From: Deefgea tanakiae | GTDB taxonomy: Bacteria > Pseudomonadota > Gammaproteobacteria > Burkholderiales > Chitinibacteraceae | Direction: 5' to 3' | NCBI RefSeq assembly: GCF_019665765.1 | Contig: NZ_CP081150.1 | Span: forward strand, 620,001 to 684,000 | Length of the DNA stretch: 64,000 nucleotides | Shown: piece after piece, positions 1 to 64,000 of the stretch | Position numbering within the stretch: the stretch's first letter is position 1 | Layout: each line of letters opens with the position of its first letter | Made by a program: the position numbers and the translations under genes | Notes under the pieces: model-generated | The model's database searches: none | What the model saw: only the letters and a program-made list of their open reading frames with translations | Told to the model about the DNA's origin: nothing

Positions 1-247
1 CAAGATTATGTGCTTCGGCAGTCACTAAGGCTGGAAACAGGACATGACACCCTTCATGAATTTGCCCTAGTGCAAATAGCAAACTCATATGCTGGTGCAG
101 CACTGCGATTTGTAATTGTGGCTCGCAACCTTGAGCCGCCAATTGACTCGCTTCGATCGCATGCGCAATCGCGGCTTGTGGATCGGTATAGGTCAGTGAT
201 TTGCTGAAAGCTAATAATTCGCGAATGCGGGCTTCTAGATTATTCAT
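1..247 (-). CDS. TPR-like N-terminal part of a signalling protein (truncated by window edge)
   Basis: An open frame runs on the minus strand from an ATG at 247 off the left edge with no stop, giving 82 residues of the N-terminus. The sequence is helical and alternates in the manner of tetratricopeptide repeats, with stretches such as TDPQAAIAHAIEAS and LHQHMSLLFALGQIHEG. Its layout resembles the N-terminal TPR part of the two histidine kinases at 1823-6744, so it may be a related sensor (kinase, GGDEF or cyclase output), but the output domain lies outside the window. The function is unknown. Confidence 0.6.
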   Translation of the reverse strand, partial: MNNLEARIRELLAFSKSLTYTDPQAAIAHAIEASQLAAQGCEPQLQIAVLHQHMSLLFALGQIHEGCHVLFPALVTAEAHNL

Positions 248-314
248 ATTGCACCTGCACATATCAAGCAACAAGGATACGCATTGCCGAATAAATGCTC
301 AAACTTTTCTAGTG

Positions 315-920
315 CTAGATTGATTCAAATTCAATATCAAGTAAGCGAGTTTGACCTCGACAGAGCTGATGTAGTTGCGTGAGCGCTGCTTGATAGTCGC
401 TGGCTTGAATCGATAAGCTCAGTATCACTTCGTGCTCGGTATAGTCGAGTTTGGTAATGTCGCCGCCATGCTGTTGCAAGTAATGCCGCACTTTGTTTTC
501 ATCCGCAAACGGCAGTGCCAGTTGGCAGTGTTCATACCGTATTTGCTCTATATATTCGGCGGCCAGAAGCGGGCTGGCAATCGCATCCGTATACGCTCGC
601 GTGAGGCCACCAGCTCCCAGTTTGATACCGCCAAAATAGCGAATTACCACGGCCAGTACGCTGTCCAGATGCTTGTGCTGCAAGACCTGCATCATCGGTC
701 GACCTGCGGTGCCTGATGGCTCGCCATCGTCCGACATGCCCGATTCACCTCCTGCCCGTAGCGCCCAGCAGACATGGCGAGCCTCTGGGTGCTGTTGCTT
801 AAATTCTTGGATCAATAACATCGCTGTCGCGCGGTTGCTCACCGGAATTACATGACCGATAAACCGGCTTTTCTTGATGATAATTTCTGCAGTCACTGCA
901 GTGGCTAAAGTGGTGCTCAT
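315..920 (-). CDS. yigZ: IMPACT family protein (YigZ-like)
   Basis: The 201-residue product matches the UPF0029/IMPACT family in full length. The N-terminal half carries the family core with FIGHVIPVSN and the motif RYFGGIKLGAGGL (about residues 93-105), followed by the shorter C-terminal ferredoxin-like domain (DUF1949). Family members in bacteria are cytoplasmic and poorly characterised; the eukaryotic relative modulates translation control through GCN1. It stands alone, divergent from the NagD-like gene, with about 130 bp between their start codons. Annotation of the family is secure; the cellular role is not known. Confidence 0.9.
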   Translation of the reverse strand: MSTTLATAVTAEIIIKKSRFIGHVIPVSNRATAMLLIQEFKQQHPEARHVCWALRAGGESGMSDDGEPSGTAGRPMMQVLQHKHLDSVLAVVIRYFGGIKLGAGGLTRAYTDAIASPLLAAEYIEQIRYEHCQLALPFADENKVRHYLQQHGGDITKLDYTEHEVILSLSIQASDYQAALTQLHQLCRGQTRLLDIEFESI

Positions 921-1052
921 CGGGCTATTTTACGCCGTCGCGCCGCCTTGTGTGGATTGCGAACGTAAATCAAGGTCTGGTGGTTTTTGGCTGCGGTCGC
1001 TGCAAGCTTGGTGTAGTCTTGGCAGAATGGTTTATTTTTTGGGAGTAGGTCG

Positions 1053-1826
1053 ATGATCAAAAGCATTATTTCCGATATGGACGGCGTGATTTACCGAGGT
1101 AAACAATTGATTCCGGGCGCCAATGAGTTTGTGCAAAAACTGTTAGTTGCCAAAATTCCTTTTTTGTTTTTGACCAATAATGCCGAGCAAACGCCGCTGG
1201 ATTTAAAGTTGAAGGTCGAGAGTTTAGGCATTCATGGTTTAACGGAAGACAACTTCATCACCAGTGCGATGGCAACGGCGATGTTTTTACGGCAACAAAA
1301 AGAGCGCGCCAAGGTGTATGTGATTGGTGGCGGCGGCTTGATTAATGAATTGTACAACGTGGGCTTTTCGATTTCTGAATCCAATCCAGATTATGTCGTG
1401 GTCGCCAAATCATCGACATTTAGTTTTGAACAACTGAAAAAAGCGGTGCGTTTTATTGATCAAGGCGCAAAATTTATCGGCACTAATCCCGATATGATCG
1501 ATCCCGTTGAAGGCGGCGGGAATGAGCCTGCAGCGGGGACGATTCTCGCGGCGATTTCAGCGGCGACGGGCAAAAAGCCCTATATCGTTGGTAAACCAAA
1601 TGCGCTGATGATGATGCTCGCTAGTCGCAAATTGGGCGTTCACCCCGAAGAATGCGTGATGGTCGGTGATCGAATGGATACCGATATTGTTGGCGGTATG
1701 GAGGCCGGAATGAAAACGGCGCTGGTGCTGTCGGGCGTATCGACTTTGGCGATGCTCGATGATTTTCCGTATCGGCCTGATTATGTATTTAACCACGTGG
1801 GTGAGATTGAGTTTAGCCAGCTCTAA
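1053..1826 (+). CDS. HAD-IIA family phosphatase, NagD-like
   Basis: The 257-residue protein has the haloacid dehalogenase motifs in order: the nucleophile loop SDMDGVIYRG (Asp8 and Asp10), the Thr loop LTNNAEQTP, the Lys in YIVGKPNALM and the acidic pair in MVGDRMDTDIVGG. The cap type and segments such as TSAMATA and GTNPD are those of NagD (UMP and broad nucleotide monophosphatase). No N-acetylglucosamine catabolic genes sit beside it, so the in vivo substrate is open. Its 3' end overlaps the convergent kinase gene by 4 bp, leaving no room for a terminator. Confidence 0.88.
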   Translation: MIKSIISDMDGVIYRGKQLIPGANEFVQKLLVAKIPFLFLTNNAEQTPLDLKLKVESLGIHGLTEDNFITSAMATAMFLRQQKERAKVYVIGGGGLINELYNVGFSISESNPDYVVVAKSSTFSFEQLKKAVRFIDQGAKFIGTNPDMIDPVEGGGNEPAAGTILAAISAATGKKPYIVGKPNALMMMLASRKLGVHPEECVMVGDRMDTDIVGGMEAGMKTALVLSGVSTLAMLDDFPYRPDYVFNHVGEIEFSQL

Positions 1827-4270
1827 GTGGGTAATGAAGCATCGCTAGGCTCACTGGATGTTTGGGGTGCCACCAAGGGGAGCTTTATCATAAATCGAGT
1901 GTATTGCCCTGCAACGCTTTCTAAGTTTAGCTCTCCGCCCAATACACCAGTAATTAGGTTGTAGGTGATGTAAAGTCCAAGACCGCTACCGCCTTGGCCG
2001 AGTTTCGTGGTGTAAAACGGGTCAAAAACACGGCGCTGTAATTCACTGGGAATCCCGCAGCCGTTGTCTTCATAAATCAGCGTGACTTTATCTGCACCAT
2101 CTGGACTGACCGTGAGTGACATTTGTCCTTCTTTTTTATGCTCAAAACCGTGCAGGAGTGAATTGTTGATCAGGTTGGCAATCACTTGCTCAAAGGCGCC
2201 GGGAAAGCTGTCCATCATAATGCCGTTGGGAATATTGATCTGTAGTTGGTGCTGCGTGTGGCGCATTTGGCTATGTAACATATTGACGACATCATCGACG
2301 GTTTCAAATAAGTCAAAGGTTCGACGACGTGCACTGGTGGTATCAACAGCGACTTGTTTAAAGTCGCTAACTAATTCACTAGCGCGATGCAGATTGCGTT
2401 CAATGAGTTGACTGGCGCTGATGCTGGTTGCGACAAAACTTTCTAAAATGGATTTCTTCAGCGTATTGTTTTGTAGATGCATCGACAATTCTTTACTTTC
2501 TGCGCTGAGCGTTGTGCTGCAGGTCAGAGCGGCGCCTAGTGGGGTATTAAGTTCATGGGCGATGCCAGCCACCAAACCACCAAGTGCGGCGAGTTTTTCT
2601 GATTGCACTAATTTATTCATGGCTTGATGTAAGTCTTGATTGCTTTGTGCAAGCGCTTGGGTGCGCTCCAAAACACGAGCTTCGAGTGCATCATTGGTGT
2701 CGAGTAGTTTGGCGTTTAGTACATGAATTTCATTCTGGAAGGCGTGTCGTTCATGATTGGCCAGCGCGCGGCTGGCAATATCGGTCACTTGGCTGGCGTG
2801 TTGAATATCATCTGGCAGCCAATTTCTTTGCTCGCCGATGTGCTCAAACATCATAATGTGGCGACCAAAATCACTATGAATGGGGAAGGCGAGCACCGAT
2901 TGAACACCGTGTTGGTGTAGGTAATGTTCGGTCAAGTCCCATGCATCAGGGTGGTGCAGGGCATCGTGGGCGATTAATGATTTGTGCTGCGATAGCCAAT
3001 TGAAAAAAATCGGCATGTCGGTTGGCCGTAGTGGCGCTTCGATTTGCGAGCTACTACTGGCTTGATCAAACAGGCAGATGCAGCGTAATTGTTGACTTTG
3101 CTCATCGAGTTGCCAAAAGCCGACCCGCGCTACTTCGAGAATTTGGCTGGCTGCTTGGCAGATGATGCTGGGGAAATTTGAAAATTCACCTTCTTCAATA
3201 GCGGGATGGTTGGCCAAATCGATAATCATATTACTGACGCTGCTGCGCAACCCTGTTTGTTGTTCAAGTTCTTTGCGCTGATTAGGTTGGCTGCTGGCAT
3301 TGAGTTTTTGCTGAAATTCAAATCCTGCTTTGAGCTCGGCTAATGCAAGCGGTAAGTTGAACATCCGCTCGGCGTAGCTGGCTGCCGCAATATGCTGGCG
3401 CATCAAAATATGTGAAAAATCATTTTGGATCGAAATATCTTGGCCATGGTGCAGGGTTTCAATGGCTTTGAGCCAATCTTGCCGTAGCGCGTAAATCTCC
3501 GCCATTGCATTGAAGATATTGGCTTCTCCCCAGCGATAATTGACTTTCCGGGCAAAGAGTAGTGCTTGCTCTAGCTGAGACATTGCTTGATCGAGTTCGC
3601 CTTGTTGGATGGCGACTTCGGACAAGCGGAAATAGGATTCAGCAGTGTAATCATGGTAATTGTGTTGTAGGCAGATTGTTAATGCGCGATTTAGTGCCTT
3701 CGTTGCCTCAGTGCTTCGGCCACATTTTTGTAGGTTAACGCCAAGATTAATTTGAATTTTGGCATCTAAATAGGGGTCGTTGACTTCATTGCTTCGTTCA
3801 GCAGCGGCCTGATGAAAAATAACGGCCGTTTCTGGGTCACCCAAAGCATCATAAATTTGCCCTAGCCCGACTTTGGCTAACATCCAGATGGTTGGCTCGG
3901 AATCAGCTAATTCTGATAGTTCAATGCAGCGCAGCCAGTTTTGTAATGCGGTGCGATAGTCACCGACGCTGTAGTGTGAGCGGGCAATTTGCTCATGGAT
4001 GCGTGCTTCTAATGGGAAATTGTGAATGGCTTGGGCTTGTTGAATGGCCTCGTAAAGTAGATTGCGAGCCTCTAGTGCCTTGCCTTCATGATCCATGATT
4101 TTGCCGTAGAGTTCGGCTGCATAGATTTGGCTGAGTGGATCGCGCTGCTCGCGTGCCTGTTGGATTAGCACTTCACACTCGGCGCGCGCTTGCGCAGGGG
4201 TGTGATGCCAGCAGCGTTCTATACGGGCGATTTCCTGCGAAAAACTAGTAGATTCAATCAAATCGGGCAT
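1823..4270 (-). CDS. soluble TPR-GAF-like sensor histidine kinase (copy 1)
   Basis: The 815-residue protein has no membrane segment. About residues 20-330 are tetratricopeptide repeats, 360-520 resemble a GAF sensory domain, 520-560 form a coiled coil (LEARVLERTQALAQSN), and the rest is a kinase core: phospho-accepting His572 in IAHELNTPLG, N box NLINNSLLHGF, G1 DNGCGI, F box VFDPFYTT and G2 GGSGLGLYI. The HNTPLG-type H box is typical of the HWE-unrelated HPK4 class. No response regulator is adjacent and there is no receiver domain, so the partner is encoded elsewhere. It lies 95 bp downstream of a close paralogue in the same orientation, probably co-transcribed. The predicted place of action is the cytoplasm. 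Confidence 0.88.
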   Translation of the reverse strand: MPDLIESTSFSQEIARIERCWHHTPAQARAECEVLIQQAREQRDPLSQIYAAELYGKIMDHEGKALEARNLLYEAIQQAQAIHNFPLEARIHEQIARSHYSVGDYRTALQNWLRCIELSELADSEPTIWMLAKVGLGQIYDALGDPETAVIFHQAAAERSNEVNDPYLDAKIQINLGVNLQKCGRSTEATKALNRALTICLQHNYHDYTAESYFRLSEVAIQQGELDQAMSQLEQALLFARKVNYRWGEANIFNAMAEIYALRQDWLKAIETLHHGQDISIQNDFSHILMRQHIAAASYAERMFNLPLALAELKAGFEFQQKLNASSQPNQRKELEQQTGLRSSVSNMIIDLANHPAIEEGEFSNFPSIICQAASQILEVARVGFWQLDEQSQQLRCICLFDQASSSSQIEAPLRPTDMPIFFNWLSQHKSLIAHDALHHPDAWDLTEHYLHQHGVQSVLAFPIHSDFGRHIMMFEHIGEQRNWLPDDIQHASQVTDIASRALANHERHAFQNEIHVLNAKLLDTNDALEARVLERTQALAQSNQDLHQAMNKLVQSEKLAALGGLVAGIAHELNTPLGAALTCSTTLSAESKELSMHLQNNTLKKSILESFVATSISASQLIERNLHRASELVSDFKQVAVDTTSARRRTFDLFETVDDVVNMLHSQMRHTQHQLQINIPNGIMMDSFPGAFEQVIANLINNSLLHGFEHKKEGQMSLTVSPDGADKVTLIYEDNGCGIPSELQRRVFDPFYTTKLGQGGSGLGLYITYNLITGVLGGELNLESVAGQYTRFMIKLPLVAPQTSSEPSDASLPT

Positions 4271-4365
4271 GATGAGTTACCGAGTCAGCATTATTTAGAT
4301 TGGCACAAATTGAAAAATTATCAGTTTTTATCGAAACAAATTCGCATAGCAGAACCTAAGTAGGA

Positions 4366-6744
4366 CTAGGGTGCAAGTAGCGGAAGTTTGATGTTAAATC
4401 GAGTGTATTGATCTACTTCGCTTTCTAGCTTTAGCTCACCACCCAATACCCCAGTGATGATGTTGTAAGTAATGTACATACCAAGGCCGCTGCCGCCTTG
4501 TCCGAGTTTGGTGGTGTAAAAAGGCTCAAATACTTTTTTGTGCAGCGCTGGTTTGATGCCGCAGCCATTGTCTTCATAGCAAAATTCAATGGTGTTGCCT
4601 TCGTAGAGAAGGGCTGAAATTCTGATTTTTCCTGCGCTAAGCAATTCAAAACCATGCAACAGAGAATTGTTAATCAAATTGGCGAGCACTTGCTCGAAAG
4701 GGCCTGGATAGCTGTCGAGTTGAATTGCGCTGGGTATGTCTATGATGATTTGATGCTGGGAGTGGCGAATTTGGCTATTGAACATCTTGACGACGTCATT
4801 CACCGTCGCAAGTAAATTAAATTTTCGCCGACGCGAGCTAGTCGTGTCGACAGCGACTTGCTTAAAGTCACAGACCAGTTCGATGGCACGGTTTAGATTG
4901 CGTTCAATCAGTTGGCTCGCATCAATCAGTGTGCTGCCAAAATTTTCTAGGCTGGATTTCTTTAGGGTATTGCTGTTTAACATCTGGATCAGTTCGCGAC
5001 TTTCAGCGCTGAGTGTGGTGCTGCAAGTGAGGGCGGCACCCAGTGGCGTATTGAGTTCATGCGCAATCCCTGCAACAAGGCTACCTAAAGCGGCGAGCTT
5101 TTCCGATTGGACTAATTTTTCCATTGCCATTTCTAGCGTTTGTGTCCGTTCGGCTACGCGTGTTTCCAGTGCTTCATTGGCTTCGGTAAGACGAGCATTC
5201 AGGAGATGAATCTCACTTTGAAAGTGATGCCGTTCATGGTTAGCAAAAGCACGGCTAGTGATATCGGCTAGTTGGCTGGCGTGTTGAATTTCATCGGGTA
5301 GCCAATTTCTTTGTTCTCCAACGTGCTCAAACATCAAAACAAATTGTTCTGCGCCACTTAAAATTGGAAAGGCAAGGATAGAAAGAACACCGCGTGGTTT
5401 CAAATAGTGTTCGGCCAAGTCCCACGCATCGGGATGGTGGAGCGCATCGTGGGCAATGAGCGATTTATGTTCATTCAGCCAATTGAAAAAAGCCGCTAGT
5501 TGAGATTCTTCTAGTGCAGTTTCCTTGATAGATTCATTACCAGAGTAGGTGGTGATGGGGACTAAACGATGCCCTTGTCTTTGCCAAAGGATCACTCGCT
5601 TAAGCGATAAAATCTGCGCTGCCGCTTGGCAGATCACATCAGGAAATTGGTCGATTTTCCCTTTTTCAATGACTGGGTGATTGGCTAAATCAAGCAGTAG
5701 ATGGCTGGCGTTGGGTCTTAAACCGGTTTTTTGTTCCAACTCGTGGTATTGGTCGGGCTGGGCGGCGGTGTTGATTTGCTCTTGTAATTTAAAACCGGCT
5801 TTAAATTCGGCTAAGGCCTGCGTGGGCTGTTGTAGTTGTTCGGCATAATCCGCAGCGGCAAAATGCTGGCGCATCAATACATGCGAAAAATCATTGCGGC
5901 GAGCAACGGCTTGGCCTTGCCGAATGATAAAGATGGCGTGTTCCCAGTTCGATTGCAGAGCATGGGTTTCGGCAATCGCAGAATAGATATTGGCTTCACT
6001 CCAGCGATGCTCGGCTTTCAGTGAGTAATCTAAGGCACGCTCTAAAAGGGACTGTGCCGTATCGAGTTCGCCTTCTTGAATTAAGATTTCCGCCAGTCGA
6101 TATTTCGATTCTGCCGTGTAATCATAATAATTTTCGCGCATACAAATCGCGAGGGCGGCATAGAGCGCTTGTTTTGCCTCCAAATTGTGTTGGCATTTAA
6201 AGAGCGCCACACCCAGATTGATTTTAATTTTTGCGTCAAGATAAGGGTCGTTCACCTCATCAATTCTTTGTGCTGCGGTTTCAAAAAAAGTAACCGCAGT
6301 CGCTGGGTCATTGAGTGCGTCGTAAATGTGCCCAATGCCAATTTTGGCCAGAATCCAGGTGGTCGGTTCAGCGTTGGCGAGTTCTGCTAGCTCGACACTG
6401 CGCAACCAATGATTGAGCGCGGTGCGATAGTCAGCTGCAGTGTAGTAAGAGCGAGCGATTTGTTCATGTACGCGCGCTTCGAGCGGGAAGTTGTGCAGTG
6501 CTTGCGCTTGCTGCACGGCTTCATAGAGTAAGTTACGTGCAGCAACCGCTTGGCCCTTGTTATTCATAATCAGGCCGTACAACTCGGTGGCGAAAATTTG
6601 GCTGAGTGGCTCGCGTTCTTCACGAGCACGGTCGATCATGGCTTCACAGGCTGCTGCTGCGGCATCGGGGTTTTCTGACCACGTCGCTTCGATGTGAGCG
6701 AGTTGTGTGGCAAATTCAGCGGGGATCAGGCTAACGTCAGTCAT
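4366..6744 (-). CDS. soluble TPR-GAF-like sensor histidine kinase (copy 2)
   Basis: This 792-residue protein is collinear with the kinase at 1823-4270 over its whole length, with near-identical blocks such as HKSLIAHDALHHPDAWDL and GEQRNWLP. It has the TPR region (about 20-325), a GAF-like region (350-505), a coiled coil and a catalytic core with His562 in IAHELNTPLG, N box NLINNSLLHGF, DNGCGI and GGSGLGMYI. The GAF-like part is the most diverged between the copies, suggesting different ligands but possibly a shared output. It is the upstream gene of the pair. No transmembrane segment and no response regulator are present. Confidence 0.88.
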   Translation of the reverse strand: MTDVSLIPAEFATQLAHIEATWSENPDAAAAACEAMIDRAREEREPLSQIFATELYGLIMNNKGQAVAARNLLYEAVQQAQALHNFPLEARVHEQIARSYYTAADYRTALNHWLRSVELAELANAEPTTWILAKIGIGHIYDALNDPATAVTFFETAAQRIDEVNDPYLDAKIKINLGVALFKCQHNLEAKQALYAALAICMRENYYDYTAESKYRLAEILIQEGELDTAQSLLERALDYSLKAEHRWSEANIYSAIAETHALQSNWEHAIFIIRQGQAVARRNDFSHVLMRQHFAAADYAEQLQQPTQALAEFKAGFKLQEQINTAAQPDQYHELEQKTGLRPNASHLLLDLANHPVIEKGKIDQFPDVICQAAAQILSLKRVILWQRQGHRLVPITTYSGNESIKETALEESQLAAFFNWLNEHKSLIAHDALHHPDAWDLAEHYLKPRGVLSILAFPILSGAEQFVLMFEHVGEQRNWLPDEIQHASQLADITSRAFANHERHHFQSEIHLLNARLTEANEALETRVAERTQTLEMAMEKLVQSEKLAALGSLVAGIAHELNTPLGAALTCSTTLSAESRELIQMLNSNTLKKSSLENFGSTLIDASQLIERNLNRAIELVCDFKQVAVDTTSSRRRKFNLLATVNDVVKMFNSQIRHSQHQIIIDIPSAIQLDSYPGPFEQVLANLINNSLLHGFELLSAGKIRISALLYEGNTIEFCYEDNGCGIKPALHKKVFEPFYTTKLGQGGSGLGMYITYNIITGVLGGELKLESEVDQYTRFNIKLPLLAP

Positions 6745-6822
6745 GGTCGATTATTGGCAGGCACATGCATCAGAATGGCACAGAAAATCGATTTTTGATG
6801 CTGTTTTATCGCGATAAACGCT

Positions 6823-6845
6823 GAAAAGGGGACTCGCCCCTTTTC
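6823..6845 (-). terminator. Hairpin after the ABC transporter operon
   Basis: A perfect 9-bp stem (6823-6831 with 6837-6845, loop of 5) lies 20 bp past the stop of the ATPase gene. Read on the minus strand it ends in CCCCTTTTC, so the U residues fall within the stem rather than after it. It is a plausible terminator of the importer operon, weaker than the other terminators in the window. Confidence 0.5.
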
Positions 6846-6865
6846 TGATATCCCTTCGTTTTTGA

Positions 6866-7993
6866 TTAAGTTTTATGGCGCGAAGACTGCATATTGCCGG
6901 GTTTTAAGCGGCGCAGCGCTTGACCTTCGGCATTAAAGACGTGAAACGCATTGCTAGGCGCACTGATCGTAATCGGTGTACCCAGTTTGACTTCACGCTC
7001 ACCATCACCGCGCACAACAATATCGCTGCCATTATTGAGCGTGAGGTAAAGATAATTAGCTTCACCTAAGTGTTCGACTAAATTGACGACGCCACTTAAG
7101 GGTATTCCGCTGTAGCTATCTTCAACTAAGTGCTCTGCGCGTATACCTACTGTTACTTCGTCACCTACTTTGGCTGTTTTGTTTGCAACTAAGGCTTCAA
7201 TCATGGTGCCACCAGAAATTGCAATCGACAGACCTTCTGGCAAAATCGCTTGCACGACGCCTTTGAGCAAATTCATTTTGGGTGAGCCGATAAAACCCGC
7301 CACAAACAAATTGGCTGGTTGTTGGTAGAGTTCAAGCGGTGTTCCGGCTTGCTGAATATGACCGCCTTCCATGACGACGATTTTATCGCCGAGTGTCATC
7401 GCTTCGATTTGGTCGTGCGTTACATACACCATCGTTGCGTTTAAATCGCGGTGCAATTTGGCGATTTCAAGGCGGGTTTGTACGCGCAATGCGGCGTCGA
7501 GATTGGAGAGTGGTTCATCAAACAAGAACAGTTTCGGTTCACGCACAATCGCGCGACCAATCGCCACGCGCTGGCGTTGACCACCAGAGAGCTCACGTGG
7601 CAGACGTTCTAATAAATGATCAATCTTAAGAATCTTGGCGGCATTTTTAATGCGAACATCGATTTGCGCTTTGTTTTCGCCGGCGATTTTCAGGCCAAAC
7701 GCCATATTTTTATACACGCTCATGTGCGGGTACAGCGCATAGCTTTGGAACACCATCGCGATGCCGCGATCAGCGGGTGATAGATCATTTACCACGGTAT
7801 CGCCAATCGACAATTCGCCGCCAGTAATCGCCTCCAAGCCGCAAATCATCCGCAACAGCGTTGATTTACCGCAGCCGGATGGGCCAACCAAAACGACGAA
7901 TTCGCCGTGTTGAATATCTAAATTAATGCTATCCAATACTTTGGCTTTGCCATCGTATGATTTGGACAAATTATTGAGGCAAACATTAGCCAT
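6866..7993 (-). CDS. ABC transporter ATP-binding protein, sugar importer (UgpC/MsmK/MalK family)
   Basis: The 375-residue protein powers a carbohydrate importer. It shows Walker A GPSGCGKST (37-45), the Q loop VFQSYALYPH, signature LSGGQ (135-139), Walker B LFLFDE (155-160) and the long C-terminal OB-fold regulatory domain (about 240-370) found in MalK-type ATPases. The ATG at 7993 was chosen because AAGGA stands 8 nt upstream; an in-frame ATG 42 bp further upstream has no such site. It is the last gene of the operon, separated from the permease by 81 bp that contain a 49-bp repeat. MalK-family ATPases can serve several importers. Confidence 0.92.
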   Translation of the reverse strand: MANVCLNNLSKSYDGKAKVLDSINLDIQHGEFVVLVGPSGCGKSTLLRMICGLEAITGGELSIGDTVVNDLSPADRGIAMVFQSYALYPHMSVYKNMAFGLKIAGENKAQIDVRIKNAAKILKIDHLLERLPRELSGGQRQRVAIGRAIVREPKLFLFDEPLSNLDAALRVQTRLEIAKLHRDLNATMVYVTHDQIEAMTLGDKIVVMEGGHIQQAGTPLELYQQPANLFVAGFIGSPKMNLLKGVVQAILPEGLSIAISGGTMIEALVANKTAKVGDEVTVGIRAEHLVEDSYSGIPLSGVVNLVEHLGEANYLYLTLNNGSDIVVRGDGEREVKLGTPITISAPSNAFHVFNAEGQALRRLKPGNMQSSRHKT

Positions 7994-8024
7994 GATCAAT
8001 TCCTTGTTAATCTGGCATTGCATT

Positions 8025-8073
8025 GGGTATGTCAATGCCAGTATTTAATCTATTGGTTTAGGTGTAAATACCT
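8025..8073. repeat. 49-bp intergenic repeat, copy R1
   Basis: The element begins GGGTAT and ends ATACCT, spans exactly 49 bp, and stops 1 nt short of the stop codon of the minus-strand permease gene (i.e. directly downstream of that gene). It is one of the more diverged copies of the family described in the findings. Confidence 0.6.
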
Positions 8074-8074
8074 A

Positions 8075-8917
8075 TTATTTAACTGCGCCTGAAGTCAGGC
8101 CGCGAATCAGTTGGCGCGAGAAGAAGGTGTACAAAATCAACACCGGAATCACGGCCAAGCTCAAGCTGGCCAGCACGGCATTCCAGTCGGTCACGTATTG
8201 ACCAATAAATTGCTGTACGCCCAAGGTGACGGTTTGAGTTTCTTCGCCTGGCGCTAAAATCAGCGGGAACCACAAATCGTTCCACACTGGAATCATCGTA
8301 AACACGGCGACGGTGGCAACGGCAGGGCGAATGAGCGGCAAGATCACTTGAAAGAAAATCTTGAATTCGCCGACGCCATCACAGCGCGCTGCTTCTTTGA
8401 GTTCCTTCGGAATCTGCGCGATAAATTCGCTCAAAATCATCACCGCCAACGGCAAGCCTTGCGCGGTGTAGACCAGAATCAGCGCGGTGAGCGTGTTGAT
8501 GAGATTGAGCTGAACAATCAACTCCAAAATCGACACCGTGCCCAAACGAATCGGCACCATGATCCCGATCATCATGTAGATGGCGAGGATTCGGTTACCA
8601 CGGAATTTGTATTCCGACAGCGCCCAAGCCGCCATTGCGCCAAAGAGCAAAATCAAGGCCAATGAGACCAGCGTGACGGTGAGGCTATTGCCGAAATACA
8701 GCATGAAATGCGATTTGGCGATGACGCGCTCAAAGCCGCCGATAAAGAAGGTTTCAGCGGTCGGAAAAGCCAGCGGATTATCAAAAATCGCCGCTTTGGT
8801 TTTGAATGAGTTAATTAAAATTAAAACAATCGGAAACAAGGCCAGTAGCGTGTAACCGCCGAGCATGAAATGCACGCCAGCAGCGGAGAGTGGTTTGGTG
8901 ACTTTTTTCATCATCAA
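8075..8917 (-). CDS. sugar ABC transporter permease (MalG family)
   Basis: The 280-residue inner-membrane protein has about six hydrophobic segments, starting with GYTLLALFPIVLILINSF, and the cytoplasmic EAA loop EAARCDGVGEFKIFF followed by ILPLIRPA, which docks onto the ATPase. This fits the MalG-type half of binding-protein-dependent carbohydrate importers. It is 6 bp downstream of the MalF-type gene. The sequence does not reveal the substrate. Confidence 0.92.
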   Translation of the reverse strand: MMMKKVTKPLSAAGVHFMLGGYTLLALFPIVLILINSFKTKAAIFDNPLAFPTAETFFIGGFERVIAKSHFMLYFGNSLTVTLVSLALILLFGAMAAWALSEYKFRGNRILAIYMMIGIMVPIRLGTVSILELIVQLNLINTLTALILVYTAQGLPLAVMILSEFIAQIPKELKEAARCDGVGEFKIFFQVILPLIRPAVATVAVFTMIPVWNDLWFPLILAPGEETQTVTLGVQQFIGQYVTDWNAVLASLSLAVIPVLILYTFFSRQLIRGLTSGAVK

Positions 8918-8923
8918 TCCCCT

Positions 8924-9841
8924 TTAAAGTTCGTAACGAGTCAGCTTGCGCTGAACGAAGTAAAAGTAAGCACCCACGCCGCATAAAATAACGAGGAACA
9001 TCAACGTCGCCACTGCCGCGCCCATCGTTGGGCTGCCGATTTGGCTTTGGTAGCCAAAGAAGGTGCGGTAAAACAGCGTGCCTAAAATATCGGTACTGTA
9101 GTTCGGGCCTGCGATCGCGCCTTTCACTGAGTAAATCAAATCAAACGCATTAAAGTTGCCGACATAAGTCAGAATCGTCACCAAGCCTAGTGTTGGCAAA
9201 ATCAGTGGGAGTTTGATTTCCCAGAAAATACGCCAGCTTGATGCGCCTTCAACATAGGCCGCCTCGATGATGTCTTCTGGGACTGCGAGTAGTGCGGCGT
9301 AAATCAGCATCATCGGAATGCCGACGAATTGCCAAACTGAGATTAAAGCGAGGGTAATTAGTGCTGAGCCTTCTTCACCAAGCCATGGAGAGAAATACTC
9401 CTCTAGACCGACTTTCGCCATCAGGCCTTCTGATACGCCCCACAGTGGCGATAAAATCAGTTGCCAAATAAAGCCAATAATCACGACCGACAGCAGTGTT
9501 GGTAGGAAAATAAAAGTGCGATATTGCCGCGCAAATTTAAGCCCTTTGAGCGATAAAAAGGTCGCCAAGATCAACCCAATTGGGTTTTGCACCAAAAGGT
9601 GGATTAAGAAAAATTTAAAGTTATTAGCCATCGCATTCCAAAACGAAGTGGACCAAGCCGGATCGGTCAGGATGGTGAGGTAATTACTGAGTCCAACAAA
9701 ACTGTGCTGGCCTGCATCGTTGCTGGTATAAAACCCGAGACGCAAAGTATCAATTAACGGTAATGCACTAAAGACTGAATAAATCAGCACTGCAGGCGCA
9801 AGAAATAAGACGATATGCCAAGGTAGGCGTTTCATCATCAA
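8924..9841 (-). CDS. sugar ABC transporter permease (MalF/UgpA family)
   Basis: The 305-residue membrane protein starts with a short cytoplasmic end and the segment IVLFLAPAVLIYSVF, has about six membrane spans and carries the EAA motif EAAYVEGASSWRIFW with KLPLILP. It pairs with the MalG-type permease that follows after 6 bp. A strong terminator lies between it and the upstream binding-protein gene, so permease expression depends on read-through or on a second promoter. Confidence 0.92.
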   Translation of the reverse strand: MMMKRLPWHIVLFLAPAVLIYSVFSALPLIDTLRLGFYTSNDAGQHSFVGLSNYLTILTDPAWSTSFWNAMANNFKFFLIHLLVQNPIGLILATFLSLKGLKFARQYRTFIFLPTLLSVVIIGFIWQLILSPLWGVSEGLMAKVGLEEYFSPWLGEEGSALITLALISVWQFVGIPMMLIYAALLAVPEDIIEAAYVEGASSWRIFWEIKLPLILPTLGLVTILTYVGNFNAFDLIYSVKGAIAGPNYSTDILGTLFYRTFFGYQSQIGSPTMGAAVATLMFLVILCGVGAYFYFVQRKLTRYEL

Positions 9842-9875
9842 AGCTCCAAGTAAAAGGGGGCCGTAGCGGGCTGAG

Positions 9876-9904
9876 GTAAAAAAACCGGCGGCAAGCCGCC
9901 GGTT
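9876..9904 (-). terminator. Strong intercistronic terminator between binding-protein and permease genes
   Basis: The stem 9883-9891 with 9896-9904 is a perfect 9-bp GC-rich hairpin with a 4-nt loop. On the minus strand it is followed by a run of eight U residues. It lies 29 bp past the binding-protein stop, inside the operon, where partial termination would raise binding protein over permease. Confidence 0.85.
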
Positions 9905-9933
9905 AAGCTCACCAAGGTGAGTGGAGGGAGAAC

Positions 9934-11181
9934 TTATTTAGCTGCGTTGGCGCGTGATTTTTCAAAGCCAGCTTGAATTTGCGCTGCAGCATCTTTTGGC
10001 GTCATTTTGCCGTTCAATACTTGCGAGCTCACATTCCACAATGCGTTTTCCATTGCGGGTTCGCCACGGTTCAAGATTTGTGCATTCAAGCGGATGGTTG
10101 ATTTGCACGTTTTGCGCCAATCGAGCATTTGCTTAGCCACTGGGTCTTGGACTGAAATCAAATGATTTGAGAGCGAGAAAAAGCCAGTGACTTTATTGGT
10201 ATAAAGATCGGCAAATTCTTGTGAACCGAGCCAAGCCAAGAATTTGTAGGCTTCCGCTTTGTTTTTGGCTTTTGGATTCACGCCCATACCGATGTCAGTG
10301 TGGTCAGAGATGTAGCATTGGTCGCCGGATTTAGCCACTGGTGGTGGGAATGCACCGAAGTCCATGCCTTCTTTATTAAAGTAGCCAATATCCCAACTAC
10401 CCGCTGGATATACACCGGCTTTGCCCATCGCGAACATATTTTGGCTGTCGGCGTAGGTTTGTGCCGATGCGCCTTTGCCCATCAACGGCGTCCATTTGCT
10501 CATTTGTGTCCAGGCGGCAACAAATTGTGGATCAGTAAATTTGGCTTTGCCCGCGATTAAAGCTTTACGGCCTTCTTCGCCTTTCCAGTCATTAGGACCG
10601 ATATTGGTAAAGACAGTTTGATTAGATTCCCATTGATCCGCAGTACCTAAAGCGATTGGCGTTTTGCCTGCCGCTTTGATTTTTTCCATCGCGGCATAGA
10701 ATTCAGGCTGAGTTTTTGGAACTTGAATGCCTAGCTCTTTAAACATTTTTTTGTTGTAGAAAAAGCCATGGATCACTGAAGCCATTGGCATGCAGAAGGC
10801 GGTTTTGCCATCATCCGTTTGCCATGCCACTTTGGCCGAAGCAGGGAAGTGTTCCATGCCTGCTTTGCCATCGAGTTTTTCGAGATGGCCTTTTTTGAAT
10901 AGATTGAGTGATACATCGAATGGGCGGCAAGTAATCAAATCACCTGCGGTGCCGCCAGTGAGGCGAGCGGTCAAGCTTGAGTCGTATTCAGTTGGCGCGG
11001 TTGGGGAAAATTTAATTTGAATGCCTGGATTCTTTTTTTGGAATGCAGGAATCAAAACTTCTTCCCAAAGCGTTTTATCATCAACGCGCCATGATTCAAT
11101 GGTCACGGTGCCAGCTGAAGCGGTGCCTGCTGCAAGTAGCGAGGCAAGTAATAGATGACGTGCTTTTAAAACAGTATGCAT
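9934..11181 (-). CDS. sugar ABC transporter substrate-binding protein (family 1)
   Basis: The 415-residue periplasmic protein starts with a signal peptide (basic start, hydrophobic LLLASLLAAGTASA, cleavage near residue 23) and continues as a family 1 extracellular solute-binding protein (mature start TVTIESWRVDD). Aromatic residues such as those in DQWESNQ and GSWDIGYFN fit sugar stacking. It heads the importer operon and is expressed away from the regulatory operon across a divergent region. The sugar is not identifiable; chito-oligosaccharides are a possibility only because of the chitinase-like gene 8 kb away. Confidence 0.9.
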   Translation of the reverse strand: MHTVLKARHLLLASLLAAGTASAGTVTIESWRVDDKTLWEEVLIPAFQKKNPGIQIKFSPTAPTEYDSSLTARLTGGTAGDLITCRPFDVSLNLFKKGHLEKLDGKAGMEHFPASAKVAWQTDDGKTAFCMPMASVIHGFFYNKKMFKELGIQVPKTQPEFYAAMEKIKAAGKTPIALGTADQWESNQTVFTNIGPNDWKGEEGRKALIAGKAKFTDPQFVAAWTQMSKWTPLMGKGASAQTYADSQNMFAMGKAGVYPAGSWDIGYFNKEGMDFGAFPPPVAKSGDQCYISDHTDIGMGVNPKAKNKAEAYKFLAWLGSQEFADLYTNKVTGFFSLSNHLISVQDPVAKQMLDWRKTCKSTIRLNAQILNRGEPAMENALWNVSSQVLNGKMTPKDAAAQIQAGFEKSRANAAK

Positions 11182-11528
11182 TTCGATATATCCTCAAGTG
11201 AATGTGCTTGCTATGCCGTGATCTGCGTCTCGGTGCAATTAAATTATCACCGCTGTATGTGTGACACTAGCGACTACAAAAACAGCCCTGTTTTTGGCAT
11301 ATGTTGTTGAATTTATTGAGCTACATCAATTTTTTATAGGCTTGGGCTGTTACAAATATTCACGGGCTGGGGCTCAAAAATTCGCTGCAATCGCTATTTA
11401 ATAAAGCGTATGCTGTGTAACGCCCTAATTGGGGCAATTTGTAGTACGCGATAAAATGAAATGATTTATTACAATTTCCGATGCATGCTTACGATATAGT
11501 CGAGATAATTCATGGAGAATTGCGACAG
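11182..11528. promoter_or_regulatory. Divergent control region between importer and sensor operons
   Basis: This gap of roughly 350 bp holds the promoters of both operons. Two palindromes stand out: 11277-11296, a perfect 9-bp inverted repeat around a 2-nt centre (CAAAAACAG-cc-CTGTTTTTG), and 11422-11435 (GCCC-taattg-GGGC). Either could be an operator. No clear -35/-10 pair could be fixed by eye and no gene is visible. Confidence 0.55.
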
Positions 11529-12794
11529 GTGTTTGAATCAAAAGTAAAAAATCTACAATACTCGACGATAGGGCTGATTCTGTTGCTGTTTTCAGCGACA
11601 CTACATGCCAGTGAATCGCTGGATGTGTTGCACTGGTGGACGTCGCTCAGTGAGCGGCGCGCGGCTGATTTTTTGCGAATTAAATTAGCCGAAGAAAATA
11701 TCGAGTGGCGCGATGCGGCGATTCCTGGTGGAGCCGGTTTGGGCGCGATGAAAGTACTGAAAAGCCGCGTTTTATCGGGCAATCCGCCGTCGGTAGCGCA
11801 ATTGATTGGCCCAGCTGTTAGTGAATGGGCGGAATTGGGTTTGATTTTGGAGTTAGACAATGCTGCAGGGCGCTGGCAAAGCCAGATGTTCCCGACGATT
11901 TGGCAATTGGTGACGCATCGCCAGCACACCGTGGCGGTGCCTTTAGGCATTCACCGAATTAATACGCTGTTTTATAACAAAAAGCTGTTTGATCGTTTGG
12001 GCTTAAAGCCACCGCATAATTTTTTGGAATTTAAGCGGGTCGCTTTGCAATTGCAGGCGGTTGGTATTACGCCCTTGGCGCAAAGCAATGAAGCATGGCA
12101 GGTGGCGACTTTATTTGAAACGCTGGTGCTGGCCGAATCGGATGTGAAATTTTATCGAGAACTGTTTGTGACCCGAAATCCGCAAGCGTATTTAGACCCA
12201 AAATTTGGGCAAGCTTTAACTCGCTTGCGGCAATTACGCAGCTATACGGCTAAATCAGGTCCTGATTTGCCATGGACTGATGTGTCACGGCAATTTGCCA
12301 GTGGCCATGCAGCGATGGTGGTGATGGGCGATTGGATGAAGGGTGAATTAATGGCACAAGGGCTGAGTGTCGATGTCGACTTTGCTTGTGTGGCCGTACC
12401 CAATACCGACAACACGCATTTATATAGTGTCGATACGATGGTGATGTTTGCGGGTGATTACAGCAAGCAATTCAACCAAGAGCGCTTTGCGCAAATTATT
12501 GTCTCGCCAGCCGTGCAGTTAGGCTACAGCAAACTCAAAGGCTCAGTGCCGGTGCGCAAAGACATCGACATCGCTAGTTTAGATAGTTGTGGTAAAAATT
12601 CTTGGCGTGCCTTTGGGAGAGGTACGGCTTACCAAGCGCCGAGTTTGGTGCATCGTATGGCGGCAGACGATACGTTTAAAGACGCGATGGTGAAACAGAT
12701 TCAAGCATTTTATTTAGATGAAAAAATTTCAGTAGCTGAAACACAGCAACGCTTGGCGGCGATGGTGCGCGCATTGAATCGGAAAGAGGATTAA
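11529..12794 (+). CDS. periplasmic solute-binding-like protein, putative sensory subunit
   Basis: This is a family 1 solute-binding protein of the glucose/mannose type, with LDVLHWWTSLSE at the mature start, then AMKVLKSRVLSGNPPS and the lobe motif NTLFYNKKLFDRLGL. A GTG at 11529 preceded by GGAGAA about 10 nt upstream gives 421 residues with a clean signal peptide (h-region TIGLILLLFSATLHA); an ATG at 11481 is the alternative (437 residues) but lacks a ribosome-binding site. Its gene is followed after 4 bp by a response regulator and kinase and has no permease of its own, which suggests ligand sensing rather than transport. That role is an inference. Confidence 0.82.
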   Translation: MFESKVKNLQYSTIGLILLLFSATLHASESLDVLHWWTSLSERRAADFLRIKLAEENIEWRDAAIPGGAGLGAMKVLKSRVLSGNPPSVAQLIGPAVSEWAELGLILELDNAAGRWQSQMFPTIWQLVTHRQHTVAVPLGIHRINTLFYNKKLFDRLGLKPPHNFLEFKRVALQLQAVGITPLAQSNEAWQVATLFETLVLAESDVKFYRELFVTRNPQAYLDPKFGQALTRLRQLRSYTAKSGPDLPWTDVSRQFASGHAAMVVMGDWMKGELMAQGLSVDVDFACVAVPNTDNTHLYSVDTMVMFAGDYSKQFNQERFAQIIVSPAVQLGYSKLKGSVPVRKDIDIASLDSCGKNSWRAFGRGTAYQAPSLVHRMAADDTFKDAMVKQIQAFYLDEKISVAETQQRLAAMVRALNRKED

Positions 12795-12798
12795 TGGA

Positions 12799-13515
12799 AT
12801 GAACCGCAAGATTTTAATTGTTGATGATGACTTAAAAACGCGTACTTTGCTCAAGGCGTATTTGGAACGCAATCAATATGATGTGCGTCTGGCCCCCGAT
12901 GGCGAAACCTTTTTGAGCGAATTTGAGCGTTATAAAGACGAACTCAGTTTGGTGATTTTAGACGTCATGTTGCCCGATACCGATGGCTTTGCGCTGTGTC
13001 AAACGGTTCGTAAAAATAGCAATGTGCCGATTGTGATGTTGACAGCCAGCTCGGATGAGACAGATCGAATTGTGGGGCTCGAATTGGGCGCCGATGATTA
13101 CATTGCCAAACCCTACAATCCACGAGAGTTGCTGGCGCGGATTAAAGCGATTCATCGTCGCACGGGTATCGAAGGCCCTACGACGGGCGGTCGTTATTAT
13201 CGATTTGTCGGCTTTACTTTAGATACCGTAGAGCGGGTGTTGATTTCGCCCGACGGTGAAGTGGTTAAATTGACGGGACTTGATTTCCAATTATTAAAAA
13301 TGTTTTTGGAGCATCCGGGACAAATCTTGGATCGCAGCCAATTGGCCGAAGAAACGCGTGGCCGCGATGCAGGTCCACTCGATCGCTCCTTAGATGTGCA
13401 AGTCAGCCGCCTTCGTCAGCGTTTGGAAGACGACGGCAAACATCCAAACTTGATCAAAACCGTGCGTGGCGCGGGTTATGTATTGTCAGCCGAGGTAACG
13501 ATTAGTCATGTTTAA
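12799..13515 (+). CDS. OmpR-family response regulator
   Basis: The 238-residue protein has a receiver domain (about 1-120) with the acidic pocket VDDD (9-11), phospho-acceptor Asp55 in ILDVMLPD, the switch Thr82 and Lys104 in IAKPYNPRE. A winged-helix DNA-binding domain of the OmpR type follows (about 135-235; DRSLDVQVSRLRQRLED). It lies between the solute-binding-like gene and the kinase gene, overlapping the latter by 8 bp. The likely targets are the divergent importer and its own operon. Confidence 0.92.
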   Translation: MNRKILIVDDDLKTRTLLKAYLERNQYDVRLAPDGETFLSEFERYKDELSLVILDVMLPDTDGFALCQTVRKNSNVPIVMLTASSDETDRIVGLELGADDYIAKPYNPRELLARIKAIHRRTGIEGPTTGGRYYRFVGFTLDTVERVLISPDGEVVKLTGLDFQLLKMFLEHPGQILDRSQLAEETRGRDAGPLDRSLDVQVSRLRQRLEDDGKHPNLIKTVRGAGYVLSAEVTISHV

Positions 13516-15013
13516 TGCGGCATGGCAGTGGATTCGCTCCCTAGGCCAACGTGCGCGTGTGATGAGCACACCGCATTGGTTAGAGCGCATCCTGCCGTCG
13601 CGTTTATTGTCGCGGCTTTTGTGGGTGATGACGATTGGTGTTTTGACTTCGCAGTTGATTGGCAATGCCATTTGGGCGAATTATCTACAAAATAAGTCGG
13701 AGCAAGAAGTCTCGGCTGCGGCCGATCATATCGCACGTGGTGCGGCGAGTGCGGTGCAGTTTTTCCAAAGTTTGCCACCGAATTATCGGCCCTTAGTCAT
13801 TCAGCAATTGCGTGAAATGGGCGGCACGCGTTTCTTTGTGAATGTGAATGACAGCCCAATTGAGGTAAAGAGTATCTTATCCAACCCATTGCCAGAAAAG
13901 GTGGTGAAGGTAATACGTCATGTTTTCGAGCAAGAGTTACCGCGTTTGGGTGATGTAAAGATTAACTTTGCTTGGCCTAATGAGTTGGCGGTCGCCAGTG
14001 ATGGCATGACGGTGGCGCAACTACCCGATCACTGGGTCAAAAATACCTTATTGATGGAGCCGCGCCCAGCACCCGTATTGGTGATTCAAACCGAAATCGA
14101 ACCCGGGCACTGGTTGTATTTGGCCACGTTGATGCCAGATCCTTATTTTCTCGATAACAGTAATCCAATGCCACCTGAGCGCTGGCTGTTGCAATTTGCC
14201 ACTTTGATTACGGTACTGCTGTTGAGTTGGGTGGTGGTGCGATGGATTACCCGACCGCTAGCCGCGCTATCCGAAGCCGCCGAGGCGTTTGGCAAGGGTG
14301 AATCGCCGCATTTACCCGCCGAAGGCAGTGAAGAGTTTATCCGCACCGCACATGCGTTCGGCGCGATGCGCGAACGGATTCAGCGCTATTTAGAAGATCG
14401 CGAAAAGCTATTTACTGCGATTTCACACGATTTACGCACCCCCATTACGCGCTTAAAGCTACGCACCGAAATGCTCGATGATGAAGATTTGCGGGTTGAG
14501 TTTCATGAAGACCTTGATGAACTCGATATGATGGTCAAAGGTGCGTTGCAAAGCGTGAAAGACAGTGACATCCATGAGAATCGGACTCGGATCCGGCTTG
14601 ATGCGATGTTAGGCCGTATGGTGAAAGACGCTCGTATGGCGGGGCACGAAATTGCCTATAGCCGCTGTGGTTTGTGGGTGATGGCCAAGCCCTTAGCCTT
14701 GAAGCGGGCGCTGAGTAATTTGATTGATAACGCTTTGTTTTACGGTAAAAAAGTCGAGATCTCGGTACTTGAAGGCGTTGGTAAAGTCGTGATTATTGTG
14801 CGCGATCACGGGCCTGGTGTTCCCGAGGAGGCGCTGTCGACCTTGTTTGATCCTTATGTACGACTTGAGCATGGCCGGCATAGCAATAGTCATGGTCACG
14901 GTTTGGGATTAGGCATTGCTCGTAATATTATTCAAGCGCATGGCGGTGTGCTCGATTTGAGTAATCATCCTGATGGCGGTTTACAAGCGATGATTACGCT
15001 ACCGCAAGATTGA
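13508..15013 (+). CDS. sensor histidine kinase, EnvZ-type
   Basis: The 501-residue inner-membrane kinase has a first span near residues 34-56, a periplasmic domain of about 150 residues, a second span at about 228-246, a HAMP linker, the H box TAISHDLRTPITR (His307), N box NLIDNALFYG, G1 VRDHGPGVP and G2 GHGLGLGIA. It forms an operon with the regulator (8-bp overlap, ATG within the regulator's last codons) and the solute-binding-like protein. A model in which that protein contacts the periplasmic domain is attractive but unproved. Confidence 0.92.
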   Translation: MFNAAWQWIRSLGQRARVMSTPHWLERILPSRLLSRLLWVMTIGVLTSQLIGNAIWANYLQNKSEQEVSAAADHIARGAASAVQFFQSLPPNYRPLVIQQLREMGGTRFFVNVNDSPIEVKSILSNPLPEKVVKVIRHVFEQELPRLGDVKINFAWPNELAVASDGMTVAQLPDHWVKNTLLMEPRPAPVLVIQTEIEPGHWLYLATLMPDPYFLDNSNPMPPERWLLQFATLITVLLLSWVVVRWITRPLAALSEAAEAFGKGESPHLPAEGSEEFIRTAHAFGAMRERIQRYLEDREKLFTAISHDLRTPITRLKLRTEMLDDEDLRVEFHEDLDELDMMVKGALQSVKDSDIHENRTRIRLDAMLGRMVKDARMAGHEIAYSRCGLWVMAKPLALKRALSNLIDNALFYGKKVEISVLEGVGKVVIIVRDHGPGVPEEALSTLFDPYVRLEHGRHSNSHGHGLGLGIARNIIQAHGGVLDLSNHPDGGLQAMITLPQD

Positions 15014-15105
15014 GTTTGCGCCGCATGTTAGCAAAATCCTCTAGCTCTTTGTGGTGCTACATCCAGTACAATCCTTATCTTGCTGACTTTTATTGAGCGA
15101 TTGCC

Positions 15106-15882
15106 GTGCTTGAATTTTCGCACCCCATTGATATAAATGCTCTCCGTACTGCTTTTGCCGAGCAAGGCGTGCTGGTGCTGCGCTCGTTTGCGACAGCAGA
15201 ACAAATCGCGGTGATCCGTGATGCGGCTATGGCGTGTTTACAAGCGCGTGAAGAGCCGCTTGAATTAGAAGCCAGTTTGGCCTATCCGGGCGCGCCAACT
15301 TCAACTGACGCCCAAGGCGGGCAAACGATACGTCGTTTACGTGGCATGGTCGCTCGCTCGCCAATTTTTATGGATTGGGCAAGAGATGCTGCGCTGATCG
15401 ACATCATGCGGGCTTTGTTATCGAGCGACAGCATTACTTTAACGCAAGTTCACCACAATAGTTTGATGACCAAACAGCCGAGCTTTAGCAGCGATACCTT
15501 GTGGCATCGTGACTTGCGTTATTGGCGTTTTACTCGGCCTGAGCTGGTTTCATGCTGGCTCGCCTTGGGTGTAGAAAGCCCTGAAAATGGTGGACTGGGC
15601 TTTATTCCGCGTTCGCAAACCGCGCAATTACCAGAGTCGGCCTTTGATGAACGCGAGTTCTTACTGCCCACTCATTCAGAGGCAATGCCTTGGGTGAGTA
15701 AAGCTGAATTTCCAACTTTGGCCGCAGGTGATGTGGTGCTGTTTGATGCGCGAACCTTCCACGCCGCCAGTCGCAATAAAACGACGGCCACCAAATATTC
15801 GCTGGTGATGAGTTACCATGCAAGTGACAATCTACCATTGACCAATAGTCGATCTGCAGCGCAAGCGGGCATTGTTTGCTAA
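15106..15882 (+). CDS. phytanoyl-CoA dioxygenase (PhyH) family protein
   Basis: The 258-residue protein begins with GTG and has the iron-binding facial triad of 2-oxoglutarate-dependent oxygenases: H-x-D in LWHRDLRYW and the distal His in FDARTFHAAS, with an Arg nearby for 2-oxoglutarate. PhyH-family members hydroxylate diverse small molecules, so the substrate cannot be predicted. It is a single gene with no obvious pathway partner. Confidence 0.85.
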   Translation: MLEFSHPIDINALRTAFAEQGVLVLRSFATAEQIAVIRDAAMACLQAREEPLELEASLAYPGAPTSTDAQGGQTIRRLRGMVARSPIFMDWARDAALIDIMRALLSSDSITLTQVHHNSLMTKQPSFSSDTLWHRDLRYWRFTRPELVSCWLALGVESPENGGLGFIPRSQTAQLPESAFDEREFLLPTHSEAMPWVSKAEFPTLAAGDVVLFDARTFHAASRNKTTATKYSLVMSYHASDNLPLTNSRSAAQAGIVC

Positions 15883-15991
15883 ATTGCGTGGCATCACCTA
15901 TTGATTGAATGTTGAAGCCAAATGCTTCGGCATAAACACTAGGCTAGATTGTGGTAGGTCTTTTGCCCTTTCATTGAGTGGAGTTCATGCG

Positions 15992-16228
15992 ATGCCGATT
16001 AGCCCTGAATTATTTACGTCACTGATTGAGAAAATTCAAAGTTTGGAACCCTTAGCTGCGTATCAAGGTGCGGAGCAATTGGAAAAAATTAAGAATGAAA
16101 TGACCGATGAGCAACGGCTACATTACGACACGGTATTGGGCGATGCCAGCCGTCAACGCAAAGAAATCGCCAAGGCCAAAGCGGATGCTGAAGCGACTCA
16201 AGACGCATGGGATCAGGACGAAAATTAA
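15992..16228 (+). CDS. small hypothetical protein
   Basis: A 78-residue, highly charged, mostly helical protein (KNEMTDEQRLHYD, RKEIAKAKADAEAT) without membrane segment or Cys. The ATG at 15992 has GGAG 8 nt upstream; an in-frame ATG 87 bp earlier has none. I do not recognise the family. It ends shortly before a 49-bp repeat and converges on the lytic transglycosylase gene. Confidence 0.65.
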   Translation: MPISPELFTSLIEKIQSLEPLAAYQGAEQLEKIKNEMTDEQRLHYDTVLGDASRQRKEIAKAKADAEATQDAWDQDEN

Positions 16229-16309
16229 ATCTTGCTGAGTCGCAATCCGTGCCATCCTGAAGGGTAATGGCTGTGGTTGGAGTGCTTGATATTCTTTAGT
16301 TGTTTAGAT

Positions 16310-16358
16310 GGGTATATTGATATAAGCATTGTTTAATAAGTGCTTTAGAAATATACCC
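16310..16358. repeat. 49-bp intergenic repeat, copy R2
   Basis: It begins GGGTAT and ends ATACCC with exactly 49 bp between the outer bases; the inverted repeat extends 2 bp further on each side, giving 11 perfectly paired bases (16308-16318 with 16350-16360). Inner bases AAGCA and TGCTT also pair. It lies 2 nt past the stop of the minus-strand transglycosylase gene. Confidence 0.8.
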
Positions 16359-16360
16359 AT

Positions 16361-17218
16361 TCATTTTTTCCTTGCTGCTTTCTGATCAGGAAAAGCATTG
16401 ATATCGCGATAGTGGTCACTTTCGGTTTGGTGGACAGCATAGGGATACAGCACCATCACGCGTTTGACGTATTGCCGCGTTTCTGGATAGGGTGGAATGC
16501 CGCGATAGCGATCCACTTTGCCTTCGCCAGCGTTATAACTGGCCGCCACCAGCGCGACATTGCCTTGGTAACGATCGAGTAACCAGCGTAAATAGCGCAC
16601 GCCACCTTTCACATTCTGACTGACATTAAACACATCTTTGACATTAAAACGCTCGGCCGTATCGGGTATCAGTTGCATCACGCCCATCGCAGATTTTGGA
16701 GAGATCGCATGCGCGTTCAAGCCTGATTCCACTTTGGCAATGCTAAGTGCAAAATTCGGATCAACGCCATGCCATGCGGCGACTTTGGTGATGATTTTGG
16801 CAACCATTTTTTGATTCGCATTAAACAGCTTGATATCAATCGGTGGCGGCAGTGGTGCGGGGGCTGGGTTGGTATTGGATTCCACGCAGGCGGGCAAACG
16901 ATGGGCGCTGATGCGGATGGTTTCGAGCATTTTCTGTGATTCATAATGGCCTTGCTCGGCAGCGACTGAAAACAAAGTGGCGGCCGCTGCGCGATCTTCT
17001 GGTACGCCTAGGCCAAACGCGTACAGCATCGCAAGGCGATACTGTGCTTCGGTAACGCCGTGTCTTGCTGCTTGGCAATATAAAACTGCCGCAGTCCATG
17101 GATTGCGGGCTTCTTGCTTGGCTGCGCTGGCGAGTTGCGCAGTCCATTGCGCGCTGTGATCCGCATTTGTAGGCATGGCGCCAAGGCTGAGTGTGGCAGT
17201 GAACAATTCAACGAGCAT
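16361..17218 (-). CDS. lytic transglycosylase with Sel1-like repeats
   Basis: The 285-residue protein starts with a probable signal peptide, then two Sel1-like repeats (about 40-95; AMLYAFGLGVPEDRAAAATL), a Pro-rich linker, and an SLT domain (about 135-265) with catalytic Glu164 in AKVESGLN, GVMQLIPDTA and YNAGEGKVDRY. Such enzymes cleave the glycan strand of peptidoglycan, giving 1,6-anhydromuramyl ends, in the periplasm. Pairing of Sel1 repeats with an SLT domain is known in specialised transglycosylases. It is a single gene. Confidence 0.87.
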   Translation of the reverse strand: MLVELFTATLSLGAMPTNADHSAQWTAQLASAAKQEARNPWTAAVLYCQAARHGVTEAQYRLAMLYAFGLGVPEDRAAAATLFSVAAEQGHYESQKMLETIRISAHRLPACVESNTNPAPAPLPPPIDIKLFNANQKMVAKIITKVAAWHGVDPNFALSIAKVESGLNAHAISPKSAMGVMQLIPDTAERFNVKDVFNVSQNVKGGVRYLRWLLDRYQGNVALVAASYNAGEGKVDRYRGIPPYPETRQYVKRVMVLYPYAVHQTESDHYRDINAFPDQKAARKK

Positions 17219-17319
17219 GGCGGTTTTCCTAATGGCTGAGCAGCCATTTTCAGCATAGGCTCAATTAGCAAAATGCAGATAATTGGCCTGATTAATGGCT
17301 GCTCACTCAAGGAGCTTGA

Positions 17320-18384
17320 ATGACGATCCACGTTCGATTGATGCCAGTGAAGCATGAAATGCAAATCGGGATTTTGGCCTTGTCAGCGCCAGAGCGGATC
17401 AACGCACAAAATTTGAGCATGGTGCGGCAGATGGTGCAGGCTTTGCAGCAATGGCATGCGCGAGAGGATGTGGTCGCCGTTGTATTGATAGGGGCAGGAG
17501 AGAGAGGCTTTTGCGCTGGCGGTGATCTAAAAGCACTGTATGAAGCGATGACAGAGCCAGATCAAATCGCGCAGGGCGATGCTTTTTTTGCCGAAGAATA
17601 CGCGCTATGCCAAATGATTCGTGAGTATCCTAAGCCAGTGTTGGCGTGGGGACATGGCATTGTGATGGGCGGAGGTTGGGGATTATTTTCGGCGGCAAGT
17701 CATCGGGTGGTGACAGAATCGAGCAAATTGGCGATGCCAGAAACGGCGATTGGTTTATTTCCTGATGTGGCGGCGAGTCGTTGGTTGTCTGAGTTGGCGG
17801 GGTATGGGCAATTTTTGGCGCTGTCCGGGGCTGCGATCAATGCGGCCGACGCGCTGCTCACTGGCGCTGCGCAATGGGCCTTGCCCGATGCCACGCGGCA
17901 TGGTGTGCTTGCAGGATTAGCCGCTTTACCTTGGCTGGGAAACAGTAGCGATGCTGAGCTATTGAGCGATTTTTTAGCGCAGGCGTCGGCGCCACTGGCT
18001 GCTTCTTCGCATTTGGCTGCGCATGAAGACGTGTTACAGGATGACAACGGGGGTAGCGTTCAGGAGCGCTGTATACAATTACGTGCTCTGACTCTGTCGA
18101 GCGACCCTTGGTTGGCGCACGCTGGCGAGCGGATTCATAAAGCGTCGCCGACTTCACTCTGGCTGGCGTGGACGTTACAGCAGCACTGTAAAACGCTGAG
18201 TTTTCCTGAGACGGTGCAACTGGAAACGCAAGTTAGCGCGGCGTGTTTACGCTATGGCGACTTTCGTGCGGGCATTTATGCGACGCTGATTGATCGCAAC
18301 AGTACACCGCGTTGGCAGCAGACGGATCTCATGCGATTGGATCACGGAAAACTGACATCAGCTTTTCCAATGTTTTTTAACTGA
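17320..18384 (+). CDS. enoyl-CoA hydratase/isomerase family; 3-hydroxyisobutyryl-CoA hydrolase-like
   Basis: The 354-residue protein is a crotonase-fold enzyme with the oxyanion-hole segments GAGERGFCAGGDLKALYEA and GHGIVMGGGWGLF, and PETAIGLFPDVAAS. Its length and the C-terminal DFRAGIYATLIDRN fit the 3-hydroxyisobutyryl-CoA hydrolase branch (valine breakdown) rather than simple hydratases of about 260 residues. No other valine catabolic gene is near, so substrate specificity is tentative. Confidence 0.85.
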   Translation: MTIHVRLMPVKHEMQIGILALSAPERINAQNLSMVRQMVQALQQWHAREDVVAVVLIGAGERGFCAGGDLKALYEAMTEPDQIAQGDAFFAEEYALCQMIREYPKPVLAWGHGIVMGGGWGLFSAASHRVVTESSKLAMPETAIGLFPDVAASRWLSELAGYGQFLALSGAAINAADALLTGAAQWALPDATRHGVLAGLAALPWLGNSSDAELLSDFLAQASAPLAASSHLAAHEDVLQDDNGGSVQERCIQLRALTLSSDPWLAHAGERIHKASPTSLWLAWTLQQHCKTLSFPETVQLETQVSAACLRYGDFRAGIYATLIDRNSTPRWQQTDLMRLDHGKLTSAFPMFFN

Positions 18385-18469
18385 ATTTTATTGAAAGCAG
18401 GAAACTTTTTTGCTTTGATACTCTCATAGCTGGTGATACAGTACGACCACGAATCATACAGGGAGGTTC

Positions 18470-19171
18470 ATGATGCAATCGTTTAACCAATTTAATCAAA
18501 ATTCAGTCGCATACAATAGCGGCGCACTGGCTGCAGAACGCAACCAAGTTTTACGCAATACCTACTTCTTGTTGGCTTTAACGATGTTGCCAACGGCAGC
18601 GGGCGCATTGCTCGGTATGTCGCTCAATTTCCGCGTGAGCGGTTTTATGGGTTTTGGCTTGTTTATGCTGGTGAGTTTCGGCGCGTTTTACGCGATTGAG
18701 AAAACCAAAGAAAGCAGTGCTGGCGTGTTTTTGCTCTTGGGTTACACCGGCTTTATGGGCCTGTGGCTCAGCCAAATCTTGCAATCGGCTATGAAGTTTA
18801 GCAATGGCGCAGAAATGATCGGTATGGCTGCGATTGGTACTGCGGCGATTTTCTTCACGCTAGCGACCATCGCAACGGTAACGAAAAAAGACTTTTCCTT
18901 TATGGGTAAATTCTTGTTTATCGGTTTGGTGATTGCATTGCTGGCTGCGGTAGCGAATATTTTCTTCGCGATCCCAGCGCTTTCACTCGCAATCTCTGCA
19001 GTGATCTTGATGATTTGCTCTGCCTACATCTTGTACGATGTAAGTCGTATCGTGAACGGTGGTGAAACCAATTACATCAGCGCGACATTGAGTTTGTACC
19101 TCAATATCTACAATGTATTTGTGAGCTTGCTCCACATCATCATGGCCTTTACCGGTAATAGCCGCGATTAA
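18470..19171 (+). CDS. Bax inhibitor-1/YccA family membrane protein
   Basis: The 233-residue protein has seven hydrophobic segments and the family signature in the sixth and seventh spans (YILYDVSRIVNGGETNYISA). Members sit in the inner membrane; some bind FtsH and some leak calcium. A good Shine-Dalgarno site (GGGAGG) precedes the ATG. It is a single gene ending in a clear terminator. Confidence 0.9.
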   Translation: MMQSFNQFNQNSVAYNSGALAAERNQVLRNTYFLLALTMLPTAAGALLGMSLNFRVSGFMGFGLFMLVSFGAFYAIEKTKESSAGVFLLLGYTGFMGLWLSQILQSAMKFSNGAEMIGMAAIGTAAIFFTLATIATVTKKDFSFMGKFLFIGLVIALLAAVANIFFAIPALSLAISAVILMICSAYILYDVSRIVNGGETNYISATLSLYLNIYNVFVSLLHIIMAFTGNSRD

Positions 19172-19192
19172 GCTATTAGTTCGATTTGAATA

Positions 19193-19223
19193 AAAACGCC
19201 ACCGATTACGGTGGCGTTTTTTA
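19193..19223 (+). terminator. Rho-independent terminator after the BI-1 family gene
   Basis: A 12-bp stem (AAAACGCCACCG with CGGTGGCGTTTT, loop of 4) followed by T residues begins 21 bp after the stop codon. Confidence 0.9.
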
Positions 19224-19438
19224 TTGTTGGCGCGTACTTGAGCATCGAGGGAAATGGGTCGGAAGTGCGACTAAAGTGAGTTTTCCCCAGATGAGGAATA
19301 GCATTTCATCTCGATGGATGTGTCGTGGTATATCTCATACAGTATGCTTAGCTATGCATTTATAGTATTTATCTAGCGGGATATACTTCTCGTATTACTT
19401 AAAAATGCTGATCATTTAAGATCACTGAGGAGACTGTT

Positions 19439-20629
19439 ATGAGCACCAAATTTTCAACTTGTCTAGCTGCACTCGCATTACCCTGTTTGTTGTCACCAAC
19501 GACAGCACTGGCCACCGAAAAACTGATTTCTTATCTGCCCACTTGGCGCGATGCGGGGGTGGTCGCCAAAGTCGGGCCGCAACTCGCTCAGCTCGACGTT
19601 GGTATCTTGTCGTTTATTGAAGTCAGCCCAGATGGCAATGCGTTTATTCCCGCGGCGACAAAGGCAGGTGCTGACTTATGGAAGGCGCAGTTTGCCAAAG
19701 CCAAAAAAGTGAACCCAGATTTTAATTGTATGTGGGCGATTGGTGGTTGGACTGGCTCGCGCAATATCGCCAAAGTGGCGCGCACCGAAGCAGGGCGTAA
19801 TAAGTTGGTTCAATCCGCAATTGGCATTATGCGCGATTCGCAATGCGTGGGTTTGGACTTAGATTGGGAGCATCCAGTCACTGGCGGCGATTACGCGGCG
19901 GACGCGTCACCAGCCGATTTTCAAAACTGGGTGAGCCTGTTGCGTGATTTGCGCAAGGGCTTAGATGCGGCAGGCAAGGCAGATAAAAAAACGTATTTCT
20001 TGACTGTTGCCGTGCCCGCCAATAACGGAGGCTGGGTGATGGGCGGGTATGACATGAAGTCAGCGCTGCCACTGCTCGACTGGGTGAATTTGATGGCATA
20101 TGACCGTGCTGGCGGTTGGAGTAAAACATCGACCTTGCAAGCCAGCTTGCACGCTGTTCCCGGTGATCCCGATGGTAATGTGCTCTCGACGAGCAAGGCG
20201 GTTGAGTACTTCATTGCCCAAGGCGCAAAACCCGCTCAGCTGGTGCTGGGCGTGCCGTTTTATGTGCGTGGCTTGGGTGGCGTAGCCGCTGGCGAAAAAG
20301 GCGATGGTTTAGTTCAGCCGATGTCGGGGCCCGGCTTAAAAGACGAAGCTGAGCAGGGCGTGGCAACGTGGGGCGATTTCCAAACGCGTTATGCTAAAGC
20401 GAGTGGCTGGAAAGCGTATCGGAGCAAAGAAGCAGGTAACGCGCCGTATATGTACCACGCGGGTAAAAAAGAACTACTCACTTATGACGATCCGATTTCT
20501 TTGGCCGAAAAAGTGAAATTTGTGAAAGCCAATAAACTCGGTGGCGTGATGATTTGGGAGATCACTCAGGACGATGCCGATTTCACTTTACTCAATAGCT
20601 TGAGCCAAAATTTGAAGGGCAAGAAATAA
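19439..20629 (+). CDS. secreted GH18 chitinase-like protein
   Basis: The 396-residue protein has a signal peptide (cleavage near residue 26) and one GH18 TIM-barrel. The substrate strand AIGGWTG (100-106), the acid motif VGLDLDWE (137-144, catalytic Glu144), MAYD and the closing WEI of strand 8 (MIWEI) are present. The first Asp of the usual D-x-x-D-x-D-x-E is Val137; the residues essential for substrate-assisted catalysis (Asp142, Glu144) remain. No carbohydrate-binding domain is attached. It probably cleaves chitin or related GlcNAc polymers outside the cell, but chitin activity is inferred from family only. Confidence 0.88.
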   Translation: MSTKFSTCLAALALPCLLSPTTALATEKLISYLPTWRDAGVVAKVGPQLAQLDVGILSFIEVSPDGNAFIPAATKAGADLWKAQFAKAKKVNPDFNCMWAIGGWTGSRNIAKVARTEAGRNKLVQSAIGIMRDSQCVGLDLDWEHPVTGGDYAADASPADFQNWVSLLRDLRKGLDAAGKADKKTYFLTVAVPANNGGWVMGGYDMKSALPLLDWVNLMAYDRAGGWSKTSTLQASLHAVPGDPDGNVLSTSKAVEYFIAQGAKPAQLVLGVPFYVRGLGGVAAGEKGDGLVQPMSGPGLKDEAEQGVATWGDFQTRYAKASGWKAYRSKEAGNAPYMYHAGKKELLTYDDPISLAEKVKFVKANKLGGVMIWEITQDDADFTLLNSLSQNLKGKK

Positions 20630-20654
20630 CAGTTTTCCTTCGGTGTATACATTT

Positions 20655-20678
20655 GGGCGCTTTGAGCGCCCATTTTTA
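20655..20678 (+). terminator. Terminator after the GH18 gene
   Basis: Stem GGGCGC/GCGCCC (20655-20660 with 20666-20671) and a short T-rich tail. Its position supports starting the next gene at 20739, downstream of the hairpin. Confidence 0.75.
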
Positions 20679-20738
20679 TGGCTGTCAGCTTTTGGATTGA
20701 CGCTAGTCAGAATTAATTTATTCCAATACGATGTGGGG

Positions 20739-21434
20739 ATGACTTCATCGACTGCTACTTTTGGGCAAGCCTTTAAAATCGGCGCTCTAGAAACCTTACC
20801 GCTGCAAATGGGCGTTGCGCCGTTTGCTTTGATTTTTGGCACGCTCGCCGGGCCTGCGGGCTTGCCGCCTTGGGCCGCGTTGGCGATGTCGGTGCTGGTC
20901 TATGCGGGATCGAGCCAATTTCTGGCGCTCAGTTTGCTTGCGGCGGGTGCGGCGCTACCCGTGATTATTTTCACCACGCTGATTGTCAATCTGCGCCACG
21001 CGCTGTACAGCGCCACCTTGCAATTACCGTTTTCGCATCAGCCATTTCTACGCCGCGCAGCCTTGGCTTTTTTCCTGACCGACGAGACTTTTGCCGTGGT
21101 ACAAAGCGCCGCCAGCCAGCAGATTGCGCCGCTCGATGCGGTGATGTTCGGATCTGGACTGGTCAATTACACGACTTGGGTCAGTTTTACCGCGCTTGGC
21201 ATTGTGCTCGGGCAGAATATTCCAGAGTTGCAACATTGGGGCTTGGAGTTTGCAATGGTGGCGACGTTTACCGGAATTGTGGTGCCATTATTGGTGACGC
21301 GTGCGCAAGTTATTTGTGCGGTGGTCGCAGGCGCTACAGCACTGCTGGCGCATGCTTTACCGTATAAATTGGGTTTGCTTTTGGCTGTGTTATTTGGCGT
21401 ATCGGCTGCTATGCATTTTAGGGAAAAGGCTTGA
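20739..21434 (+). CDS. azlC: AzlC family amino-acid exporter subunit
   Basis: The 231-residue membrane protein matches AzlC, the large subunit of the AzlCD branched-chain amino-acid exporter, with MSVLVYAGSSQFLAL and IVNLRHALYSATL, and several membrane spans. The ATG at 20739 is preferred over an in-frame ATG at 20643 because the latter precedes the terminator hairpin of the upstream gene. Its stop overlaps the azlD start (TGATG). Confidence 0.88.
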   Translation: MTSSTATFGQAFKIGALETLPLQMGVAPFALIFGTLAGPAGLPPWAALAMSVLVYAGSSQFLALSLLAAGAALPVIIFTTLIVNLRHALYSATLQLPFSHQPFLRRAALAFFLTDETFAVVQSAASQQIAPLDAVMFGSGLVNYTTWVSFTALGIVLGQNIPELQHWGLEFAMVATFTGIVVPLLVTRAQVICAVVAGATALLAHALPYKLGLLLAVLFGVSAAMHFREKA

Positions 21435-21760
21435 TGGATATACTATATGCATTGCTTTTATTGCTTGGCATGGCTGTGGTGACCTATGGTTTGCGGGTAT
21501 CATTTTTTCTGCCCGGTGTCGGCGAGCGTTTCCCGCCCAAACTGCGCCAAGCCGCAGCTTATGTGCCCGTCGCGGTATTAACGGCGATTATCGTGCCGGA
21601 GATTTTCATCCCACGCAACGAATGGCAATGGCTCAGCCCGCAACTTGCCGGAGCGATTGCGACAGGCCTGATTGTCTGGCGCAGCAAAAAACTGATGCTC
21701 GGGATTGCTGTGGGAATGGCGGTGTATTATTTATTTAGATTGTTGACCCTAAATTTTTAA
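21434..21760 (+). CDS. azlD: AzlD family amino-acid exporter subunit
   Basis: A 108-residue protein with about four membrane spans, of the AzlD type (TYGLRVSFFLPG, AVLTAIIVPEIF). The ATG overlaps the azlC stop codon and AAAGG stands just upstream, which indicates translational coupling. With AzlC it is expected to form an efflux carrier of branched-chain or related amino acids in the inner membrane. Confidence 0.88.
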   Translation: MDILYALLLLLGMAVVTYGLRVSFFLPGVGERFPPKLRQAAAYVPVAVLTAIIVPEIFIPRNEWQWLSPQLAGAIATGLIVWRSKKLMLGIAVGMAVYYLFRLLTLNF

Positions 21761-21762
21761 TT

Positions 21763-22743
21763 CTATAAATCCGTCGGCACTTGCGGCATAAATGCACCAC
21801 TGCCGATAATTCCCCATGCCATCCAGCCAGCAATCAACACATAAATAATTCGGGGTAGCCATGCTGCGAATTGTGTGGCGGTATGTTCTAGATCAGCGCT
21901 GAGATTTGCCGCGTAGCGTTGTAACATTTCGGGTAATGTTCCGCTGGTCTCGCCAGTTTTGACCATTGCGATTAGTGTTGCATCCGCCAGCCATGGCACA
22001 AAGCTGAGTGCTTCGGTAAGGCTTTGCCCACGTTGTAATTGCCGCAGTAGTGGCTTGCATTGTGTTTCTAGATAGGCGCTGTGGATTGTCGATTGCGCGA
22101 TGGGGATTGCTTCAAACATCGATACGCCCGCGTGTAGTAGTAGCGCGAGGCTATCAACAAAATCACGTTGTTTGCTGCGCAAATACCAAGCACCAAAGAC
22201 AGGGGTTTGCAATAGTACTCTTGTGATGTCAGAGGATGTATCGGTCTCAATGCTTTTGAATATGATGTTTCCAAGCAGATACATTGCAGCAATAGCAGCA
22301 AGTGGCATTATGATGCCCAATAAATAGCCGCCAGCACTGAGGGTGCCCATGATGAGTGCAGGTAATGGATTGATCAATAATCCGAGTACCAACATCAGCG
22401 CGGGTAGAGCCAATTTGGCACGAATTTGTTTACTTAAACGTGCGTGCAGCGCGGCTTGCTCTGCTAAACGTGTATAGGTAGCGGCTGGGCTACCGGCTTG
22501 GCAAGCGGCGGCAATCAGCGCGGTTTCGAGTGAGTTAAAAATTCCAGCTTGTGCGCCAGCTTGCGCAATGGTTTTTCCACGCGTGAGTGCTTTGCGCATG
22601 GATTCTAAATGAGGCTGGTAACACGCCGGCAAGTTGATGGTGGCCAATGCATGACCCGTTGCTAATCCCGCGCGTTCTAAGGCCGCTAACTGCGAAAAGA
22701 GTTCGGCGCGGACTTGCCAAGGAAGAGTGGATTTGCTTTTCAT
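21763..22743 (-). CDS. type II secretion system F-like membrane protein (orphan)
   Basis: The product (326 residues from the ATG at 22743) has two copies of the T2SSF domain, each ending in hydrophobic helices: LFSQLAALERAGLATG ... LALPALMLVLGLLI and SLALLLHAGVSMFEAIPIA ... MVKTGETSGTLPEMLQRYA. GspF and PilC are the inner-membrane platform proteins of type II secretion and type IV pili; both are usually about 400 residues, so this one is short. An ATG at 22806 is possible but would overlap the opposite promoter at 22789-22817. No other secretion or pilus gene is next to it. Confidence 0.82.
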   Translation of the reverse strand: MKSKSTLPWQVRAELFSQLAALERAGLATGHALATINLPACYQPHLESMRKALTRGKTIAQAGAQAGIFNSLETALIAAACQAGSPAATYTRLAEQAALHARLSKQIRAKLALPALMLVLGLLINPLPALIMGTLSAGGYLLGIIMPLAAIAAMYLLGNIIFKSIETDTSSDITRVLLQTPVFGAWYLRSKQRDFVDSLALLLHAGVSMFEAIPIAQSTIHSAYLETQCKPLLRQLQRGQSLTEALSFVPWLADATLIAMVKTGETSGTLPEMLQRYAANLSADLEHTATQFAAWLPRIIYVLIAGWMAWGIIGSGAFMPQVPTDL

Positions 22744-22788
22744 GGACTGAAGTATTGCCGATCTGCGGCGTAAAGGCGAGGGTGGCGG

Positions 22789-22817
22789 TTGACAATGCAT
22801 CGTCATTCAGTTGCAAT
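22789..22817 (+). promoter_or_regulatory. Sigma-70-type promoter of the lysine-riboswitch transcript
   Basis: A perfect -35 TTGACA (22789-22794), a 17-bp spacer and a -10 TGCAAT (22812-22817, four of six matches) place the transcript start near 22824, just before the first paired bases of the aptamer. Confidence 0.75.
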
Positions 22818-22828
22818 ACGGTTTGAAC

Positions 22829-23003
22829 GACAAGAGAGGCGCCTTGCCCAAGTAGTATTGCTGAGGAAATCATGTTCCGACGAAGCAATACGAGGGGGAG
22901 CAAGGCCGAAGTGTTGACGGACGTGATTTCCGTGAACGCTGGTTGCAGAGGCTAAATCCTCTGGACTGTCAGTTGCTTATGCAACTGGAGTGCTCTGGGT
23001 CAT
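22829..23003 (+). promoter_or_regulatory. Lysine riboswitch aptamer (L box)
   Basis: Conserved L-box segments occur in the right order: AGAGGCGCCTTGCCCAAGTA (22835-22854), GAGGGGGAGCAAGGCCGAAG (22892-22911) and the P4 region. The helices can be drawn: P1 GAC+AGAG (22829-22836) with CTCT+GTC (22993-23001), P2 CCTTGC/GCAAGG (22842/22900), an extension GTATTGC/GCAATAC (22855/22885), P3 GTGTT/AACGC with CGGA/TCCG, P4 CAGAGG/CCTCTG (22946/22958) and P5 AGTTGC/GCAACT (22971/22981). The class binds L-lysine and shuts off lysine biosynthesis or uptake genes; the gene it leads is a DapA homologue. P1 is rather weak. Confidence 0.93.
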
Positions 23004-23054
23004 GACTCTTCTTGGCATGCATTGTGCAGCCGCGTTATGACCGCACTTTTCCTC

Positions 23055-23080
23055 TCTCCAATCGTCTTTTAAATTGGAGA
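23055..23080 (+). promoter_or_regulatory. Expression platform: Shine-Dalgarno sequestering hairpin
   Basis: TCTCCAAT (23055-23062) pairs perfectly with ATTGGAGA (23073-23080), which contains the ribosome-binding site of the following gene (start 23086). TGGAG at 22986-22990, at the base of the aptamer, could instead pair with CTCCA (23056-23060) and release the site. This fits translational control by the riboswitch; no terminator with a U tract is seen in the leader. Confidence 0.75.
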
Positions 23081-23085
23081 ACATC

Positions 23086-23964
23086 ATGACTTCTGTACTA
23101 GCCCCTCAAAATACCACCTTGTGGACTGCGATTATTACGCCGATGTTGGCTGACGGCGCAATCGACTTCGCCACCTTTACTGAGTTGCTACGTGAGCAAA
23201 AATCCGCTGGCAATGGCGTGGTGTTGCTTGGCTCAACCGGTGAAGGTAGCAATCTCAGCGTTGCCGAGCGCCAAGCGGTGGTTGAACACGCCTGTAGTTT
23301 GAATTTATTAATTCCGTTGATGGTCGGCGTGGGCGGCTTGGATTTACCGAGTCAGCTCGAATGGCTGGCTTTCTGTGAAACGCAGCCCGTGTCGAGTTAT
23401 TTATTGGTCACGCCGATTTACGCCAAACCGGGCGCCAATGGTCAACGCCGCTGGTTTGAAGCATTGCTCAACGCGGTCAGCAAACCTTGTATGTTGTACA
23501 ACATCCCATCGCGTGCTGGTGTGCCATTAGCGGAAGGCGCGATTGTTGGTTTGCTCGGTCATGCGAATTTTTGGGCGGTTAAAGAATCGGGCGGCAACGC
23601 GGCGCGATTTGCTGAGTTGAAAGCAGCGTATCCACAAATTGCGTGGTATTCGGGTGACGATGTGTTGTTTGCTGAGCACGCAGCCTTGGGTGCGGCGGGT
23701 TTGGTTTCGGTGGCCAGTAATGTGTGGCCGCAGCAAGTGGCGCGCTGGGTTAAGCAAGGTTTGGCCGGTGAAGCGATTGGCGATGCACTTCGCTTGGCAT
23801 CGGAAACGCTGTTCATCGCACCAAGCCCGATTCCGACTAAAGCAATTTTGCATTACCAAGGTCGCATTGCATCGAACGAATTACGTTTGCCACTGTGCGC
23901 TGAAGATTTGCCATCTTTAGCGCCGATCTTGGCGAAAGATCAGCAACTTGCTGCGCTGGTCTAA
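23086..23964 (+). CDS. dapA: 4-hydroxy-tetrahydrodipicolinate synthase family protein (DapA)
   Basis: The 292-residue cytoplasmic enzyme condenses pyruvate with aspartate semialdehyde at the branch to lysine and diaminopimelate. Schiff-base Lys166 (WAVKESGG), Tyr138 and Arg143 (YNIPSRAG) and Tyr112 are in place; the catalytic Thr of the GTTGE loop is Ser50 (GSTGEG), a conservative change. Residues that bind inhibitory lysine in E. coli DapA (His53, His56, Asn80, Glu84, Tyr106) correspond here to Val, Arg, Leu, Ser and Ile. The ATG at 23086 follows GGAGA by 5 nt. The lysine riboswitch supports the lysine role; a second dapA elsewhere in the genome is possible. Confidence 0.87.
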   Translation: MTSVLAPQNTTLWTAIITPMLADGAIDFATFTELLREQKSAGNGVVLLGSTGEGSNLSVAERQAVVEHACSLNLLIPLMVGVGGLDLPSQLEWLAFCETQPVSSYLLVTPIYAKPGANGQRRWFEALLNAVSKPCMLYNIPSRAGVPLAEGAIVGLLGHANFWAVKESGGNAARFAELKAAYPQIAWYSGDDVLFAEHAALGAAGLVSVASNVWPQQVARWVKQGLAGEAIGDALRLASETLFIAPSPIPTKAILHYQGRIASNELRLPLCAEDLPSLAPILAKDQQLAALV

Positions 23965-23976
23965 TTGATTACTAGT

Positions 23977-24025
23977 AGGTATTTATGTCTAGGCTTTATT
24001 TTATAAGGGCTGGATGGCAATACAT
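23977..24025. repeat. 49-bp intergenic repeat, copy R3
   Basis: It begins AGGTAT and ends GGCAATACAT, exactly 49 bp, 12 nt downstream of the dapA stop, in the convergent gap before the membrane-protein gene. Confidence 0.8.
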
Positions 24026-24086
24026 TTCTAAGAGGTTGGGGTTAACTTCCAATTTTTGAGTCTAATGGTCTCAAAGCTCGATGCTT

Positions 24087-24485
24087 TTACCACCACTGCT
24101 TTTTATAGAAGCGCTCGCCATTGCTGATGATATAAGCCATCGCTAAAAATGGCGACCATAATAGAAGATGAATTAGCGCAGTTATCAATGGCGATAAGTG
24201 AACAAAGATATACTGCAAAGAATCGGTATTTCTTGCGTCTGGTGATGGGAAAAAATAGGCCGAAATTAAAAAGCAGATAAAAGTGAGGCAAAGTTCGGCG
24301 GGAATTCTAGACCAATTCAGTTTCCGAATTAAGCCCGCGGCAATTAAAAGAGGAATAACGATTAAAAATAAGCGCAATATTGACACTGATGAATTGGGTA
24401 GTGAGATGGCAACACGAAGTCCAAGTAGCAGGCACAATATCGCGCTTACAATTCGAATGGCACGGAATAAGTTGGGTTCAGACAT
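24087..24485 (-). CDS. hypothetical integral membrane protein
   Basis: A 132-residue protein (from the ATG at 24485, MSEPNLFRAIR) with four probable membrane spans: IVSAILCLLLGLRVAISL, LRLFLIVIPLLIAAGL, ELCLTFICFLISAYFF and ITALIHLLLWSPFLAMAYII. I do not recognise the family. An in-frame ATG 78 bp upstream would add an unlikely N-terminus. It sits between a 49-bp repeat and the terminator of the monooxygenase gene, so it is transcribed separately. It could be a poorly conserved lineage-specific protein. Confidence 0.6.
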   Translation of the reverse strand: MSEPNLFRAIRIVSAILCLLLGLRVAISLPNSSVSILRLFLIVIPLLIAAGLIRKLNWSRIPAELCLTFICFLISAYFFPSPDARNTDSLQYIFVHLSPLITALIHLLLWSPFLAMAYIISNGERFYKKQWW

Positions 24486-24583
24486 ATGATTTGCTTGTCG
24501 AATGAGTGATGTTGTTAGGCATAAGTAGTAGTGTTTTAGATGATAATTAGATATTTCCACCAAGCCATACGTTTTCCAGACAA

Positions 24584-24613
24584 AAATAAACCCGCTCGAA
24601 AGCGGGTTTATTT
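24584..24613. terminator. Bidirectional terminator after the nitronate monooxygenase gene
   Basis: A perfect 13-bp stem (24584-24596 with 24601-24613, loop CGAA) with T-rich ends on both strands lies 13 bp past the monooxygenase stop. Confidence 0.88.
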
Positions 24614-24626
24614 GATTTGGAGCTAA

Positions 24627-25913
24627 TTAAACCGCAGTTTCGTCGAGTTCTGGAATCGCGATTTGGTTATCGGTACTGAATTGATAGTCTTTGAACACGT
24701 GTTCGGCTGTCAATAACTGGTAACGGCCGTCTGGCAATACATTGGTGGTGTCTTTCAAGCGATAGGTGTAATGCCCACAAGTCCAGCAATCAAAGTTGCG
24801 CATGTGCGTGCACAGACAGGTTTTGTCATACACATGAATCTCAGAAATCTTTTTCGCAGTTGGATTTTCTTCGATGACTTTATTGTACGCATTGATATAC
24901 GCGCAGCCGCCATTGGCATCGAGCAAGTAGCCGTAGGCTTCGCAGTTCGGGCGAATGCCTGAGCCAATCGCTGGCGTGTTTTTCATCATGCGCATCGGGT
25001 AGCCCGTTGGCGAAATTTGATTCACTTCGATGATGTCTTCAGAAGCTTTGTAATATTCTTGCTTCACATCATCCGGCAAGCCACATTCTTTCGTCACGGT
25101 AAAGCGCGTTGCAACTTGTACACCGCCGCAGCCCATTTCTAAGTATTGAACAGCATCCGATCCCGTAAATACGCCACCCGCAGCGATCACCGGCATATTG
25201 TCGTAGCCTTGCTCTTTGATCCACGCGATGACTTCGGCCACGATGTCTTCGAGTTTGAAATCGGCCCAGTCCATGCCAAAACCCAAATGACCGCCTGCGA
25301 GCGGGCCTTCAACGACCACATAATCAGGTAGGCGATTGCTACGCGCCGATTTTTTGATGAACAACTGCAAAGCACGAACCGATGAAACGATGATGCCCAG
25401 CTTGGCTTCATGAAAACGTGGATGATCTTGAATCAGTGCAAACGAACCCAAGTGCAGACCCGCAGCCAGGGTAATGCCGTCGATACCTGCATCGAGTGCT
25501 GCGTTCATGCGAACGCGGATGGTTTCTTTCGGGCCATTCATCGTCAACTTTTCCATGCAGTTGATGAAGATCAGACCGTTGCCTTGCTTGCGTTTCATCG
25601 TTGCTTCAACGTGCAGGCGCGTTGCTTCTTCAAGCTGTTTTAGGTCGAACTGCACCACGGCTTTGTCAGAATTGGCGACGTTGAATTTGTATTGCTTGAG
25701 CTTGTCTTTGACGTGTTTGGTGTTGTAACGGCGATCGGTAACGGTATTAATCATCGCATCGGAAATATGGCCAATGCCGCCCAAGCGGCAGGCTTCCAGT
25801 GCCAAATCGGCGGTGGAAATATCTACGCCCATGCCACCGATCATGATAGGCACGTATTCTGCTGCATCACTTGCTGTAGAAAACTTCAAACGAAAATCAT
25901 CAACACGCTTCAT
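24627..25913 (-). CDS. nitronate monooxygenase family flavoprotein with Cys-rich C-terminal tail
   Basis: The first 320 or so residues are an FMN-binding TIM barrel of the 2-nitropropane dioxygenase/nitronate monooxygenase family (PIMIGGMGVDIST, EGPLAGGHLGFG, VIAAGGVFTGSDAVQYLEMG, GVQVATRF). At 428 residues it is longer than typical members (about 320-370). The extra C-terminus holds six Cys in 56 residues: 324, 337, 366, 368, 376 and 379, the last four as CLC and CWTC. This pattern suggests a bound metal or iron-sulfur cluster. The physiological substrate is unknown. It is a single gene, divergent from bioF. Confidence 0.82.
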   Translation of the reverse strand: MKRVDDFRLKFSTASDAAEYVPIMIGGMGVDISTADLALEACRLGGIGHISDAMINTVTDRRYNTKHVKDKLKQYKFNVANSDKAVVQFDLKQLEEATRLHVEATMKRKQGNGLIFINCMEKLTMNGPKETIRVRMNAALDAGIDGITLAAGLHLGSFALIQDHPRFHEAKLGIIVSSVRALQLFIKKSARSNRLPDYVVVEGPLAGGHLGFGMDWADFKLEDIVAEVIAWIKEQGYDNMPVIAAGGVFTGSDAVQYLEMGCGGVQVATRFTVTKECGLPDDVKQEYYKASEDIIEVNQISPTGYPMRMMKNTPAIGSGIRPNCEAYGYLLDANGGCAYINAYNKVIEENPTAKKISEIHVYDKTCLCTHMRNFDCWTCGHYTYRLKDTTNVLPDGRYQLLTAEHVFKDYQFSTDNQIAIPELDETAV

Positions 25914-26187
25914 TAGATCAATCCATTCATAAATCCGGTTTTAGCGGACTTAATGATTAGTAAATTTTTGAATGCCGAATGATAACTTGGAATAGGGGGG
26001 TTTGGCTCGTGTCAATGATGACAATAAGCAATAAAATGCCGCAGCAGCCGGGTGAATTTCACCATGACTTTCAATTTACTCACTAAAAGAGACCACTTTA
26101 TTTCTTTTGAGGTAAGCCTTGCCGAGTATTTCGCAGCGCCAGCTAAATCAATTTAGAATGGCGGCAACGATTTATGTGGATGAATTC

Positions 26188-27345
26188 ATGAGTGAGCCTA
26201 GCCTGTTTCAAGAGTTAGCCGCTGATTTGGCCGAGCGGAAAGCCAATCACTTGTACCGAACACGGCGGGTATTAGATTCGCCGCAAGGCGCGCGCGTTAC
26301 GGTGGATGGGCGCGAATTACTCAATTTTTGCAGCAACGATTATTTGGGTTTGGCCAATCATCCAAGTGTCGTCGCCGCTGCGCAGGCGGGCGCAGTGCGC
26401 TGGGGCGTCGGCAGTGGCGCTTCGCATTTGGTCGCAGGGCATTTTGCCATCGAGCAAGCGCTTGAAGATCGCCTCGCGGCGTGGGCGGGAAAACCCGCGG
26501 CGATCACCTTATCGACGGGCTATATGGCTAATTTGGCGGTGGTAACGGGTTTAGTCGGTCGCGGTGACGCGGTCTTTGCCGATAAAACCAATCACGCCTC
26601 GCTCAATGATGCGATGGCTTTGTCGCGCGCCGACGTCAAACGCTTTGCCCATAGCGATGTGGCCGCGCTGGAACGTTTGCTCGCAGCGAGTACAGCCAAA
26701 CGCAAAATGATTATCGTCGACGCCGTATTTAGCATGGACGGCGACATCGCGCCGCTGGCGGAAATGCTCGCACTGGCCGAATCGTATGATGCGCTGCTGT
26801 ACATCGACGATGCGCATGGTTTTGGCGTGCTGGGCGACGGGCGTGGCACTTTGGCCGAGTTAGGTTTATCGTCACCTCGTATTATCTATATGGCGACTTT
26901 GGGAAAAGCGGCGGGCGTTGCAGGGGCGTATATTGCTGCAGAGCAAGTGGTCATTGACTATCTGATTAATACTGCCAAGCCATATATCTATACCACTGCT
27001 GCACCACCCATGATTGCTGCAGCGATGCACGCGAGTTTGGACGTGATTGAGTCGGACAGCGCACGGCGCGACACTTTGCATCGCCATATTGCGTATTTCC
27101 GCGATTCGTTGGCAGGTACTTGCGCATTGCTACCTTCACGCACGGCGATTCAGCCGATCTTGTTGCCCGATGTCGCCACTGCCGTCGCCGTCTCGCAAGC
27201 ACTCTTTGACGCCGGATTCTGGGTCGCCGCGATTCGCCCACCGACCGTGCCGACACCACGCCTGCGGGTGGTGCTCAATGCGGCACATACCGATGAGGAA
27301 GTCGCAGCACTGTGCAAGATGCTGCAGCGGATTTTGAGTGCTTAA
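26188..27345 (+). CDS. bioF: 8-amino-7-oxononanoate synthase
   Basis: The 385-residue PLP enzyme joins pimeloyl thioester and L-alanine in the first biotin-ring step. It shows FCSNDYLGLANHP, GSGASHLVAGH, VDAVFSMDGDIAPLAE, DDAHGFGVLG, the PLP-lysine segment ATLGKAAGVAGAY and AIRPPTVP. The ATG at 26188 aligns with the E. coli BioF start; a TTG at 26119 with GAGG upstream is the main alternative and would add 23 residues. No BirA-type operator was recognised. bioH lies 2.1 kb downstream on the same strand. Confidence 0.92.
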   Translation: MSEPSLFQELAADLAERKANHLYRTRRVLDSPQGARVTVDGRELLNFCSNDYLGLANHPSVVAAAQAGAVRWGVGSGASHLVAGHFAIEQALEDRLAAWAGKPAAITLSTGYMANLAVVTGLVGRGDAVFADKTNHASLNDAMALSRADVKRFAHSDVAALERLLAASTAKRKMIIVDAVFSMDGDIAPLAEMLALAESYDALLYIDDAHGFGVLGDGRGTLAELGLSSPRIIYMATLGKAAGVAGAYIAAEQVVIDYLINTAKPYIYTTAAPPMIAAAMHASLDVIESDSARRDTLHRHIAYFRDSLAGTCALLPSRTAIQPILLPDVATAVAVSQALFDAGFWVAAIRPPTVPTPRLRVVLNAAHTDEEVAALCKMLQRILSA

Positions 27346-27347
27346 AT

Positions 27348-27396
27348 AGGTATATTACTGCAGACATTAATCAATAATGCCTAGAAGGCAATACAT
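27348..27396. repeat. 49-bp intergenic repeat, copy R4
   Basis: It begins AGGTAT and ends GGCAATACAT, exactly 49 bp, 2 nt after the bioF stop and 14 nt before the next start codon. The interior AACATT-like/AATGCC bases make it an imperfect palindrome. Confidence 0.82.
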
Positions 27397-27410
27397 CGAT
27401 AAGGTTAAAT

Positions 27411-28295
27411 ATGAAAACTTTGAATGTCATTGGCCCCGGTCGCTTGGGGCAAAGTTTGGCACGCTTGGCGGTGGATTCTGGGCAATACCAAATCGGTGGC
27501 GTGTTGGCGCGCTCTGAACAATCGGCCGCCAAGGCGCTGGCTTTTATTGGTGCGGGGCAAGTGTGTTTGCAACTGGCTGATTTGCCGCCTGCAGATTTGT
27601 GGTTGCTGGCCGTTCCCGATTCATCGATTGCAGCGGTGGCGGTGGAGTTGGCGGCGGCGCAGGTGGTGAAGACAGGTGATGTGGTGTTTCACGCCAGCGG
27701 GGCGCTAGAGGCGAATATCCTTGCGCCGCTGCAAGCGCAAGGCGCATTGATTGCCAGCCTGCATCCAGCATTTTCCTTTGCCGATCCCGCGCGTGCGGTG
27801 TTGACGTTTTTTGGTACGCCGTGCGCGATTGAGGGCAATGCCGCTGCTTGCAAACTACTCAATCAATTTGCCCAAGCGATTGGCGGCGTGCCGTTTGCCT
27901 TGGCCGAAGGTGGTAAAGGCGCTTATCACGCAGCGCTGTCGATGGCAGCAAACTATCTTGTGACGCTTGCTGATCTCTCGCTGAAAACTGCACATCAGGC
28001 AGGTATTGCCCCGGAGATGGCTAATAGCTTGGTATTGGGGCTGATGCAGCAGACTTTGCATAATATCCAAGCGCTTGGCCCTGCTGTGGCGTTGACGGGG
28101 CCGATTGTGCGCGGTGATGCGGGAACGGTTCAGCGGCACTTGGAAGTAGTCGGGGAAAATCAACAGGCACCATATCGTGTTATGGGTTTGGCAACGCTGA
28201 GTTTGGCGGGAGACAGAGTGTCGCCTGAGCAGGCTCGCCAATTAAAAACAGCCTTAACTCAAGCGGAGCATGCATTGTGTACATCGGGGAATTAG
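27411..28295 (+). CDS. Rossmann-like and DUF2520 domain protein
   Basis: The 294-residue protein has an N-terminal NAD(P)-type Rossmann fold (NVIGPGRLGQSLARLA, then LWLLAVPDSSI and HASGALEANILAPL) and a helical C-terminal DUF2520 domain (KGAYHAALSMAANYLVTL, ALTGPIVRGDAGTVQRHLE). The architecture resembles 6-phosphogluconate and ketopantoate-type dehydrogenases, but no reaction is established for the family. It follows bioF and overlaps the MerR gene by 19 bp. Confidence 0.85.
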   Translation: MKTLNVIGPGRLGQSLARLAVDSGQYQIGGVLARSEQSAAKALAFIGAGQVCLQLADLPPADLWLLAVPDSSIAAVAVELAAAQVVKTGDVVFHASGALEANILAPLQAQGALIASLHPAFSFADPARAVLTFFGTPCAIEGNAAACKLLNQFAQAIGGVPFALAEGGKGAYHAALSMAANYLVTLADLSLKTAHQAGIAPEMANSLVLGLMQQTLHNIQALGPAVALTGPIVRGDAGTVQRHLEVVGENQQAPYRVMGLATLSLAGDRVSPEQARQLKTALTQAEHALCTSGN

Positions 28296-28702
28296 CTAAA
28301 CTTAGTGGCACCAGCGCCAAAGCCATTCGCCATTATGAAAACCTGGGTTTACTGGGTCAAGTCGAGCGGCAAGGCGTTTACCGCATTTATGACTTGCAAG
28401 ATGTGCAAGTGGTGCAATGGATTAAGCAGGCACAAAGCTTGGGTTTTCGTTTGAACGAGCTTGTTGCTGCATTTCAAAAAGACGCCGATGGTCAGTTGAA
28501 TTGGCAAGAAATGAATCGGCAAATTGAGTTCAAGCGTAGTGCAATTTGCCAAGAAATTGCGCATCTACAAAGTTTAGAAGCACGTTTAACTGCGATGCAT
28601 ATTGAAATCGATGAATGTATCAGCGGCGCGCCTTTGGCTGCCGAACCTACCCCAGATCAAGCCAAGTTTTATGCTTTTTGTGCTGAAGCGCAAAGCACTT
28701 GA
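28277..28702 (+). CDS. MerR family transcriptional regulator
   Basis: The 141-residue protein starts at a GTG within the end of the preceding gene. Residues 1-68 are a MerR winged helix (IGELAKLSGTSAKAIRHYEN, GVYRIYDLQDV), followed by a coiled coil (about 78-112). The effector region has a single Cys (Cys135) besides Cys93 and Cys113, not the metal-binding pattern of MerR, CueR or ZntR, so a metal effector is unlikely. The oxidoreductase gene 50 bp downstream is a candidate target. Confidence 0.88.
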   Translation: MYIGELAKLSGTSAKAIRHYENLGLLGQVERQGVYRIYDLQDVQVVQWIKQAQSLGFRLNELVAAFQKDADGQLNWQEMNRQIEFKRSAICQEIAHLQSLEARLTAMHIEIDECISGAPLAAEPTPDQAKFYAFCAEAQST

Positions 28703-28755
28703 CTCTGTCCTTAGGGGCAGACTTAGGCTAATGCTTTTCTTTGCGGGAGAGCATG

Positions 28756-29334
28756 ATGAGCAAAAAAGTGTTGGTGATTTTGGGGCATTCTTTAGATGAT
28801 AGTTTTTGCGCTGCACTGAGTGCGCAGTATGCGGTGAGCGCAGCGGCGGCAGGACATCAGGTTCAGATTTTGAAGTTGGGTGACTTGCAGTTCGATCCAA
28901 TTTTGCATCAAGGGTATCGGCAGATTCAGCCTTTGGAAGTCGATTTGGTGCAGGCACAAGCGCAAATTGAATGGGCTGAGCATATCGCCTTGGTTTACCC
29001 GATCTGGTGGGGCGCTGCACCCGCGCTATTGAAGGGTTTTATTGATCGCGTTTTTGTGCCGGGATTTGCGTTCAAATATCAAGAAAACTCCAGTTTCCAA
29101 GTCAAATTACTCAAGGGGCGCAGTGCGCATTTGCTAGTGACGATGGATACGCCGCCGTGGTACTACCGCTGGGTGTATCGTTTGTCGGTCTTGCGGCAAA
29201 TGCGTGTAACGACCTTGGAATTTTGTGGCATTCAAGTGAAGAAAACGGCTATTTTTGGTCCTGTAATCAGTGCGAAGCCCGAACAAAGATCGGCTTGGCT
29301 TGCTCAAGCTTGTGCTTTGGCGACACGGATTTAA
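28756..29334 (+). CDS. NAD(P)H-dependent oxidoreductase (flavodoxin-like fold)
   Basis: The 192-residue protein matches the NAD(P)H dehydrogenase (quinone) / MdaB-like family: VLVILGHSLDDSFCAAL at the FMN phosphate loop, LVYPIWWGAAPALLKGFIDRV and TMDTPPWYYRW. The ATG at 28756 lies 6 nt after GGAG; one codon earlier is another ATG. It follows a MerR-type regulator on the same strand, a common arrangement for inducible quinone or azo reductases. Confidence 0.86.
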   Translation: MSKKVLVILGHSLDDSFCAALSAQYAVSAAAAGHQVQILKLGDLQFDPILHQGYRQIQPLEVDLVQAQAQIEWAEHIALVYPIWWGAAPALLKGFIDRVFVPGFAFKYQENSSFQVKLLKGRSAHLLVTMDTPPWYYRWVYRLSVLRQMRVTTLEFCGIQVKKTAIFGPVISAKPEQRSAWLAQACALATRI

Positions 29335-29446
29335 GTTTTCTAAGTTGATCAGCAAATTTTGAGCGAAAATTTTTGCCACTGAGCCGCCCATTGACCGAGC
29401 TAGGCGGTAAACTGCGACTCCGTTTGAATGGGTGTTGGAACAAATC

Positions 29447-30208
29447 ATGTGGATTGAAACGCGTGGCCGTGGGCCGGATTTGGTGCTGCTGCACGGTTGG
29501 GCGATGAACAGTACAGTCTGGAATTCAATTGTCGATGAATTGGCGCAGCATTATTGCGTGCATTTGGTCGATTTGCCGGGGCACGGCGCGTCACCTGCCA
29601 CATCTTCGCTGAGTTTGCAGATGATGGTCGATGCGGTCGATGCGGCGTTTCCGTGGCCGGTGCAAATTATCGGATGGTCTTTGGGCGGCGCGGTGGCTGC
29701 ACAGTGGGCGATTCAGCAACAGGAAAAAGTAAAGTCATTGACTTTGGTCGCTTCCAGCCCGTGTTTTATGCAGCGGGAAGATTGGCGCGCCGCGATGCCA
29801 GCGACGGTATTGGCGCAATTTGCCGAAGCATTGCAGTCCGATTGGCAGGGTACTTTAAAGCGTTTTATTAGTTTGCAAGCGATGGGTGATGCGAGCGCGA
29901 GAGCGGTGACCAAGGAATTACTCGCCGATTTATTCAAGCACGGCGAGCCGAGTATTGCCTCTTTGGCCGAAGGGTTAGCGATTCTGCGCGATACCGATTT
30001 GCGCGAGCAAATGAGTCAGATCTCGTGCCCAGTTTTATTGCAGTATGGTGATCGAGACACGCTGACGCCGCTACCCGCGGGGCATTGGTTGAAGTCGCAA
30101 TTGTCTGACGCCAAATTGATCGTGCATCAAGGCGCAGCACATGCGCCGTTTTTATCGCATCGGGATGAGTTTCTGGCTGCGCAGTTGGATTTCTTGGCCA
30201 ACAATTAA
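29447..30208 (+). CDS. bioH: pimeloyl-[acyl-carrier protein] methyl ester esterase
   Basis: The 253-residue alpha/beta hydrolase aligns with BioH from its start (LVLLHGWAMNSTVWN). The nucleophile elbow is GWSLGG, the acid is in YGDRDTLTPL and the His in GAAHAPFLSH. BioH removes the methyl group that disguises pimeloyl-ACP during biotin synthesis. The ATG at 29447 is preferred to an in-frame TTG at 29432. Proximity to bioF supports the assignment, since generic hydrolases of this family look similar. Confidence 0.86.
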   Translation: MWIETRGRGPDLVLLHGWAMNSTVWNSIVDELAQHYCVHLVDLPGHGASPATSSLSLQMMVDAVDAAFPWPVQIIGWSLGGAVAAQWAIQQQEKVKSLTLVASSPCFMQREDWRAAMPATVLAQFAEALQSDWQGTLKRFISLQAMGDASARAVTKELLADLFKHGEPSIASLAEGLAILRDTDLREQMSQISCPVLLQYGDRDTLTPLPAGHWLKSQLSDAKLIVHQGAAHAPFLSHRDEFLAAQLDFLANN

Positions 30209-30233
30209 AAGCGGTTTGATGTTTTATGCATAT

Positions 30234-30263
30234 AAAAAAGCCACCGAATTCGGTGGCCTTTTT
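30234..30263. terminator. Bidirectional terminator between bioH and dsbC
   Basis: Stem GCCACCG/CGGTGGC (30240-30246 with 30251-30257) flanked by A and T runs serves both convergent genes. Confidence 0.88.
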
Positions 30264-30278
30264 ACAGATTGCCTTCGC

Positions 30279-31007
30279 TTATTTTTGTTTAGCGAGGATT
30301 TTTTCGATTTCGTCTTTTGGAATCGCACCAGAAACGATTTGGCCGTCAGCAAAAATCAAAGCTGGCGTGCCGTTAATGCCGAGTGACTCACCGAATTTGA
30401 CTGTACGGGCGATTGGATTTTCGCAGCTGGCTTTGCCACCTGTTGGCAAATTACCTTGATGCATAAAATCTTGCCAAGCTTTGACGCGATCTTCGGCACA
30501 CCAAATCAATTCTGATTTACGTGCGGCATCAGGATGCAGGCTGGCCAGTGGCATTAAGAAGGTATAGATGGTGATATTGTCGATGCCGGCCAAGCTTTGC
30601 GTTTCTAGTCGTTTGCAGAATGGGCAGTCTGGATCAGAGAACACCACCAATTGACGTTTGCCATTGCCACGGACTTCTTTAATCGCGTCGGCGAGTGGTA
30701 ATTTTGCAAAGTCCACTTTATTCAATTCGGCCATACGCGCTTCGGTTAGGCTTTTTTTCGATGCCACGTTGACCAAGTCACCCACGACAACATGTTCACC
30801 TTTCGCGTCTGAATAGACAATATGACGTTTATTCAAAACGACTTCATAAAGGCCTTTGATTGGGGTTTCTTTGACCGAATCAACTGGCTGCCCTAGGCTC
30901 TGGCTGAGTTTGGTTTTTAAATCTTTCGGTGGCGCATCCGCTTGTGCGCCGCAGGCGGTCATCGCAATCATGCTGGCGGCGATTAGGGTGCGAGTGAAAT
31001 GTTTCAT
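30279..31007 (-). CDS. dsbC: thiol:disulfide interchange protein DsbC
   Basis: The 242-residue periplasmic isomerase has a signal peptide with a Cys near its end (MIAMTACGAQA), an N-terminal dimerisation domain (about 25-85) and a thioredoxin-fold catalytic domain with the active site FSDPDCPFCKRLE. The cis-proline loop GINGTPALIF is present, as in DsbC. The isomerase reshuffles wrong disulfides in secreted proteins and is kept reduced by DsbD. MTAC could also be a lipobox, making it a lipoprotein. Confidence 0.9.
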   Translation of the reverse strand: MKHFTRTLIAASMIAMTACGAQADAPPKDLKTKLSQSLGQPVDSVKETPIKGLYEVVLNKRHIVYSDAKGEHVVVGDLVNVASKKSLTEARMAELNKVDFAKLPLADAIKEVRGNGKRQLVVFSDPDCPFCKRLETQSLAGIDNITIYTFLMPLASLHPDAARKSELIWCAEDRVKAWQDFMHQGNLPTGGKASCENPIARTVKFGESLGINGTPALIFADGQIVSGAIPKDEIEKILAKQK

Positions 31008-31040
31008 GCTAATCCTTTTAAGAATAATGCAACTGCCTTG

Positions 31041-31089
31041 ATGTATTGCTATGAAGGCTTTGTTAATTAATGGCTACAGTTAGATACAT
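31041..31089. repeat. 49-bp intergenic repeat, copy R5
   Basis: It begins ATGTATTGCT and ends ATACAT, exactly 49 bp, between the minus-strand ubiH-family gene and dsbC, 5 nt past the stop of the former. Its interior ATTAATG.CT.CAGT matches copy R4 read on the other strand at most positions. Confidence 0.82.
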
Positions 31090-31094
31090 CAAAT

Positions 31095-32288
31095 TTAAGA
31101 GTCCATGGCATGGCGTATCAGTTGCCGTTTAATCCATGGTAATGAGTCGGTGAAGCCTAGCCCGATATTACGTAGGCTTTTTAAAATCGAATTCTGGTTG
31201 TTAAACAATTTTTGCAAACCATCGCAGACTGTTTGCATCAGCAGTACTGATTCGCGGCGGGCGCGTTCGTATCGTCGTAAGACCAGCAAGTCGCCGATTC
31301 GTTCCGGATGCGTGTTTCTGAGTAATTGCGCTAATTCTGCCACATCGCCAAAGCCAAGGTTGACGCCCTGACCAGCGAGCGGGTGAACCGTGTGAGCGGC
31401 ATCACCCACTAATGCAATTCGAGTCTTAACGCAGGTTTGAATCTGGGTGAGCTTGAGCGGGAAGGCCGCTGGCGGCGTGACGAGCTTGAGTTCGCCCAGT
31501 GCTTTGCCACCCGCTTGGGCAACGATAGCAGCTAATTGCGCTGCATCGAGGCCAAGTAATTCATTTTTGCGTGCTTCGTTGCACGACCAAACCATCGACA
31601 TTTGATTTTGAGAAAAAGAGGCCTGCTCCGGCAGCGGTAGCCATGCCAAAATACCGTCAGTTTTAAACCATTGCTGCGCAGCGCCGTAGTGCGGTTTTTC
31701 GCAAGCAAAATTAGCAACCACGCCAAATTGCTCGTACGGCTTGCTACTGGCCTCGATATTCATCTGACGGCGCACCCAAGAGTTTGCGCCATCAGCACCA
31801 ATCACCAAACGCGCGTGCAGCTCGCGTTGATTGTTTAAGGTGAGTGTGGCACCACTATGATCGATCTGCAGTGATTCTGGCTCAGCTGGCGTGATGATTT
31901 GAACATTGGGGCTGTCGGCCAGCGCCAGCCAGAGTGCTCGTTGTAATTCACGATTTTCTACGATATACGCTAATTCATCGACGCCGCTTTCGAGCGCATT
32001 AAATTCCAGTTTGGCATTGGCTTCATCACCACGAATTTTCATCGCAGTAATTGGCGACAAACGCTCGGCTCGAACACGATCCCATGCACCAATCTGCGTG
32101 AGTAGCTTGCGGCTAGCGCGGCTAATCGCATACACCCGCTGATCCCAGCTGGCCAGATCAAAATCAAGCACAGGCTCGCGGCCTTCGAGCAAAATAATCG
32201 ATAGCGAAGTGTTTTTTAGCGCCAGCGCCAGCGCCGCACCCACTAAGCCACCGCCCACAATGATTAAATCAGCATCGTATGTTTTCAT
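31095..32288 (-). CDS. FAD-dependent UbiH/UbiF/VisC/Coq6 family hydroxylase
   Basis: The protein (397 residues from the ATG at 32288; a TTG at 32324 would add 12) is a class A flavin monooxygenase. It has the FAD Rossmann motif IIVGGGLVGAALALAL, the DG motif VIGADGANSWVR and the second FAD motif ALVGDAAHTVHPLAGQGVNLGFGD. This family performs ring hydroxylations in ubiquinone synthesis; which position is modified cannot be told from the sequence alone. It lies upstream of dsbC in the same direction, separated by a 49-bp repeat. Confidence 0.87.
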   Translation of the reverse strand: MKTYDADLIIVGGGLVGAALALALKNTSLSIILLEGREPVLDFDLASWDQRVYAISRASRKLLTQIGAWDRVRAERLSPITAMKIRGDEANAKLEFNALESGVDELAYIVENRELQRALWLALADSPNVQIITPAEPESLQIDHSGATLTLNNQRELHARLVIGADGANSWVRRQMNIEASSKPYEQFGVVANFACEKPHYGAAQQWFKTDGILAWLPLPEQASFSQNQMSMVWSCNEARKNELLGLDAAQLAAIVAQAGGKALGELKLVTPPAAFPLKLTQIQTCVKTRIALVGDAAHTVHPLAGQGVNLGFGDVAELAQLLRNTHPERIGDLLVLRRYERARRESVLLMQTVCDGLQKLFNNQNSILKSLRNIGLGFTDSLPWIKRQLIRHAMDS

Positions 32289-32442
32289 GGGGATTGAGTT
32301 TATCACCCCATCAAATTGTTGCAAGGCGATTTATGCGCTTGACGAAAAGACGACTTGTTTTGGTGTTGCAGGCGCTGGCATTCAGATTATAGCTGGCTTT
32401 GCGTGGGCGGCTGACTGACATATCTTGCTCTAGACTGAGTGA

Positions 32443-34776
32443 ATGCTCAGTCGATATCTACTTTTTATTGCCTGTTTTGTGCTGGGGGTGATTGCCCTGC
32501 AGCAACAAGCGAGTTTGCCCGCGTGGTGGTGGGCCGTGTCGAGTGCGGGCGCTGCGCTTTTGTTGGCACAAATTCGATATTTTAAATTTCAATGGCTACT
32601 GCACTATTTCTTCATTGCACTGCTGGCTATCAGTTTGGGATTTGCATGGGCGCAATGGCGCGCTGAACTTCGGATGGCGCAGCGGATTCCGATGAGTCTT
32701 GTTGGCCAAACGCTGTGGGTTGAGGGGTATATCAGTGATTTGCCACAGGACAGCCGTTTTGGCCCGCGCTTTGTGTTGACCCCAGAGCAGCCGATTGCGA
32801 ATGGCTGGCAGCCGCAGCGCATTCAAGTGAACGCCAATCTGAAACACGGCCAATTTAGTGCGGGTGAGCGTTTGCGCTTGCAGCTTAAACTTAAGCCAAT
32901 TCATGGCGCGGTTAACCCCGCGGGTTTTGATTTGGAAAGTTGGTTTTTACAGCAGAATATTGCAGCGGTGGGCAGTGCTAAATCCGTGGAACGATTGAAT
33001 GAGTTTGCAAATGTAGCTTGGTTAGTGAGGATACGCGCGGCATTGCGCCAGCGAATCGTTCGAGCTTTACCTGATGCGCCATATCAAGGCGTTATTGTTG
33101 CTCTGACCATCGGTGATCAAGGTGGGATTCCCAAGGCGCAGTGGCAGCGCTTTGCGCAGACTGGAATTACCCACCTGATCAGTATTTCTGGCTTGCACAT
33201 TACGTTGTTGGCGGCGTTTTCGGCGAGTGCTGTGCTGTTTGTGTGGCGGCGCATCCCGCAATTGGCGCAGCGTTTTGCGGCGCAACGTGCCGCACTGATA
33301 GCAGGCGTGTTGGCCGCCTTGGTGTATAGCCTGCTGGCGGGGATGGCCGTGCCGACCCAGCGCACGGTCTTGATGCTCTTGGTGGCAGCGCTGTGTTTGT
33401 GGCGCGCCAAACCGATGGCCAAAAGTGCGATCTGGGCTGGTGCGCTGATGGCCGTGGTGGTGTTTGATCCGTTTGCTGTGTTGTCGGTGGGGTTTTGGCT
33501 GTCGTTTATGGTGGTTGGCTATTTGATTTGGGCGGGCTCCAATCGGATTGGCGACTTGAAGCAATGGCAGCTGTGGGTCGGTACGCAATGGGCGGCCACC
33601 ATCGCCTCGATGCCGATTTTGCTGGTGGTGTTTGGGCAATTTCCCTTGGTGTCACCGTTGGCCAATGCGGTGGCGATTCCCGTGGTGAGTATGCTGGTCA
33701 CTCCGCTGGCTTTGCTCGGTGTGTTGGAGCCCAGCGGCACTTTGTTGCATTGGGCTGAGCGGCTGTTTGCTGGGGTCGATTGGCTGTTGCAATGGTGTTT
33801 AAGCTTGCCGATGATCGATTTGCAGATCAATACACCATCGATGAGTATGTTGCCGCTTGCCATGCTGGGTATTGCCTTGCTCTTATTACCCCGAGGTGTT
33901 CCTGCCCGGTGGCTAGGGTGGGTCATGTTATTGCCGCTGTTTTTTACACCCAAAATAGTTATTCCAGAGAATGTGTTTGTTGCTCAAGTTTTGGATGTAG
34001 GCCAAGGCTTGAGCGTTTTGGTGCAAACAAGAAATCACGCGCTGTTGTTCGATACGGGGCATGTCGCCAATGGTGAGCGGGTGCTATTGCCGGTATTACG
34101 GCAAGCGGGGATACATGCGCTGGATAAACTCATTTTGTCGCACAACGACGCAGATCACATCGGCGCAGCACCGATCTTGCTGGGCCAAGAGGGAGGACGA
34201 GCATTTCCAATTCAGCAAATTATGCATAGCCTGCCACCCTTGCAGCCTCTCTTGGCGACAACAGTCACTCAGCGAGTATGCCAAGCGGGGCAGACATGGC
34301 AATGGGATGGCGTTCAGTTTTCTATGCTTTGGCTGCAGCCTGAATATTCTGCGCGGGATGACAATGCCAAAAGCTGCGTGTTGCGGATTCATAATGCCCA
34401 GCACAGTCTACTGATTCCGGCTGATATTGGACGATTGGAAGAGGGCGAACTGGTCGCTGCAGGTTTGCTTCCTACCGACATCGTGATTGCGCCGCACCAT
34501 GGTAGTAAAACGGCCTCTTCTGAATTGTTGATCCAAACGCTACAACCTCAATACGCCGTGTTCTCGGTAGGATTTATGAATCATTTCCGGCATCCTCATC
34601 CCGATGTAGTGTCTCGTTATGCAGCGGCGGGCAGCAGCCTGCTGCGAACCGACCAAATGGGCGCGATTCGATTTACGGTTGGCGAGCAGATTGAGGTAAA
34701 GCAGCAGCGCGTCATTGCGCCGCGATATTGGTACAATGCGACCACGCCTGCCCTTACTGGAGAAACACCACAATGA
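32443..34776 (+). CDS. comEC: DNA internalization competence protein ComEC/Rec2
   Basis: The 777-residue inner-membrane protein is the DNA channel of natural transformation. It has an N-terminal membrane and OB-fold part (about 1-200), the central Competence domain with many spans (about 210-490; ISISGLHITLLAAF) and a C-terminal metallo-beta-lactamase domain (about 500-760) with LDVGQGLSVLV, LSHNDADHIGAAPILL and IAPHHGSKTASS. The last domain may degrade the non-entering strand. The stop overlaps the MOSC gene start. Confidence 0.93.
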   Translation: MLSRYLLFIACFVLGVIALQQQASLPAWWWAVSSAGAALLLAQIRYFKFQWLLHYFFIALLAISLGFAWAQWRAELRMAQRIPMSLVGQTLWVEGYISDLPQDSRFGPRFVLTPEQPIANGWQPQRIQVNANLKHGQFSAGERLRLQLKLKPIHGAVNPAGFDLESWFLQQNIAAVGSAKSVERLNEFANVAWLVRIRAALRQRIVRALPDAPYQGVIVALTIGDQGGIPKAQWQRFAQTGITHLISISGLHITLLAAFSASAVLFVWRRIPQLAQRFAAQRAALIAGVLAALVYSLLAGMAVPTQRTVLMLLVAALCLWRAKPMAKSAIWAGALMAVVVFDPFAVLSVGFWLSFMVVGYLIWAGSNRIGDLKQWQLWVGTQWAATIASMPILLVVFGQFPLVSPLANAVAIPVVSMLVTPLALLGVLEPSGTLLHWAERLFAGVDWLLQWCLSLPMIDLQINTPSMSMLPLAMLGIALLLLPRGVPARWLGWVMLLPLFFTPKIVIPENVFVAQVLDVGQGLSVLVQTRNHALLFDTGHVANGERVLLPVLRQAGIHALDKLILSHNDADHIGAAPILLGQEGGRAFPIQQIMHSLPPLQPLLATTVTQRVCQAGQTWQWDGVQFSMLWLQPEYSARDDNAKSCVLRIHNAQHSLLIPADIGRLEEGELVAAGLLPTDIVIAPHHGSKTASSELLIQTLQPQYAVFSVGFMNHFRHPHPDVVSRYAAAGSSLLRTDQMGAIRFTVGEQIEVKQQRVIAPRYWYNATTPALTGETPQ

Positions 34777-35567
34777 TGACGCTGTCAGCCATGTATCGTT
34801 ACCCGCTTAAATCATGTCGCGCCCAGCCGTTAACAACGAGCTTACTTTCTGAGCGAGGCTTGCAGTTTGATCGGGAGTGGATGGTGGCAACGGCTGAGGG
34901 CAAATACATTACGGGTCGCACTGAGCCGCGTTTACTTTTGATTTCTGCCGAACCCACAAGTGATGGTCTTTGGCTGAAAGCGCCCAACTGCGTTGACTTA
35001 TTTGTACCGCTAGGCAATTTCACAGAGAGCCACATCGCCGATGTTTGGGAAAACGAATTCTTGGCGCGGCGCGGTGCATTGGCTGCCGATGCGTGGTTGT
35101 CGGCGTATTTAGAGCAGCAAGTGCATTTGATGTGGACGGGGCCAGAGAGCCATCGCCGCGTGAAACATCATCCAGAGATTCCCGTTGGATTTGCCGACAC
35201 ATATCCACTGCTCTTGATTGGCGAAGGCTCGCTACGCGAACTCAATCATCGCGTTGGGCGTGAGATGTCGATGCTGCATTTTCGGCCGAATCTGGTGATT
35301 GCCAATAGCGAGCCATTTGCAGAAGATACTTGGCAACGGATTCGGATTGGTGATGTTGAGTTTCAGCTCGGCAAGCCTTGCGAGCGCTGCATTATGACGA
35401 CTTTAGACCCCGATACCGCAGCAAAATCGCCCGACTCAGAGCCATTACGTAGCCTTGCTAAATTTAGGAAAACTGCAGGTGCGGTGGTGTTTGGACAAAA
35501 TATATTGGCGTTGGGCAGTGGCGAATTACGGCGGGGGATGTCGGTTGAGGTTTTGTCATATGTTTAA
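34773..35567 (+). CDS. MOSC domain-containing protein (YcbX-like)
   Basis: The 264-residue protein has an N-terminal MOSC beta-barrel domain (YRYPLKSCRAQPL) and a C-terminal MOSC domain with the conserved Cys of GKPCERCIMTTLDPDT. Related proteins (YcbX, mARC) bind molybdenum cofactor and reduce N-hydroxylated compounds. The ATG at 34773 overlaps the comEC stop (ATGA) and has GGAGA 9 nt upstream, so it is probably translated from the comEC transcript. Confidence 0.88.
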   Translation: MMTLSAMYRYPLKSCRAQPLTTSLLSERGLQFDREWMVATAEGKYITGRTEPRLLLISAEPTSDGLWLKAPNCVDLFVPLGNFTESHIADVWENEFLARRGALAADAWLSAYLEQQVHLMWTGPESHRRVKHHPEIPVGFADTYPLLLIGEGSLRELNHRVGREMSMLHFRPNLVIANSEPFAEDTWQRIRIGDVEFQLGKPCERCIMTTLDPDTAAKSPDSEPLRSLAKFRKTAGAVVFGQNILALGSGELRRGMSVEVLSYV

Positions 35568-35596
35568 ACTTATCGGTACTCTGAATTAAGCAAGCC

Positions 35597-35866
35597 ATGA
35601 GCGAGCTAAAACAACTCAAAGGCCTCGGCCCCAAAAGCCAAGCAATGCTGGCGCAAGTGGGGATTGTGAGTGTCGAGCAATTTATGGCGACCGATCCCTT
35701 TGTGATCTACGCGCAACTGCACGCGATCATTCCTAATTTATCGCTGAACATGTTGTATGCCATGATGGGTGCGCAGGAGAATGTGCATTGGCAGATGATT
35801 AAGGCAGAACGGAAAATAGAAATTCTGATGCGTTTAGATGATATAGGGCTTGCGCCGCGAACTTAA
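35597..35866 (+). CDS. TfoX C-terminal domain protein
   Basis: An 89-residue protein consisting only of the helical C-terminal domain of TfoX/Sxy regulators: LKGLGPKSQAMLAQVGI is a helix-hairpin-helix-like start, followed by VSVEQFMATDPFVIYAQL and LNMLYAMMGA. Full-length TfoX (about 200 residues) turns on competence genes in gammaproteobacteria; free-standing C-terminal domains are common and uncharacterised. Its place three genes after comEC is suggestive only. Confidence 0.82.
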   Translation: MSELKQLKGLGPKSQAMLAQVGIVSVEQFMATDPFVIYAQLHAIIPNLSLNMLYAMMGAQENVHWQMIKAERKIEILMRLDDIGLAPRT

Positions 35867-35894
35867 ACGCTGGATGATTTCTTAGATTTTATTG

Positions 35895-35943
35895 GTGTAT
35901 TGCCATCAAACTATTGATAAATAAAGCGCAGATCAACATACCT
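35895..35943. repeat. 49-bp intergenic repeat, copy R6
   Basis: It begins GTGTATTGCC and ends ATACCT, exactly 49 bp, 28 nt after the stop of the TfoX-type gene. Its orientation relative to the upstream gene is the opposite of copies R3 and R4. Confidence 0.78.
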
Positions 35944-35974
35944 TTTGATAAATATGACATAGAAGCCGACTGAA

Positions 35975-37051
35975 GTGAAAATTAAATTGAGCAATAAGTT
36001 ATGGTTAGCGTGTGCTGTCGTAGGCTTATTGTTGTTGGGTTTGTTATTGTTGGCTGAGCGACATGAAGTTAAAGCGCAGCAGCAAATTGAGCTCAGTTTC
36101 AAGCATGATCAAAATCAGCTAGTTGGCACGCTGCTATTGCCTGCGGGGCAGGGGCCATTCCCAGTCGTGCTGTTGGTGCATGGCGATGGCCCGCAAACAA
36201 GGGGGGGGGATCGCTACACGCAAATCATCAATGCGTATTTGTCAGCTGGGATTGCTTGTTTTACTTGGGATAAACCGGGTACGGGTGATTCAAGTGGTGA
36301 TTGGTTGCAACAATCGATGCAACACCGAGCTCAGGAAACCCATGTCGCGATGCAAATGTTGGCGCAGCGATCCGATATTCAAGCGCAAAGGATTGGTCTG
36401 CTGGGATTTTCGCAAGCGGGCTGGGTCTTACCTCAGGTGGCCACGATGAATCCTGCCCCTGCTTTTTTAATTACAGTCGGCGCGGCGCTGGAATGGCGGG
36501 CTCAAGGTGAATTTTTTACTTGGCAGCGCTTAATCCGCGCTGGATTAAGTGCGCCAGAAATTGATAAGGCGATTCAATGGCAGCGCGCAGCGCCGCAGCC
36601 GTCAATTTCACTCAGTTTTGCAGAATATAGCCAACAATTTCAAAAGTACTTAGCCGCATTTCCTGCTCCAAATGGCGCCAATACAGCACCGCTTTCTGCT
36701 AAACGTTATCATTTTATCGCGCTCAATATCGAAGCCAATTCCAGTCAGCAACTGGCCGCGTTGCAGATCCCATTATTGGCGATTTGGGGGCAAGATGATT
36801 TGAATGTTGATGCAAAGGCGAATGCACAAACGTTTGCAGCTTTGCTAAATGTAAAGAACAATTCAAAACACCAAGCTGTAGTTGTTCCCCAAGCGGATCA
36901 CACGATGCTGAACTCGTCGGTTTTTAGCATGCAATTGTCAAGTGAGTGGACGTGGTGGATGACTGTACGGTACTTCATCGCGGCGGATGGCGCATTCGCC
37001 CCTGCTTTTTTACCGCTGATCGTGGATTGGGCTAAAAAGCATTCTGCTTAG
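35975..37051 (+). CDS. alpha/beta hydrolase with N-terminal membrane anchor or signal
   Basis: The 358-residue protein starts at GTG with a hydrophobic segment (LACAVVGLLLLGLLLL) that is either a signal peptide or an anchor. The hydrolase fold has LLVHGDGPQTRGGDRY, the nucleophile elbow GLLGFSQAGW, the acid in WGQDDLNVD and the His in PQADHTML. This resembles serine hydrolases of the dienelactone or S9 type. The substrate is unknown; the location is probably periplasmic. Confidence 0.82.
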   Translation: MKIKLSNKLWLACAVVGLLLLGLLLLAERHEVKAQQQIELSFKHDQNQLVGTLLLPAGQGPFPVVLLVHGDGPQTRGGDRYTQIINAYLSAGIACFTWDKPGTGDSSGDWLQQSMQHRAQETHVAMQMLAQRSDIQAQRIGLLGFSQAGWVLPQVATMNPAPAFLITVGAALEWRAQGEFFTWQRLIRAGLSAPEIDKAIQWQRAAPQPSISLSFAEYSQQFQKYLAAFPAPNGANTAPLSAKRYHFIALNIEANSSQQLAALQIPLLAIWGQDDLNVDAKANAQTFAALLNVKNNSKHQAVVVPQADHTMLNSSVFSMQLSSEWTWWMTVRYFIAADGAFAPAFLPLIVDWAKKHSA

Positions 37052-37217
37052 TTTTTCGTGGCTCAAATGCGGCCAATACGGCGAAAATAAACCTCATTGT
37101 ATATTTGTTGGCTGATGACCTTGGCTTGCAACTGGTCATGATCTTGCTCAAACTCTTACGTAAAAAATCAGCGTAGTCTGTACTCATACCGTTTCAATTT
37201 TTGATGAGGGCAATATC

Positions 37218-38369
37218 ATGACAACGACTGCTTTTTTTATTCCAAGTGTGAATTTAATGGGGGCGGGCTGCCTAGTTGACGCAGCGAAAACGATTCAGAG
37301 TTATGGCTTTAAAAAAGCGCTGTTGGTCACGGATGCACCGCTAGTCAAAATCGGTGTAGTGCAACGGGTGACTGATTTACTCAGTAGCCAAGGCGTGGCC
37401 AGCGTGGTGTTTGATGGCGTTCATCCTAATCCAACCACCGCCAATGTCGCAGCCGGTTTGGCTTTATTGCAAGCCAATGGTTGTGACTGTGTGATTTCAC
37501 TCGGCGGCGGCTCGCCGCATGATTGCGCGAAAGGTATTGCGCTGGTCGCCGTGAATGGTGGTGAAATTAAAGACTACGAAGGTTTGGATCGTTCAGCCAA
37601 GCCGCAATTGCCGCTGATTGCAATCAACACCACGGCAGGTACTGCCAGTGAAATGACGCGCTTTTGCATCATCACCGATGAATCACGCCATGTAAAAATG
37701 GCGATTGTCGATAAACACACCACGCCAATTTTGTCGGTGAATGACCCCGATTTAATGCTGTTAAAACCGGCGGGTCTTACTGCTGCAACGGGGATGGATG
37801 CCTTAACGCATGCGGTGGAAGCTTATGTTTCGACTGCCGCCACGCCGATTACCGATGCTTGCGCATTAAAAGCGGTGGAAATCATCAGCCAATCTTTGCG
37901 TCAAGCGGTAAGCCATGGCGACGATATCGCCGCACGTGAGCAAATGGCCTATGCGCAATTTTTAGCTGGGATGGCGTTCAATAATGCTTCGCTTGGCTAT
38001 GTGCATGCGATGGCACATCAATTGGGCGGTTTTTATGATTTACCCCATGGTGTGTGTAACGCGATCTTGTTACCGCATGTTCAGGCGTACAACAAGCAAG
38101 TGTCGGCCAAGCGTTTAGGCGATATCGCCCGTGCAATGGGTGAAACAACAGCAGGTTTGAGCGATGATGCTGCTGCTGATGTGTGTTTGGCTGCGATTCG
38201 CAAGTTGTCGGTGGATGTAGGTATTCCAACAGGTGTGGCGCAATTGGGCGCGAAAGAGGAAGATATTCCGACGCTAGCGACCAACGCATTGAAAGATGCG
38301 TGTGGCCTGACCAACCCTAAGCAGCCTACCTTTGATGAAGTCTGCGCAATTTATCGCGCTGCAATGTAA
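37218..38369 (+). CDS. iron-containing alcohol dehydrogenase (YiaY/AdhB type)
   Basis: The 383-residue group III dehydrogenase has the NAD-binding [27 protein letters not shown] and the iron ligands in [15 protein letters not shown] and [20 protein letters not shown]. Enzymes of this class interconvert primary alcohols and aldehydes with NAD. It is monocistronic: a terminator follows 57 bp after its stop. GAGGGC is the ribosome-binding site. Confidence 0.9.
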
Positions 38370-38425
38370 TTGAACTTATGAAATTGAAAAAGCCACTTTG
38401 AATTAAAGCGGCTCAGACAGCTGAC

Positions 38426-38452
38426 AAAGCCCTCCCAATTTGGAGGGCTTTT
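38426..38452 (+). terminator. Terminator after the alcohol dehydrogenase gene
   Basis: A perfect 10-bp stem (38426-38435 with 38442-38451, loop CAATTT) followed by TTTT. Confidence 0.9.
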
Positions 38453-38489
38453 GATTAGACATATACTCAAGCCTACATCCCAATCTAAC

Positions 38490-38640
38490 ATGAAATCGAA
38501 ATGGTCCACCCCAGCCTCGATCCGGTTTTTCATCAAAATGCGGTTTATCGGCTATCTGTTTGGCATTCGCTTCGAACGCTAAATCGTGTGCGAGATTAAG
38601 GTCCCTGATGCGCCAAATTGGCCTAAAAAGTGGCCACTGG
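38490..38640 (+). pseudogene. Decayed IS transposase fragment (IS1182/IS5-like)
   Basis: The frame starting at 38490 reads STPASIRFFIKMRFIGYLFG then IRFER, an in-frame stop at 38580, and then IVCEIKV. This closely follows the N-terminal transposase stretch of IS1182-type elements, usually of the form F-K-M-L-x-x-G-Y-L-F-G-I-R-S-E-R-x-L-x-x-E-I. The frame decays after about 40 codons and no complete transposase or clear terminal repeats remain. It is therefore a relic in the 469-bp gap between adh and flgB. Confidence 0.55.
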
Positions 38641-38766
38641 AGCCGATACGCATTAAATTGACGTTGAGAGTGAGTTTGGGGGGGGCAATAGAGTAAGTGG
38701 TGCGTTGTCCGACATCTTGTGAAGGCAAAAACCCGGTCAAAAAAGACGAAGTTTGTCATCAATCTG

Positions 38767-38790
38767 AGCCAAGCCTAGCTTGGCTTTTTT
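38767..38790 (+). terminator. Terminator just upstream of the flgB promoter
   Basis: Stem AGCCAAGC/GCTTGGCT (38767-38774 with 38778-38785) and five T residues insulate the flagellar promoter from upstream transcription. Confidence 0.82.
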
Positions 38791-38792
38791 GT

Positions 38793-38809
38793 TGGCACGT
38801 TTCCTGCTT
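38793..38809 (+). promoter_or_regulatory. Sigma-54 promoter of the flgB operon
   Basis: TGGCACG (38793-38799) and CTGCTT carry the invariant GG and GC with exactly 10 bp between them, the -24/-12 spacing of RpoN promoters. The predicted start lies about 20 bp before the flgB ATG. It implies control by a flagellar enhancer-binding protein such as FlrC or FleR, encoded elsewhere. Confidence 0.85.
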
Positions 38810-38838
38810 ATTGAAAGTCACCACTCTGGAGTTTGACT

Positions 38839-39243
38839 ATGCTAGGCCGTCTCGACGTCTATTTTCGTAACCAAGAAACCGCACTCAAGTTGCGAGGCCA
38901 TCGCCAAGAAATCTTGGGTTCCAATATTGCGAATGCAGATACACCCAACTACAAAGCGCGCGATATTGATTTCAAAGCTGCGTTTGATACCGCCCGGGCT
39001 GTTAATCCAAGTCAATCACTCAAATCGACCAACACACGTCATCTGCAGCCCTCTGGCGCGGTTGATTTATTTGAGCCGAGTTTGAAATTTCGTAATGAGC
39101 AACAGCCGTCGATTGATGGCAATACCGTTGATATGAATACCGAGATGAAGGAATTCACCGATAACGCGATTCGCTATCAAGCTGCGGTCACCTTTTTCAC
39201 TCGCCGAATTGAAAGCATGAAAACCGCGCTAACAGGTCAATAA
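38839..39243 (+). CDS. flgB: flagellar basal-body rod protein FlgB
   Basis: The 134-residue proximal rod protein has the N-terminal rod motif [22 protein letters not shown] and the C-terminal heptad region [20 protein letters not shown], both needed for coiled-coil packing in the rod. The ATG at 38839 lies 7 nt after GGAG. It heads the flgBCDEFGHI run behind the sigma-54 site. Confidence 0.95.
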
Positions 39244-39254
39244 GGAAAATCAAA

Positions 39255-39668
39255 ATGTCATTGTTTCGTGTGTTTGATGTGGCTTCGTCAGCAATGAATG
39301 CGCAATCTGCGCGTTTGAATGTTGTGGCGAGTAATTTGGCTAATGCTGAGTCAGTGACTAGTTCAAATGGTCAGCCGTATCGAGCTAAACAGGTTGTATT
39401 TCAAGCTTCGCCAGTCAATACCCATTCTAAATCTGCTATCGGAGTCAAAGTGGCTGGCGTCATTGAAGATCAAGCGCCACCGCGTTTGGTGTATGACCCC
39501 AAGAGCCCGTTTGCTGATGCGAATGGCTATATTGCGATGCCGAATGTGAGTGTGGTCGAAGAAATGACCAATATGATTTCAGCGTCGCGTGGTTATCAAA
39601 CGAATGTGGATGTTATGAACACCGCCAAAACATTACTGATGCGTACGTTGAGCATTGGTCAGGCTTAA
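39255..39668 (+). CDS. flgC: flagellar basal-body rod protein FlgC
   Basis: The 137-residue rod protein has the N-terminal [16 protein letters not shown] motif and the C-terminal [19 protein letters not shown] motif shared by rod and hook proteins. It follows flgB by 11 bp. Exported by the flagellar type III system without a cleaved signal. Confidence 0.95.
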
Positions 39669-39679
39669 GGAGTTTTATC

Positions 39680-40366
39680 ATGGCAACGATCGGTAATAAT
39701 TTTGATTACACCTCGCTCAATACCAAAAAAACGGCGAATCGTACTGAGGCTGAAAAACAGCAAGATACCTTTATGAAATTGCTAGTGAAGCAATTGCAAA
39801 CGCAAGACCCAATGAATCCAATGGACAATGCGCAAACAACCAGCCAGATGGCACAAATTAATACCGTAACTGGCATTGGTAAATTGAATGAAACGATGAA
39901 TCAAATGCAATCACTGTACGCCGGCACGCAAGTGATGCAGGCGGCAGGCTTGATCGGCAAAGAAGTCCTCACCCCCGGCAATGGTTTCCGCTTTGATGGT
40001 ACGACCAAGGCAGATTTACGCGTGAGTATTCCTGAAGGTGCTAGTGACGTGATGCTGAGTGTATTTAATAAAGACGGTACCGAAGTGGCAAAAATTCCTG
40101 CCAATAGCTCACAACCAGGTTTAGCGCAGCTGGAATGGGATGGCAAAAAAGCCGATGGCAGCGTGCTTCCAGCAGGAGATTATACGGTTGCTGCCAAAGG
40201 CCAAAAAGATGGCAAGGAAATTGCTTTAGACACGGTGACTTGGCAAGTGGCGAAATCTGTTGAATTTGGTAGCAGTGGTGTTGGCGTGTATTTGGCCAAT
40301 GGCGGTAAAACGGGTTTTGGTGATGTGATTCAAATTCGCTCAGCCAGCGGCAGCACAAACGCATAA
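39680..40366 (+). CDS. flgD: flagellar hook assembly protein FlgD
   Basis: The 228-residue hook cap has the N-terminal segment QDTFMKLLVKQLQTQDPMNP typical of FlgD, then the FLN-like and tudor-like cap domain (about 85-220; WDGKKADGSVLPAGDYT). It guides FlgE polymerisation and is shed when the hook is complete. Confidence 0.95.
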   Translation: MATIGNNFDYTSLNTKKTANRTEAEKQQDTFMKLLVKQLQTQDPMNPMDNAQTTSQMAQINTVTGIGKLNETMNQMQSLYAGTQVMQAAGLIGKEVLTPGNGFRFDGTTKADLRVSIPEGASDVMLSVFNKDGTEVAKIPANSSQPGLAQLEWDGKKADGSVLPAGDYTVAAKGQKDGKEIALDTVTWQVAKSVEFGSSGVGVYLANGGKTGFGDVIQIRSASGSTNA

Positions 40367-40382
40367 CGATTAGGGGAATATC

Positions 40383-41699
40383 ATGGGTTTTCAACAAGGC
40401 TTGAGTGGTTTAGGTGCTTCGGCAAAAAGTCTCGATGTGATTGGTAATAATGTTGCGAACACAAGCACGGTGGGGTTTAAAGGTTCACGTGCTGAATTTT
40501 CTGATATTTATGCGAGTACATTTGGCTCTTCTAGCAATATCGCTGGTATTGGTGCAAAAAATCAGACTATTGCTCAGCAGTTTGGGCAGGGTAATACTAC
40601 ATCGACCAATAGTCCGCTTGATATTGCGATTACTGGAAATGGTTTTTTTCGGATGCAAGATCCGACTGGGACGATTAGCTATGCGCGTAACGGCCAGTTT
40701 CAGTTGGATAAAAATGGATATATTGTAAATAACACGCAGTTTTTGACTGGTTGGCCGGTCGATCAAGGTACTGGTCAGGTTTTAGCAGGCTCAACACCGC
40801 AACCGATTCAACTTCAATTCTCAAATATCGGGGCGCGACCAACGGGTGGTTCTGGTGTCACTGGCGCGGGTTTAAATCTAGGCCTGAATTTAAATGCCAA
40901 CGACAAAGTAATCCCTGCAACGACTTTGTTTTCATCGACAGATCCAACAACTTATAACTACTCAACGTCGGCTACTGTGTTCGATTCTTTGGGTGGCACC
41001 CATACACAAACCTTCTATTTTCGCAGAGATGTTCCTCCTGCCGTGCCAACTGTCCCGCCAACGAGTACATGGACGATTCGATATGCTCTAGATGGCAAAG
41101 ATGTGAATGCCAATGGTACTTTAGGTGCACAAGTACCAGCTGTTGCCCCTTTATCGACAGGGCTTACTTTTGACGCTAATGGCCGACCGATTGGTTTGCC
41201 AGTTGGAGGTTCAACGTTTAATGTTTCCGCCGCGACACTAAATAACGGCTCCAATGGATTGAATTTTCAAATGTTTTTTGATAAATCCACTCAATTTGGT
41301 AGCCCATATTCCGTTAGTTCATTAACCCAAGATGGTTATACCGACGGTATTTTGACGGGTATTTCTGTGAATAAAGACGGTATGGTGCAAGGGCGCTATT
41401 CGAATGGCCAAACGCGAAATGTTGCGCAAGTTGTTCTGTCTTCATTTACCAATGTGCAAGGTTTACAGCCGCTCGGTGATAATCGCTGGGCTGAGTCTTC
41501 CTCTTCTGGCCAACCGTTAACTAATGCGCCCGGTTCAGGTAGTACGGGGGCATTGCAATCTGCTGCAGTAGAAGATTCAAATGTCGATTTAACGAGCGAA
41601 TTGGTGAACTTAATCACCGCTCAACGTAATTACCAAGCCAACTCACAAACGATTAAAGCGCAGGATACCATTTTGCAAACCATCGTTAACTTGCGTTAA
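40383..41699 (+). CDS. flgE: flagellar hook protein FlgE
   Basis: The 438-residue hook subunit starts with FQQGLSGLGASAKSLDVIG and NNVANTSTVGFK, and ends with the D0 helix VNLITAQRNYQANSQTIKA. The surface domains lie between (about 150-370). Length is close to the E. coli protein (402 residues). Confidence 0.95.
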   Translation: MGFQQGLSGLGASAKSLDVIGNNVANTSTVGFKGSRAEFSDIYASTFGSSSNIAGIGAKNQTIAQQFGQGNTTSTNSPLDIAITGNGFFRMQDPTGTISYARNGQFQLDKNGYIVNNTQFLTGWPVDQGTGQVLAGSTPQPIQLQFSNIGARPTGGSGVTGAGLNLGLNLNANDKVIPATTLFSSTDPTTYNYSTSATVFDSLGGTHTQTFYFRRDVPPAVPTVPPTSTWTIRYALDGKDVNANGTLGAQVPAVAPLSTGLTFDANGRPIGLPVGGSTFNVSAATLNNGSNGLNFQMFFDKSTQFGSPYSVSSLTQDGYTDGILTGISVNKDGMVQGRYSNGQTRNVAQVVLSSFTNVQGLQPLGDNRWAESSSSGQPLTNAPGSGSTGALQSAAVEDSNVDLTSELVNLITAQRNYQANSQTIKAQDTILQTIVNLR

Positions 41700-41708
41700 T
41701 AGGCTGAT

Positions 41709-42449
41709 ATGGATCGTCTGATTTATGTCGCGATGACTGGAGCGAAGCAAGCTGAGTTTCGTCAGTCTATTGTTGCAAATAATTTGGCTAACACTGCGAC
41801 GACGGGTTTTCGCGCGGATTTGGCTGCTTTTCGAGCCATCCCTGTTTTGGGTGGACCTGGCTTATCGACAAGAGCATTTGCCATTGAGCAAGGAACTGGA
41901 GCCGATTTAACAAATGGTGCTTTTCAGCAAACGGGTCGTGAACTCGATGCCGCCCTAATGGGTGAGGGCTGGTTTGCAGTGCAAAGTGCGACTGGCGAAG
42001 CCTATACCCGTAATGGCAGTTTTGCAGTTGATGCAACGGGTTTGTTAAAAACGTTCACAGGTCAAGTGGTTGAGGGCGAAAATGGCCCACTGACTATTCC
42101 CGAGAATACCCAGCCATCTATTGCTGCTGATGGCACGGTCTCTGCTGTGGATTTGAGTAATCCAGCGCAAACAGTTGAAGTGGGTAGATTGAAGCTAGTT
42201 AATCCCCCTGCTGGTGAGATGGAAAAAGGTTTGGATGGTTTGTTCCGTCGACGTAATGGCGAAGCGGCACAGGCGGATGCTAACGTTCGTTTGGCTATTC
42301 GTGGCGTTGAAGGCAGTAATGTGAATGCAGTCGATCAATTAGTGAATATGATTTCGACGCAGCGTCATTACGATATGCAAATTAAATTACTACAAACAGC
42401 AGAACAGAACTCGCGCTCGGCAGCTTCTTTACTCACGTTGAATGGTTAA
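41709..42449 (+). CDS. flgF: flagellar basal-body rod protein FlgF
   Basis: The 246-residue proximal rod protein has the start MDRLIYVAMTGAK and NNLANTATTGFRAD, and the C-terminal VDQLVNMISTQRHYDMQIK. Its length and position before flgG support FlgF. Confidence 0.95.
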   Translation: MDRLIYVAMTGAKQAEFRQSIVANNLANTATTGFRADLAAFRAIPVLGGPGLSTRAFAIEQGTGADLTNGAFQQTGRELDAALMGEGWFAVQSATGEAYTRNGSFAVDATGLLKTFTGQVVEGENGPLTIPENTQPSIAADGTVSAVDLSNPAQTVEVGRLKLVNPPAGEMEKGLDGLFRRRNGEAAQADANVRLAIRGVEGSNVNAVDQLVNMISTQRHYDMQIKLLQTAEQNSRSAASLLTLNG

Positions 42450-42465
42450 AATAGGATAAGTAACT

Positions 42466-43251
42466 ATGATTCGCTCGCTCTGGACCGGTAAAACGGGCAT
42501 GGATGCCATGCAGTTTAATGTGGATGTAATTTCCAATAATTTGGCGAACGTGAGTACGAACGGCTTTAAGCGGGAACGTCCAGTATTCGAAGATTTACTT
42601 TACCAAAATCTACGTCAACCTGGCGCAGCAAGTAGTCAGCAAACTCAATTACCTACTGGTTTGGATGTGGGCACAGGTGTGCGCCCCGTGGCAACGGCGC
42701 GGCAATTTATGCAAGGCAGCTTGCAACTGACTGATGGTGCATTGGATATGGCCATTAATGGGCAAGGTTTCTTCCAAATCGCTAAGCCTGATGGCACAAC
42801 AGCCTATACACGTGATGGTTCATTTCAAGTGGATAGCCAGGGTGCAGTGGTGACATCAAGTGGCTACCCATTACAGCCCGCTTTACAAGTGCCACAAGGT
42901 ACAACGAAAGTCACAATCGCTAAAGATGGTACTGTTTCCGCCATTATTAATAATGACACAGCTGCTCCAGTGCAATTAGGCAATATTCAGTTAGCCACAT
43001 TTATCAACCCACCGGGTTTGCAAGCGGTGGGTGAAAATTTCTTCCTCGAAACGGCAGCAAGTGGTGCGCCTACTGTTGGTACGCCAGGAACCAATGGCTT
43101 GGGCGCGATTAACCAAGGCTATGTTGAAGCATCTAATGTTAACGTAACAGAGGAGCTGATTAATATGATTCAGGCGCAACGCGCTTATGAAATGAATTCA
43201 CGCTCAGTTCGTACTTCAGATGAAATGCTACAGAAACTAGGTACTTTATAA
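42466..43251 (+). CDS. flgG: flagellar distal rod protein FlgG
   Basis: The 261-residue distal rod protein has the standard length and shows [40 protein letters not shown] and the C-terminal [18 protein letters not shown]. It joins the rod to the hook and passes through the L and P rings formed by the next two products. Confidence 0.96.
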
Positions 43252-43252
43252 A

Positions 43253-43927
43253 TTGATTAACTTACGTTTAATTTGTTCGTTATTGCTTGTACTTGGCTTA
43301 AGTGCTTGTGTTGCACCACAGTCCATTGTCACGCAACCAGTCACTGCACGACCTCAGCAGGATGTTGTAACGCATAATAATAATGGTTCTATTTTTCAAG
43401 CAAATACGGCCAAACTATTGTTTCAAGAGCCAAACGCACGGCGTATTGGTGATGTGGTGATTATCAATATTGAAGAAAATCTATCTGCGGTTAATTCTGC
43501 AAATAGTGGCGCCAATAGAAGTGGTACTTTAGCTTTGGGTGGCACGACTGATTTGCCGTACATGCCTTCATTTATAAATAAAATGTTGAATGCGAGCGCA
43601 GATGTGACTTCGGAAAATACGTTTGCAGGTAAAGGTCAAACGAATAGCTCGAATACATTTAGAGGAACGATTGCTGTAACAGTGGTGGATGTACTGGCGA
43701 ACGGTAATCTCACCATTGGTGGTGAAAAGCAAGTTGCAGTAAATGGACAAACTAGTTTAATCCGTTTTACGGGCGTGATTAATCCCAATGATATTCGCGC
43801 GGGAAACACGATTTCGTCAACACGAGTGGCTGATGCACGCATTGAACAGGTCGGGCAAGGTGCAATTGCAGATGCCAATACAATGGGCTGGATGCAGCGT
43901 GCATTCATGTCGGTATGGCCGTTTTGA
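43253..43927 (+). CDS. flgH: flagellar L-ring protein FlgH
   Basis: The 224-residue outer-membrane lipoprotein has a signal with the lipobox LSAC (LLVLGLSACVAPQ) and the family motifs ARRIGDVVIINIEE and GNLTIGGEKQV. The start used is a TTG one base after the flgG stop, with a weak ribosome-binding site, since no ATG is available before the signal peptide. Confidence 0.92.
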   Translation: MINLRLICSLLLVLGLSACVAPQSIVTQPVTARPQQDVVTHNNNGSIFQANTAKLLFQEPNARRIGDVVIINIEENLSAVNSANSGANRSGTLALGGTTDLPYMPSFINKMLNASADVTSENTFAGKGQTNSSNTFRGTIAVTVVDVLANGNLTIGGEKQVAVNGQTSLIRFTGVINPNDIRAGNTISSTRVADARIEQVGQGAIADANTMGWMQRAFMSVWPF

Positions 43928-43950
43928 TGCAGTTTAGAAAAGGATGTTGT

Positions 43951-45042
43951 ATGCGCCGCTGGATTGTTGCTGGATTAATGTGCTGCTTGGCTTTGCCAGC
44001 TATGGCAGAGCCACTTAAGCAACTGGCTAGCTTTGCCGGGGTGCGAAACAATCAGCTGGCGGGCTATGGCTTGGTGGTGGGTTTAGATGGCACCGGCGAT
44101 CAAACGACCCAAACTCCTTTCACTGTGCAATCGATCATTAATATGCTCACTAACATGGGGATTCAAGTCCCTGCGGGTGGTAATTTGCAGTTAAAAAACG
44201 TTGCGGCAGTGACTGTTACCGCCACTTTGCCGCCGTTTGCTCGTCCTGGTCAGCCAATTGATGTTGTGGTGTCATCAATAGGTAACGCGCGAAGTTTGCG
44301 AGGCGGTGCATTATTGATGGCGCCATTGAAGGGGGCCGATGGCCAAATTTATGCGATGGCTCAAGGTAATTTAGTGGTTGCGGGGGCGGGGGCCGCCGCA
44401 GCGGGTACGAGTGTTCAAGTTAACCAGCTTGCAACTGGCTTGATACCTGGTGGTGCAACGGTCGAGCGCGCAGTACCGACTTTGCTTGGTAATGGTGAGT
44501 TTGTTCAGCTTGAGTTACTGCAAACTGATTTTTCGACAGCAAGTCGTGTCGTGAATGCAATTAATAGCCAAATTGGTGCGGTAGCAACTGCGCTGGATGG
44601 TCGTGTAATTCAAGTTCGTGCGCCGCAAGATCCAAATCAGCGCGTGGCCTTTTTAGCGCGATTAGAAACGATTGATGTGATTCCTGCTCCAGTCAATCCT
44701 AAAGTGATTATTAATGCTCGGACAGGTTCAGTCGTAATGAATCAAGCTGTCACGGTTGATGCTTGTGCGATTGCGCATGGCAATTTGACGGTAACTATTA
44801 TTGCAGATAATCAAGTCGCTCAGCCGAATGCCGTTGTGGGCGGGCGTCCCAAGCGAGTTCAGAATGCTGAAGTTGATATTGAAACGGGTAAAGGCCCTAT
44901 CGTTAAGTTGCCGAAAGCCACATCATTGAATCAGGTTGTTCGTGCACTCAACTCAGTGGGGGCCACGCCGCAAGATTTACTCGCTATATTGCAAGCCATG
45001 AAGGCTGCTGGGGCGTTAAATGCGGTGCTTGAAGTAATTTAG
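43951..45042 (+). CDS. flgI: flagellar P-ring protein FlgI
   Basis: The 363-residue periplasmic ring protein has a signal peptide (GLMCCLALPAMA) and the family blocks NQLAGYGLVVGLDGTGDQT and DVVVSSIGNARSLRGG. The ATG at 43951 has AAGGA 6 nt upstream; two ATGs further upstream would lengthen the signal. P-ring assembly normally needs FlgA, whose gene is not in this window. Confidence 0.95.
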   Translation: MRRWIVAGLMCCLALPAMAEPLKQLASFAGVRNNQLAGYGLVVGLDGTGDQTTQTPFTVQSIINMLTNMGIQVPAGGNLQLKNVAAVTVTATLPPFARPGQPIDVVVSSIGNARSLRGGALLMAPLKGADGQIYAMAQGNLVVAGAGAAAAGTSVQVNQLATGLIPGGATVERAVPTLLGNGEFVQLELLQTDFSTASRVVNAINSQIGAVATALDGRVIQVRAPQDPNQRVAFLARLETIDVIPAPVNPKVIINARTGSVVMNQAVTVDACAIAHGNLTVTIIADNQVAQPNAVVGGRPKRVQNAEVDIETGKGPIVKLPKATSLNQVVRALNSVGATPQDLLAILQAMKAAGALNAVLEVI

Positions 45043-45045
45043 TCC

Positions 45046-45094
45046 ATGTATTGCCGTGCGGTAATTGAATTTATTAGCTCCCAGTAAAATACTG
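45046..45094. repeat. 49-bp intergenic repeat, copy R7
   Basis: It begins ATGTATTGCC and ends AAAATACTG, exactly 49 bp, 3 nt after the flgI stop and before the sigma-54 site of flgJ. The last three bases differ from the other copies. Confidence 0.72.
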
Positions 45095-45130
45095 TTGTTT
45101 TTTTAATTATTTATTTTCCTCCCTCCAATG

Positions 45131-45147
45131 TCGGCACGCTCCTTGCT
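45131..45147 (+). promoter_or_regulatory. Sigma-54 promoter of flgJKL
   Basis: CGGCACG and TTGCTT place GG (45133-45134) and GC (45145-45146) exactly 10 bp apart. It lies 46 bp before the flgJ ATG and suggests that flgJKL form a second RpoN-dependent unit. Confidence 0.82.
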
Positions 45148-45191
45148 TTAGATTTTCATCACCAAGGGAATCTGAGCAATGAGGCCGTATC

Positions 45192-46127
45192 ATGAAGTCT
45201 GCTAGCAATGCGATTCAAAACACACTAGCAATAGACCCAACAGCAGTGAATAAAATTCGCGCGGCGAATCGTGCAGACTCTGCCGAGGGTACAAAAGCGG
45301 TCGCTCAGCAATTTGAAGCGCTTTTAATGCAGCAAATGCTCTCCGCAATGCGCTCAGCAAGCCCAACTGATGGCATGAATCAAAGTAGTGGCGTGGAAAT
45401 GTTTCGCGGCATGCATGATCAGCAGCTCACTCAAATGTGGTCCAGCAAGGGTAGTTTAGGCTTGGCCGATATGATTGCACGTCAAATTCAAGTTCAGCAA
45501 AACCCTAGTCTATTAAACCAGCCTTTGCATCGAGCACCGAATCCATTCCAGGATCGTGCATTTGATTACTCTTCAACTAATAAACCACATGCGATCACGG
45601 CAAAATCTGCCGCTACTTTACCGAGTATTGCCGACCGGGTTGTTTCAACTGCGAGCGACTTTTTAGGCAAACTCAGCGATGCAGCCAAAAATACCGCGTC
45701 TGATTTGGGCGTCGCGCCGCATGTTCTTCTTGCACATGCTGCATTAGAAACTGGCTGGGGAAAGAAAACTATTAATGATGCCTCAGGCAAAGATTCATTT
45801 AATGTTTTTGGCATCAAAGCTGGAGCTAGCTGGAAAGGTAAAACCACCGATGTGCTGACTACCGAATTTGTAGATGGTATTTCGCAAAAGAGGGTTGAAA
45901 AGTTCAGAGCCTATGATTCTTATGCTGAGGCATTTGCAGATTATGGCTCAGTAATGAAAAGACGCTTTGGTGATGCTTTGGGGCAGGGTAGCGATGCAGT
46001 TGGTTTTGCCAAAGCATTAGCCAAAGATGGCTATGCGACAGACCCACAATATGCACAAAAATTGGCCCGCGTTGCTGATAGTGTCGCAGCCCGTTTAGGC
46101 GTAAATAACTCAAGACTGGGCGCTTAA
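45192..46127 (+). CDS. flgJ: peptidoglycan hydrolase FlgJ
   Basis: The 311-residue protein has two parts: the N-terminal rod-cap domain (about 35-105; AQQFEALLMQQMLSAMRSAS) and a C-terminal glucosaminidase domain (about 150-305; HALLETGWG-like HAALETGWGKKTI, with the catalytic Glu, and FNVFGIKA). It opens the peptidoglycan for the rod and caps its growth. It starts the flgJKL unit. Confidence 0.95.
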   Translation: MKSASNAIQNTLAIDPTAVNKIRAANRADSAEGTKAVAQQFEALLMQQMLSAMRSASPTDGMNQSSGVEMFRGMHDQQLTQMWSSKGSLGLADMIARQIQVQQNPSLLNQPLHRAPNPFQDRAFDYSSTNKPHAITAKSAATLPSIADRVVSTASDFLGKLSDAAKNTASDLGVAPHVLLAHAALETGWGKKTINDASGKDSFNVFGIKAGASWKGKTTDVLTTEFVDGISQKRVEKFRAYDSYAEAFADYGSVMKRRFGDALGQGSDAVGFAKALAKDGYATDPQYAQKLARVADSVAARLGVNNSRLGA

Positions 46128-46158
46128 CGCCGATAAGTTAGTATAGGAGTAAAGAATC

Positions 46159-48180
46159 ATGGCCTCATCTGTATTTGGAATTGGTGTATCGGGCTTAAAT
46201 GCCGCTAATTTGGGTTTGACCACCACAGGGCATAATATCGCCAATGTAAATACAGTTGGTTTTTCGCGCCAAGGTATTCGGCAAAGCGCGCCTTATCCGC
46301 AACTTGCTGGCAGCGGTTTTAATGGTTTAGGTGTGAAAGTCGATTCGATCGTACGTGTTTATGATCAATTTTTGACTAAAGCCGTTGAAGTTGCCCAAAC
46401 ACAATCTAGCTATCAAAAAACACGCTTGTCTCACTTGTCTGAAATTAATAATATCGTTGCCGATCCGACGGCGGGTGTTTCACCTGCGATGCAAGATTTT
46501 TTTTCTTCTGTACAAAACGTAGCGACTAATCCTGCAAATCCGCCATCTCGACAAGCTATGCTATCGAGTGCTCAGACTTTATTAAATCGCTTTCAAGTAT
46601 TTTCTCAACGACTTAATGAGCAACGTGCAGCGCTCAATGGTGAGATTGGTAATACTGTAAGTAGCATCAATGCATACGCAGCCCAAGTGGGTGATCTGAA
46701 TAATAAAATTGTCGTGGCACAAAGTAGTGGCCAACCACCTAATGACTTACTTGACCAACGTGATTTATTGGTACGAGATTTAAATAAATTAATTAAAACA
46801 ACTTCCTTGCCATTGAGCGATGGTTCTATTAACTTGTTTGTTGGTAATGGTCAAGGGTTAGTGGTCGGCTCTCAGACCTATACCTTAGGCGCAGTTCCTA
46901 ATCCAGCAGACCCTGAAAGTTTATCTATCACTTACGAGCAGAATGGCACTTCTATTTTATTGCCCGATAATCTAGTCAATGGTGGTCAACTTGGCGCTTT
47001 GCTTGATTATCGACGCCAGTCTTTAGATTTGGCGCAAAATAGCCTTGAGCGCACAGCCTTAGCTATGGCTAATGCATTTAATCAACAGCATAAAGCTGGG
47101 CAAGATTTGAATGGTAATTTAGGGCGAGATTTTTGGTCGTTTCCAACAACGAATTTGGGCGTTGGCATCGATGCTCCTAAGTTAGGTGTTATTAGACCAA
47201 ATGCAAATAACGCAGTGCCTGCAACCGCGAGTCTAACTGGCTATATTCAAGATATTTCAAAGCTAACAACCAATAATTATGAGCTATCTTTTGACGGTAC
47301 TAATTATGCATTAGCAAATTTGAGTGATGGCAGTAAGTACACGCTAAATCCCGCAGAAGCAGCCGCATTGACAACGCCAGCTGGATTTACAAGTTCAACA
47401 GGGTTAACACTTTCTTTAACGGCTACGCCGGCAGCAGGGGACCGCTTTACGTTGATGCCATTGAAAGGATTTATTGATCAGCTTGCAATAAAAACCTCTG
47501 ACCCTCGTGAGATCGCGGCAGCTGGCCCTGTTTCCGCTGTTGAGCCTAAAGCGCCTGCTGCAGTCAATACAGGTACTTTAAAAGTTTCACAACCAGATGT
47601 AGTTGCTCAAACCTCTGTAACAACGGATAGCTCACTCAATGCAAACATTTTTACCCCCGTCACATTGACATTCACACCTGACGCATCAGTTGTTCCTTCT
47701 GGTATGGCCTTTACGGTAACGGGTGCTGTGCCCGCAGTTACAGGGAATGTGCCCTATAAAGCTGGGGACACGATTAGCTACAATGGTTGGACTATGAAGT
47801 TGGATGGTCTGCCTGCCAGTGGCGACAGCGTAACAGTTCAAAAAAATTCAAGCACTGCAGTTGCTGATAATCGCAATGCTTTGGCATTAGGCAAACTGCA
47901 AACTAGTCGTGTTTTGGATGGCAATACGGCTACATATCAAGAGTCGTACGGGCGTATGGTGGCCACAATTGGTACACAAACAAACGAAGCAACCATTATG
48001 GGTAAAGCACAAGACAAATTATTACTGAGTGCAGAAAGTAGTCGAGACTCTGTATCTGCTGTGAATTTAGACGAAGAGGCCGCTAATTTACTTCGTTACC
48101 AACAGGCTTATCAAGCTTCAAGTAAAGTAATTCAGATTGCCCAAAAAGCATTTGATGAAATTATTAATTTAGGCCGCTAA
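46159..48180 (+). CDS. flgK: flagellar hook-associated protein FlgK
   Basis: The 673-residue hook-filament junction protein has the N-terminal GLNAANLGLTTTGHNIANVN, the coiled region to about residue 200 and the C-terminal NLDEEAANLLRYQQAYQASS. It is longer than E. coli FlgK (547 residues) because the surface-exposed middle (about 350-560) is expanded, as is common in betaproteobacteria. Confidence 0.95.
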   Translation: MASSVFGIGVSGLNAANLGLTTTGHNIANVNTVGFSRQGIRQSAPYPQLAGSGFNGLGVKVDSIVRVYDQFLTKAVEVAQTQSSYQKTRLSHLSEINNIVADPTAGVSPAMQDFFSSVQNVATNPANPPSRQAMLSSAQTLLNRFQVFSQRLNEQRAALNGEIGNTVSSINAYAAQVGDLNNKIVVAQSSGQPPNDLLDQRDLLVRDLNKLIKTTSLPLSDGSINLFVGNGQGLVVGSQTYTLGAVPNPADPESLSITYEQNGTSILLPDNLVNGGQLGALLDYRRQSLDLAQNSLERTALAMANAFNQQHKAGQDLNGNLGRDFWSFPTTNLGVGIDAPKLGVIRPNANNAVPATASLTGYIQDISKLTTNNYELSFDGTNYALANLSDGSKYTLNPAEAAALTTPAGFTSSTGLTLSLTATPAAGDRFTLMPLKGFIDQLAIKTSDPREIAAAGPVSAVEPKAPAAVNTGTLKVSQPDVVAQTSVTTDSSLNANIFTPVTLTFTPDASVVPSGMAFTVTGAVPAVTGNVPYKAGDTISYNGWTMKLDGLPASGDSVTVQKNSSTAVADNRNALALGKLQTSRVLDGNTATYQESYGRMVATIGTQTNEATIMGKAQDKLLLSAESSRDSVSAVNLDEEAANLLRYQQAYQASSKVIQIAQKAFDEIINLGR

Positions 48181-48205
48181 GCGACTTAAGTTAGGAGGAA
48201 TTGAA

Positions 48206-49528
48206 ATGCGAATCGCCACAACGACTTTATTTAATATGGGTAGTAATTCATTGCAACGGCATCAAGCCGATCAAGCAAAATTGCAAGCTCAACTATCTTC
48301 GATGCGTAAAATTTTGACACCTGCAGATGATCCAATTGCATCTGCTCGTGTCTTGGATATTTCTCAAGCTAAATCAATTAATGAGCAATATGCAACCAAT
48401 AGTTCTACTGCTGATTCTTTTATGCGCTTGAGTGAATCTACTTTGAATCAAGTTACAGCTGCAATTCAAAATATTCAGCAATTAGCAGTGGCCGCAGGTA
48501 ACCCCGCATTAACGGCCTCTGAAAAGAAAATGCAAGATGCTGAGTTACAAGGTCGCTATCAAGAGCTTTTAGGTCTGGCAAACACCACTGACGGCCAAGG
48601 TAATTACTTGTTTTCTGGATTTAATGGCGATACAAAGCCATTTTCTGAAACTGCATTTGGTCAGGTGAATTACAATGGAGATAGTGGTAAACGATTGGTG
48701 CAAATATCAGATGGGCGCCAACTTCCTATTTCTGAGGCTGGTAGCGATATATTTCAAAAAATTAAAAATGGTAATGGTACATTTGTCACTGCATATAATC
48801 CAGCAAACACTGGTAGCGGTATTGTCAGTCCTGGTGAGGTTGGCGATCCAAATAAATGGCAACTTGCTCCAGCTCCAAGAGACTTCCGTATTCAGTTTCA
48901 AACTTTGCCTGATCCAGCAAATGCGGGCAAAACAATTACCACGTACGACTTAATCAATACCACAAGCAATTTGTCTTTAATTGATGGGGCGACTGTTCCG
49001 CGCGCTGCTGGTAGTCCTCTGCCGCGCGTCTATGTGGAAAACGCTGATATTGAATTTAAAAAACTAGCCTCAGATCCTGGTGTTGTACCTGCTTGGGATT
49101 ATGGTGTGAAAATGAATGTCAAAGGCAGTCCTGCTGCTAGTGATCAGTTCTCAGTGAAGGCAAGTACCAATGTTGATTTGTTCGCAACAATTGGTGCCTT
49201 GTCTTCTGCATTAAATTCATATCAATCAGGTTCGGCAGGAGCGGCTGCTTTTCAAAATCAATTAAACACGGCCTTATCGGATCTATCAAACTCCTTAGGA
49301 AATATTCTGACATCCCAAGCTTCTTTAGGCTCTCGAATGTTGGAAACTGACTCGGTAAAAGATACGACAGAGGATTTGAAGCTGCAGTATTCAAAAACAC
49401 TTTCCGGTTTACAGGATTTGGATTATGCAGCTGCTTTGAGTGATTTTGCGCAGAACCAAATGCTGTTGGATGCAACAAGAAAGACGTTTGCTCAGGTTCA
49501 AGATCTCAGCTTATTCAAGTATATTTGA
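48206..49528 (+). CDS. flgL: flagellar hook-associated protein FlgL
   Basis: The 440-residue junction protein has the flagellin-like N-terminus (LQRHQADQAKLQAQLSS, PADDPIASARVLDI) and the C-terminal helix DYAAALSDFAQNQMLLDAT. It connects FlgK to the filament. AGGAGG precedes the ATG, and a terminator ends the transcription unit. Confidence 0.95.
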   Translation: MRIATTTLFNMGSNSLQRHQADQAKLQAQLSSMRKILTPADDPIASARVLDISQAKSINEQYATNSSTADSFMRLSESTLNQVTAAIQNIQQLAVAAGNPALTASEKKMQDAELQGRYQELLGLANTTDGQGNYLFSGFNGDTKPFSETAFGQVNYNGDSGKRLVQISDGRQLPISEAGSDIFQKIKNGNGTFVTAYNPANTGSGIVSPGEVGDPNKWQLAPAPRDFRIQFQTLPDPANAGKTITTYDLINTTSNLSLIDGATVPRAAGSPLPRVYVENADIEFKKLASDPGVVPAWDYGVKMNVKGSPAASDQFSVKASTNVDLFATIGALSSALNSYQSGSAGAAAFQNQLNTALSDLSNSLGNILTSQASLGSRMLETDSVKDTTEDLKLQYSKTLSGLQDLDYAAALSDFAQNQMLLDATRKTFAQVQDLSLFKYI

Positions 49529-49549
49529 CAGGTGCGCATCATTTTTAAT

Positions 49550-49575
49550 AAACGGCTCGCTTTGCGGGCCGTTTT
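49550..49575 (+). terminator. Terminator after flgL
   Basis: An 11-bp stem with one G-U pair (49550-49560 with 49564-49574) and a T-rich tail lies 21 bp past the flgL stop and overlaps the leader of radA. Confidence 0.85.
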
Positions 49576-49587
49576 AATTTGGATCTT

Positions 49588-50943
49588 ATGAGTAAAGCTA
49601 AAACAAACTTTGTGTGCCGTATATGTGGTGGCATTTCACCGAAGTGGCAGGGGCAGTGCCCGCAATGCGGTGACTGGAATACGCTGGAAGAAAGTATCAT
49701 GGAAACCAAAGTCGCCAGTGGGCGTTTTCAGTCGTTGGCGGCAGATGGTGCAATTAAAAACTTATCCGAAGTGAATGCGGAAGAGGTTCCACGCATTCCA
49801 ACGCAAATGGATGAGCTAGATCGTGTGCTTGGCGGTGGCTTGGTGCCTGGCGGTGTGGTTCTGATTGGTGGTGATCCAGGTATTGGTAAGTCAACACTAC
49901 TGCTGCAGGCGTTGGCAAAACTATCTGAAACTCAGGCAGTGCTTTATGTGAGTGGTGAAGAATCTGCGCAGCAAATTGCATTGCGTGCACGTCGATTGGG
50001 CGTGCCAACGGCAAAAGTTCGTTTGTACCCAGAAATTAGCCTAGAAAAAATCCTATTAGCCCTTTCCAATGAGGGGCCTAAAGTCGTTGTGATTGATTCA
50101 ATCCAAACGATGTTCACAGAGGCTTTAACCAGTGCACCGGGCAGTGTGGCACAGGTGAGAGAGTGTTCATCCCAGTTGACGCGGTTCGCTAAACGACACG
50201 GTACTTCGGTATTGTTAGTCGGCCATGTCACCAAGGATGGTGCTATTGCGGGGCCGCGCGTGTTAGAGCATATCGTTGATGCTGTGCTGTACTTTGAAGG
50301 CGACACGCATTCAAGTTTTCGCTTAATTCGAGCCATTAAAAACCGTTTTGGTGCCGTGAATGAGCTAGGTGTGTTTGCCATGACGGATAAAGGATTGCGC
50401 GAGGTATCAAATCCATCTGCGATGTTTTTGAGTCAGCATGCAGAACCTGTTGCGGGTTCTTGTGTCATGGTCACACAAGAAGGAACTCGACCGATGCTGG
50501 TGGAAGTTCAAGCTTTAGTCGATGATGCACATTCTCCACAAGTAAAGCGTTTAGCCGTGGGGGTTGAACAAAATCGATTGGCATTGCTGTTGGCGGTATT
50601 GCATCGCCATGCGGGTATTGTTGCTTTTGACCAAGATGTTTTTATCAATGCGGTTGGCGGTGTGCGAATCTCTGAGCCGGCTGCAGATTTAGCGATGTTA
50701 ATTGCGATTGTGTCATCGTTAAAAAATAAGCCACTCCCAGCAAAAATGGTGGTCTTTGGTGAGGTTGGTTTGGCGGGAGAGGTGCGCCCAGTACAGCGGG
50801 GTCAGGAGCGCTTGAAAGAAGCTGCTAAACTGGGGTTTACTCATGCTATTGTTCCTAAAGCGAATCGACCTCGGCAAGCGATAGAGGGAATGACGGTGAC
50901 TGCTGTTGACCGCTTAGATGAGGCTGTTGCAGCAGCTTTTTAA
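49588..50943 (+). CDS. radA: DNA repair protein RadA
   Basis: The 451-residue branch-migration ATPase has an N-terminal zinc finger (CRICGG, CPQCGDW), Walker A GGDPGIGKST, the RadA signature KNRFG (IKNRFGAVNELG) and a Lon-protease-like C-terminal domain (VNAVGGVRISEPAAD, GEVGLAGEVRPV). It processes recombination intermediates in the cytoplasm and acts during natural transformation in other bacteria. The ATG at 49588 is preferred to one 9 bp upstream. Confidence 0.95.
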   Translation: MSKAKTNFVCRICGGISPKWQGQCPQCGDWNTLEESIMETKVASGRFQSLAADGAIKNLSEVNAEEVPRIPTQMDELDRVLGGGLVPGGVVLIGGDPGIGKSTLLLQALAKLSETQAVLYVSGEESAQQIALRARRLGVPTAKVRLYPEISLEKILLALSNEGPKVVVIDSIQTMFTEALTSAPGSVAQVRECSSQLTRFAKRHGTSVLLVGHVTKDGAIAGPRVLEHIVDAVLYFEGDTHSSFRLIRAIKNRFGAVNELGVFAMTDKGLREVSNPSAMFLSQHAEPVAGSCVMVTQEGTRPMLVEVQALVDDAHSPQVKRLAVGVEQNRLALLLAVLHRHAGIVAFDQDVFINAVGGVRISEPAADLAMLIAIVSSLKNKPLPAKMVVFGEVGLAGEVRPVQRGQERLKEAAKLGFTHAIVPKANRPRQAIEGMTVTAVDRLDEAVAAAF

Positions 50944-51052
50944 GATTAAGTCCTTGAAATTTATATTTTTGGCCGCATTAAATAATAATACTGCCATGCA
51001 TAATGGCGCAATTCTTGGCTTTAGCGCCTAACGTGAGAAACTGGAGACCTCA

Positions 51053-51379
51053 ATGAGTGAAAATATTGTTAATGTCACTGATGCGACATTTGAAGCAGAA
51101 GTATTGCAAGCCCAAGTTCCTGTATTGGTCGACTACTGGGCAGAATGGTGCGGTCCTTGCAAGATGATTGCGCCAATATTGGAAGATGTTGCTGTTGAGT
51201 ATGCTGGCAAACTTAAGATTACCAAGCTTAATATTGACGAAAACCAAGCTACCCCACCTAAGTTCGGCATTCGTGGTATTCCAACTTTAATGCTGTTTGT
51301 TGGTGGTGAAGTGAAGTCAACTAAGGTTGGTGCTTTATCTAAATCGCAACTGACTGCATTTATTGATAGTAATATTTGA
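51053..51379 (+). CDS. trxA: thioredoxin
   Basis: The 108-residue cytoplasmic disulfide reductase has the active site [10 protein letters not shown] and the cis-proline loop [11 protein letters not shown]. Length and sequence fit thioredoxin 1. It is followed by a hairpin-rich spacer and rho, the arrangement trxA-rho known from other proteobacteria. Confidence 0.96.
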
Positions 51380-51412
51380 CACTGAAGACAAATCAATATA
51401 CGCTTCAAAAAA

Positions 51413-51457
51413 GTAAGGTTATGTGATGTGCTCAATGCATATCACATAACAGCTTAC
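51413..51457 (+). promoter_or_regulatory. Long hairpin between trxA and rho
   Basis: GTAAG (51413-51417) pairs with CTTAC (51453-51457), and GTTATGTGAT (51418-51427) with ATCACATAAC (51441-51450), separated only by a 2-nt bulge, giving at least 15 bp. No U tract follows, so it is not a standard terminator. It may be a trxA 3' end or part of a rho leader. Confidence 0.6.
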
Positions 51458-51513
51458 CCCTTCTAGAACATCCGTACGACCTCCCCTTTATTATATTTTA
51501 AGCGTAATTATTT

Positions 51514-52770
51514 ATGCATTTGTCCGATCTAAAACATCTGCACGTCACTGAATTAGTCGAAATGGCGATTAGTTTTGAAATTGACGGTGCCAACCGCATG
51601 CGCAAGCAAGATTTAATTTTTGCATTGCTGAAAAATCGTGCAAAAAAAGGGGAGAGCATCTTCGGGGAGGGTACTTTAGAAGTCTTGCCCGATGGTTTTG
51701 GATTCTTGCGTAGCCCAGATACATCATATCTTGCTGGGCCTGATGATATCTACGTTAGCCCAAGCCAAATTCGTCGATTCAACTTGCACACGGGTGATTC
51801 GATCGAGGGTGAGATTCGTATTCCTAAAGATGGTGAACGCTATTTTGCTTTGGTTAAAGTTGACCGTGTTAATAGCGATGCGCCAGAAGCGTCTAAGCAT
51901 AAAATCCTGTTTGAAAATTTAACGCCACTATTCCCTACTGAGCGACTTAAATTAGAACGCGACATTCGCGCAGAAGAGAATATTACGGGTCGAGTTATCG
52001 ATCTGATGGCGCCAATTGGTAAAGGTCAGCGTGCACTGTTGGTTGCTCCGCCTAAAACGGGTAAAACCGTTATGCTGCAGCACATCGCGCATGCAATAAC
52101 GGCGAATCATCCAGAAGTTGTCATGATTGTCTTGCTAATTGATGAGCGACCAGAAGAAGTGACAGAGATGTTGCGCTCAGTGAAAGGGGAAGTTGTCTCA
52201 TCTACATTTGATGAGCCTGCAACGCGCCATGTGCAAGTGGCTGAGATGGTAATTGAAAAAGCCAAGCGCTTAGTTGAGCATAAAAAAGACGTTGTCATCT
52301 TGCTTGATTCTATTACGCGTTTAGCTCGTGCGTACAATACGGTTGTCCCATCGTCAGGTAAAGTATTGACTGGTGGTGTTGATGCAAATGCCTTGCAACG
52401 CCCGAAACGTTTCTTTGGTGCCGCTCGCAACATTGAAGAGGGTGGTAGCTTGACAATTATCGCGACAGCTCTGGTTGATACTGGTAGCCGTATGGATGAT
52501 GTGATTTACGAAGAGTTTAAAGGTACAGGTAATAATGAAATACAGCTTGATCGCCGCATGGCTGAAAAGCGAATTTTCCCTGCTATTAATATCAACAAAT
52601 CAGGCACTCGCCGCGAAGAGTTATTGATTAAGCCTGAGCAATTGCAACGTATCTGGGTGTTGCGTAAGCTGCTATATCCTATGGATGACCTTGAGGCGAT
52701 GGAGTTTTTGATGGACAAGCTCAAATCAACCAAGTCGAACCTGGACTTTTTTGATTCGATGCGTCGTTAA
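51514..52770 (+). CDS. rho: transcription termination factor Rho
   Basis: The 418-residue RNA helicase has the N-terminal helical and cold-shock-like RNA-binding domains (about 1-125; [13 protein letters not shown]), Walker [10 protein letters not shown], Walker [17 protein letters not shown], and the R loop and Q loop segments in [20 protein letters not shown]. It ends transcription of untranslated RNA as a hexameric ring. Length is standard (E. coli 419). Confidence 0.97.
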
Positions 52771-52777
52771 TTCTTGC

Positions 52778-52810
52778 AGTATGGGTGTTGTTTTGCGATA
52801 ATCCCATACT
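52778..52810 (+). promoter_or_regulatory. Hairpin between rho and rpmE
   Basis: AGTATGGG (52778-52785) pairs perfectly with CCCATACT (52803-52810) around a 17-nt loop, 48 nt before the rpmE ATG. No U tract follows. It could be a rho 3' end or a leader element for L31 synthesis. Confidence 0.45.
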
Positions 52811-52857
52811 TTGCAGCGTCGGCAAATCCCCGGCGCCCGTACCCTAAAGGAAAAATC

Positions 52858-53067
52858 ATGAAAGCAGATATTCACCCAAATTACAAAGAAATCAATGTGA
52901 CATGTTCTTGCGGTAGCGCATTCAAAACTGCGTCTACTTTAGGCAAAGACTTGCACGTTGAGGTTTGCTCTGAATGCCACCCATTCTACACTGGCAAGCA
53001 AAAAATCGTTGATACGGCTGGTCGTATTGAGAAATTCAATTCTAAATTTGCTCGTTTTTCGCGCTAA
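52858..53067 (+). CDS. rpmE: 50S ribosomal protein L31
   Basis: The 69-residue ribosomal protein is the zinc-binding form: CSC (CSCGSAF) and [13 protein letters not shown] supply the Cys ligands. An ATG 84 bp upstream is in frame but lacks a ribosome-binding site, whereas AAAGGA precedes 52858. A strong terminator follows. Confidence 0.96.
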
Positions 53068-53082
53068 TTTAGTTTAAGAAAT

Positions 53083-53114
53083 AAAAAAAGGCAGCTTTAA
53101 AGCTGCCTTTTTTT
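53083..53114. terminator. Terminator after rpmE
   Basis: GGCAGC/GCTGCC stem (53090-53095 with 53102-53107), extended by A and T runs of seven on the two sides; can act in both directions. Confidence 0.92.
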
Positions 53115-53159
53115 ATTTGTATATGCCAAAATTATTGCAAATAACTTGTTGAACATGAA

Positions 53160-54788
53160 ATGCTGACATACCAAGCTCCACTCGATGTCCCAATCAATCC
53201 AGCAAAAGGTCAAGATAAGCCTTGGTTGTTGCTATTGCTTTGTTGTTTTTGGCTTATTCCTGGTTTGGTAGGGCATGATCCATGGAAGCCCGATGAAAAT
53301 GTTAGTATGGCGATTACGTCGTACTTTATGCACAATTCTAACTGGACGATTGCATCAATTGCAGGTGTGCCCCAGTTCAGTCAAGCACCGCTCTATTTTT
53401 GGGTTGCAACCTTATTTGTTAATGCTTTATCTTGGATTGGTGTTGCTCCACATGATGCGGCTAGACTGAGTACAGGCTTGTGGATGGCGCTGGGCTTGTG
53501 GGGCGTTGGATTGGCTGGGCGTGAACTATTTGGTCGCCGTAGTGGTCGACTGTCCGTCGTGATACTGCTTGGTTGCTTGGGCTTGCCACTCTGGGGCCAT
53601 CATATTTCGCCAGCTGTCGTTCTACTCACAGGCTTTGCGTGGTATGTGTATGCACTTGCATTGGCAATAAAAAAGCCACTTAGAGCTGGAATTATTCTGG
53701 CTGGCGTTTTTATCGTACTACTGACGGGGGCGAGTTGGGCTGACGCACTATTTGCTGTGCTATTTGCCGTTTTCCTTTTTGTTTTCCCTCAGTGGCGAAA
53801 ATTTAGTTATCTCATCACATTAATTACCGCAATACTCATTTCGATACCGATTGCTGCGCTATGGGGTTATTCGCTCAAGACGCACTCCAATGAGTTGTTT
53901 CAAGTCTGGTGGCGCTATTATGCGTGGGGGGCTTTTGGCGGTGCTCGATCATTTGCTATTGGCTACTCTTTTGGCTTCTTACCTGCGGTGCTCCTTTGGT
54001 TTTCTTGGCCAGCTTTGCCACTGGCTGCGTGGTCCGTCTATTTATTTCGTAAAGAGTTAAGTCAGCCACGTTGGCAGCTTTTGCTAAGTGTCTTGCTGGC
54101 TAAAGCACTTTTTGTGATGCTGGCAATTCATCAGAGCGAGGCACTGGTTTTGCCGCTGCTAGTTCCATTGGCTTTGTTAGCGACAGGTGGTGTTGACGAA
54201 TTGAGGAGGGGGGCTGCTGCTTCATTTAATTGGTTTAGTTTAGTGACTTTGGGTTTCGCTGCATTCTTGGTATGGTTTGTTTGGATGTCTTTGGTGGCTG
54301 AAACACCACTGGCGTTAGTGAATTATTTTACTCGTTTTAATGATGCCAATATGCCTTGGCCGACATGGGGTTTTGTATTTGCGCTTTTGGTTACGGCAAT
54401 ATGGGGCAGGGTGTTGTTTCGCAAGCAACCATTAGGCCGCCGTGCCCTGACTAATTGGACGAGTGGCTTAACACTAGTGATTGGTCTATTGGTTGGTTTA
54501 TTTCAAAGCTGGATTGATGCTGGCAAATCATATCGTCCGGTCGCCGAAAGCCTATCCGCATTTATGCAAGGTCAAGAGGGGCAATGCATTGATGTTAGCG
54601 CTATTGCAAAAGACCCAACTGCTGCCTTAGTGTATTTTACTGAGTTACAGCTTGATGCAAAGTCTGGTAATCACTGTCCCTTGTACATAAAGCAGACCGC
54701 AGAAAAGCCGGCGGCCACCCCCACAGTGCTATGGAGTGGGCATCGCCTAGGTGATCAAAAAGAAAACTTTAGTCTCCACGCAAAATAG
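53160..54788 (+). CDS. membrane glycosyltransferase of the ArnT/PMT (GT39/GT83) type
   Basis: The 542-residue protein has about twelve membrane spans and an early periplasmic loop with the acidic motif HDPWKPDENVSMAI, the site that binds the polyprenyl-phosphate sugar and metal in ArnT-like enzymes. The C-terminal 90 residues are periplasmic. It probably moves a lipid-linked sugar to lipid A, glycan or protein in the periplasm; the acceptor is not predictable. No lipid A modification operon is adjacent. Confidence 0.82.
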   Translation: MLTYQAPLDVPINPAKGQDKPWLLLLLCCFWLIPGLVGHDPWKPDENVSMAITSYFMHNSNWTIASIAGVPQFSQAPLYFWVATLFVNALSWIGVAPHDAARLSTGLWMALGLWGVGLAGRELFGRRSGRLSVVILLGCLGLPLWGHHISPAVVLLTGFAWYVYALALAIKKPLRAGIILAGVFIVLLTGASWADALFAVLFAVFLFVFPQWRKFSYLITLITAILISIPIAALWGYSLKTHSNELFQVWWRYYAWGAFGGARSFAIGYSFGFLPAVLLWFSWPALPLAAWSVYLFRKELSQPRWQLLLSVLLAKALFVMLAIHQSEALVLPLLVPLALLATGGVDELRRGAAASFNWFSLVTLGFAAFLVWFVWMSLVAETPLALVNYFTRFNDANMPWPTWGFVFALLVTAIWGRVLFRKQPLGRRALTNWTSGLTLVIGLLVGLFQSWIDAGKSYRPVAESLSAFMQGQEGQCIDVSAIAKDPTAALVYFTELQLDAKSGNHCPLYIKQTAEKPAATPTVLWSGHRLGDQKENFSLHAK

Positions 54789-54790
54789 GC

Positions 54791-54961
54791 TTATTGCTTG
54801 TTTTGTTTATTGATTAAATTTTCATCTGCTAGCTCAGCTTTAATATGGCGCTGCACATAGATATAGAGGTAGATTGCCATTGCGATAACAAATCCAATGG
54901 TAAATAAACTTAATATGCCGACAGTGGAAGAAAGAATAACGCCTAGTGGTGAGTTCAACAT
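54791..54961 (-). CDS. small single-span membrane protein (DUF3149-like)
   Basis: A 56-residue protein with one membrane span (GILSLFTIGFVIAMAIYLYI) and a charged C-terminus. The ATG at 54961 has AAGGAG 6 nt upstream, which decides against longer frames. The SSTVGILSLFTIGF stretch resembles DUF3149 small proteins, an assignment by eye. It is convergent with the glycosyltransferase gene (2-bp gap) and just downstream of the diguanylate cyclase. Confidence 0.68.
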   Translation of the reverse strand: MLNSPLGVILSSTVGILSLFTIGFVIAMAIYLYIYVQRHIKAELADENLINKQNKQ

Positions 54962-55031
54962 ATGGTTCTCCTTGATGTTTACGATATCTAATCGTATTTC
55001 ATGCTTGGATATGTTGATCAATATCAATTGT

Positions 55032-56846
55032 TTATTCTTGAGTGGTATCAAAGTATTGAACTTGATTACGGCCATTGTTTTTCGACGAATACATCGCTAA
55101 ATCAGCACGCTTTAGTGCAATATCAATGATGGCATCGTTGGGCGTGACCTCAGTTACTCCGATGCTGCTAGTGATGTTGATGATTTGACCACTTTTTAGC
55201 TTGATAGCTCGTTTTTCGATGGCAATACGTAATCGTTCGGCAACGTTTAGTGCTTCGTGAGCTGATGTTTCAGGTAGAAGTGCAGCAAATTCCTCTCCGC
55301 CTAATCGGCCTACGATATCAATATCGCGCAAGGTCTCTTGGCAGGTTAAGGCGATGATTTGTATCACGAGATCACCAGCGTCGTGTCCATGGTTATCATT
55401 AACTCGTTTGAAATGATCGATATCTAGCATTAACAAGCTTGCATTCTTCTTGTGTCGTTGGATCCTTTGGATTTCTTTATTCGATGAGTTGATAAAGTGG
55501 GCACGATTATAAAGACCTGATAAATGATCGATGGTCGCTTGGTGTTTCAAATCAGCTTCTAATTTTTTCTGTTCGCTGATGTCGACAATCCCAATTAATA
55601 ACGTTTGAGTGTCGGCAACATCAACCATTGAGATTGAAATATTCGCCCAGAACGGCTCTCCAGTATTTTTTTTTAAAATACACTCGATGCTTTGCGATGT
55701 TTTAGATTCAAAAACGTGATTGGTTTGGCTTGTAAAATCCATTTCATTTGAATAAATACTAAATGCTCGTTTTGAGAGTGCGCTAGCTTGCGGCATATCT
55801 AAAATTTTAGCCGCAGGTTTGTTGATATAAACTATCAAATTGTCTTGTCTTCTGGCGAGGATAAGTCCAATTGGCATCGCTTCAATCATTTGACGAAAAC
55901 GGGTTTCACTTGCACTCAGCTTGGTTTCTTTTAGAAATAGGGTCTGATTCATGCGTTTAGCACGAGCAAGTGAATAGAGTATTTGTAATAAAAACCCCTG
56001 TATGAGTATGCAACCTATAATGTAAAATATAGTATTATTTTTCCATGTGGAGAGATTACTCTCGTTTTGATTAAAAATAGCAATATATAGTGCAGAATCG
56101 CCAACTCTACGTAGATTAATTTGAGTTGACTGGGTCTTGCTATTAATAGTGAATGAACTGGATTGTTGATTTGATTGAATGAAAGATTGAAAGGCTGCAA
56201 GATGGTTAGTGATATTTATTTTTTCTAAGTTTTTCTTGAGTGGCTTTATATCTTTGTCGAACAGGAATATTGATGCTTGTTTATTGTTTTTGAGTATGCT
56301 TATTTTTTTAATGAGTTGATTGGCGTTAATTGCTGAAAGAATACTTGCTGATTCTTCGCTTGTTGGATCAAGCCGCTGAGAGATATAGATATTACTTCTT
56401 CCATTTGCGCTAAACATTTCTACGGCGTCGGTTTTTGATGGTACAAAAATTGATGCGCTTAACAAGTCCTGGTCGTCGGTGCTTACTGAGGAGAGGATTT
56501 CATGGCTTGAATTGATAATGCCAACAGCACGGCTGTCTTTTACCTGTGTTAAAAAATACTCGAGTACCGTTTTTAATTTCTCGGTATCGTTGGCGTTGAG
56601 CTTGCCGTTGTCTAAAATTGGCTGAATTTTTTCAGCAGCAATGCTTTGTTTTATTTTAATCAGCTCAAGTTTACCGATGAGCTCTTGTTCGGCAGCAATG
56701 CCAATATTTTCGGTTTCTGATTGAATACGATTGATTTCGGTATCGTAGGATTTACTGACTTGAACGGCGAGCAGCCACAATATGCCAATTGCAAGTAAAA
56801 GGGCGCAGAATGCGACAAGTATGGGTTTTTTGGACTGCCAAGTCAT
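55032..56846 (-). CDS. membrane diguanylate cyclase with PAS domain
   Basis: The 604-residue protein has a first span (about 9-29), a periplasmic sensory region of about 240 residues, a second span (about 269-291), a PAS domain (about 310-430; IEAMPIGLILARR) and a GGDEF domain (about 440-600). The active site is GRLGGEEFAALLP, and an intact inhibitory site RxxD (RDID) lies at the standard distance before it, so it should make cyclic di-GMP with product feedback. It lies beyond the flagellar genes, where motility control would be natural, but any link is inference. Confidence 0.92.
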   Translation of the reverse strand: MTWQSKKPILVAFCALLLAIGILWLLAVQVSKSYDTEINRIQSETENIGIAAEQELIGKLELIKIKQSIAAEKIQPILDNGKLNANDTEKLKTVLEYFLTQVKDSRAVGIINSSHEILSSVSTDDQDLLSASIFVPSKTDAVEMFSANGRSNIYISQRLDPTSEESASILSAINANQLIKKISILKNNKQASIFLFDKDIKPLKKNLEKINITNHLAAFQSFIQSNQQSSSFTINSKTQSTQINLRRVGDSALYIAIFNQNESNLSTWKNNTIFYIIGCILIQGFLLQILYSLARAKRMNQTLFLKETKLSASETRFRQMIEAMPIGLILARRQDNLIVYINKPAAKILDMPQASALSKRAFSIYSNEMDFTSQTNHVFESKTSQSIECILKKNTGEPFWANISISMVDVADTQTLLIGIVDISEQKKLEADLKHQATIDHLSGLYNRAHFINSSNKEIQRIQRHKKNASLLMLDIDHFKRVNDNHGHDAGDLVIQIIALTCQETLRDIDIVGRLGGEEFAALLPETSAHEALNVAERLRIAIEKRAIKLKSGQIINITSSIGVTEVTPNDAIIDIALKRADLAMYSSKNNGRNQVQYFDTTQE

Positions 56847-56907
56847 GAAGATCAGCCAACATCAATCAGATACTTGATATTAGCTGAGCCTTATACAAAA
56901 GCGTAAA

Positions 56908-57402
56908 TTAATCGCGGAAATTTTGATATTGCAGCGGAAAGTCACTGACCGATTTGCGCATTAGTGCGATGACACTTTGCAATATATCACGATCCTTTCC
57001 GGTTACACGCACTTCGTCGCCTTGAATCGCTGTTTGTACTTTGAGTTTCGAGTCTTTAATGATAGTGATAATTTTCTTGGCTAGTTCTTTATCGATTCCA
57101 TCTTTGATGGTGAGAACTTGTTTTACTTTATTGCCAGAAACTTTTTGAATGTCACCTTGCTCTAGACGTTTGCTGCTTTCTGGTTCTTTTTTCTCTAGTG
57201 CTGGAAATACAATGTCTTTAATTTGGTCGAGTTGAAACTCAGAATCGCCATTGATTGTAATGAGTTTATCTTTTTCGTTAAGCTCAACTTTAGCACTCGT
57301 GCCTTTAAAGTCATAACGATTAATGATGGTTTTTGCGGCCACATCAATCGCATTTTTTAGTGCCACCATATCGGTTTCAGAGGTAATGTCGAAAGAAGGC
57401 AT
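56908..57402 (-). CDS. yajQ: YajQ family cyclic di-GMP-binding protein
   Basis: The 164-residue protein matches YajQ (MPSFDITSETDMVALKNAID, NRYDFKGTSAKVELNEKDK, VTGKDRDILQSVIALMR). YajQ proteins bind nucleotides; the Xanthomonas homologue binds cyclic di-GMP. Its place next to a diguanylate cyclase gene is notable. A GTG 12 bp upstream is an alternative start. Confidence 0.9.
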   Translation of the reverse strand: MPSFDITSETDMVALKNAIDVAAKTIINRYDFKGTSAKVELNEKDKLITINGDSEFQLDQIKDIVFPALEKKEPESSKRLEQGDIQKVSGNKVKQVLTIKDGIDKELAKKIITIIKDSKLKVQTAIQGDEVRVTGKDRDILQSVIALMRKSVSDFPLQYQNFRD

Positions 57403-57440
57403 AATCAGGCTCACTTGGATATGAATTGAATTGATTGCTG

Positions 57441-57468
57441 AATCTAGCGCAGAACACTGCGCTAGATT
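57441..57468. terminator. Perfect 12-bp hairpin between ppnP and yajQ
   Basis: AATCTAGCGCAG (57441-57452) and CTGCGCTAGATT (57457-57468) form a perfect stem with a 4-nt loop, 15 bp past the ppnP stop. It lacks a proper U tract on either strand, so termination is possible but not sure. Confidence 0.55.
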
Positions 57469-57483
57469 TGAGTGGTCTACAAT

Positions 57484-57795
57484 TTAGGCAAAATGGCAAA
57501 CGTAATGCAGTGTTTCGGTGGTTTCGATATCAAAGCTCGAGTTACCTGGTACATCAAAAGACTGGCCTGCAGAGTATGTCTTTGTAGACGTTTCGCCAGA
57601 TAAGGTCACATTGCATACCCCGGCAATAACTTCCATGATCTCCGGCGCGCCGGTGTTGAAGTTGAGTTTAGAAGGTAAAATAACGCCGACCGTTTTTTTG
57701 CTGCCGTCAGCAAAAACAACTGTGTGGCTCACGCATTTGCCGTCAAAATAAACATTGCCTTGTTTCAATACTGAAACATTATCAAATTGGCTCAT
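57484..57795 (-). CDS. ppnP: pyrimidine/purine nucleoside phosphorylase PpnP
   Basis: A 103-residue cupin of the DUF1255 family ([44 protein letters not shown]). The E. coli homologue YaiE phosphorolyses several nucleosides. The ATG at 57795 is 7 nt after AAGGA; the ATG 6 bp upstream is too close to it. Confidence 0.9.
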
Positions 57796-57818
57796 TTCCA
57801 TATCCTTAAAATGTAGAT

Positions 57819-58040
57819 TTAATGGGTTAAAACTTTAGTCAAAATTTCTTTTACAATAAAACCGAGCATGCCAAAGCCTAAAACAAAAAAAAGCATGATC
57901 GTACCAAACTTTCCGGCTTTCGATTCTTTGGCCAAATTGTAGATAATGAAACCCATATAGATCATTAAACCACTGCACAAAATGGTGACTGACAATGTGG
58001 TGAATTGCGCTTCATCCATTGCTAATAGTGCGTCAAGCAT
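57819..58040 (-). CDS. DUF2788 family membrane protein
   Basis: A 73-residue protein with two membrane spans ([20 protein letters not shown] and [18 protein letters not shown]) joined by the conserved [12 protein letters not shown] loop of DUF2788. The function is unknown. It is 23 bp upstream of ppnP on the same strand. Confidence 0.85.
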
Positions 58041-58062
58041 GGCTATTCTCTGCATTTGTGTA

Positions 58063-58091
58063 AAAACGGCTCAGAAGATCCGAGCCGTTTT
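58063..58091. terminator. Terminator after argG
   Basis: A 10-bp stem (58063-58072 with 58082-58091) with A/T runs lies 20 bp past the argG stop and just before the DUF2788 gene. Confidence 0.88.
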
Positions 58092-58110
58092 GGTCGTATT
58101 GGGTTAAAGC

Positions 58111-59331
58111 TTATTTATTCAAACGACCTGCAATACGCATGCGCAGTGCGTTGAGTTTGATAAAGCCGCCAGCATCAACTTGGTTGTATGCGCCGCCATC
58201 GTCATCAAACGTGGCAATGTTCATATCAAACAATGAGTTGGTTTTCGAGTCACGGCTCACCACGATGACGTTGCCTTTGTACAATTTCACACGTACCCAG
58301 CCATTGACGGTTTCTTGTGTCGCATCAATCAACGTTTGCAGAACTTTGCGCTCAGGTGCCCACCAGAAACCGTTGTAAATCATACTGGCGTAACGCGGCA
58401 TCAGATCATCTTTCAAATGTGCTACTTCGCGATCCAGCGTGATCGATTCAATGGCGCGATGCGCTTTCAGAATGATGGTGCCGCCCGGTGTTTCATAGCA
58501 GCCGCGTGATTTCATGCCGACGTAGCGGTTTTCGACCAAATCCAAACGGCCAATACCGTGCTTGCCGCCGAGTTCATTGAGCTTGGTTAGCACGGTGGCT
58601 GGCGACATCCGTACGCCATTCAATGCCACGATATCGCCTTTTTCAAATTCGATATCAAGGTATTCAGCTGCATCAGGTGCGGCTTCTGGGCTCACGCTCC
58701 AGCGCCACATGGTTTCTTCGGCTTCGGCCGATGGGTTTTCCAAGTGACGGCCTTCAAAGCTAATGTGTAGCAAGTTGGCATCCATTGAATAGGGTGCGCC
58801 ACCGTTTTTGTGCTTCATATCGACTGGGATATTGTTCTTTTCAGCGTAAGCCAATAGTTTTTCGCGTGACAATAGATCCCATTCGCGCCAAGGTGCAATC
58901 ACTTTAACGTCTGGTTTTAGGCCGTAGTAACCGAGTTCGAAACGAACTTGGTCGTTACCTTTGCCGGTTGCGCCGTGAGATACCGCGTCCGCATTGGTCG
59001 CGTTGGCGATTTCAATTTGGCGTTTGGCGATCAATGGACGAGCGATGGATGTGCCGAGCAGGTACTCACCTTCGTACACTGTGTTGGCGCGGAACATCGG
59101 GAACACAAAGTCACGAACGAATTCTTCGCGCAAGTCGTCGATAAAAATATTTTCTGGTTTGATGCCAAATTGCAGTGCTTTTTGGCGTGCAGGTTCGAGT
59201 TCTTCACCTTGGCCTAGGTCAGCAGTGAAGGTCACCACTTCGCATTGATAAGTGTCTTGTAGCCATTTCAGAATCACTGACGTATCTAAGCCGCCGGAAT
59301 AGGCGAGAACTACTTTATTAATATCGGACAT
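58111..59331 (-). CDS. argG: argininosuccinate synthase
   Basis: The 406-residue enzyme joins citrulline and aspartate with ATP in arginine synthesis. It has the PP-loop [30 protein letters not shown] and [14 protein letters not shown]. Length matches the short (non-E. coli) type of ArgG. It is the third gene of the argF-exporter-argG set, 46 bp after the exporter. Confidence 0.96.
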
Positions 59332-59377
59332 GCGGATTGCCTTAGTCTTAAGATGTTCAAAAAGAAAAATACGAATA

Positions 59378-60001
59378 TCAGTTCAGTGCTAGGCGTAAGC
59401 CAAAGCTCACAAACAAAGTGCCGACTAATTTATTTAGTACGGTTTTCAGCCAGATTTTAGCTGAAAGTCGGCGCGATAGGCTGCTGCCAACCAAGATTAA
59501 CATTGTTAAATAGCTGATACTGACGAACTGTACGATCATGCCTAGCGCAGCAAAAGTGTGCCAAACGTGTGGGTAGTTTGGATTTACAAATTGCGGGAAG
59601 AACGCCATGAAAAAAAGAATTGCTTTGACATTGACCAGTGAAATTGCCAGCGCAGAACGGAAAGCTTTACGTGTTGAGTTATGAGTTGATTCGACTGATT
59701 GGGTATGTTGCTGTGACTTAGAAAATAGGGCGCTTAGACCGATATACGTCAGATAGGCTGCACCTAAATATCGCACCACATCAAAAGCAATTGGATTGGC
59801 TTTCATTAGTGAGGCAACACCTAAACTAGCCGCAAGCATTAAAATCAAGTCACCAACGACGATGCCAGTGGCAGCAGCAAAACCAGCTTTTCGACCGCGG
59901 GTGCTAGCCATTGTCAGTGCAAAGAGTGAGTTTGGGCCCGGCACTAAAATAATCAGTACCGTACCAAGTACATAGGCCCAAAGATCAGTAATGCCAAACA
60001 T
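59378..60001 (-). CDS. LysE/RhtB family amino-acid exporter
   Basis: The 207-residue protein has about six membrane spans and the LysE-superfamily N-terminal motif [14 protein letters not shown], then [11 protein letters not shown]. Its start overlaps the argF stop by one base (TAATG), so translation is probably coupled. Placement between argF and argG suggests export of arginine, citrulline or an analogue, but RhtB-type proteins have broad specificity. Confidence 0.88.
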
Positions 60002-60915
60002 TAATCGTCCACACGACCTAGCAGTAGGTATTCAATTACCGCTTTTTGAGTGTGCATGCGGTTTTCCGCTTCTTGCCACACCACTGATTGTGGGCCATCA
60101 ATGACTTCCGGATCGACTTCCTCGCCACGATGTGCAGGTAAGCAATGCATGAAAAGCGCTTCTGCTTTGGCTTGCAGCATCAATTTTTCTGATACTTTGT
60201 AATTGATGAAGTCTTTTTTGCGCTGTAGTGTTTCGCGCTCATAGCCCATTGAAGTGCAGACGTCGGTAGTGACGATGTCGGCGTTTCGAGCAGCTTGATA
60301 TGGGTCGTTAAATGTTTCAAAAACATCGCTGCCGTAGGTTTGCCCATCCAGCACTGTCATTTCATAACCACGTGGGCAGGCAAGATTCAATTTGAAATTG
60401 AAGATTTTTGCCGCTTGCAACCAAGTGCGGCTGATATTATTGCTATCGCCGATCCAGCATACTGTCTTCCCTTCAATTGGACCATGATGTTCGATATACG
60501 TGAAAATGTCGGCCATGATTTGGCAAGGGTGGTATTCATTAGTCAGGCCATTGATCACTGGAACCAAAGAGTTTTCGGCAAAGCGCTCGATAATGCTTTG
60601 CTCGAAAGTACGCACCATGACGATGTCGACCATGCGGCTCATGACTTTTGCGACGTCTTCAATCGGTTCGCCACGGCCCAATTGCGTGTCTTTGGACTGC
60701 AAGAACATCGCATGTCCACCCAATTGGAACATACCTGCTTCAAACGATACTCGAGTTCGAGTCGAAGATTTTTCGAAAATCATGCCCAATACTTTGCCAG
60801 GCAGAGGCTGATAGAGCGTGCCTGATTTGAGGCGTGCTTTTAATTTTGCAGTCCGTTCAAACAGGTATTGGTATTCTTCAAGAGTAAAATCGCTGAACTG
60901 TAGGTAGTGACGCAT
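60001..60915 (-). CDS. argF: ornithine carbamoyltransferase
   Basis: The 304-residue enzyme makes citrulline from ornithine and carbamoyl phosphate. It has the carbamoyl phosphate site SSTRTRVSFE, NGLTNEYHPCQ and the ornithine loop HCLPAHRGEEV. It begins the argF-exporter-argG unit. No clear ArgR box was recognised in the 211-bp divergent region before it. Confidence 0.96.
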   Translation of the reverse strand: MRHYLQFSDFTLEEYQYLFERTAKLKARLKSGTLYQPLPGKVLGMIFEKSSTRTRVSFEAGMFQLGGHAMFLQSKDTQLGRGEPIEDVAKVMSRMVDIVMVRTFEQSIIERFAENSLVPVINGLTNEYHPCQIMADIFTYIEHHGPIEGKTVCWIGDSNNISRTWLQAAKIFNFKLNLACPRGYEMTVLDGQTYGSDVFETFNDPYQAARNADIVTTDVCTSMGYERETLQRKKDFINYKVSEKLMLQAKAEALFMHCLPAHRGEEVDPEVIDGPQSVVWQEAENRMHTQKAVIEYLLLGRVDD

Positions 60916-61078
60916 TCAATTTTGTCCTGGTCGATCGGCGCTGAGCACGCGACCAAATGGCTGAAAAAACGATTATTTTCAGTGTTATACCCCAAAAAAG
61001 CAAGTATTTTGCTGGATTTGTGGAGCTTGTACTTATTCATGGCGTGCTACATATTTCATGCGCCGCAGCATAGGGCGG

Positions 61079-61087
61079 TGGTATAAT
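61079..61087 (+). promoter_or_regulatory. Extended -10 promoter of the DUF3579 gene
   Basis: TGGTATAAT is a perfect extended -10 element 40 bp before the ATG at 61127; no good -35 is seen, as is usual for this promoter type. Confidence 0.65.
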
Positions 61088-61126
61088 GCGGACAGTTCTC
61101 GAATTAAACTCTGCTTGGCGCCCACA

Positions 61127-61426
61127 ATGATCTGCAATCCTTACGAAATTATCATTCAAGGTATTACCAGTAACGGACGTGAGTTCCGTCCTAGTGATTG
61201 GGCTGAGCGCCTATCGGGTATTCTCTCTACTTTTGGTGTTGACCAAAAACTGTCATACGCACCTTTTGTACGTCCTATGGTGCACAACAATGTGCGCTGC
61301 GTTGCCGTTGATCGACAGTTAGAAAAAGTTGATCCACGCGTCTTTGAATTTATTATGACATTTGCAAAAGACAATGACTTGCAAGTGGTTGACTGTCGAT
61401 CTCTGATTCAAGGCAATCAGCACTAA
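61127..61426 (+). CDS. DUF3579 domain protein
   Basis: A 99-residue protein that matches DUF3579 of betaproteobacteria (IIQGITSNGREFRPSDWAER, VRPMVHNNVRCVAVDRQLE). The function is unknown; it has no membrane span or signal. The gene is divergent from argF, a neighbourhood in which this family is often met. The start at 61127 follows the promoter better than an ATG at 61058. Confidence 0.85.
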   Translation: MICNPYEIIIQGITSNGREFRPSDWAERLSGILSTFGVDQKLSYAPFVRPMVHNNVRCVAVDRQLEKVDPRVFEFIMTFAKDNDLQVVDCRSLIQGNQH

Positions 61427-61555
61427 ATTTCGTTTTTTGAAATTTCCATCCTACATTTCTGTAAAAAATCCATGCCTCCTATTGTTGCGTTGCAGCATGT
61501 GATCTATGCTGTGGATATTGCCCATAAGGGCGTAGACCGTGAATAGGGGATTGCC

Positions 61556-62296
61556 ATGAGACTGAAAGATAAAGTTGCCATCATTACTGGTTCTGCTAGC
61601 GGTATCGGCGAGGCCACGGCCATCAAATTTGCTGCCGAAGGCGCAAAAGTGGTTGTTTGCGATGTAAATCAAGCGGGGGTGGATCAAGTAGTCGCGGCCT
61701 TAGTGGCTGGAGGTGCTGATGCGGTCGGTTTCGTGGTCGATGTCACAAAGACGGATACGATTGTTGCGATGGTGGCAGCAGTCAAAGAAAAATACAATCG
61801 CATTGATGTGTTGGTGAATAACGCGGGTATTACCCAGGATGCGCAGTTATTTAAAATGACCGATGATCAATTTGATCGCGTGATCGATATCAATCTGAAA
61901 GGCGTTTATAACTGCACCAAGGCAGTTGTCGATACGATGATTGCGCAAAATTCAGGCGTGATCTTGAATGCGTCATCTGTTGTTGGTGTGTATGGTAATT
62001 TTGGTCAAACCAATTATGCCGCTTCAAAGTTTGGTGTCATTGGCTTTGTAAAAACTTGGGCAAAAGAGCTTGGCAAAAAAGGCATTCGCGCCAATGCGGT
62101 TTGCCCTGGTTTTGTGGCAACGCCGATGGTAACAGCCATGCCAGAAAAAGTGTTGCAAGGTATGGAAGAAAAGGTGCCTATGCGTCGTTTGGCCCAGCCA
62201 TCAGAAATTGCGAGCGTGTATGCTTTCTTGGCTTCTGATGAAGCGAGCTATATTAATGGCGCGGCGATTGAAGTGACTGGTGGTTTGACTTTGTAA
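61556..62296 (+). CDS. 3-oxoacyl-ACP reductase-like short-chain dehydrogenase (FabG family)
   Basis: The 246-residue NAD(P)-dependent reductase has [18 protein letters not shown], the catalytic Ser in LNASSVVG and the Tyr-x3-Lys of NYAASKFG, with the C-terminal [12 protein letters not shown] of FabG. It could reduce 3-oxoacyl-ACP, or acetoacetyl-CoA for polyhydroxybutyrate. It stands alone, not in a fab cluster, so the FabG name is a family-level call. Confidence 0.85.
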
Positions 62297-62309
62297 TTTT
62301 TTGATTTGC

Positions 62310-62342
62310 AAGAAAAAACCCGCTTTCAGCGGGTTTTTTCTT
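62310..62342. terminator. Terminator after the FabG-like gene
   Basis: A 14-bp stem (62311-62324 with 62328-62341) with A and T runs; the core is ACCCGCT/AGCGGGT. It acts for the plus-strand gene and may serve the convergent transcript. Confidence 0.92.
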
Positions 62343-62391
62343 GGGTATTTGTTTATACGCACTATTTAAATTAACGTTCAAAGATATACCC
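62343..62391. repeat. 49-bp intergenic repeat, copy R8
   Basis: It begins GGGTAT and ends ATACCC, exactly 49 bp, 1 nt past the stop of the minus-strand L,D-transpeptidase gene and directly after the FabG-gene terminator. Confidence 0.78.
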
Positions 62392-62392
62392 T

Positions 62393-63670
62393 TTAGATCG
62401 CTGCCGCACCTTCCCAGATGATTTTCCAGCCCTGCTCGCTACGTTGCCAATACAGGCGCTTGCGCATTTGATTTTCTAAATTATTACTGCGGTAGTCTTG
62501 CTTAAATGTGGTGACTAATTGCGTACTGTTTTCACCAGCGGCAAAAATTGAAATGTCGCTGAGTTGAATTTTTGTCCAAGTCTTACCAGTGTTAACCGTC
62601 GTTTTTTGGTTGCGCCAAGCATCCAAGGTTTGTCCTTCAGCGCTACGAAACTCTGCGCCATAAAAATTTAGATAAGTATTCGCATCTAAGCTTTCCCATT
62701 TACTTTTCCATTCTGACAAAAGGGCGAGCGCAGCCGTTTGTCGCTGGAGCCATTCACTTTCGGACAGCCACTCCACTTGTGGTGCAACGATCACCGGGGT
62801 ATTACCAGGCTGCAAATAGCTGCTCACCTTGAGCATCTCTTCATTGGTTAGTACGACACAGCCATTAGAGGCTTGTGGTGCGCGAGCGTAGGTTGCAGCT
62901 GGGCTCCCGTGTAGCCAGATGCCATAACCAGTACGTTTTTGACTGCGGTCGAGTTCGTTCGGATAAGAAATCGGCCAAGCACCAACACCGTAAAGGTCTG
63001 CTAAAGCGCCATAGGTTTTATCCAGTTGTGGGCGAGTTAGATGGCTAGTCACAAAGTAGACACCAAGCGGAGAGCGTTGGTCTCCTTCAAACTTTTTATC
63101 TACACCGAGTTTGCCAACAACGACATAGTGATCTTTGATCCGTTTGGGCTTCCCATTTTCATTCGCAAAGACATACAGGCGCGAAGTAGAAGCATCAACG
63201 AGGATGGCGTATTTTTGGTTCGGCGCGAAAACAACGATATTGGCTGGGAGTTTATTGGCGGTAGCTTGGTCTTCATTGCGGTGGGCAATTCGAACTAAGG
63301 CCTCTTTGCGCAGGTCATCTAGGGCGTCACCTGGAGCGCTCGCAACGCCACCACCGATCGTTTCAAGTGGCATTGCGCGCATGGCGTATAGATCAGCTCG
63401 CAGTAATTGTGCCAATCGATAATTGGGTTGCTCATCCAGTAGCGCATCTACAGTTGCACGGGCATCAGCCATATTACCGGAACGAATATCATCAATCGCG
63501 GCGAGTATGCGAGTTTCATTATTGCCTGTTTTAGCAGTTCCAGTTATTTCAGGAGTCAGCGAGAATGTGTTGTCGTTGAATTCGAATAAACGCGGTGTTG
63601 CTGCGGTTGCTAGACAAAGCAAAATGACCAAGCAAATAATTCGCTTGGTCCAAGGTGTTAAATGAGACAT
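62393..63670 (-). CDS. L,D-transpeptidase family protein (YkuD domain)
   Basis: The 425-residue protein has an N-terminal membrane anchor or signal (IICLVILLCLATAATP), a helical region (about 50-130), a YkuD catalytic domain (about 150-285) with IWLHGSPAATY and the nucleophile Cys in SNGCVVL, and a C-terminal NTF2-like domain (about 310-425). Such enzymes make 3-3 crosslinks in peptidoglycan or attach proteins to it in the periplasm. The following upstream gene encodes a similar NTF2-like domain 8 bp away. Confidence 0.9.
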   Translation of the reverse strand: MSHLTPWTKRIICLVILLCLATAATPRLFEFNDNTFSLTPEITGTAKTGNNETRILAAIDDIRSGNMADARATVDALLDEQPNYRLAQLLRADLYAMRAMPLETIGGGVASAPGDALDDLRKEALVRIAHRNEDQATANKLPANIVVFAPNQKYAILVDASTSRLYVFANENGKPKRIKDHYVVVGKLGVDKKFEGDQRSPLGVYFVTSHLTRPQLDKTYGALADLYGVGAWPISYPNELDRSQKRTGYGIWLHGSPAATYARAPQASNGCVVLTNEEMLKVSSYLQPGNTPVIVAPQVEWLSESEWLQRQTAALALLSEWKSKWESLDANTYLNFYGAEFRSAEGQTLDAWRNQKTTVNTGKTWTKIQLSDISIFAAGENSTQLVTTFKQDYRSNNLENQMRKRLYWQRSEQGWKIIWEGAAAI

Positions 63671-63678
63671 GTATTTTA

Positions 63679-64000
63679 TTAACCACCAATCCGTTCTTCA
63701 AGAATCAACCAGCGGCTTCCAGATTTTTGTAGTACCAATGTTTTAACCGTACTACTAGACAGGCGATCTGATTTGTAATTTTGACGTAGTTTCACTTTGG
63801 CAGTGTCATCATCAATGAAGTCAACGTTGAGTACATTGACTTTCACATCAATAGATTTTGGCCCTGAAATTTTTAACTGACGATCTTTTTCCCATGCGCT
63901 ACGGCCACCGGGGGCTTTAAAGCCTTTGGCATAACTACCCACATAGCCAGCCACATTTTGTTTGCTCCACGCATTAGCCCAACTTTGAACGCTCGCGGTG
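63679..64000 (-). CDS. NTF2-like domain protein, C-terminal part (truncated by window edge)
   Basis: An open frame enters from the right edge and ends at 63679, giving at least 106 C-terminal residues (SVQSWANAWSKQNVAGYVGS ... KTLVLQKSGSRWLILEERI). The fold prediction and the W-x3-W start resemble NTF2/SnoaL-like domains and the C-terminus of the adjacent L,D-transpeptidase. The full protein probably carries an N-terminal region outside the window. It precedes the transpeptidase gene by 8 bp, so the two are likely co-transcribed. Confidence 0.75.
   Translation of the reverse strand, partial: TASVQSWANAWSKQNVAGYVGSYAKGFKAPGGRSAWEKDRQLKISGPKSIDVKVNVLNVDFIDDDTAKVKLRQNYKSDRLSSSTVKTLVLQKSGSRWLILEERIGG

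Follow-up and report, generated by a model that had tools for sequence, protein, structure and literature searches.

A 49-bp two-fold symmetric site dispersed over the chromosomes of Deefgea, Chitinibacter and Chitinilyticum, with a possible role in chromosome organisation

Described dispersed sites and the elements of the window

Proteins recognise several dispersed words of bacterial chromosomes, among them matS/MatP, SlmA sites, KOPS and Chi. Chi occurs at a density of about one per 5 kb and is directional and short, and matS and KOPS show a regional or strand bias. The site described here resembles these words in being dispersed over the chromosome, at a density similar to that of Chi, but we know of none among them that is 49 bp long with all-or-none ends. 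REP and Correia elements are mobile or transposase-linked, and intergenic. They are likewise dispersed, with palindromic ends and intergenic copies; however, the present site is not confined to extragenic DNA (97 of 216 copies lie within genes), and neither an insertion origin nor a transposase link was found for it. The uptake sequences of Neisseriaceae (DUS) and Pasteurellaceae (USS) are present in hundreds of copies or more per genome, within and between genes and often near gene ends, change by point mutation, and are clade-specific with slight differences between genera, all of which is shared by our site. Their cores are directional and 9-10 bp long, whereas the site here is two-fold symmetric over 49 bp with a 37-bp gap, and lacks a halo of one-mismatch forms.

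The uptake sequence of H. influenzae is reported to have an extended consensus of 29 bp (PMC1939737), and the cyanobacterial HIP1 is reported as a contiguous octamer, GCGATCGC, tied to DNA methyltransferases (PMC4390886). HIP1 is comparable as a palindrome that is abundant over the genomes of a clade and whose function is unsettled; it is contiguous, while the present site is long and gapped. In Bradyrhizobium japonicum, the gapped palindromic pair GAATCCAT(N)23ATGGATTC is reported in 52 copies, 47 of them intergenic, mostly near gene 3' ends and without known function (PMC5217627). In contrast to that pair, the site here has about 900 copies, nearly half of them in genes, occurs in three genera, and differs in letters and gap. 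The preliminary description of this DNA assigned its elements to no described family, which agrees with our literature search: no description of the site was found in the open-access literature searched.

The window, i.e. the whole 64-kb stretch of DNA analysed, contains 19 matches to GTAT-N37-ATAC. The eight elements noted initially, all confirmed in position and length, head the following list, in which sites are given without strand and relatives are designated by G numbers.

8025..8073, 49-bp site, intergenic, abutting the stop of 8075-8917 (minus strand); same place in G020
16310..16358, 49-bp site between convergent genes; kept in G020; the spacer of G018 also has a site
23977..24025, 49-bp site between convergent genes, 12 nt past a DHDPS-family gene; G018, G020 and G006 have a counterpart by the corresponding gene end, and none was found in G022 or G019
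27348..27396, 49-bp site between same-direction genes; shared with G018 and with the equivalent junction of G020, lacking in G022 and G019
31041..31089, 49-bp site between same-direction genes; the G018 spacer has a site, whereas the aligned spacers of G020, G022 and G019 do not
35895..35943, 49-bp site between same-direction genes, 28 nt past an 89-aa ORF; absent from the aligned G018 spacer
45046..45094, 49-bp site, 3 nt past the flgI stop; no aligned relative
62343..62391, 49-bp site between convergent genes; no aligned relative
1899..1947, site within a histidine-kinase gene whose paralogue has one at 4403
4403..4451, site within the paralogous histidine-kinase gene
7100..7148, site within an ABC-transporter ATPase gene; kept in G020
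13870..13918, site within a gene; G018 and G020 retain its ends
19340..19388, intergenic site; counterpart not found in the relatives searched
21397..21445, site straddling two ORFs, over the end of the first and the start of the second; its ends are intact in G018, G020, G022 and G019
22236..22284, site within a gene; G020, G022 and G019 retain its ends, G018 has one end altered
26926..26974, site within an aminotransferase gene; all five aligned relatives retain its ends, G006 from a second genus among them
39375..39423, GTAT-N37-ATAC match within an ORF; no aligned relative
57572..57620, site within a nucleoside-phosphorylase gene; no aligned relative
59701..59749, GTAT-N37-ATAC match within an ORF; no aligned relative

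Letters, spacing and conservation of the site

The site is 49 bp long and two-fold symmetric, its GTAT and ATAC ends lying exactly 37 bp apart, with a half-site consensus of roughly RKGTATTKCNHTSTAGSCATT and a symmetric logo whose contacts are about one helical turn apart. The ends are all-or-none and the spacing is exact. An 864-kb sample held 216 perfect GTAT-N37-ATAC pairs against 8 expected, and 22 pairs at N38 over a background of about 8; because this N38 class stands about 14 above background, the gap is not absolutely fixed. One-mismatch forms of the ends showed no excess in the same sample (239 versus 228 expected, sd 23). Places with a good interior, defined by a score of at least 8 under a model trained on perfect-ended copies and judged against shuffles that are a simple model, had perfect ends in 119 cases and one mismatch in 7. 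The end formulas of the preliminary description fit the eight elements incompletely, as the copy at 45046 ends in ATACTG and that at 35895 starts with GTGTAT; the form (G/A)TGTATTGC(C/T) at one end does occur in five of the eight, both strands counted.

Two genomes of the window's genus, 91.8% identical, kept both ends and the gap in 87 of 95 coding, 72 of 74 intergenic and all 6 partial observations, every kept pair entering twice, once from either side; at other gaps, the same genome pair kept 108 of 210, coding and intergenic together. Ends and spacing are kept among orthologous copies while the interior drifts. The first 400 kb of G022 showed little orthologous overlap with G000. Gap counts, end conservation and the missing one-mismatch excess together lend strong support to the original proposal of selection on ends and spacing.

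Abundance, clade range and placement

The window's own genome contains 911 GTAT-N37-ATAC matches against 28 in a backwards control, and a further genome-wide count gave 639 against 8. Within the window, the pattern of the preliminary description matched 14 times, while 100 shuffles averaged 0.12 matches and gave no more than 2. This genome-wide excess over chance, which that description had called for, is overwhelming, and the feature therefore stands; the eight elements are real and a small part of something larger. All 15 genomes of Deefgea, Chitinibacter and Chitinilyticum were enriched, with 428 to 760 copies each and a site that differs slightly from genus to genus, whereas the remaining 28 of the 43 family genomes were not (2 to 24 copies; controls 0 to 13). 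Two non-carriers of one genus reached about twice the control (24 versus 12 and 22 versus 12). Named type strains are among the carriers.

By a home-made gene caller, and hence approximately, the 216 sampled copies divide into 110 intergenic, 97 coding and 9 partial. The statement that the elements stand directly after stop codons is correct for the eight, whose gaps of 1, 2, 12, 2, 5, 28, 3 and 1 nt agree with the ORF lists (the 28-nt gap of the 35895 copy is counted from the stop of the 89-aa ORF ending at 35866), but it fits only part of the copies, 97 of those sampled being coding. The rule is partly a selection effect, because 10 of the 11 window copies not noted initially overlap ORFs, the exception being 19340. 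None of the eight lies between divergent genes (3 convergent, 5 same-direction), and in the sample divergent-gene spacers hold only 3 of the 110 intergenic copies against about 30 expected from intergenic length. A stop-facing neighbour is present for 107 of the intergenic copies; 66 of these are at most 28 nt from the stop, a few of them overlapping it, and 41 lie further away. Coding copies are spread over the whole gene length and occur in all three frames (191 coding copies, six stretches).

Two distant 400-kb stretches have 98 and 99 copies, an equal density on which we reject a replication bias in the stretches compared. Spacing was more even than under the placement null, a simple model, in all six stretches, individually clearly so in three, two of which are mutually orthologous. 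Plasmid-like contigs, totalling 75.6 kb, held one poor match. In viral contigs, the 18-letter form has matches in three stretches, two of which are the same phage sequence.

Possible readers of the site

Ends that are nearly invariant while the middle drifts, at sites both in and between genes, point to a protein that reads the whole chromosome. From this we infer a putative clade-specific symmetric protein, most likely a dimer or a pair of dimers lying along one face of the helix, that would read GTAT at each end, with centres 41 bp or about four turns apart, and may make a weaker TAG contact one turn further in. Selection maintains some 880 sites (911 counted less about 28 expected) over the chromosome in the three genera. 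These avoid promoters, are spaced more evenly than expected by chance, and could serve as docking points for bridging, anchoring or compaction. That the sites bind such a protein chromosome-wide, most likely for chromosome organisation, is the explanation we tentatively prefer, at slightly under an even chance. The narrower version, in which the protein reads two GTAT boxes exactly four turns apart at some 900 evenly distributed sites, within and between genes, and there bridges or anchors the chromosome, is possible but somewhat less likely. Such bridging would make the sites a bacterial counterpart, in logic, to loop-anchor sites.

Several observations speak against an organising role. Architecture alone does not explain the concentration at stop codons, intergenic copies come and go between species, and two non-carriers have about twice the control count. 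Known segregation motifs often show positional bias, and no such bias was seen in the two stretches compared. The N38 class and the slight mirror complementarity at positions 7-13 (see below) also count against it. Moreover, most of the facts on which the organising role is based would also be expected from a strict receptor for uptake.

The main rival is a strict self-recognition signal for natural transformation, in which a surface receptor binds the sites on incoming DNA, and biased uptake and recombination build up the sites and keep them perfect, as for the uptake sequences of Neisseria and Haemophilus. We regard this as rather unlikely, but it would account for hundreds of copies within and between genes (911 in the genome; of the 216 sampled, 97 coding, 110 intergenic and 9 partial), their gain and loss through point changes, the nearly empty plasmid-like contigs, the even spacing and the poverty of divergent spacers. 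The intergenic site model holds about 36 bits (shuffles being a simple model), which is more information than locating a site within a cell requires. The unaligned blocks of two genomes are also poor in sites (10 versus 18.9 expected), although some of these blocks lie at the edge of an analysed stretch and may not be species-specific. The window encodes ComEC, and the genome has matches to a ComP-type pilin; however, the ComP-type family PF16732 is present in all 43 family genomes, carriers and non-carriers alike, which gives this pilin no discriminating value as a receptor. Uptake would further have to accommodate a long symmetric site in place of the 9-10 bp directional cores, and the lack of excess of one-mismatch forms. 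In uptake sequences, such forms are reported to be over-represented, to a degree that falls with mismatch load (PMC1939737).

A roadblock or insulator at gene ends, where a bound protein halts RNA polymerase before the next gene, would suit the 66 of 107 intergenic copies close to a stop and the near absence from divergent spacers. We consider it improbable, because 97 of the 216 copies lie within genes, where they are spread along the gene and conserved, and T-run asymmetry was not seen. An ordinary transcription regulator with a large regulon is still less credible: the site has the symmetry of a regulator site but avoids promoters, divergent spacers having just 3 of the 110 intergenic copies, and the divergent-spacer copies of the analysed stretches had no common flanking gene except in orthologous pairs. 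A promoter regulon combined with self-regulation by the binder was rejected on the same two grounds.

The preliminary description had offered a REP-like or miniature mobile element, or an RNA structure at 3' ends, and neither was supported. Its expectation of an excess over chance was borne out, but not that of matches keeping out of coding regions; their spread through genes is evidence against both readings. For a mobile element inserting after stop codons, dispersal, constant length, the frequent position just past stops and several intergenic presence/absence cases between species can be cited. Coding copies, however, occur in three frames and align with their orthologues without element-sized gaps, differing through point changes, intergenic interiors are about as diverged as their flanks, and plasmid-like contigs are nearly empty; the reading is contradicted for coding copies and very improbable overall. 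The expected co-occurrence with a REP-associated transposase did not hold, as PF01797 (Y1 transposase) had no match in 5 of the 15 carriers (G000, G019, G006, G010 and G011), the window's genome among them. The attachment site of a large serine integrase was rejected, because PF07508 matched in 3 of the 15 carriers and the window's genome is not one of them.

An RNA hairpin at the 3' end of transcripts, as the target of a binding or cleaving factor, is just as hard to credit. Mirror complementarity is slightly in excess at positions 7-13 of intergenic copies, and one orthologous pair (site at 2071757) has long, differently lettered arms in both species. Coding copies, by contrast, show no consistent complementarity excess, changes that keep complementarity are at expectation (3 double changes versus 3.1 expected, in 41 intergenic pairs), and nearly half of the copies lie within genes, along their whole length. 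An intrinsic terminator was rejected, TTTT occurring within 25 nt in 32 of 132 cases downstream and 32 of 132 upstream. A search of Rfam at gathering score found only a lysine riboswitch in the window and no family match for the element.

A site this long, strict and frequent, and kept within genes, implies that something reads the whole chromosome. The site would represent either a novel type of site for organising the chromosome or a novel self-recognition signal for uptake that is unusually strict. If the organising role is true, the sites would mark an undescribed, clade-specific system that organises the entire chromosome in a small group of aquatic bacteria.

Number, anatomy and placement of the 49-bp sites

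All eight elements listed in the preliminary description were confirmed by sequence inspection to be correctly placed and exactly 49 bp long, and their distances to stop codons agreed with the open reading frames (ORFs). The pattern proposed for them, [ACG][AGT]GTAT-N37-ATAC[ACT][CGT], had 14 matches in the window, where 100 shuffles gave 0.12 on average, and 639 in the whole genome, where the same pattern read backwards gave 8. The simpler form GTAT-N37-ATAC had 19 copies in the window and 911 in the genome (28 in the backwards control). As 10 of the 11 window copies missing from the list overlap ORFs, the eight elements represent mostly the intergenic fraction.

Gap and placement were counted in an 864-kb sample made up of the window and a further 800 kb fetched from the genome. 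The distance from GTAT to ATAC had a single sharp peak: 37 bp separated the two words in 216 pairs, against 22 pairs with a gap of 38 bp and about 8 for each other gap; the copies with gap 38 (50 bp) form a minor class. The sequence logo consists of a half-site of about 21 bp, rkGTATtkcnhtstAgsCaTT, and its mirror image, with a weak A/T preference at the centre and a weaker interior signal in coding than in intergenic copies. Since the four end letters of the logo were imposed by the search, end strictness was judged from separate tests. The perfect-ended form at gap 37 lay 62 standard deviations over background, and one-mismatch ends at this gap showed no excess in the 864-kb sample (239 vs 228, sd 23). 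Places chosen by a good interior (a score of at least 8 under a model whose training set was intergenic copies with perfect ends) had perfect ends in 119 cases and one mismatch in 7. The ends of the site are nearly all-or-none. The information content of the intergenic model is about 36 bits, a large part contributed by the ends by construction, and 184 places reached 12 bits, compared with none in a single shuffled copy.

A home-made gene caller, on which this split rests, placed 110 of the 216 copies between genes (intergenic) and 97 within them (coding), the other 9 being partial. Placement directly after a stop codon, as originally described, holds for 66 of the 107 intergenic copies with a stop-facing neighbour, which lie within 28 nt of it, but not for the other 41 or for the coding copies. 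Intergenic copies occur between same-direction genes (39 and 31) and convergent genes (37); between divergent genes, where none of the eight listed elements lies, they are rare, with 3 copies where about 30 are expected from spacer length. Coding copies (n = 191, six stretches) occupy all three frames and the entire gene length, and are scarcer at both gene ends.

In each of the six stretches the sites were spaced more evenly than under the placement null, the proportion of null runs that did not exceed the observed value being 0.13, 0.016, 0.004, 0.002, 0.29 and 0.32; the third and fourth stretches are orthologous to each other. Density was equal in two far-apart 400-kb stretches (98 vs 99 copies). 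Four contigs that we interpret as plasmid-like from their ORFs had one poor match in the 75.6 kb read, against about 19 expected at chromosomal density, and a fifth small contig, chromosomal-looking, had three sites. The 20 kb read from the GC-rich part of a 43-kb contig (G005:C2:1-20000) held no 49-bp site, but a repeated block and an ORF resembling a drug-efflux transporter. The densest cluster in the sample comprises six sites in 2.7 kb (G000:C1:1852050-1854765, in the genome of the window), one with a one-letter change in one end; its flanking genes, judging from their protein starts, are presumably IMP-dehydrogenase-like and aspartyl-tRNA-synthetase-like.

Distribution and evolution

The pattern proposed in the preliminary description had 428-760 copies in all seven genomes of the genus of the window, all six of a second genus and both of a third. 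The remaining 28 of the 43 genomes of the family, Chitinibacteraceae, had 2-24 copies (controls 0-13); in one non-carrier genus, two of nine genomes reached about twice the backwards control (24 vs 12 and 22 vs 12). Among 300 genomes sampled from the order, GGTAT-N37-ATACC stood out only in the four that belong to carrier genera (259-519 copies), with at most 8 copies in any other. An 18-letter form, scanned across 84,980 species, retrieved 83 stretches, 80 of them in Deefgea, Chitinibacter and Chitinilyticum; the other three, in a Saprospiraceae, a Lachnospiraceae and an Emergencia record, are about chance level for 257 billion bases. Based on 55 of the 83 loci and the fetched stretches, the carrier genera share a consensus with small differences, Chitinibacter favouring GGGTAT and Deefgea also using ATGTAT. 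A single site was seen at 1173-1221 of a GC-rich stretch of a contig from a viral collection.

In a 358-kb alignment of two genomes of the genus of the window (91.8% identity), ends and gap were preserved in 87 of 95 observations of coding copies, 72 of 74 of intergenic copies and all 6 of partial ones, each kept pair being viewed from both sides. Where the two words stood at other gaps, they were preserved in 108 of 210 observations (coding and intergenic pooled). Intergenic interiors were about as similar as their flanks: 0.82 without gaps, against 0.79-0.84 with gaps counted as differences and 0.83-0.89 with gaps omitted. Internal gaps cancel out in four intergenic copies, so that the length remains 49. 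In coding copies, the differences between species are point changes, and a number of the intergenic copies found in one species are missing in another. Two adjacent paralogous histidine kinases with TPR and GAF domains, at 1823-6744 of the window, each have a site in the corresponding position. At G022:C1:373664 and 391606 and their counterparts in G019, both related genomes, ends and length are kept while almost the entire interior differs.

Possible functions of the sites

We found no description of the 49-bp site in the open-access literature searched; nearest in kind are uptake sequences and the cyanobacterial HIP1. A gapped-motif survey (PMC5217627) reports that other bacteria have palindromic pairs, with no known function, close to the 3' ends of genes; these differ from the 49-bp site in sequence, have shorter gaps and are far less numerous. 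The symmetry of the site, its fixed ends spaced four helical turns apart, a further contact one turn in from each end, its free placement inside and between genes, its avoidance of promoters and its lack of an RNA signature are what would be expected if a putative symmetric DNA-binding protein docked at many chromosomal places.

The main rival is a DNA uptake signal, which shares most of the facts of the docking reading. However, forms with one mismatch surround known uptake sequences as a clear halo (PMC1939737), and this halo is absent here. Compensatory changes do not support the RNA 3'-end structure initially suggested: double changes that keep complementarity numbered 3, against 3.1 expected, in 41 intergenic pairs, although mirror complementarity is slightly raised at positions 7-13 of intergenic copies and the arms of one orthologous pair are long but differ in their letters. 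The REP transposase family, which should accompany the sites if they were mobile, is missing from 5 of the 15 carriers. Intrinsic terminators and a link to a large serine integrase were rejected, since T-runs are equal on both sides (32 of 132 each) and the integrase family is missing from 12 of the 15 carriers. Separately from the sites, a lysine riboswitch scoring 110 bits lies at 22826-23003 (+) of the window, a short distance upstream of a gene of the dihydrodipicolinate-synthase family at 23074.

Returning to the docking protein, the restriction of the sites to one clade suggests that the putative binder was gained within the carrier clade. The rarity of broken ends suggests that sites matter individually. 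Together with the even spacing and chromosomal location of the sites, this leads us to infer that organisation of the chromosome ranks first among their possible roles, ahead of an uptake signal.
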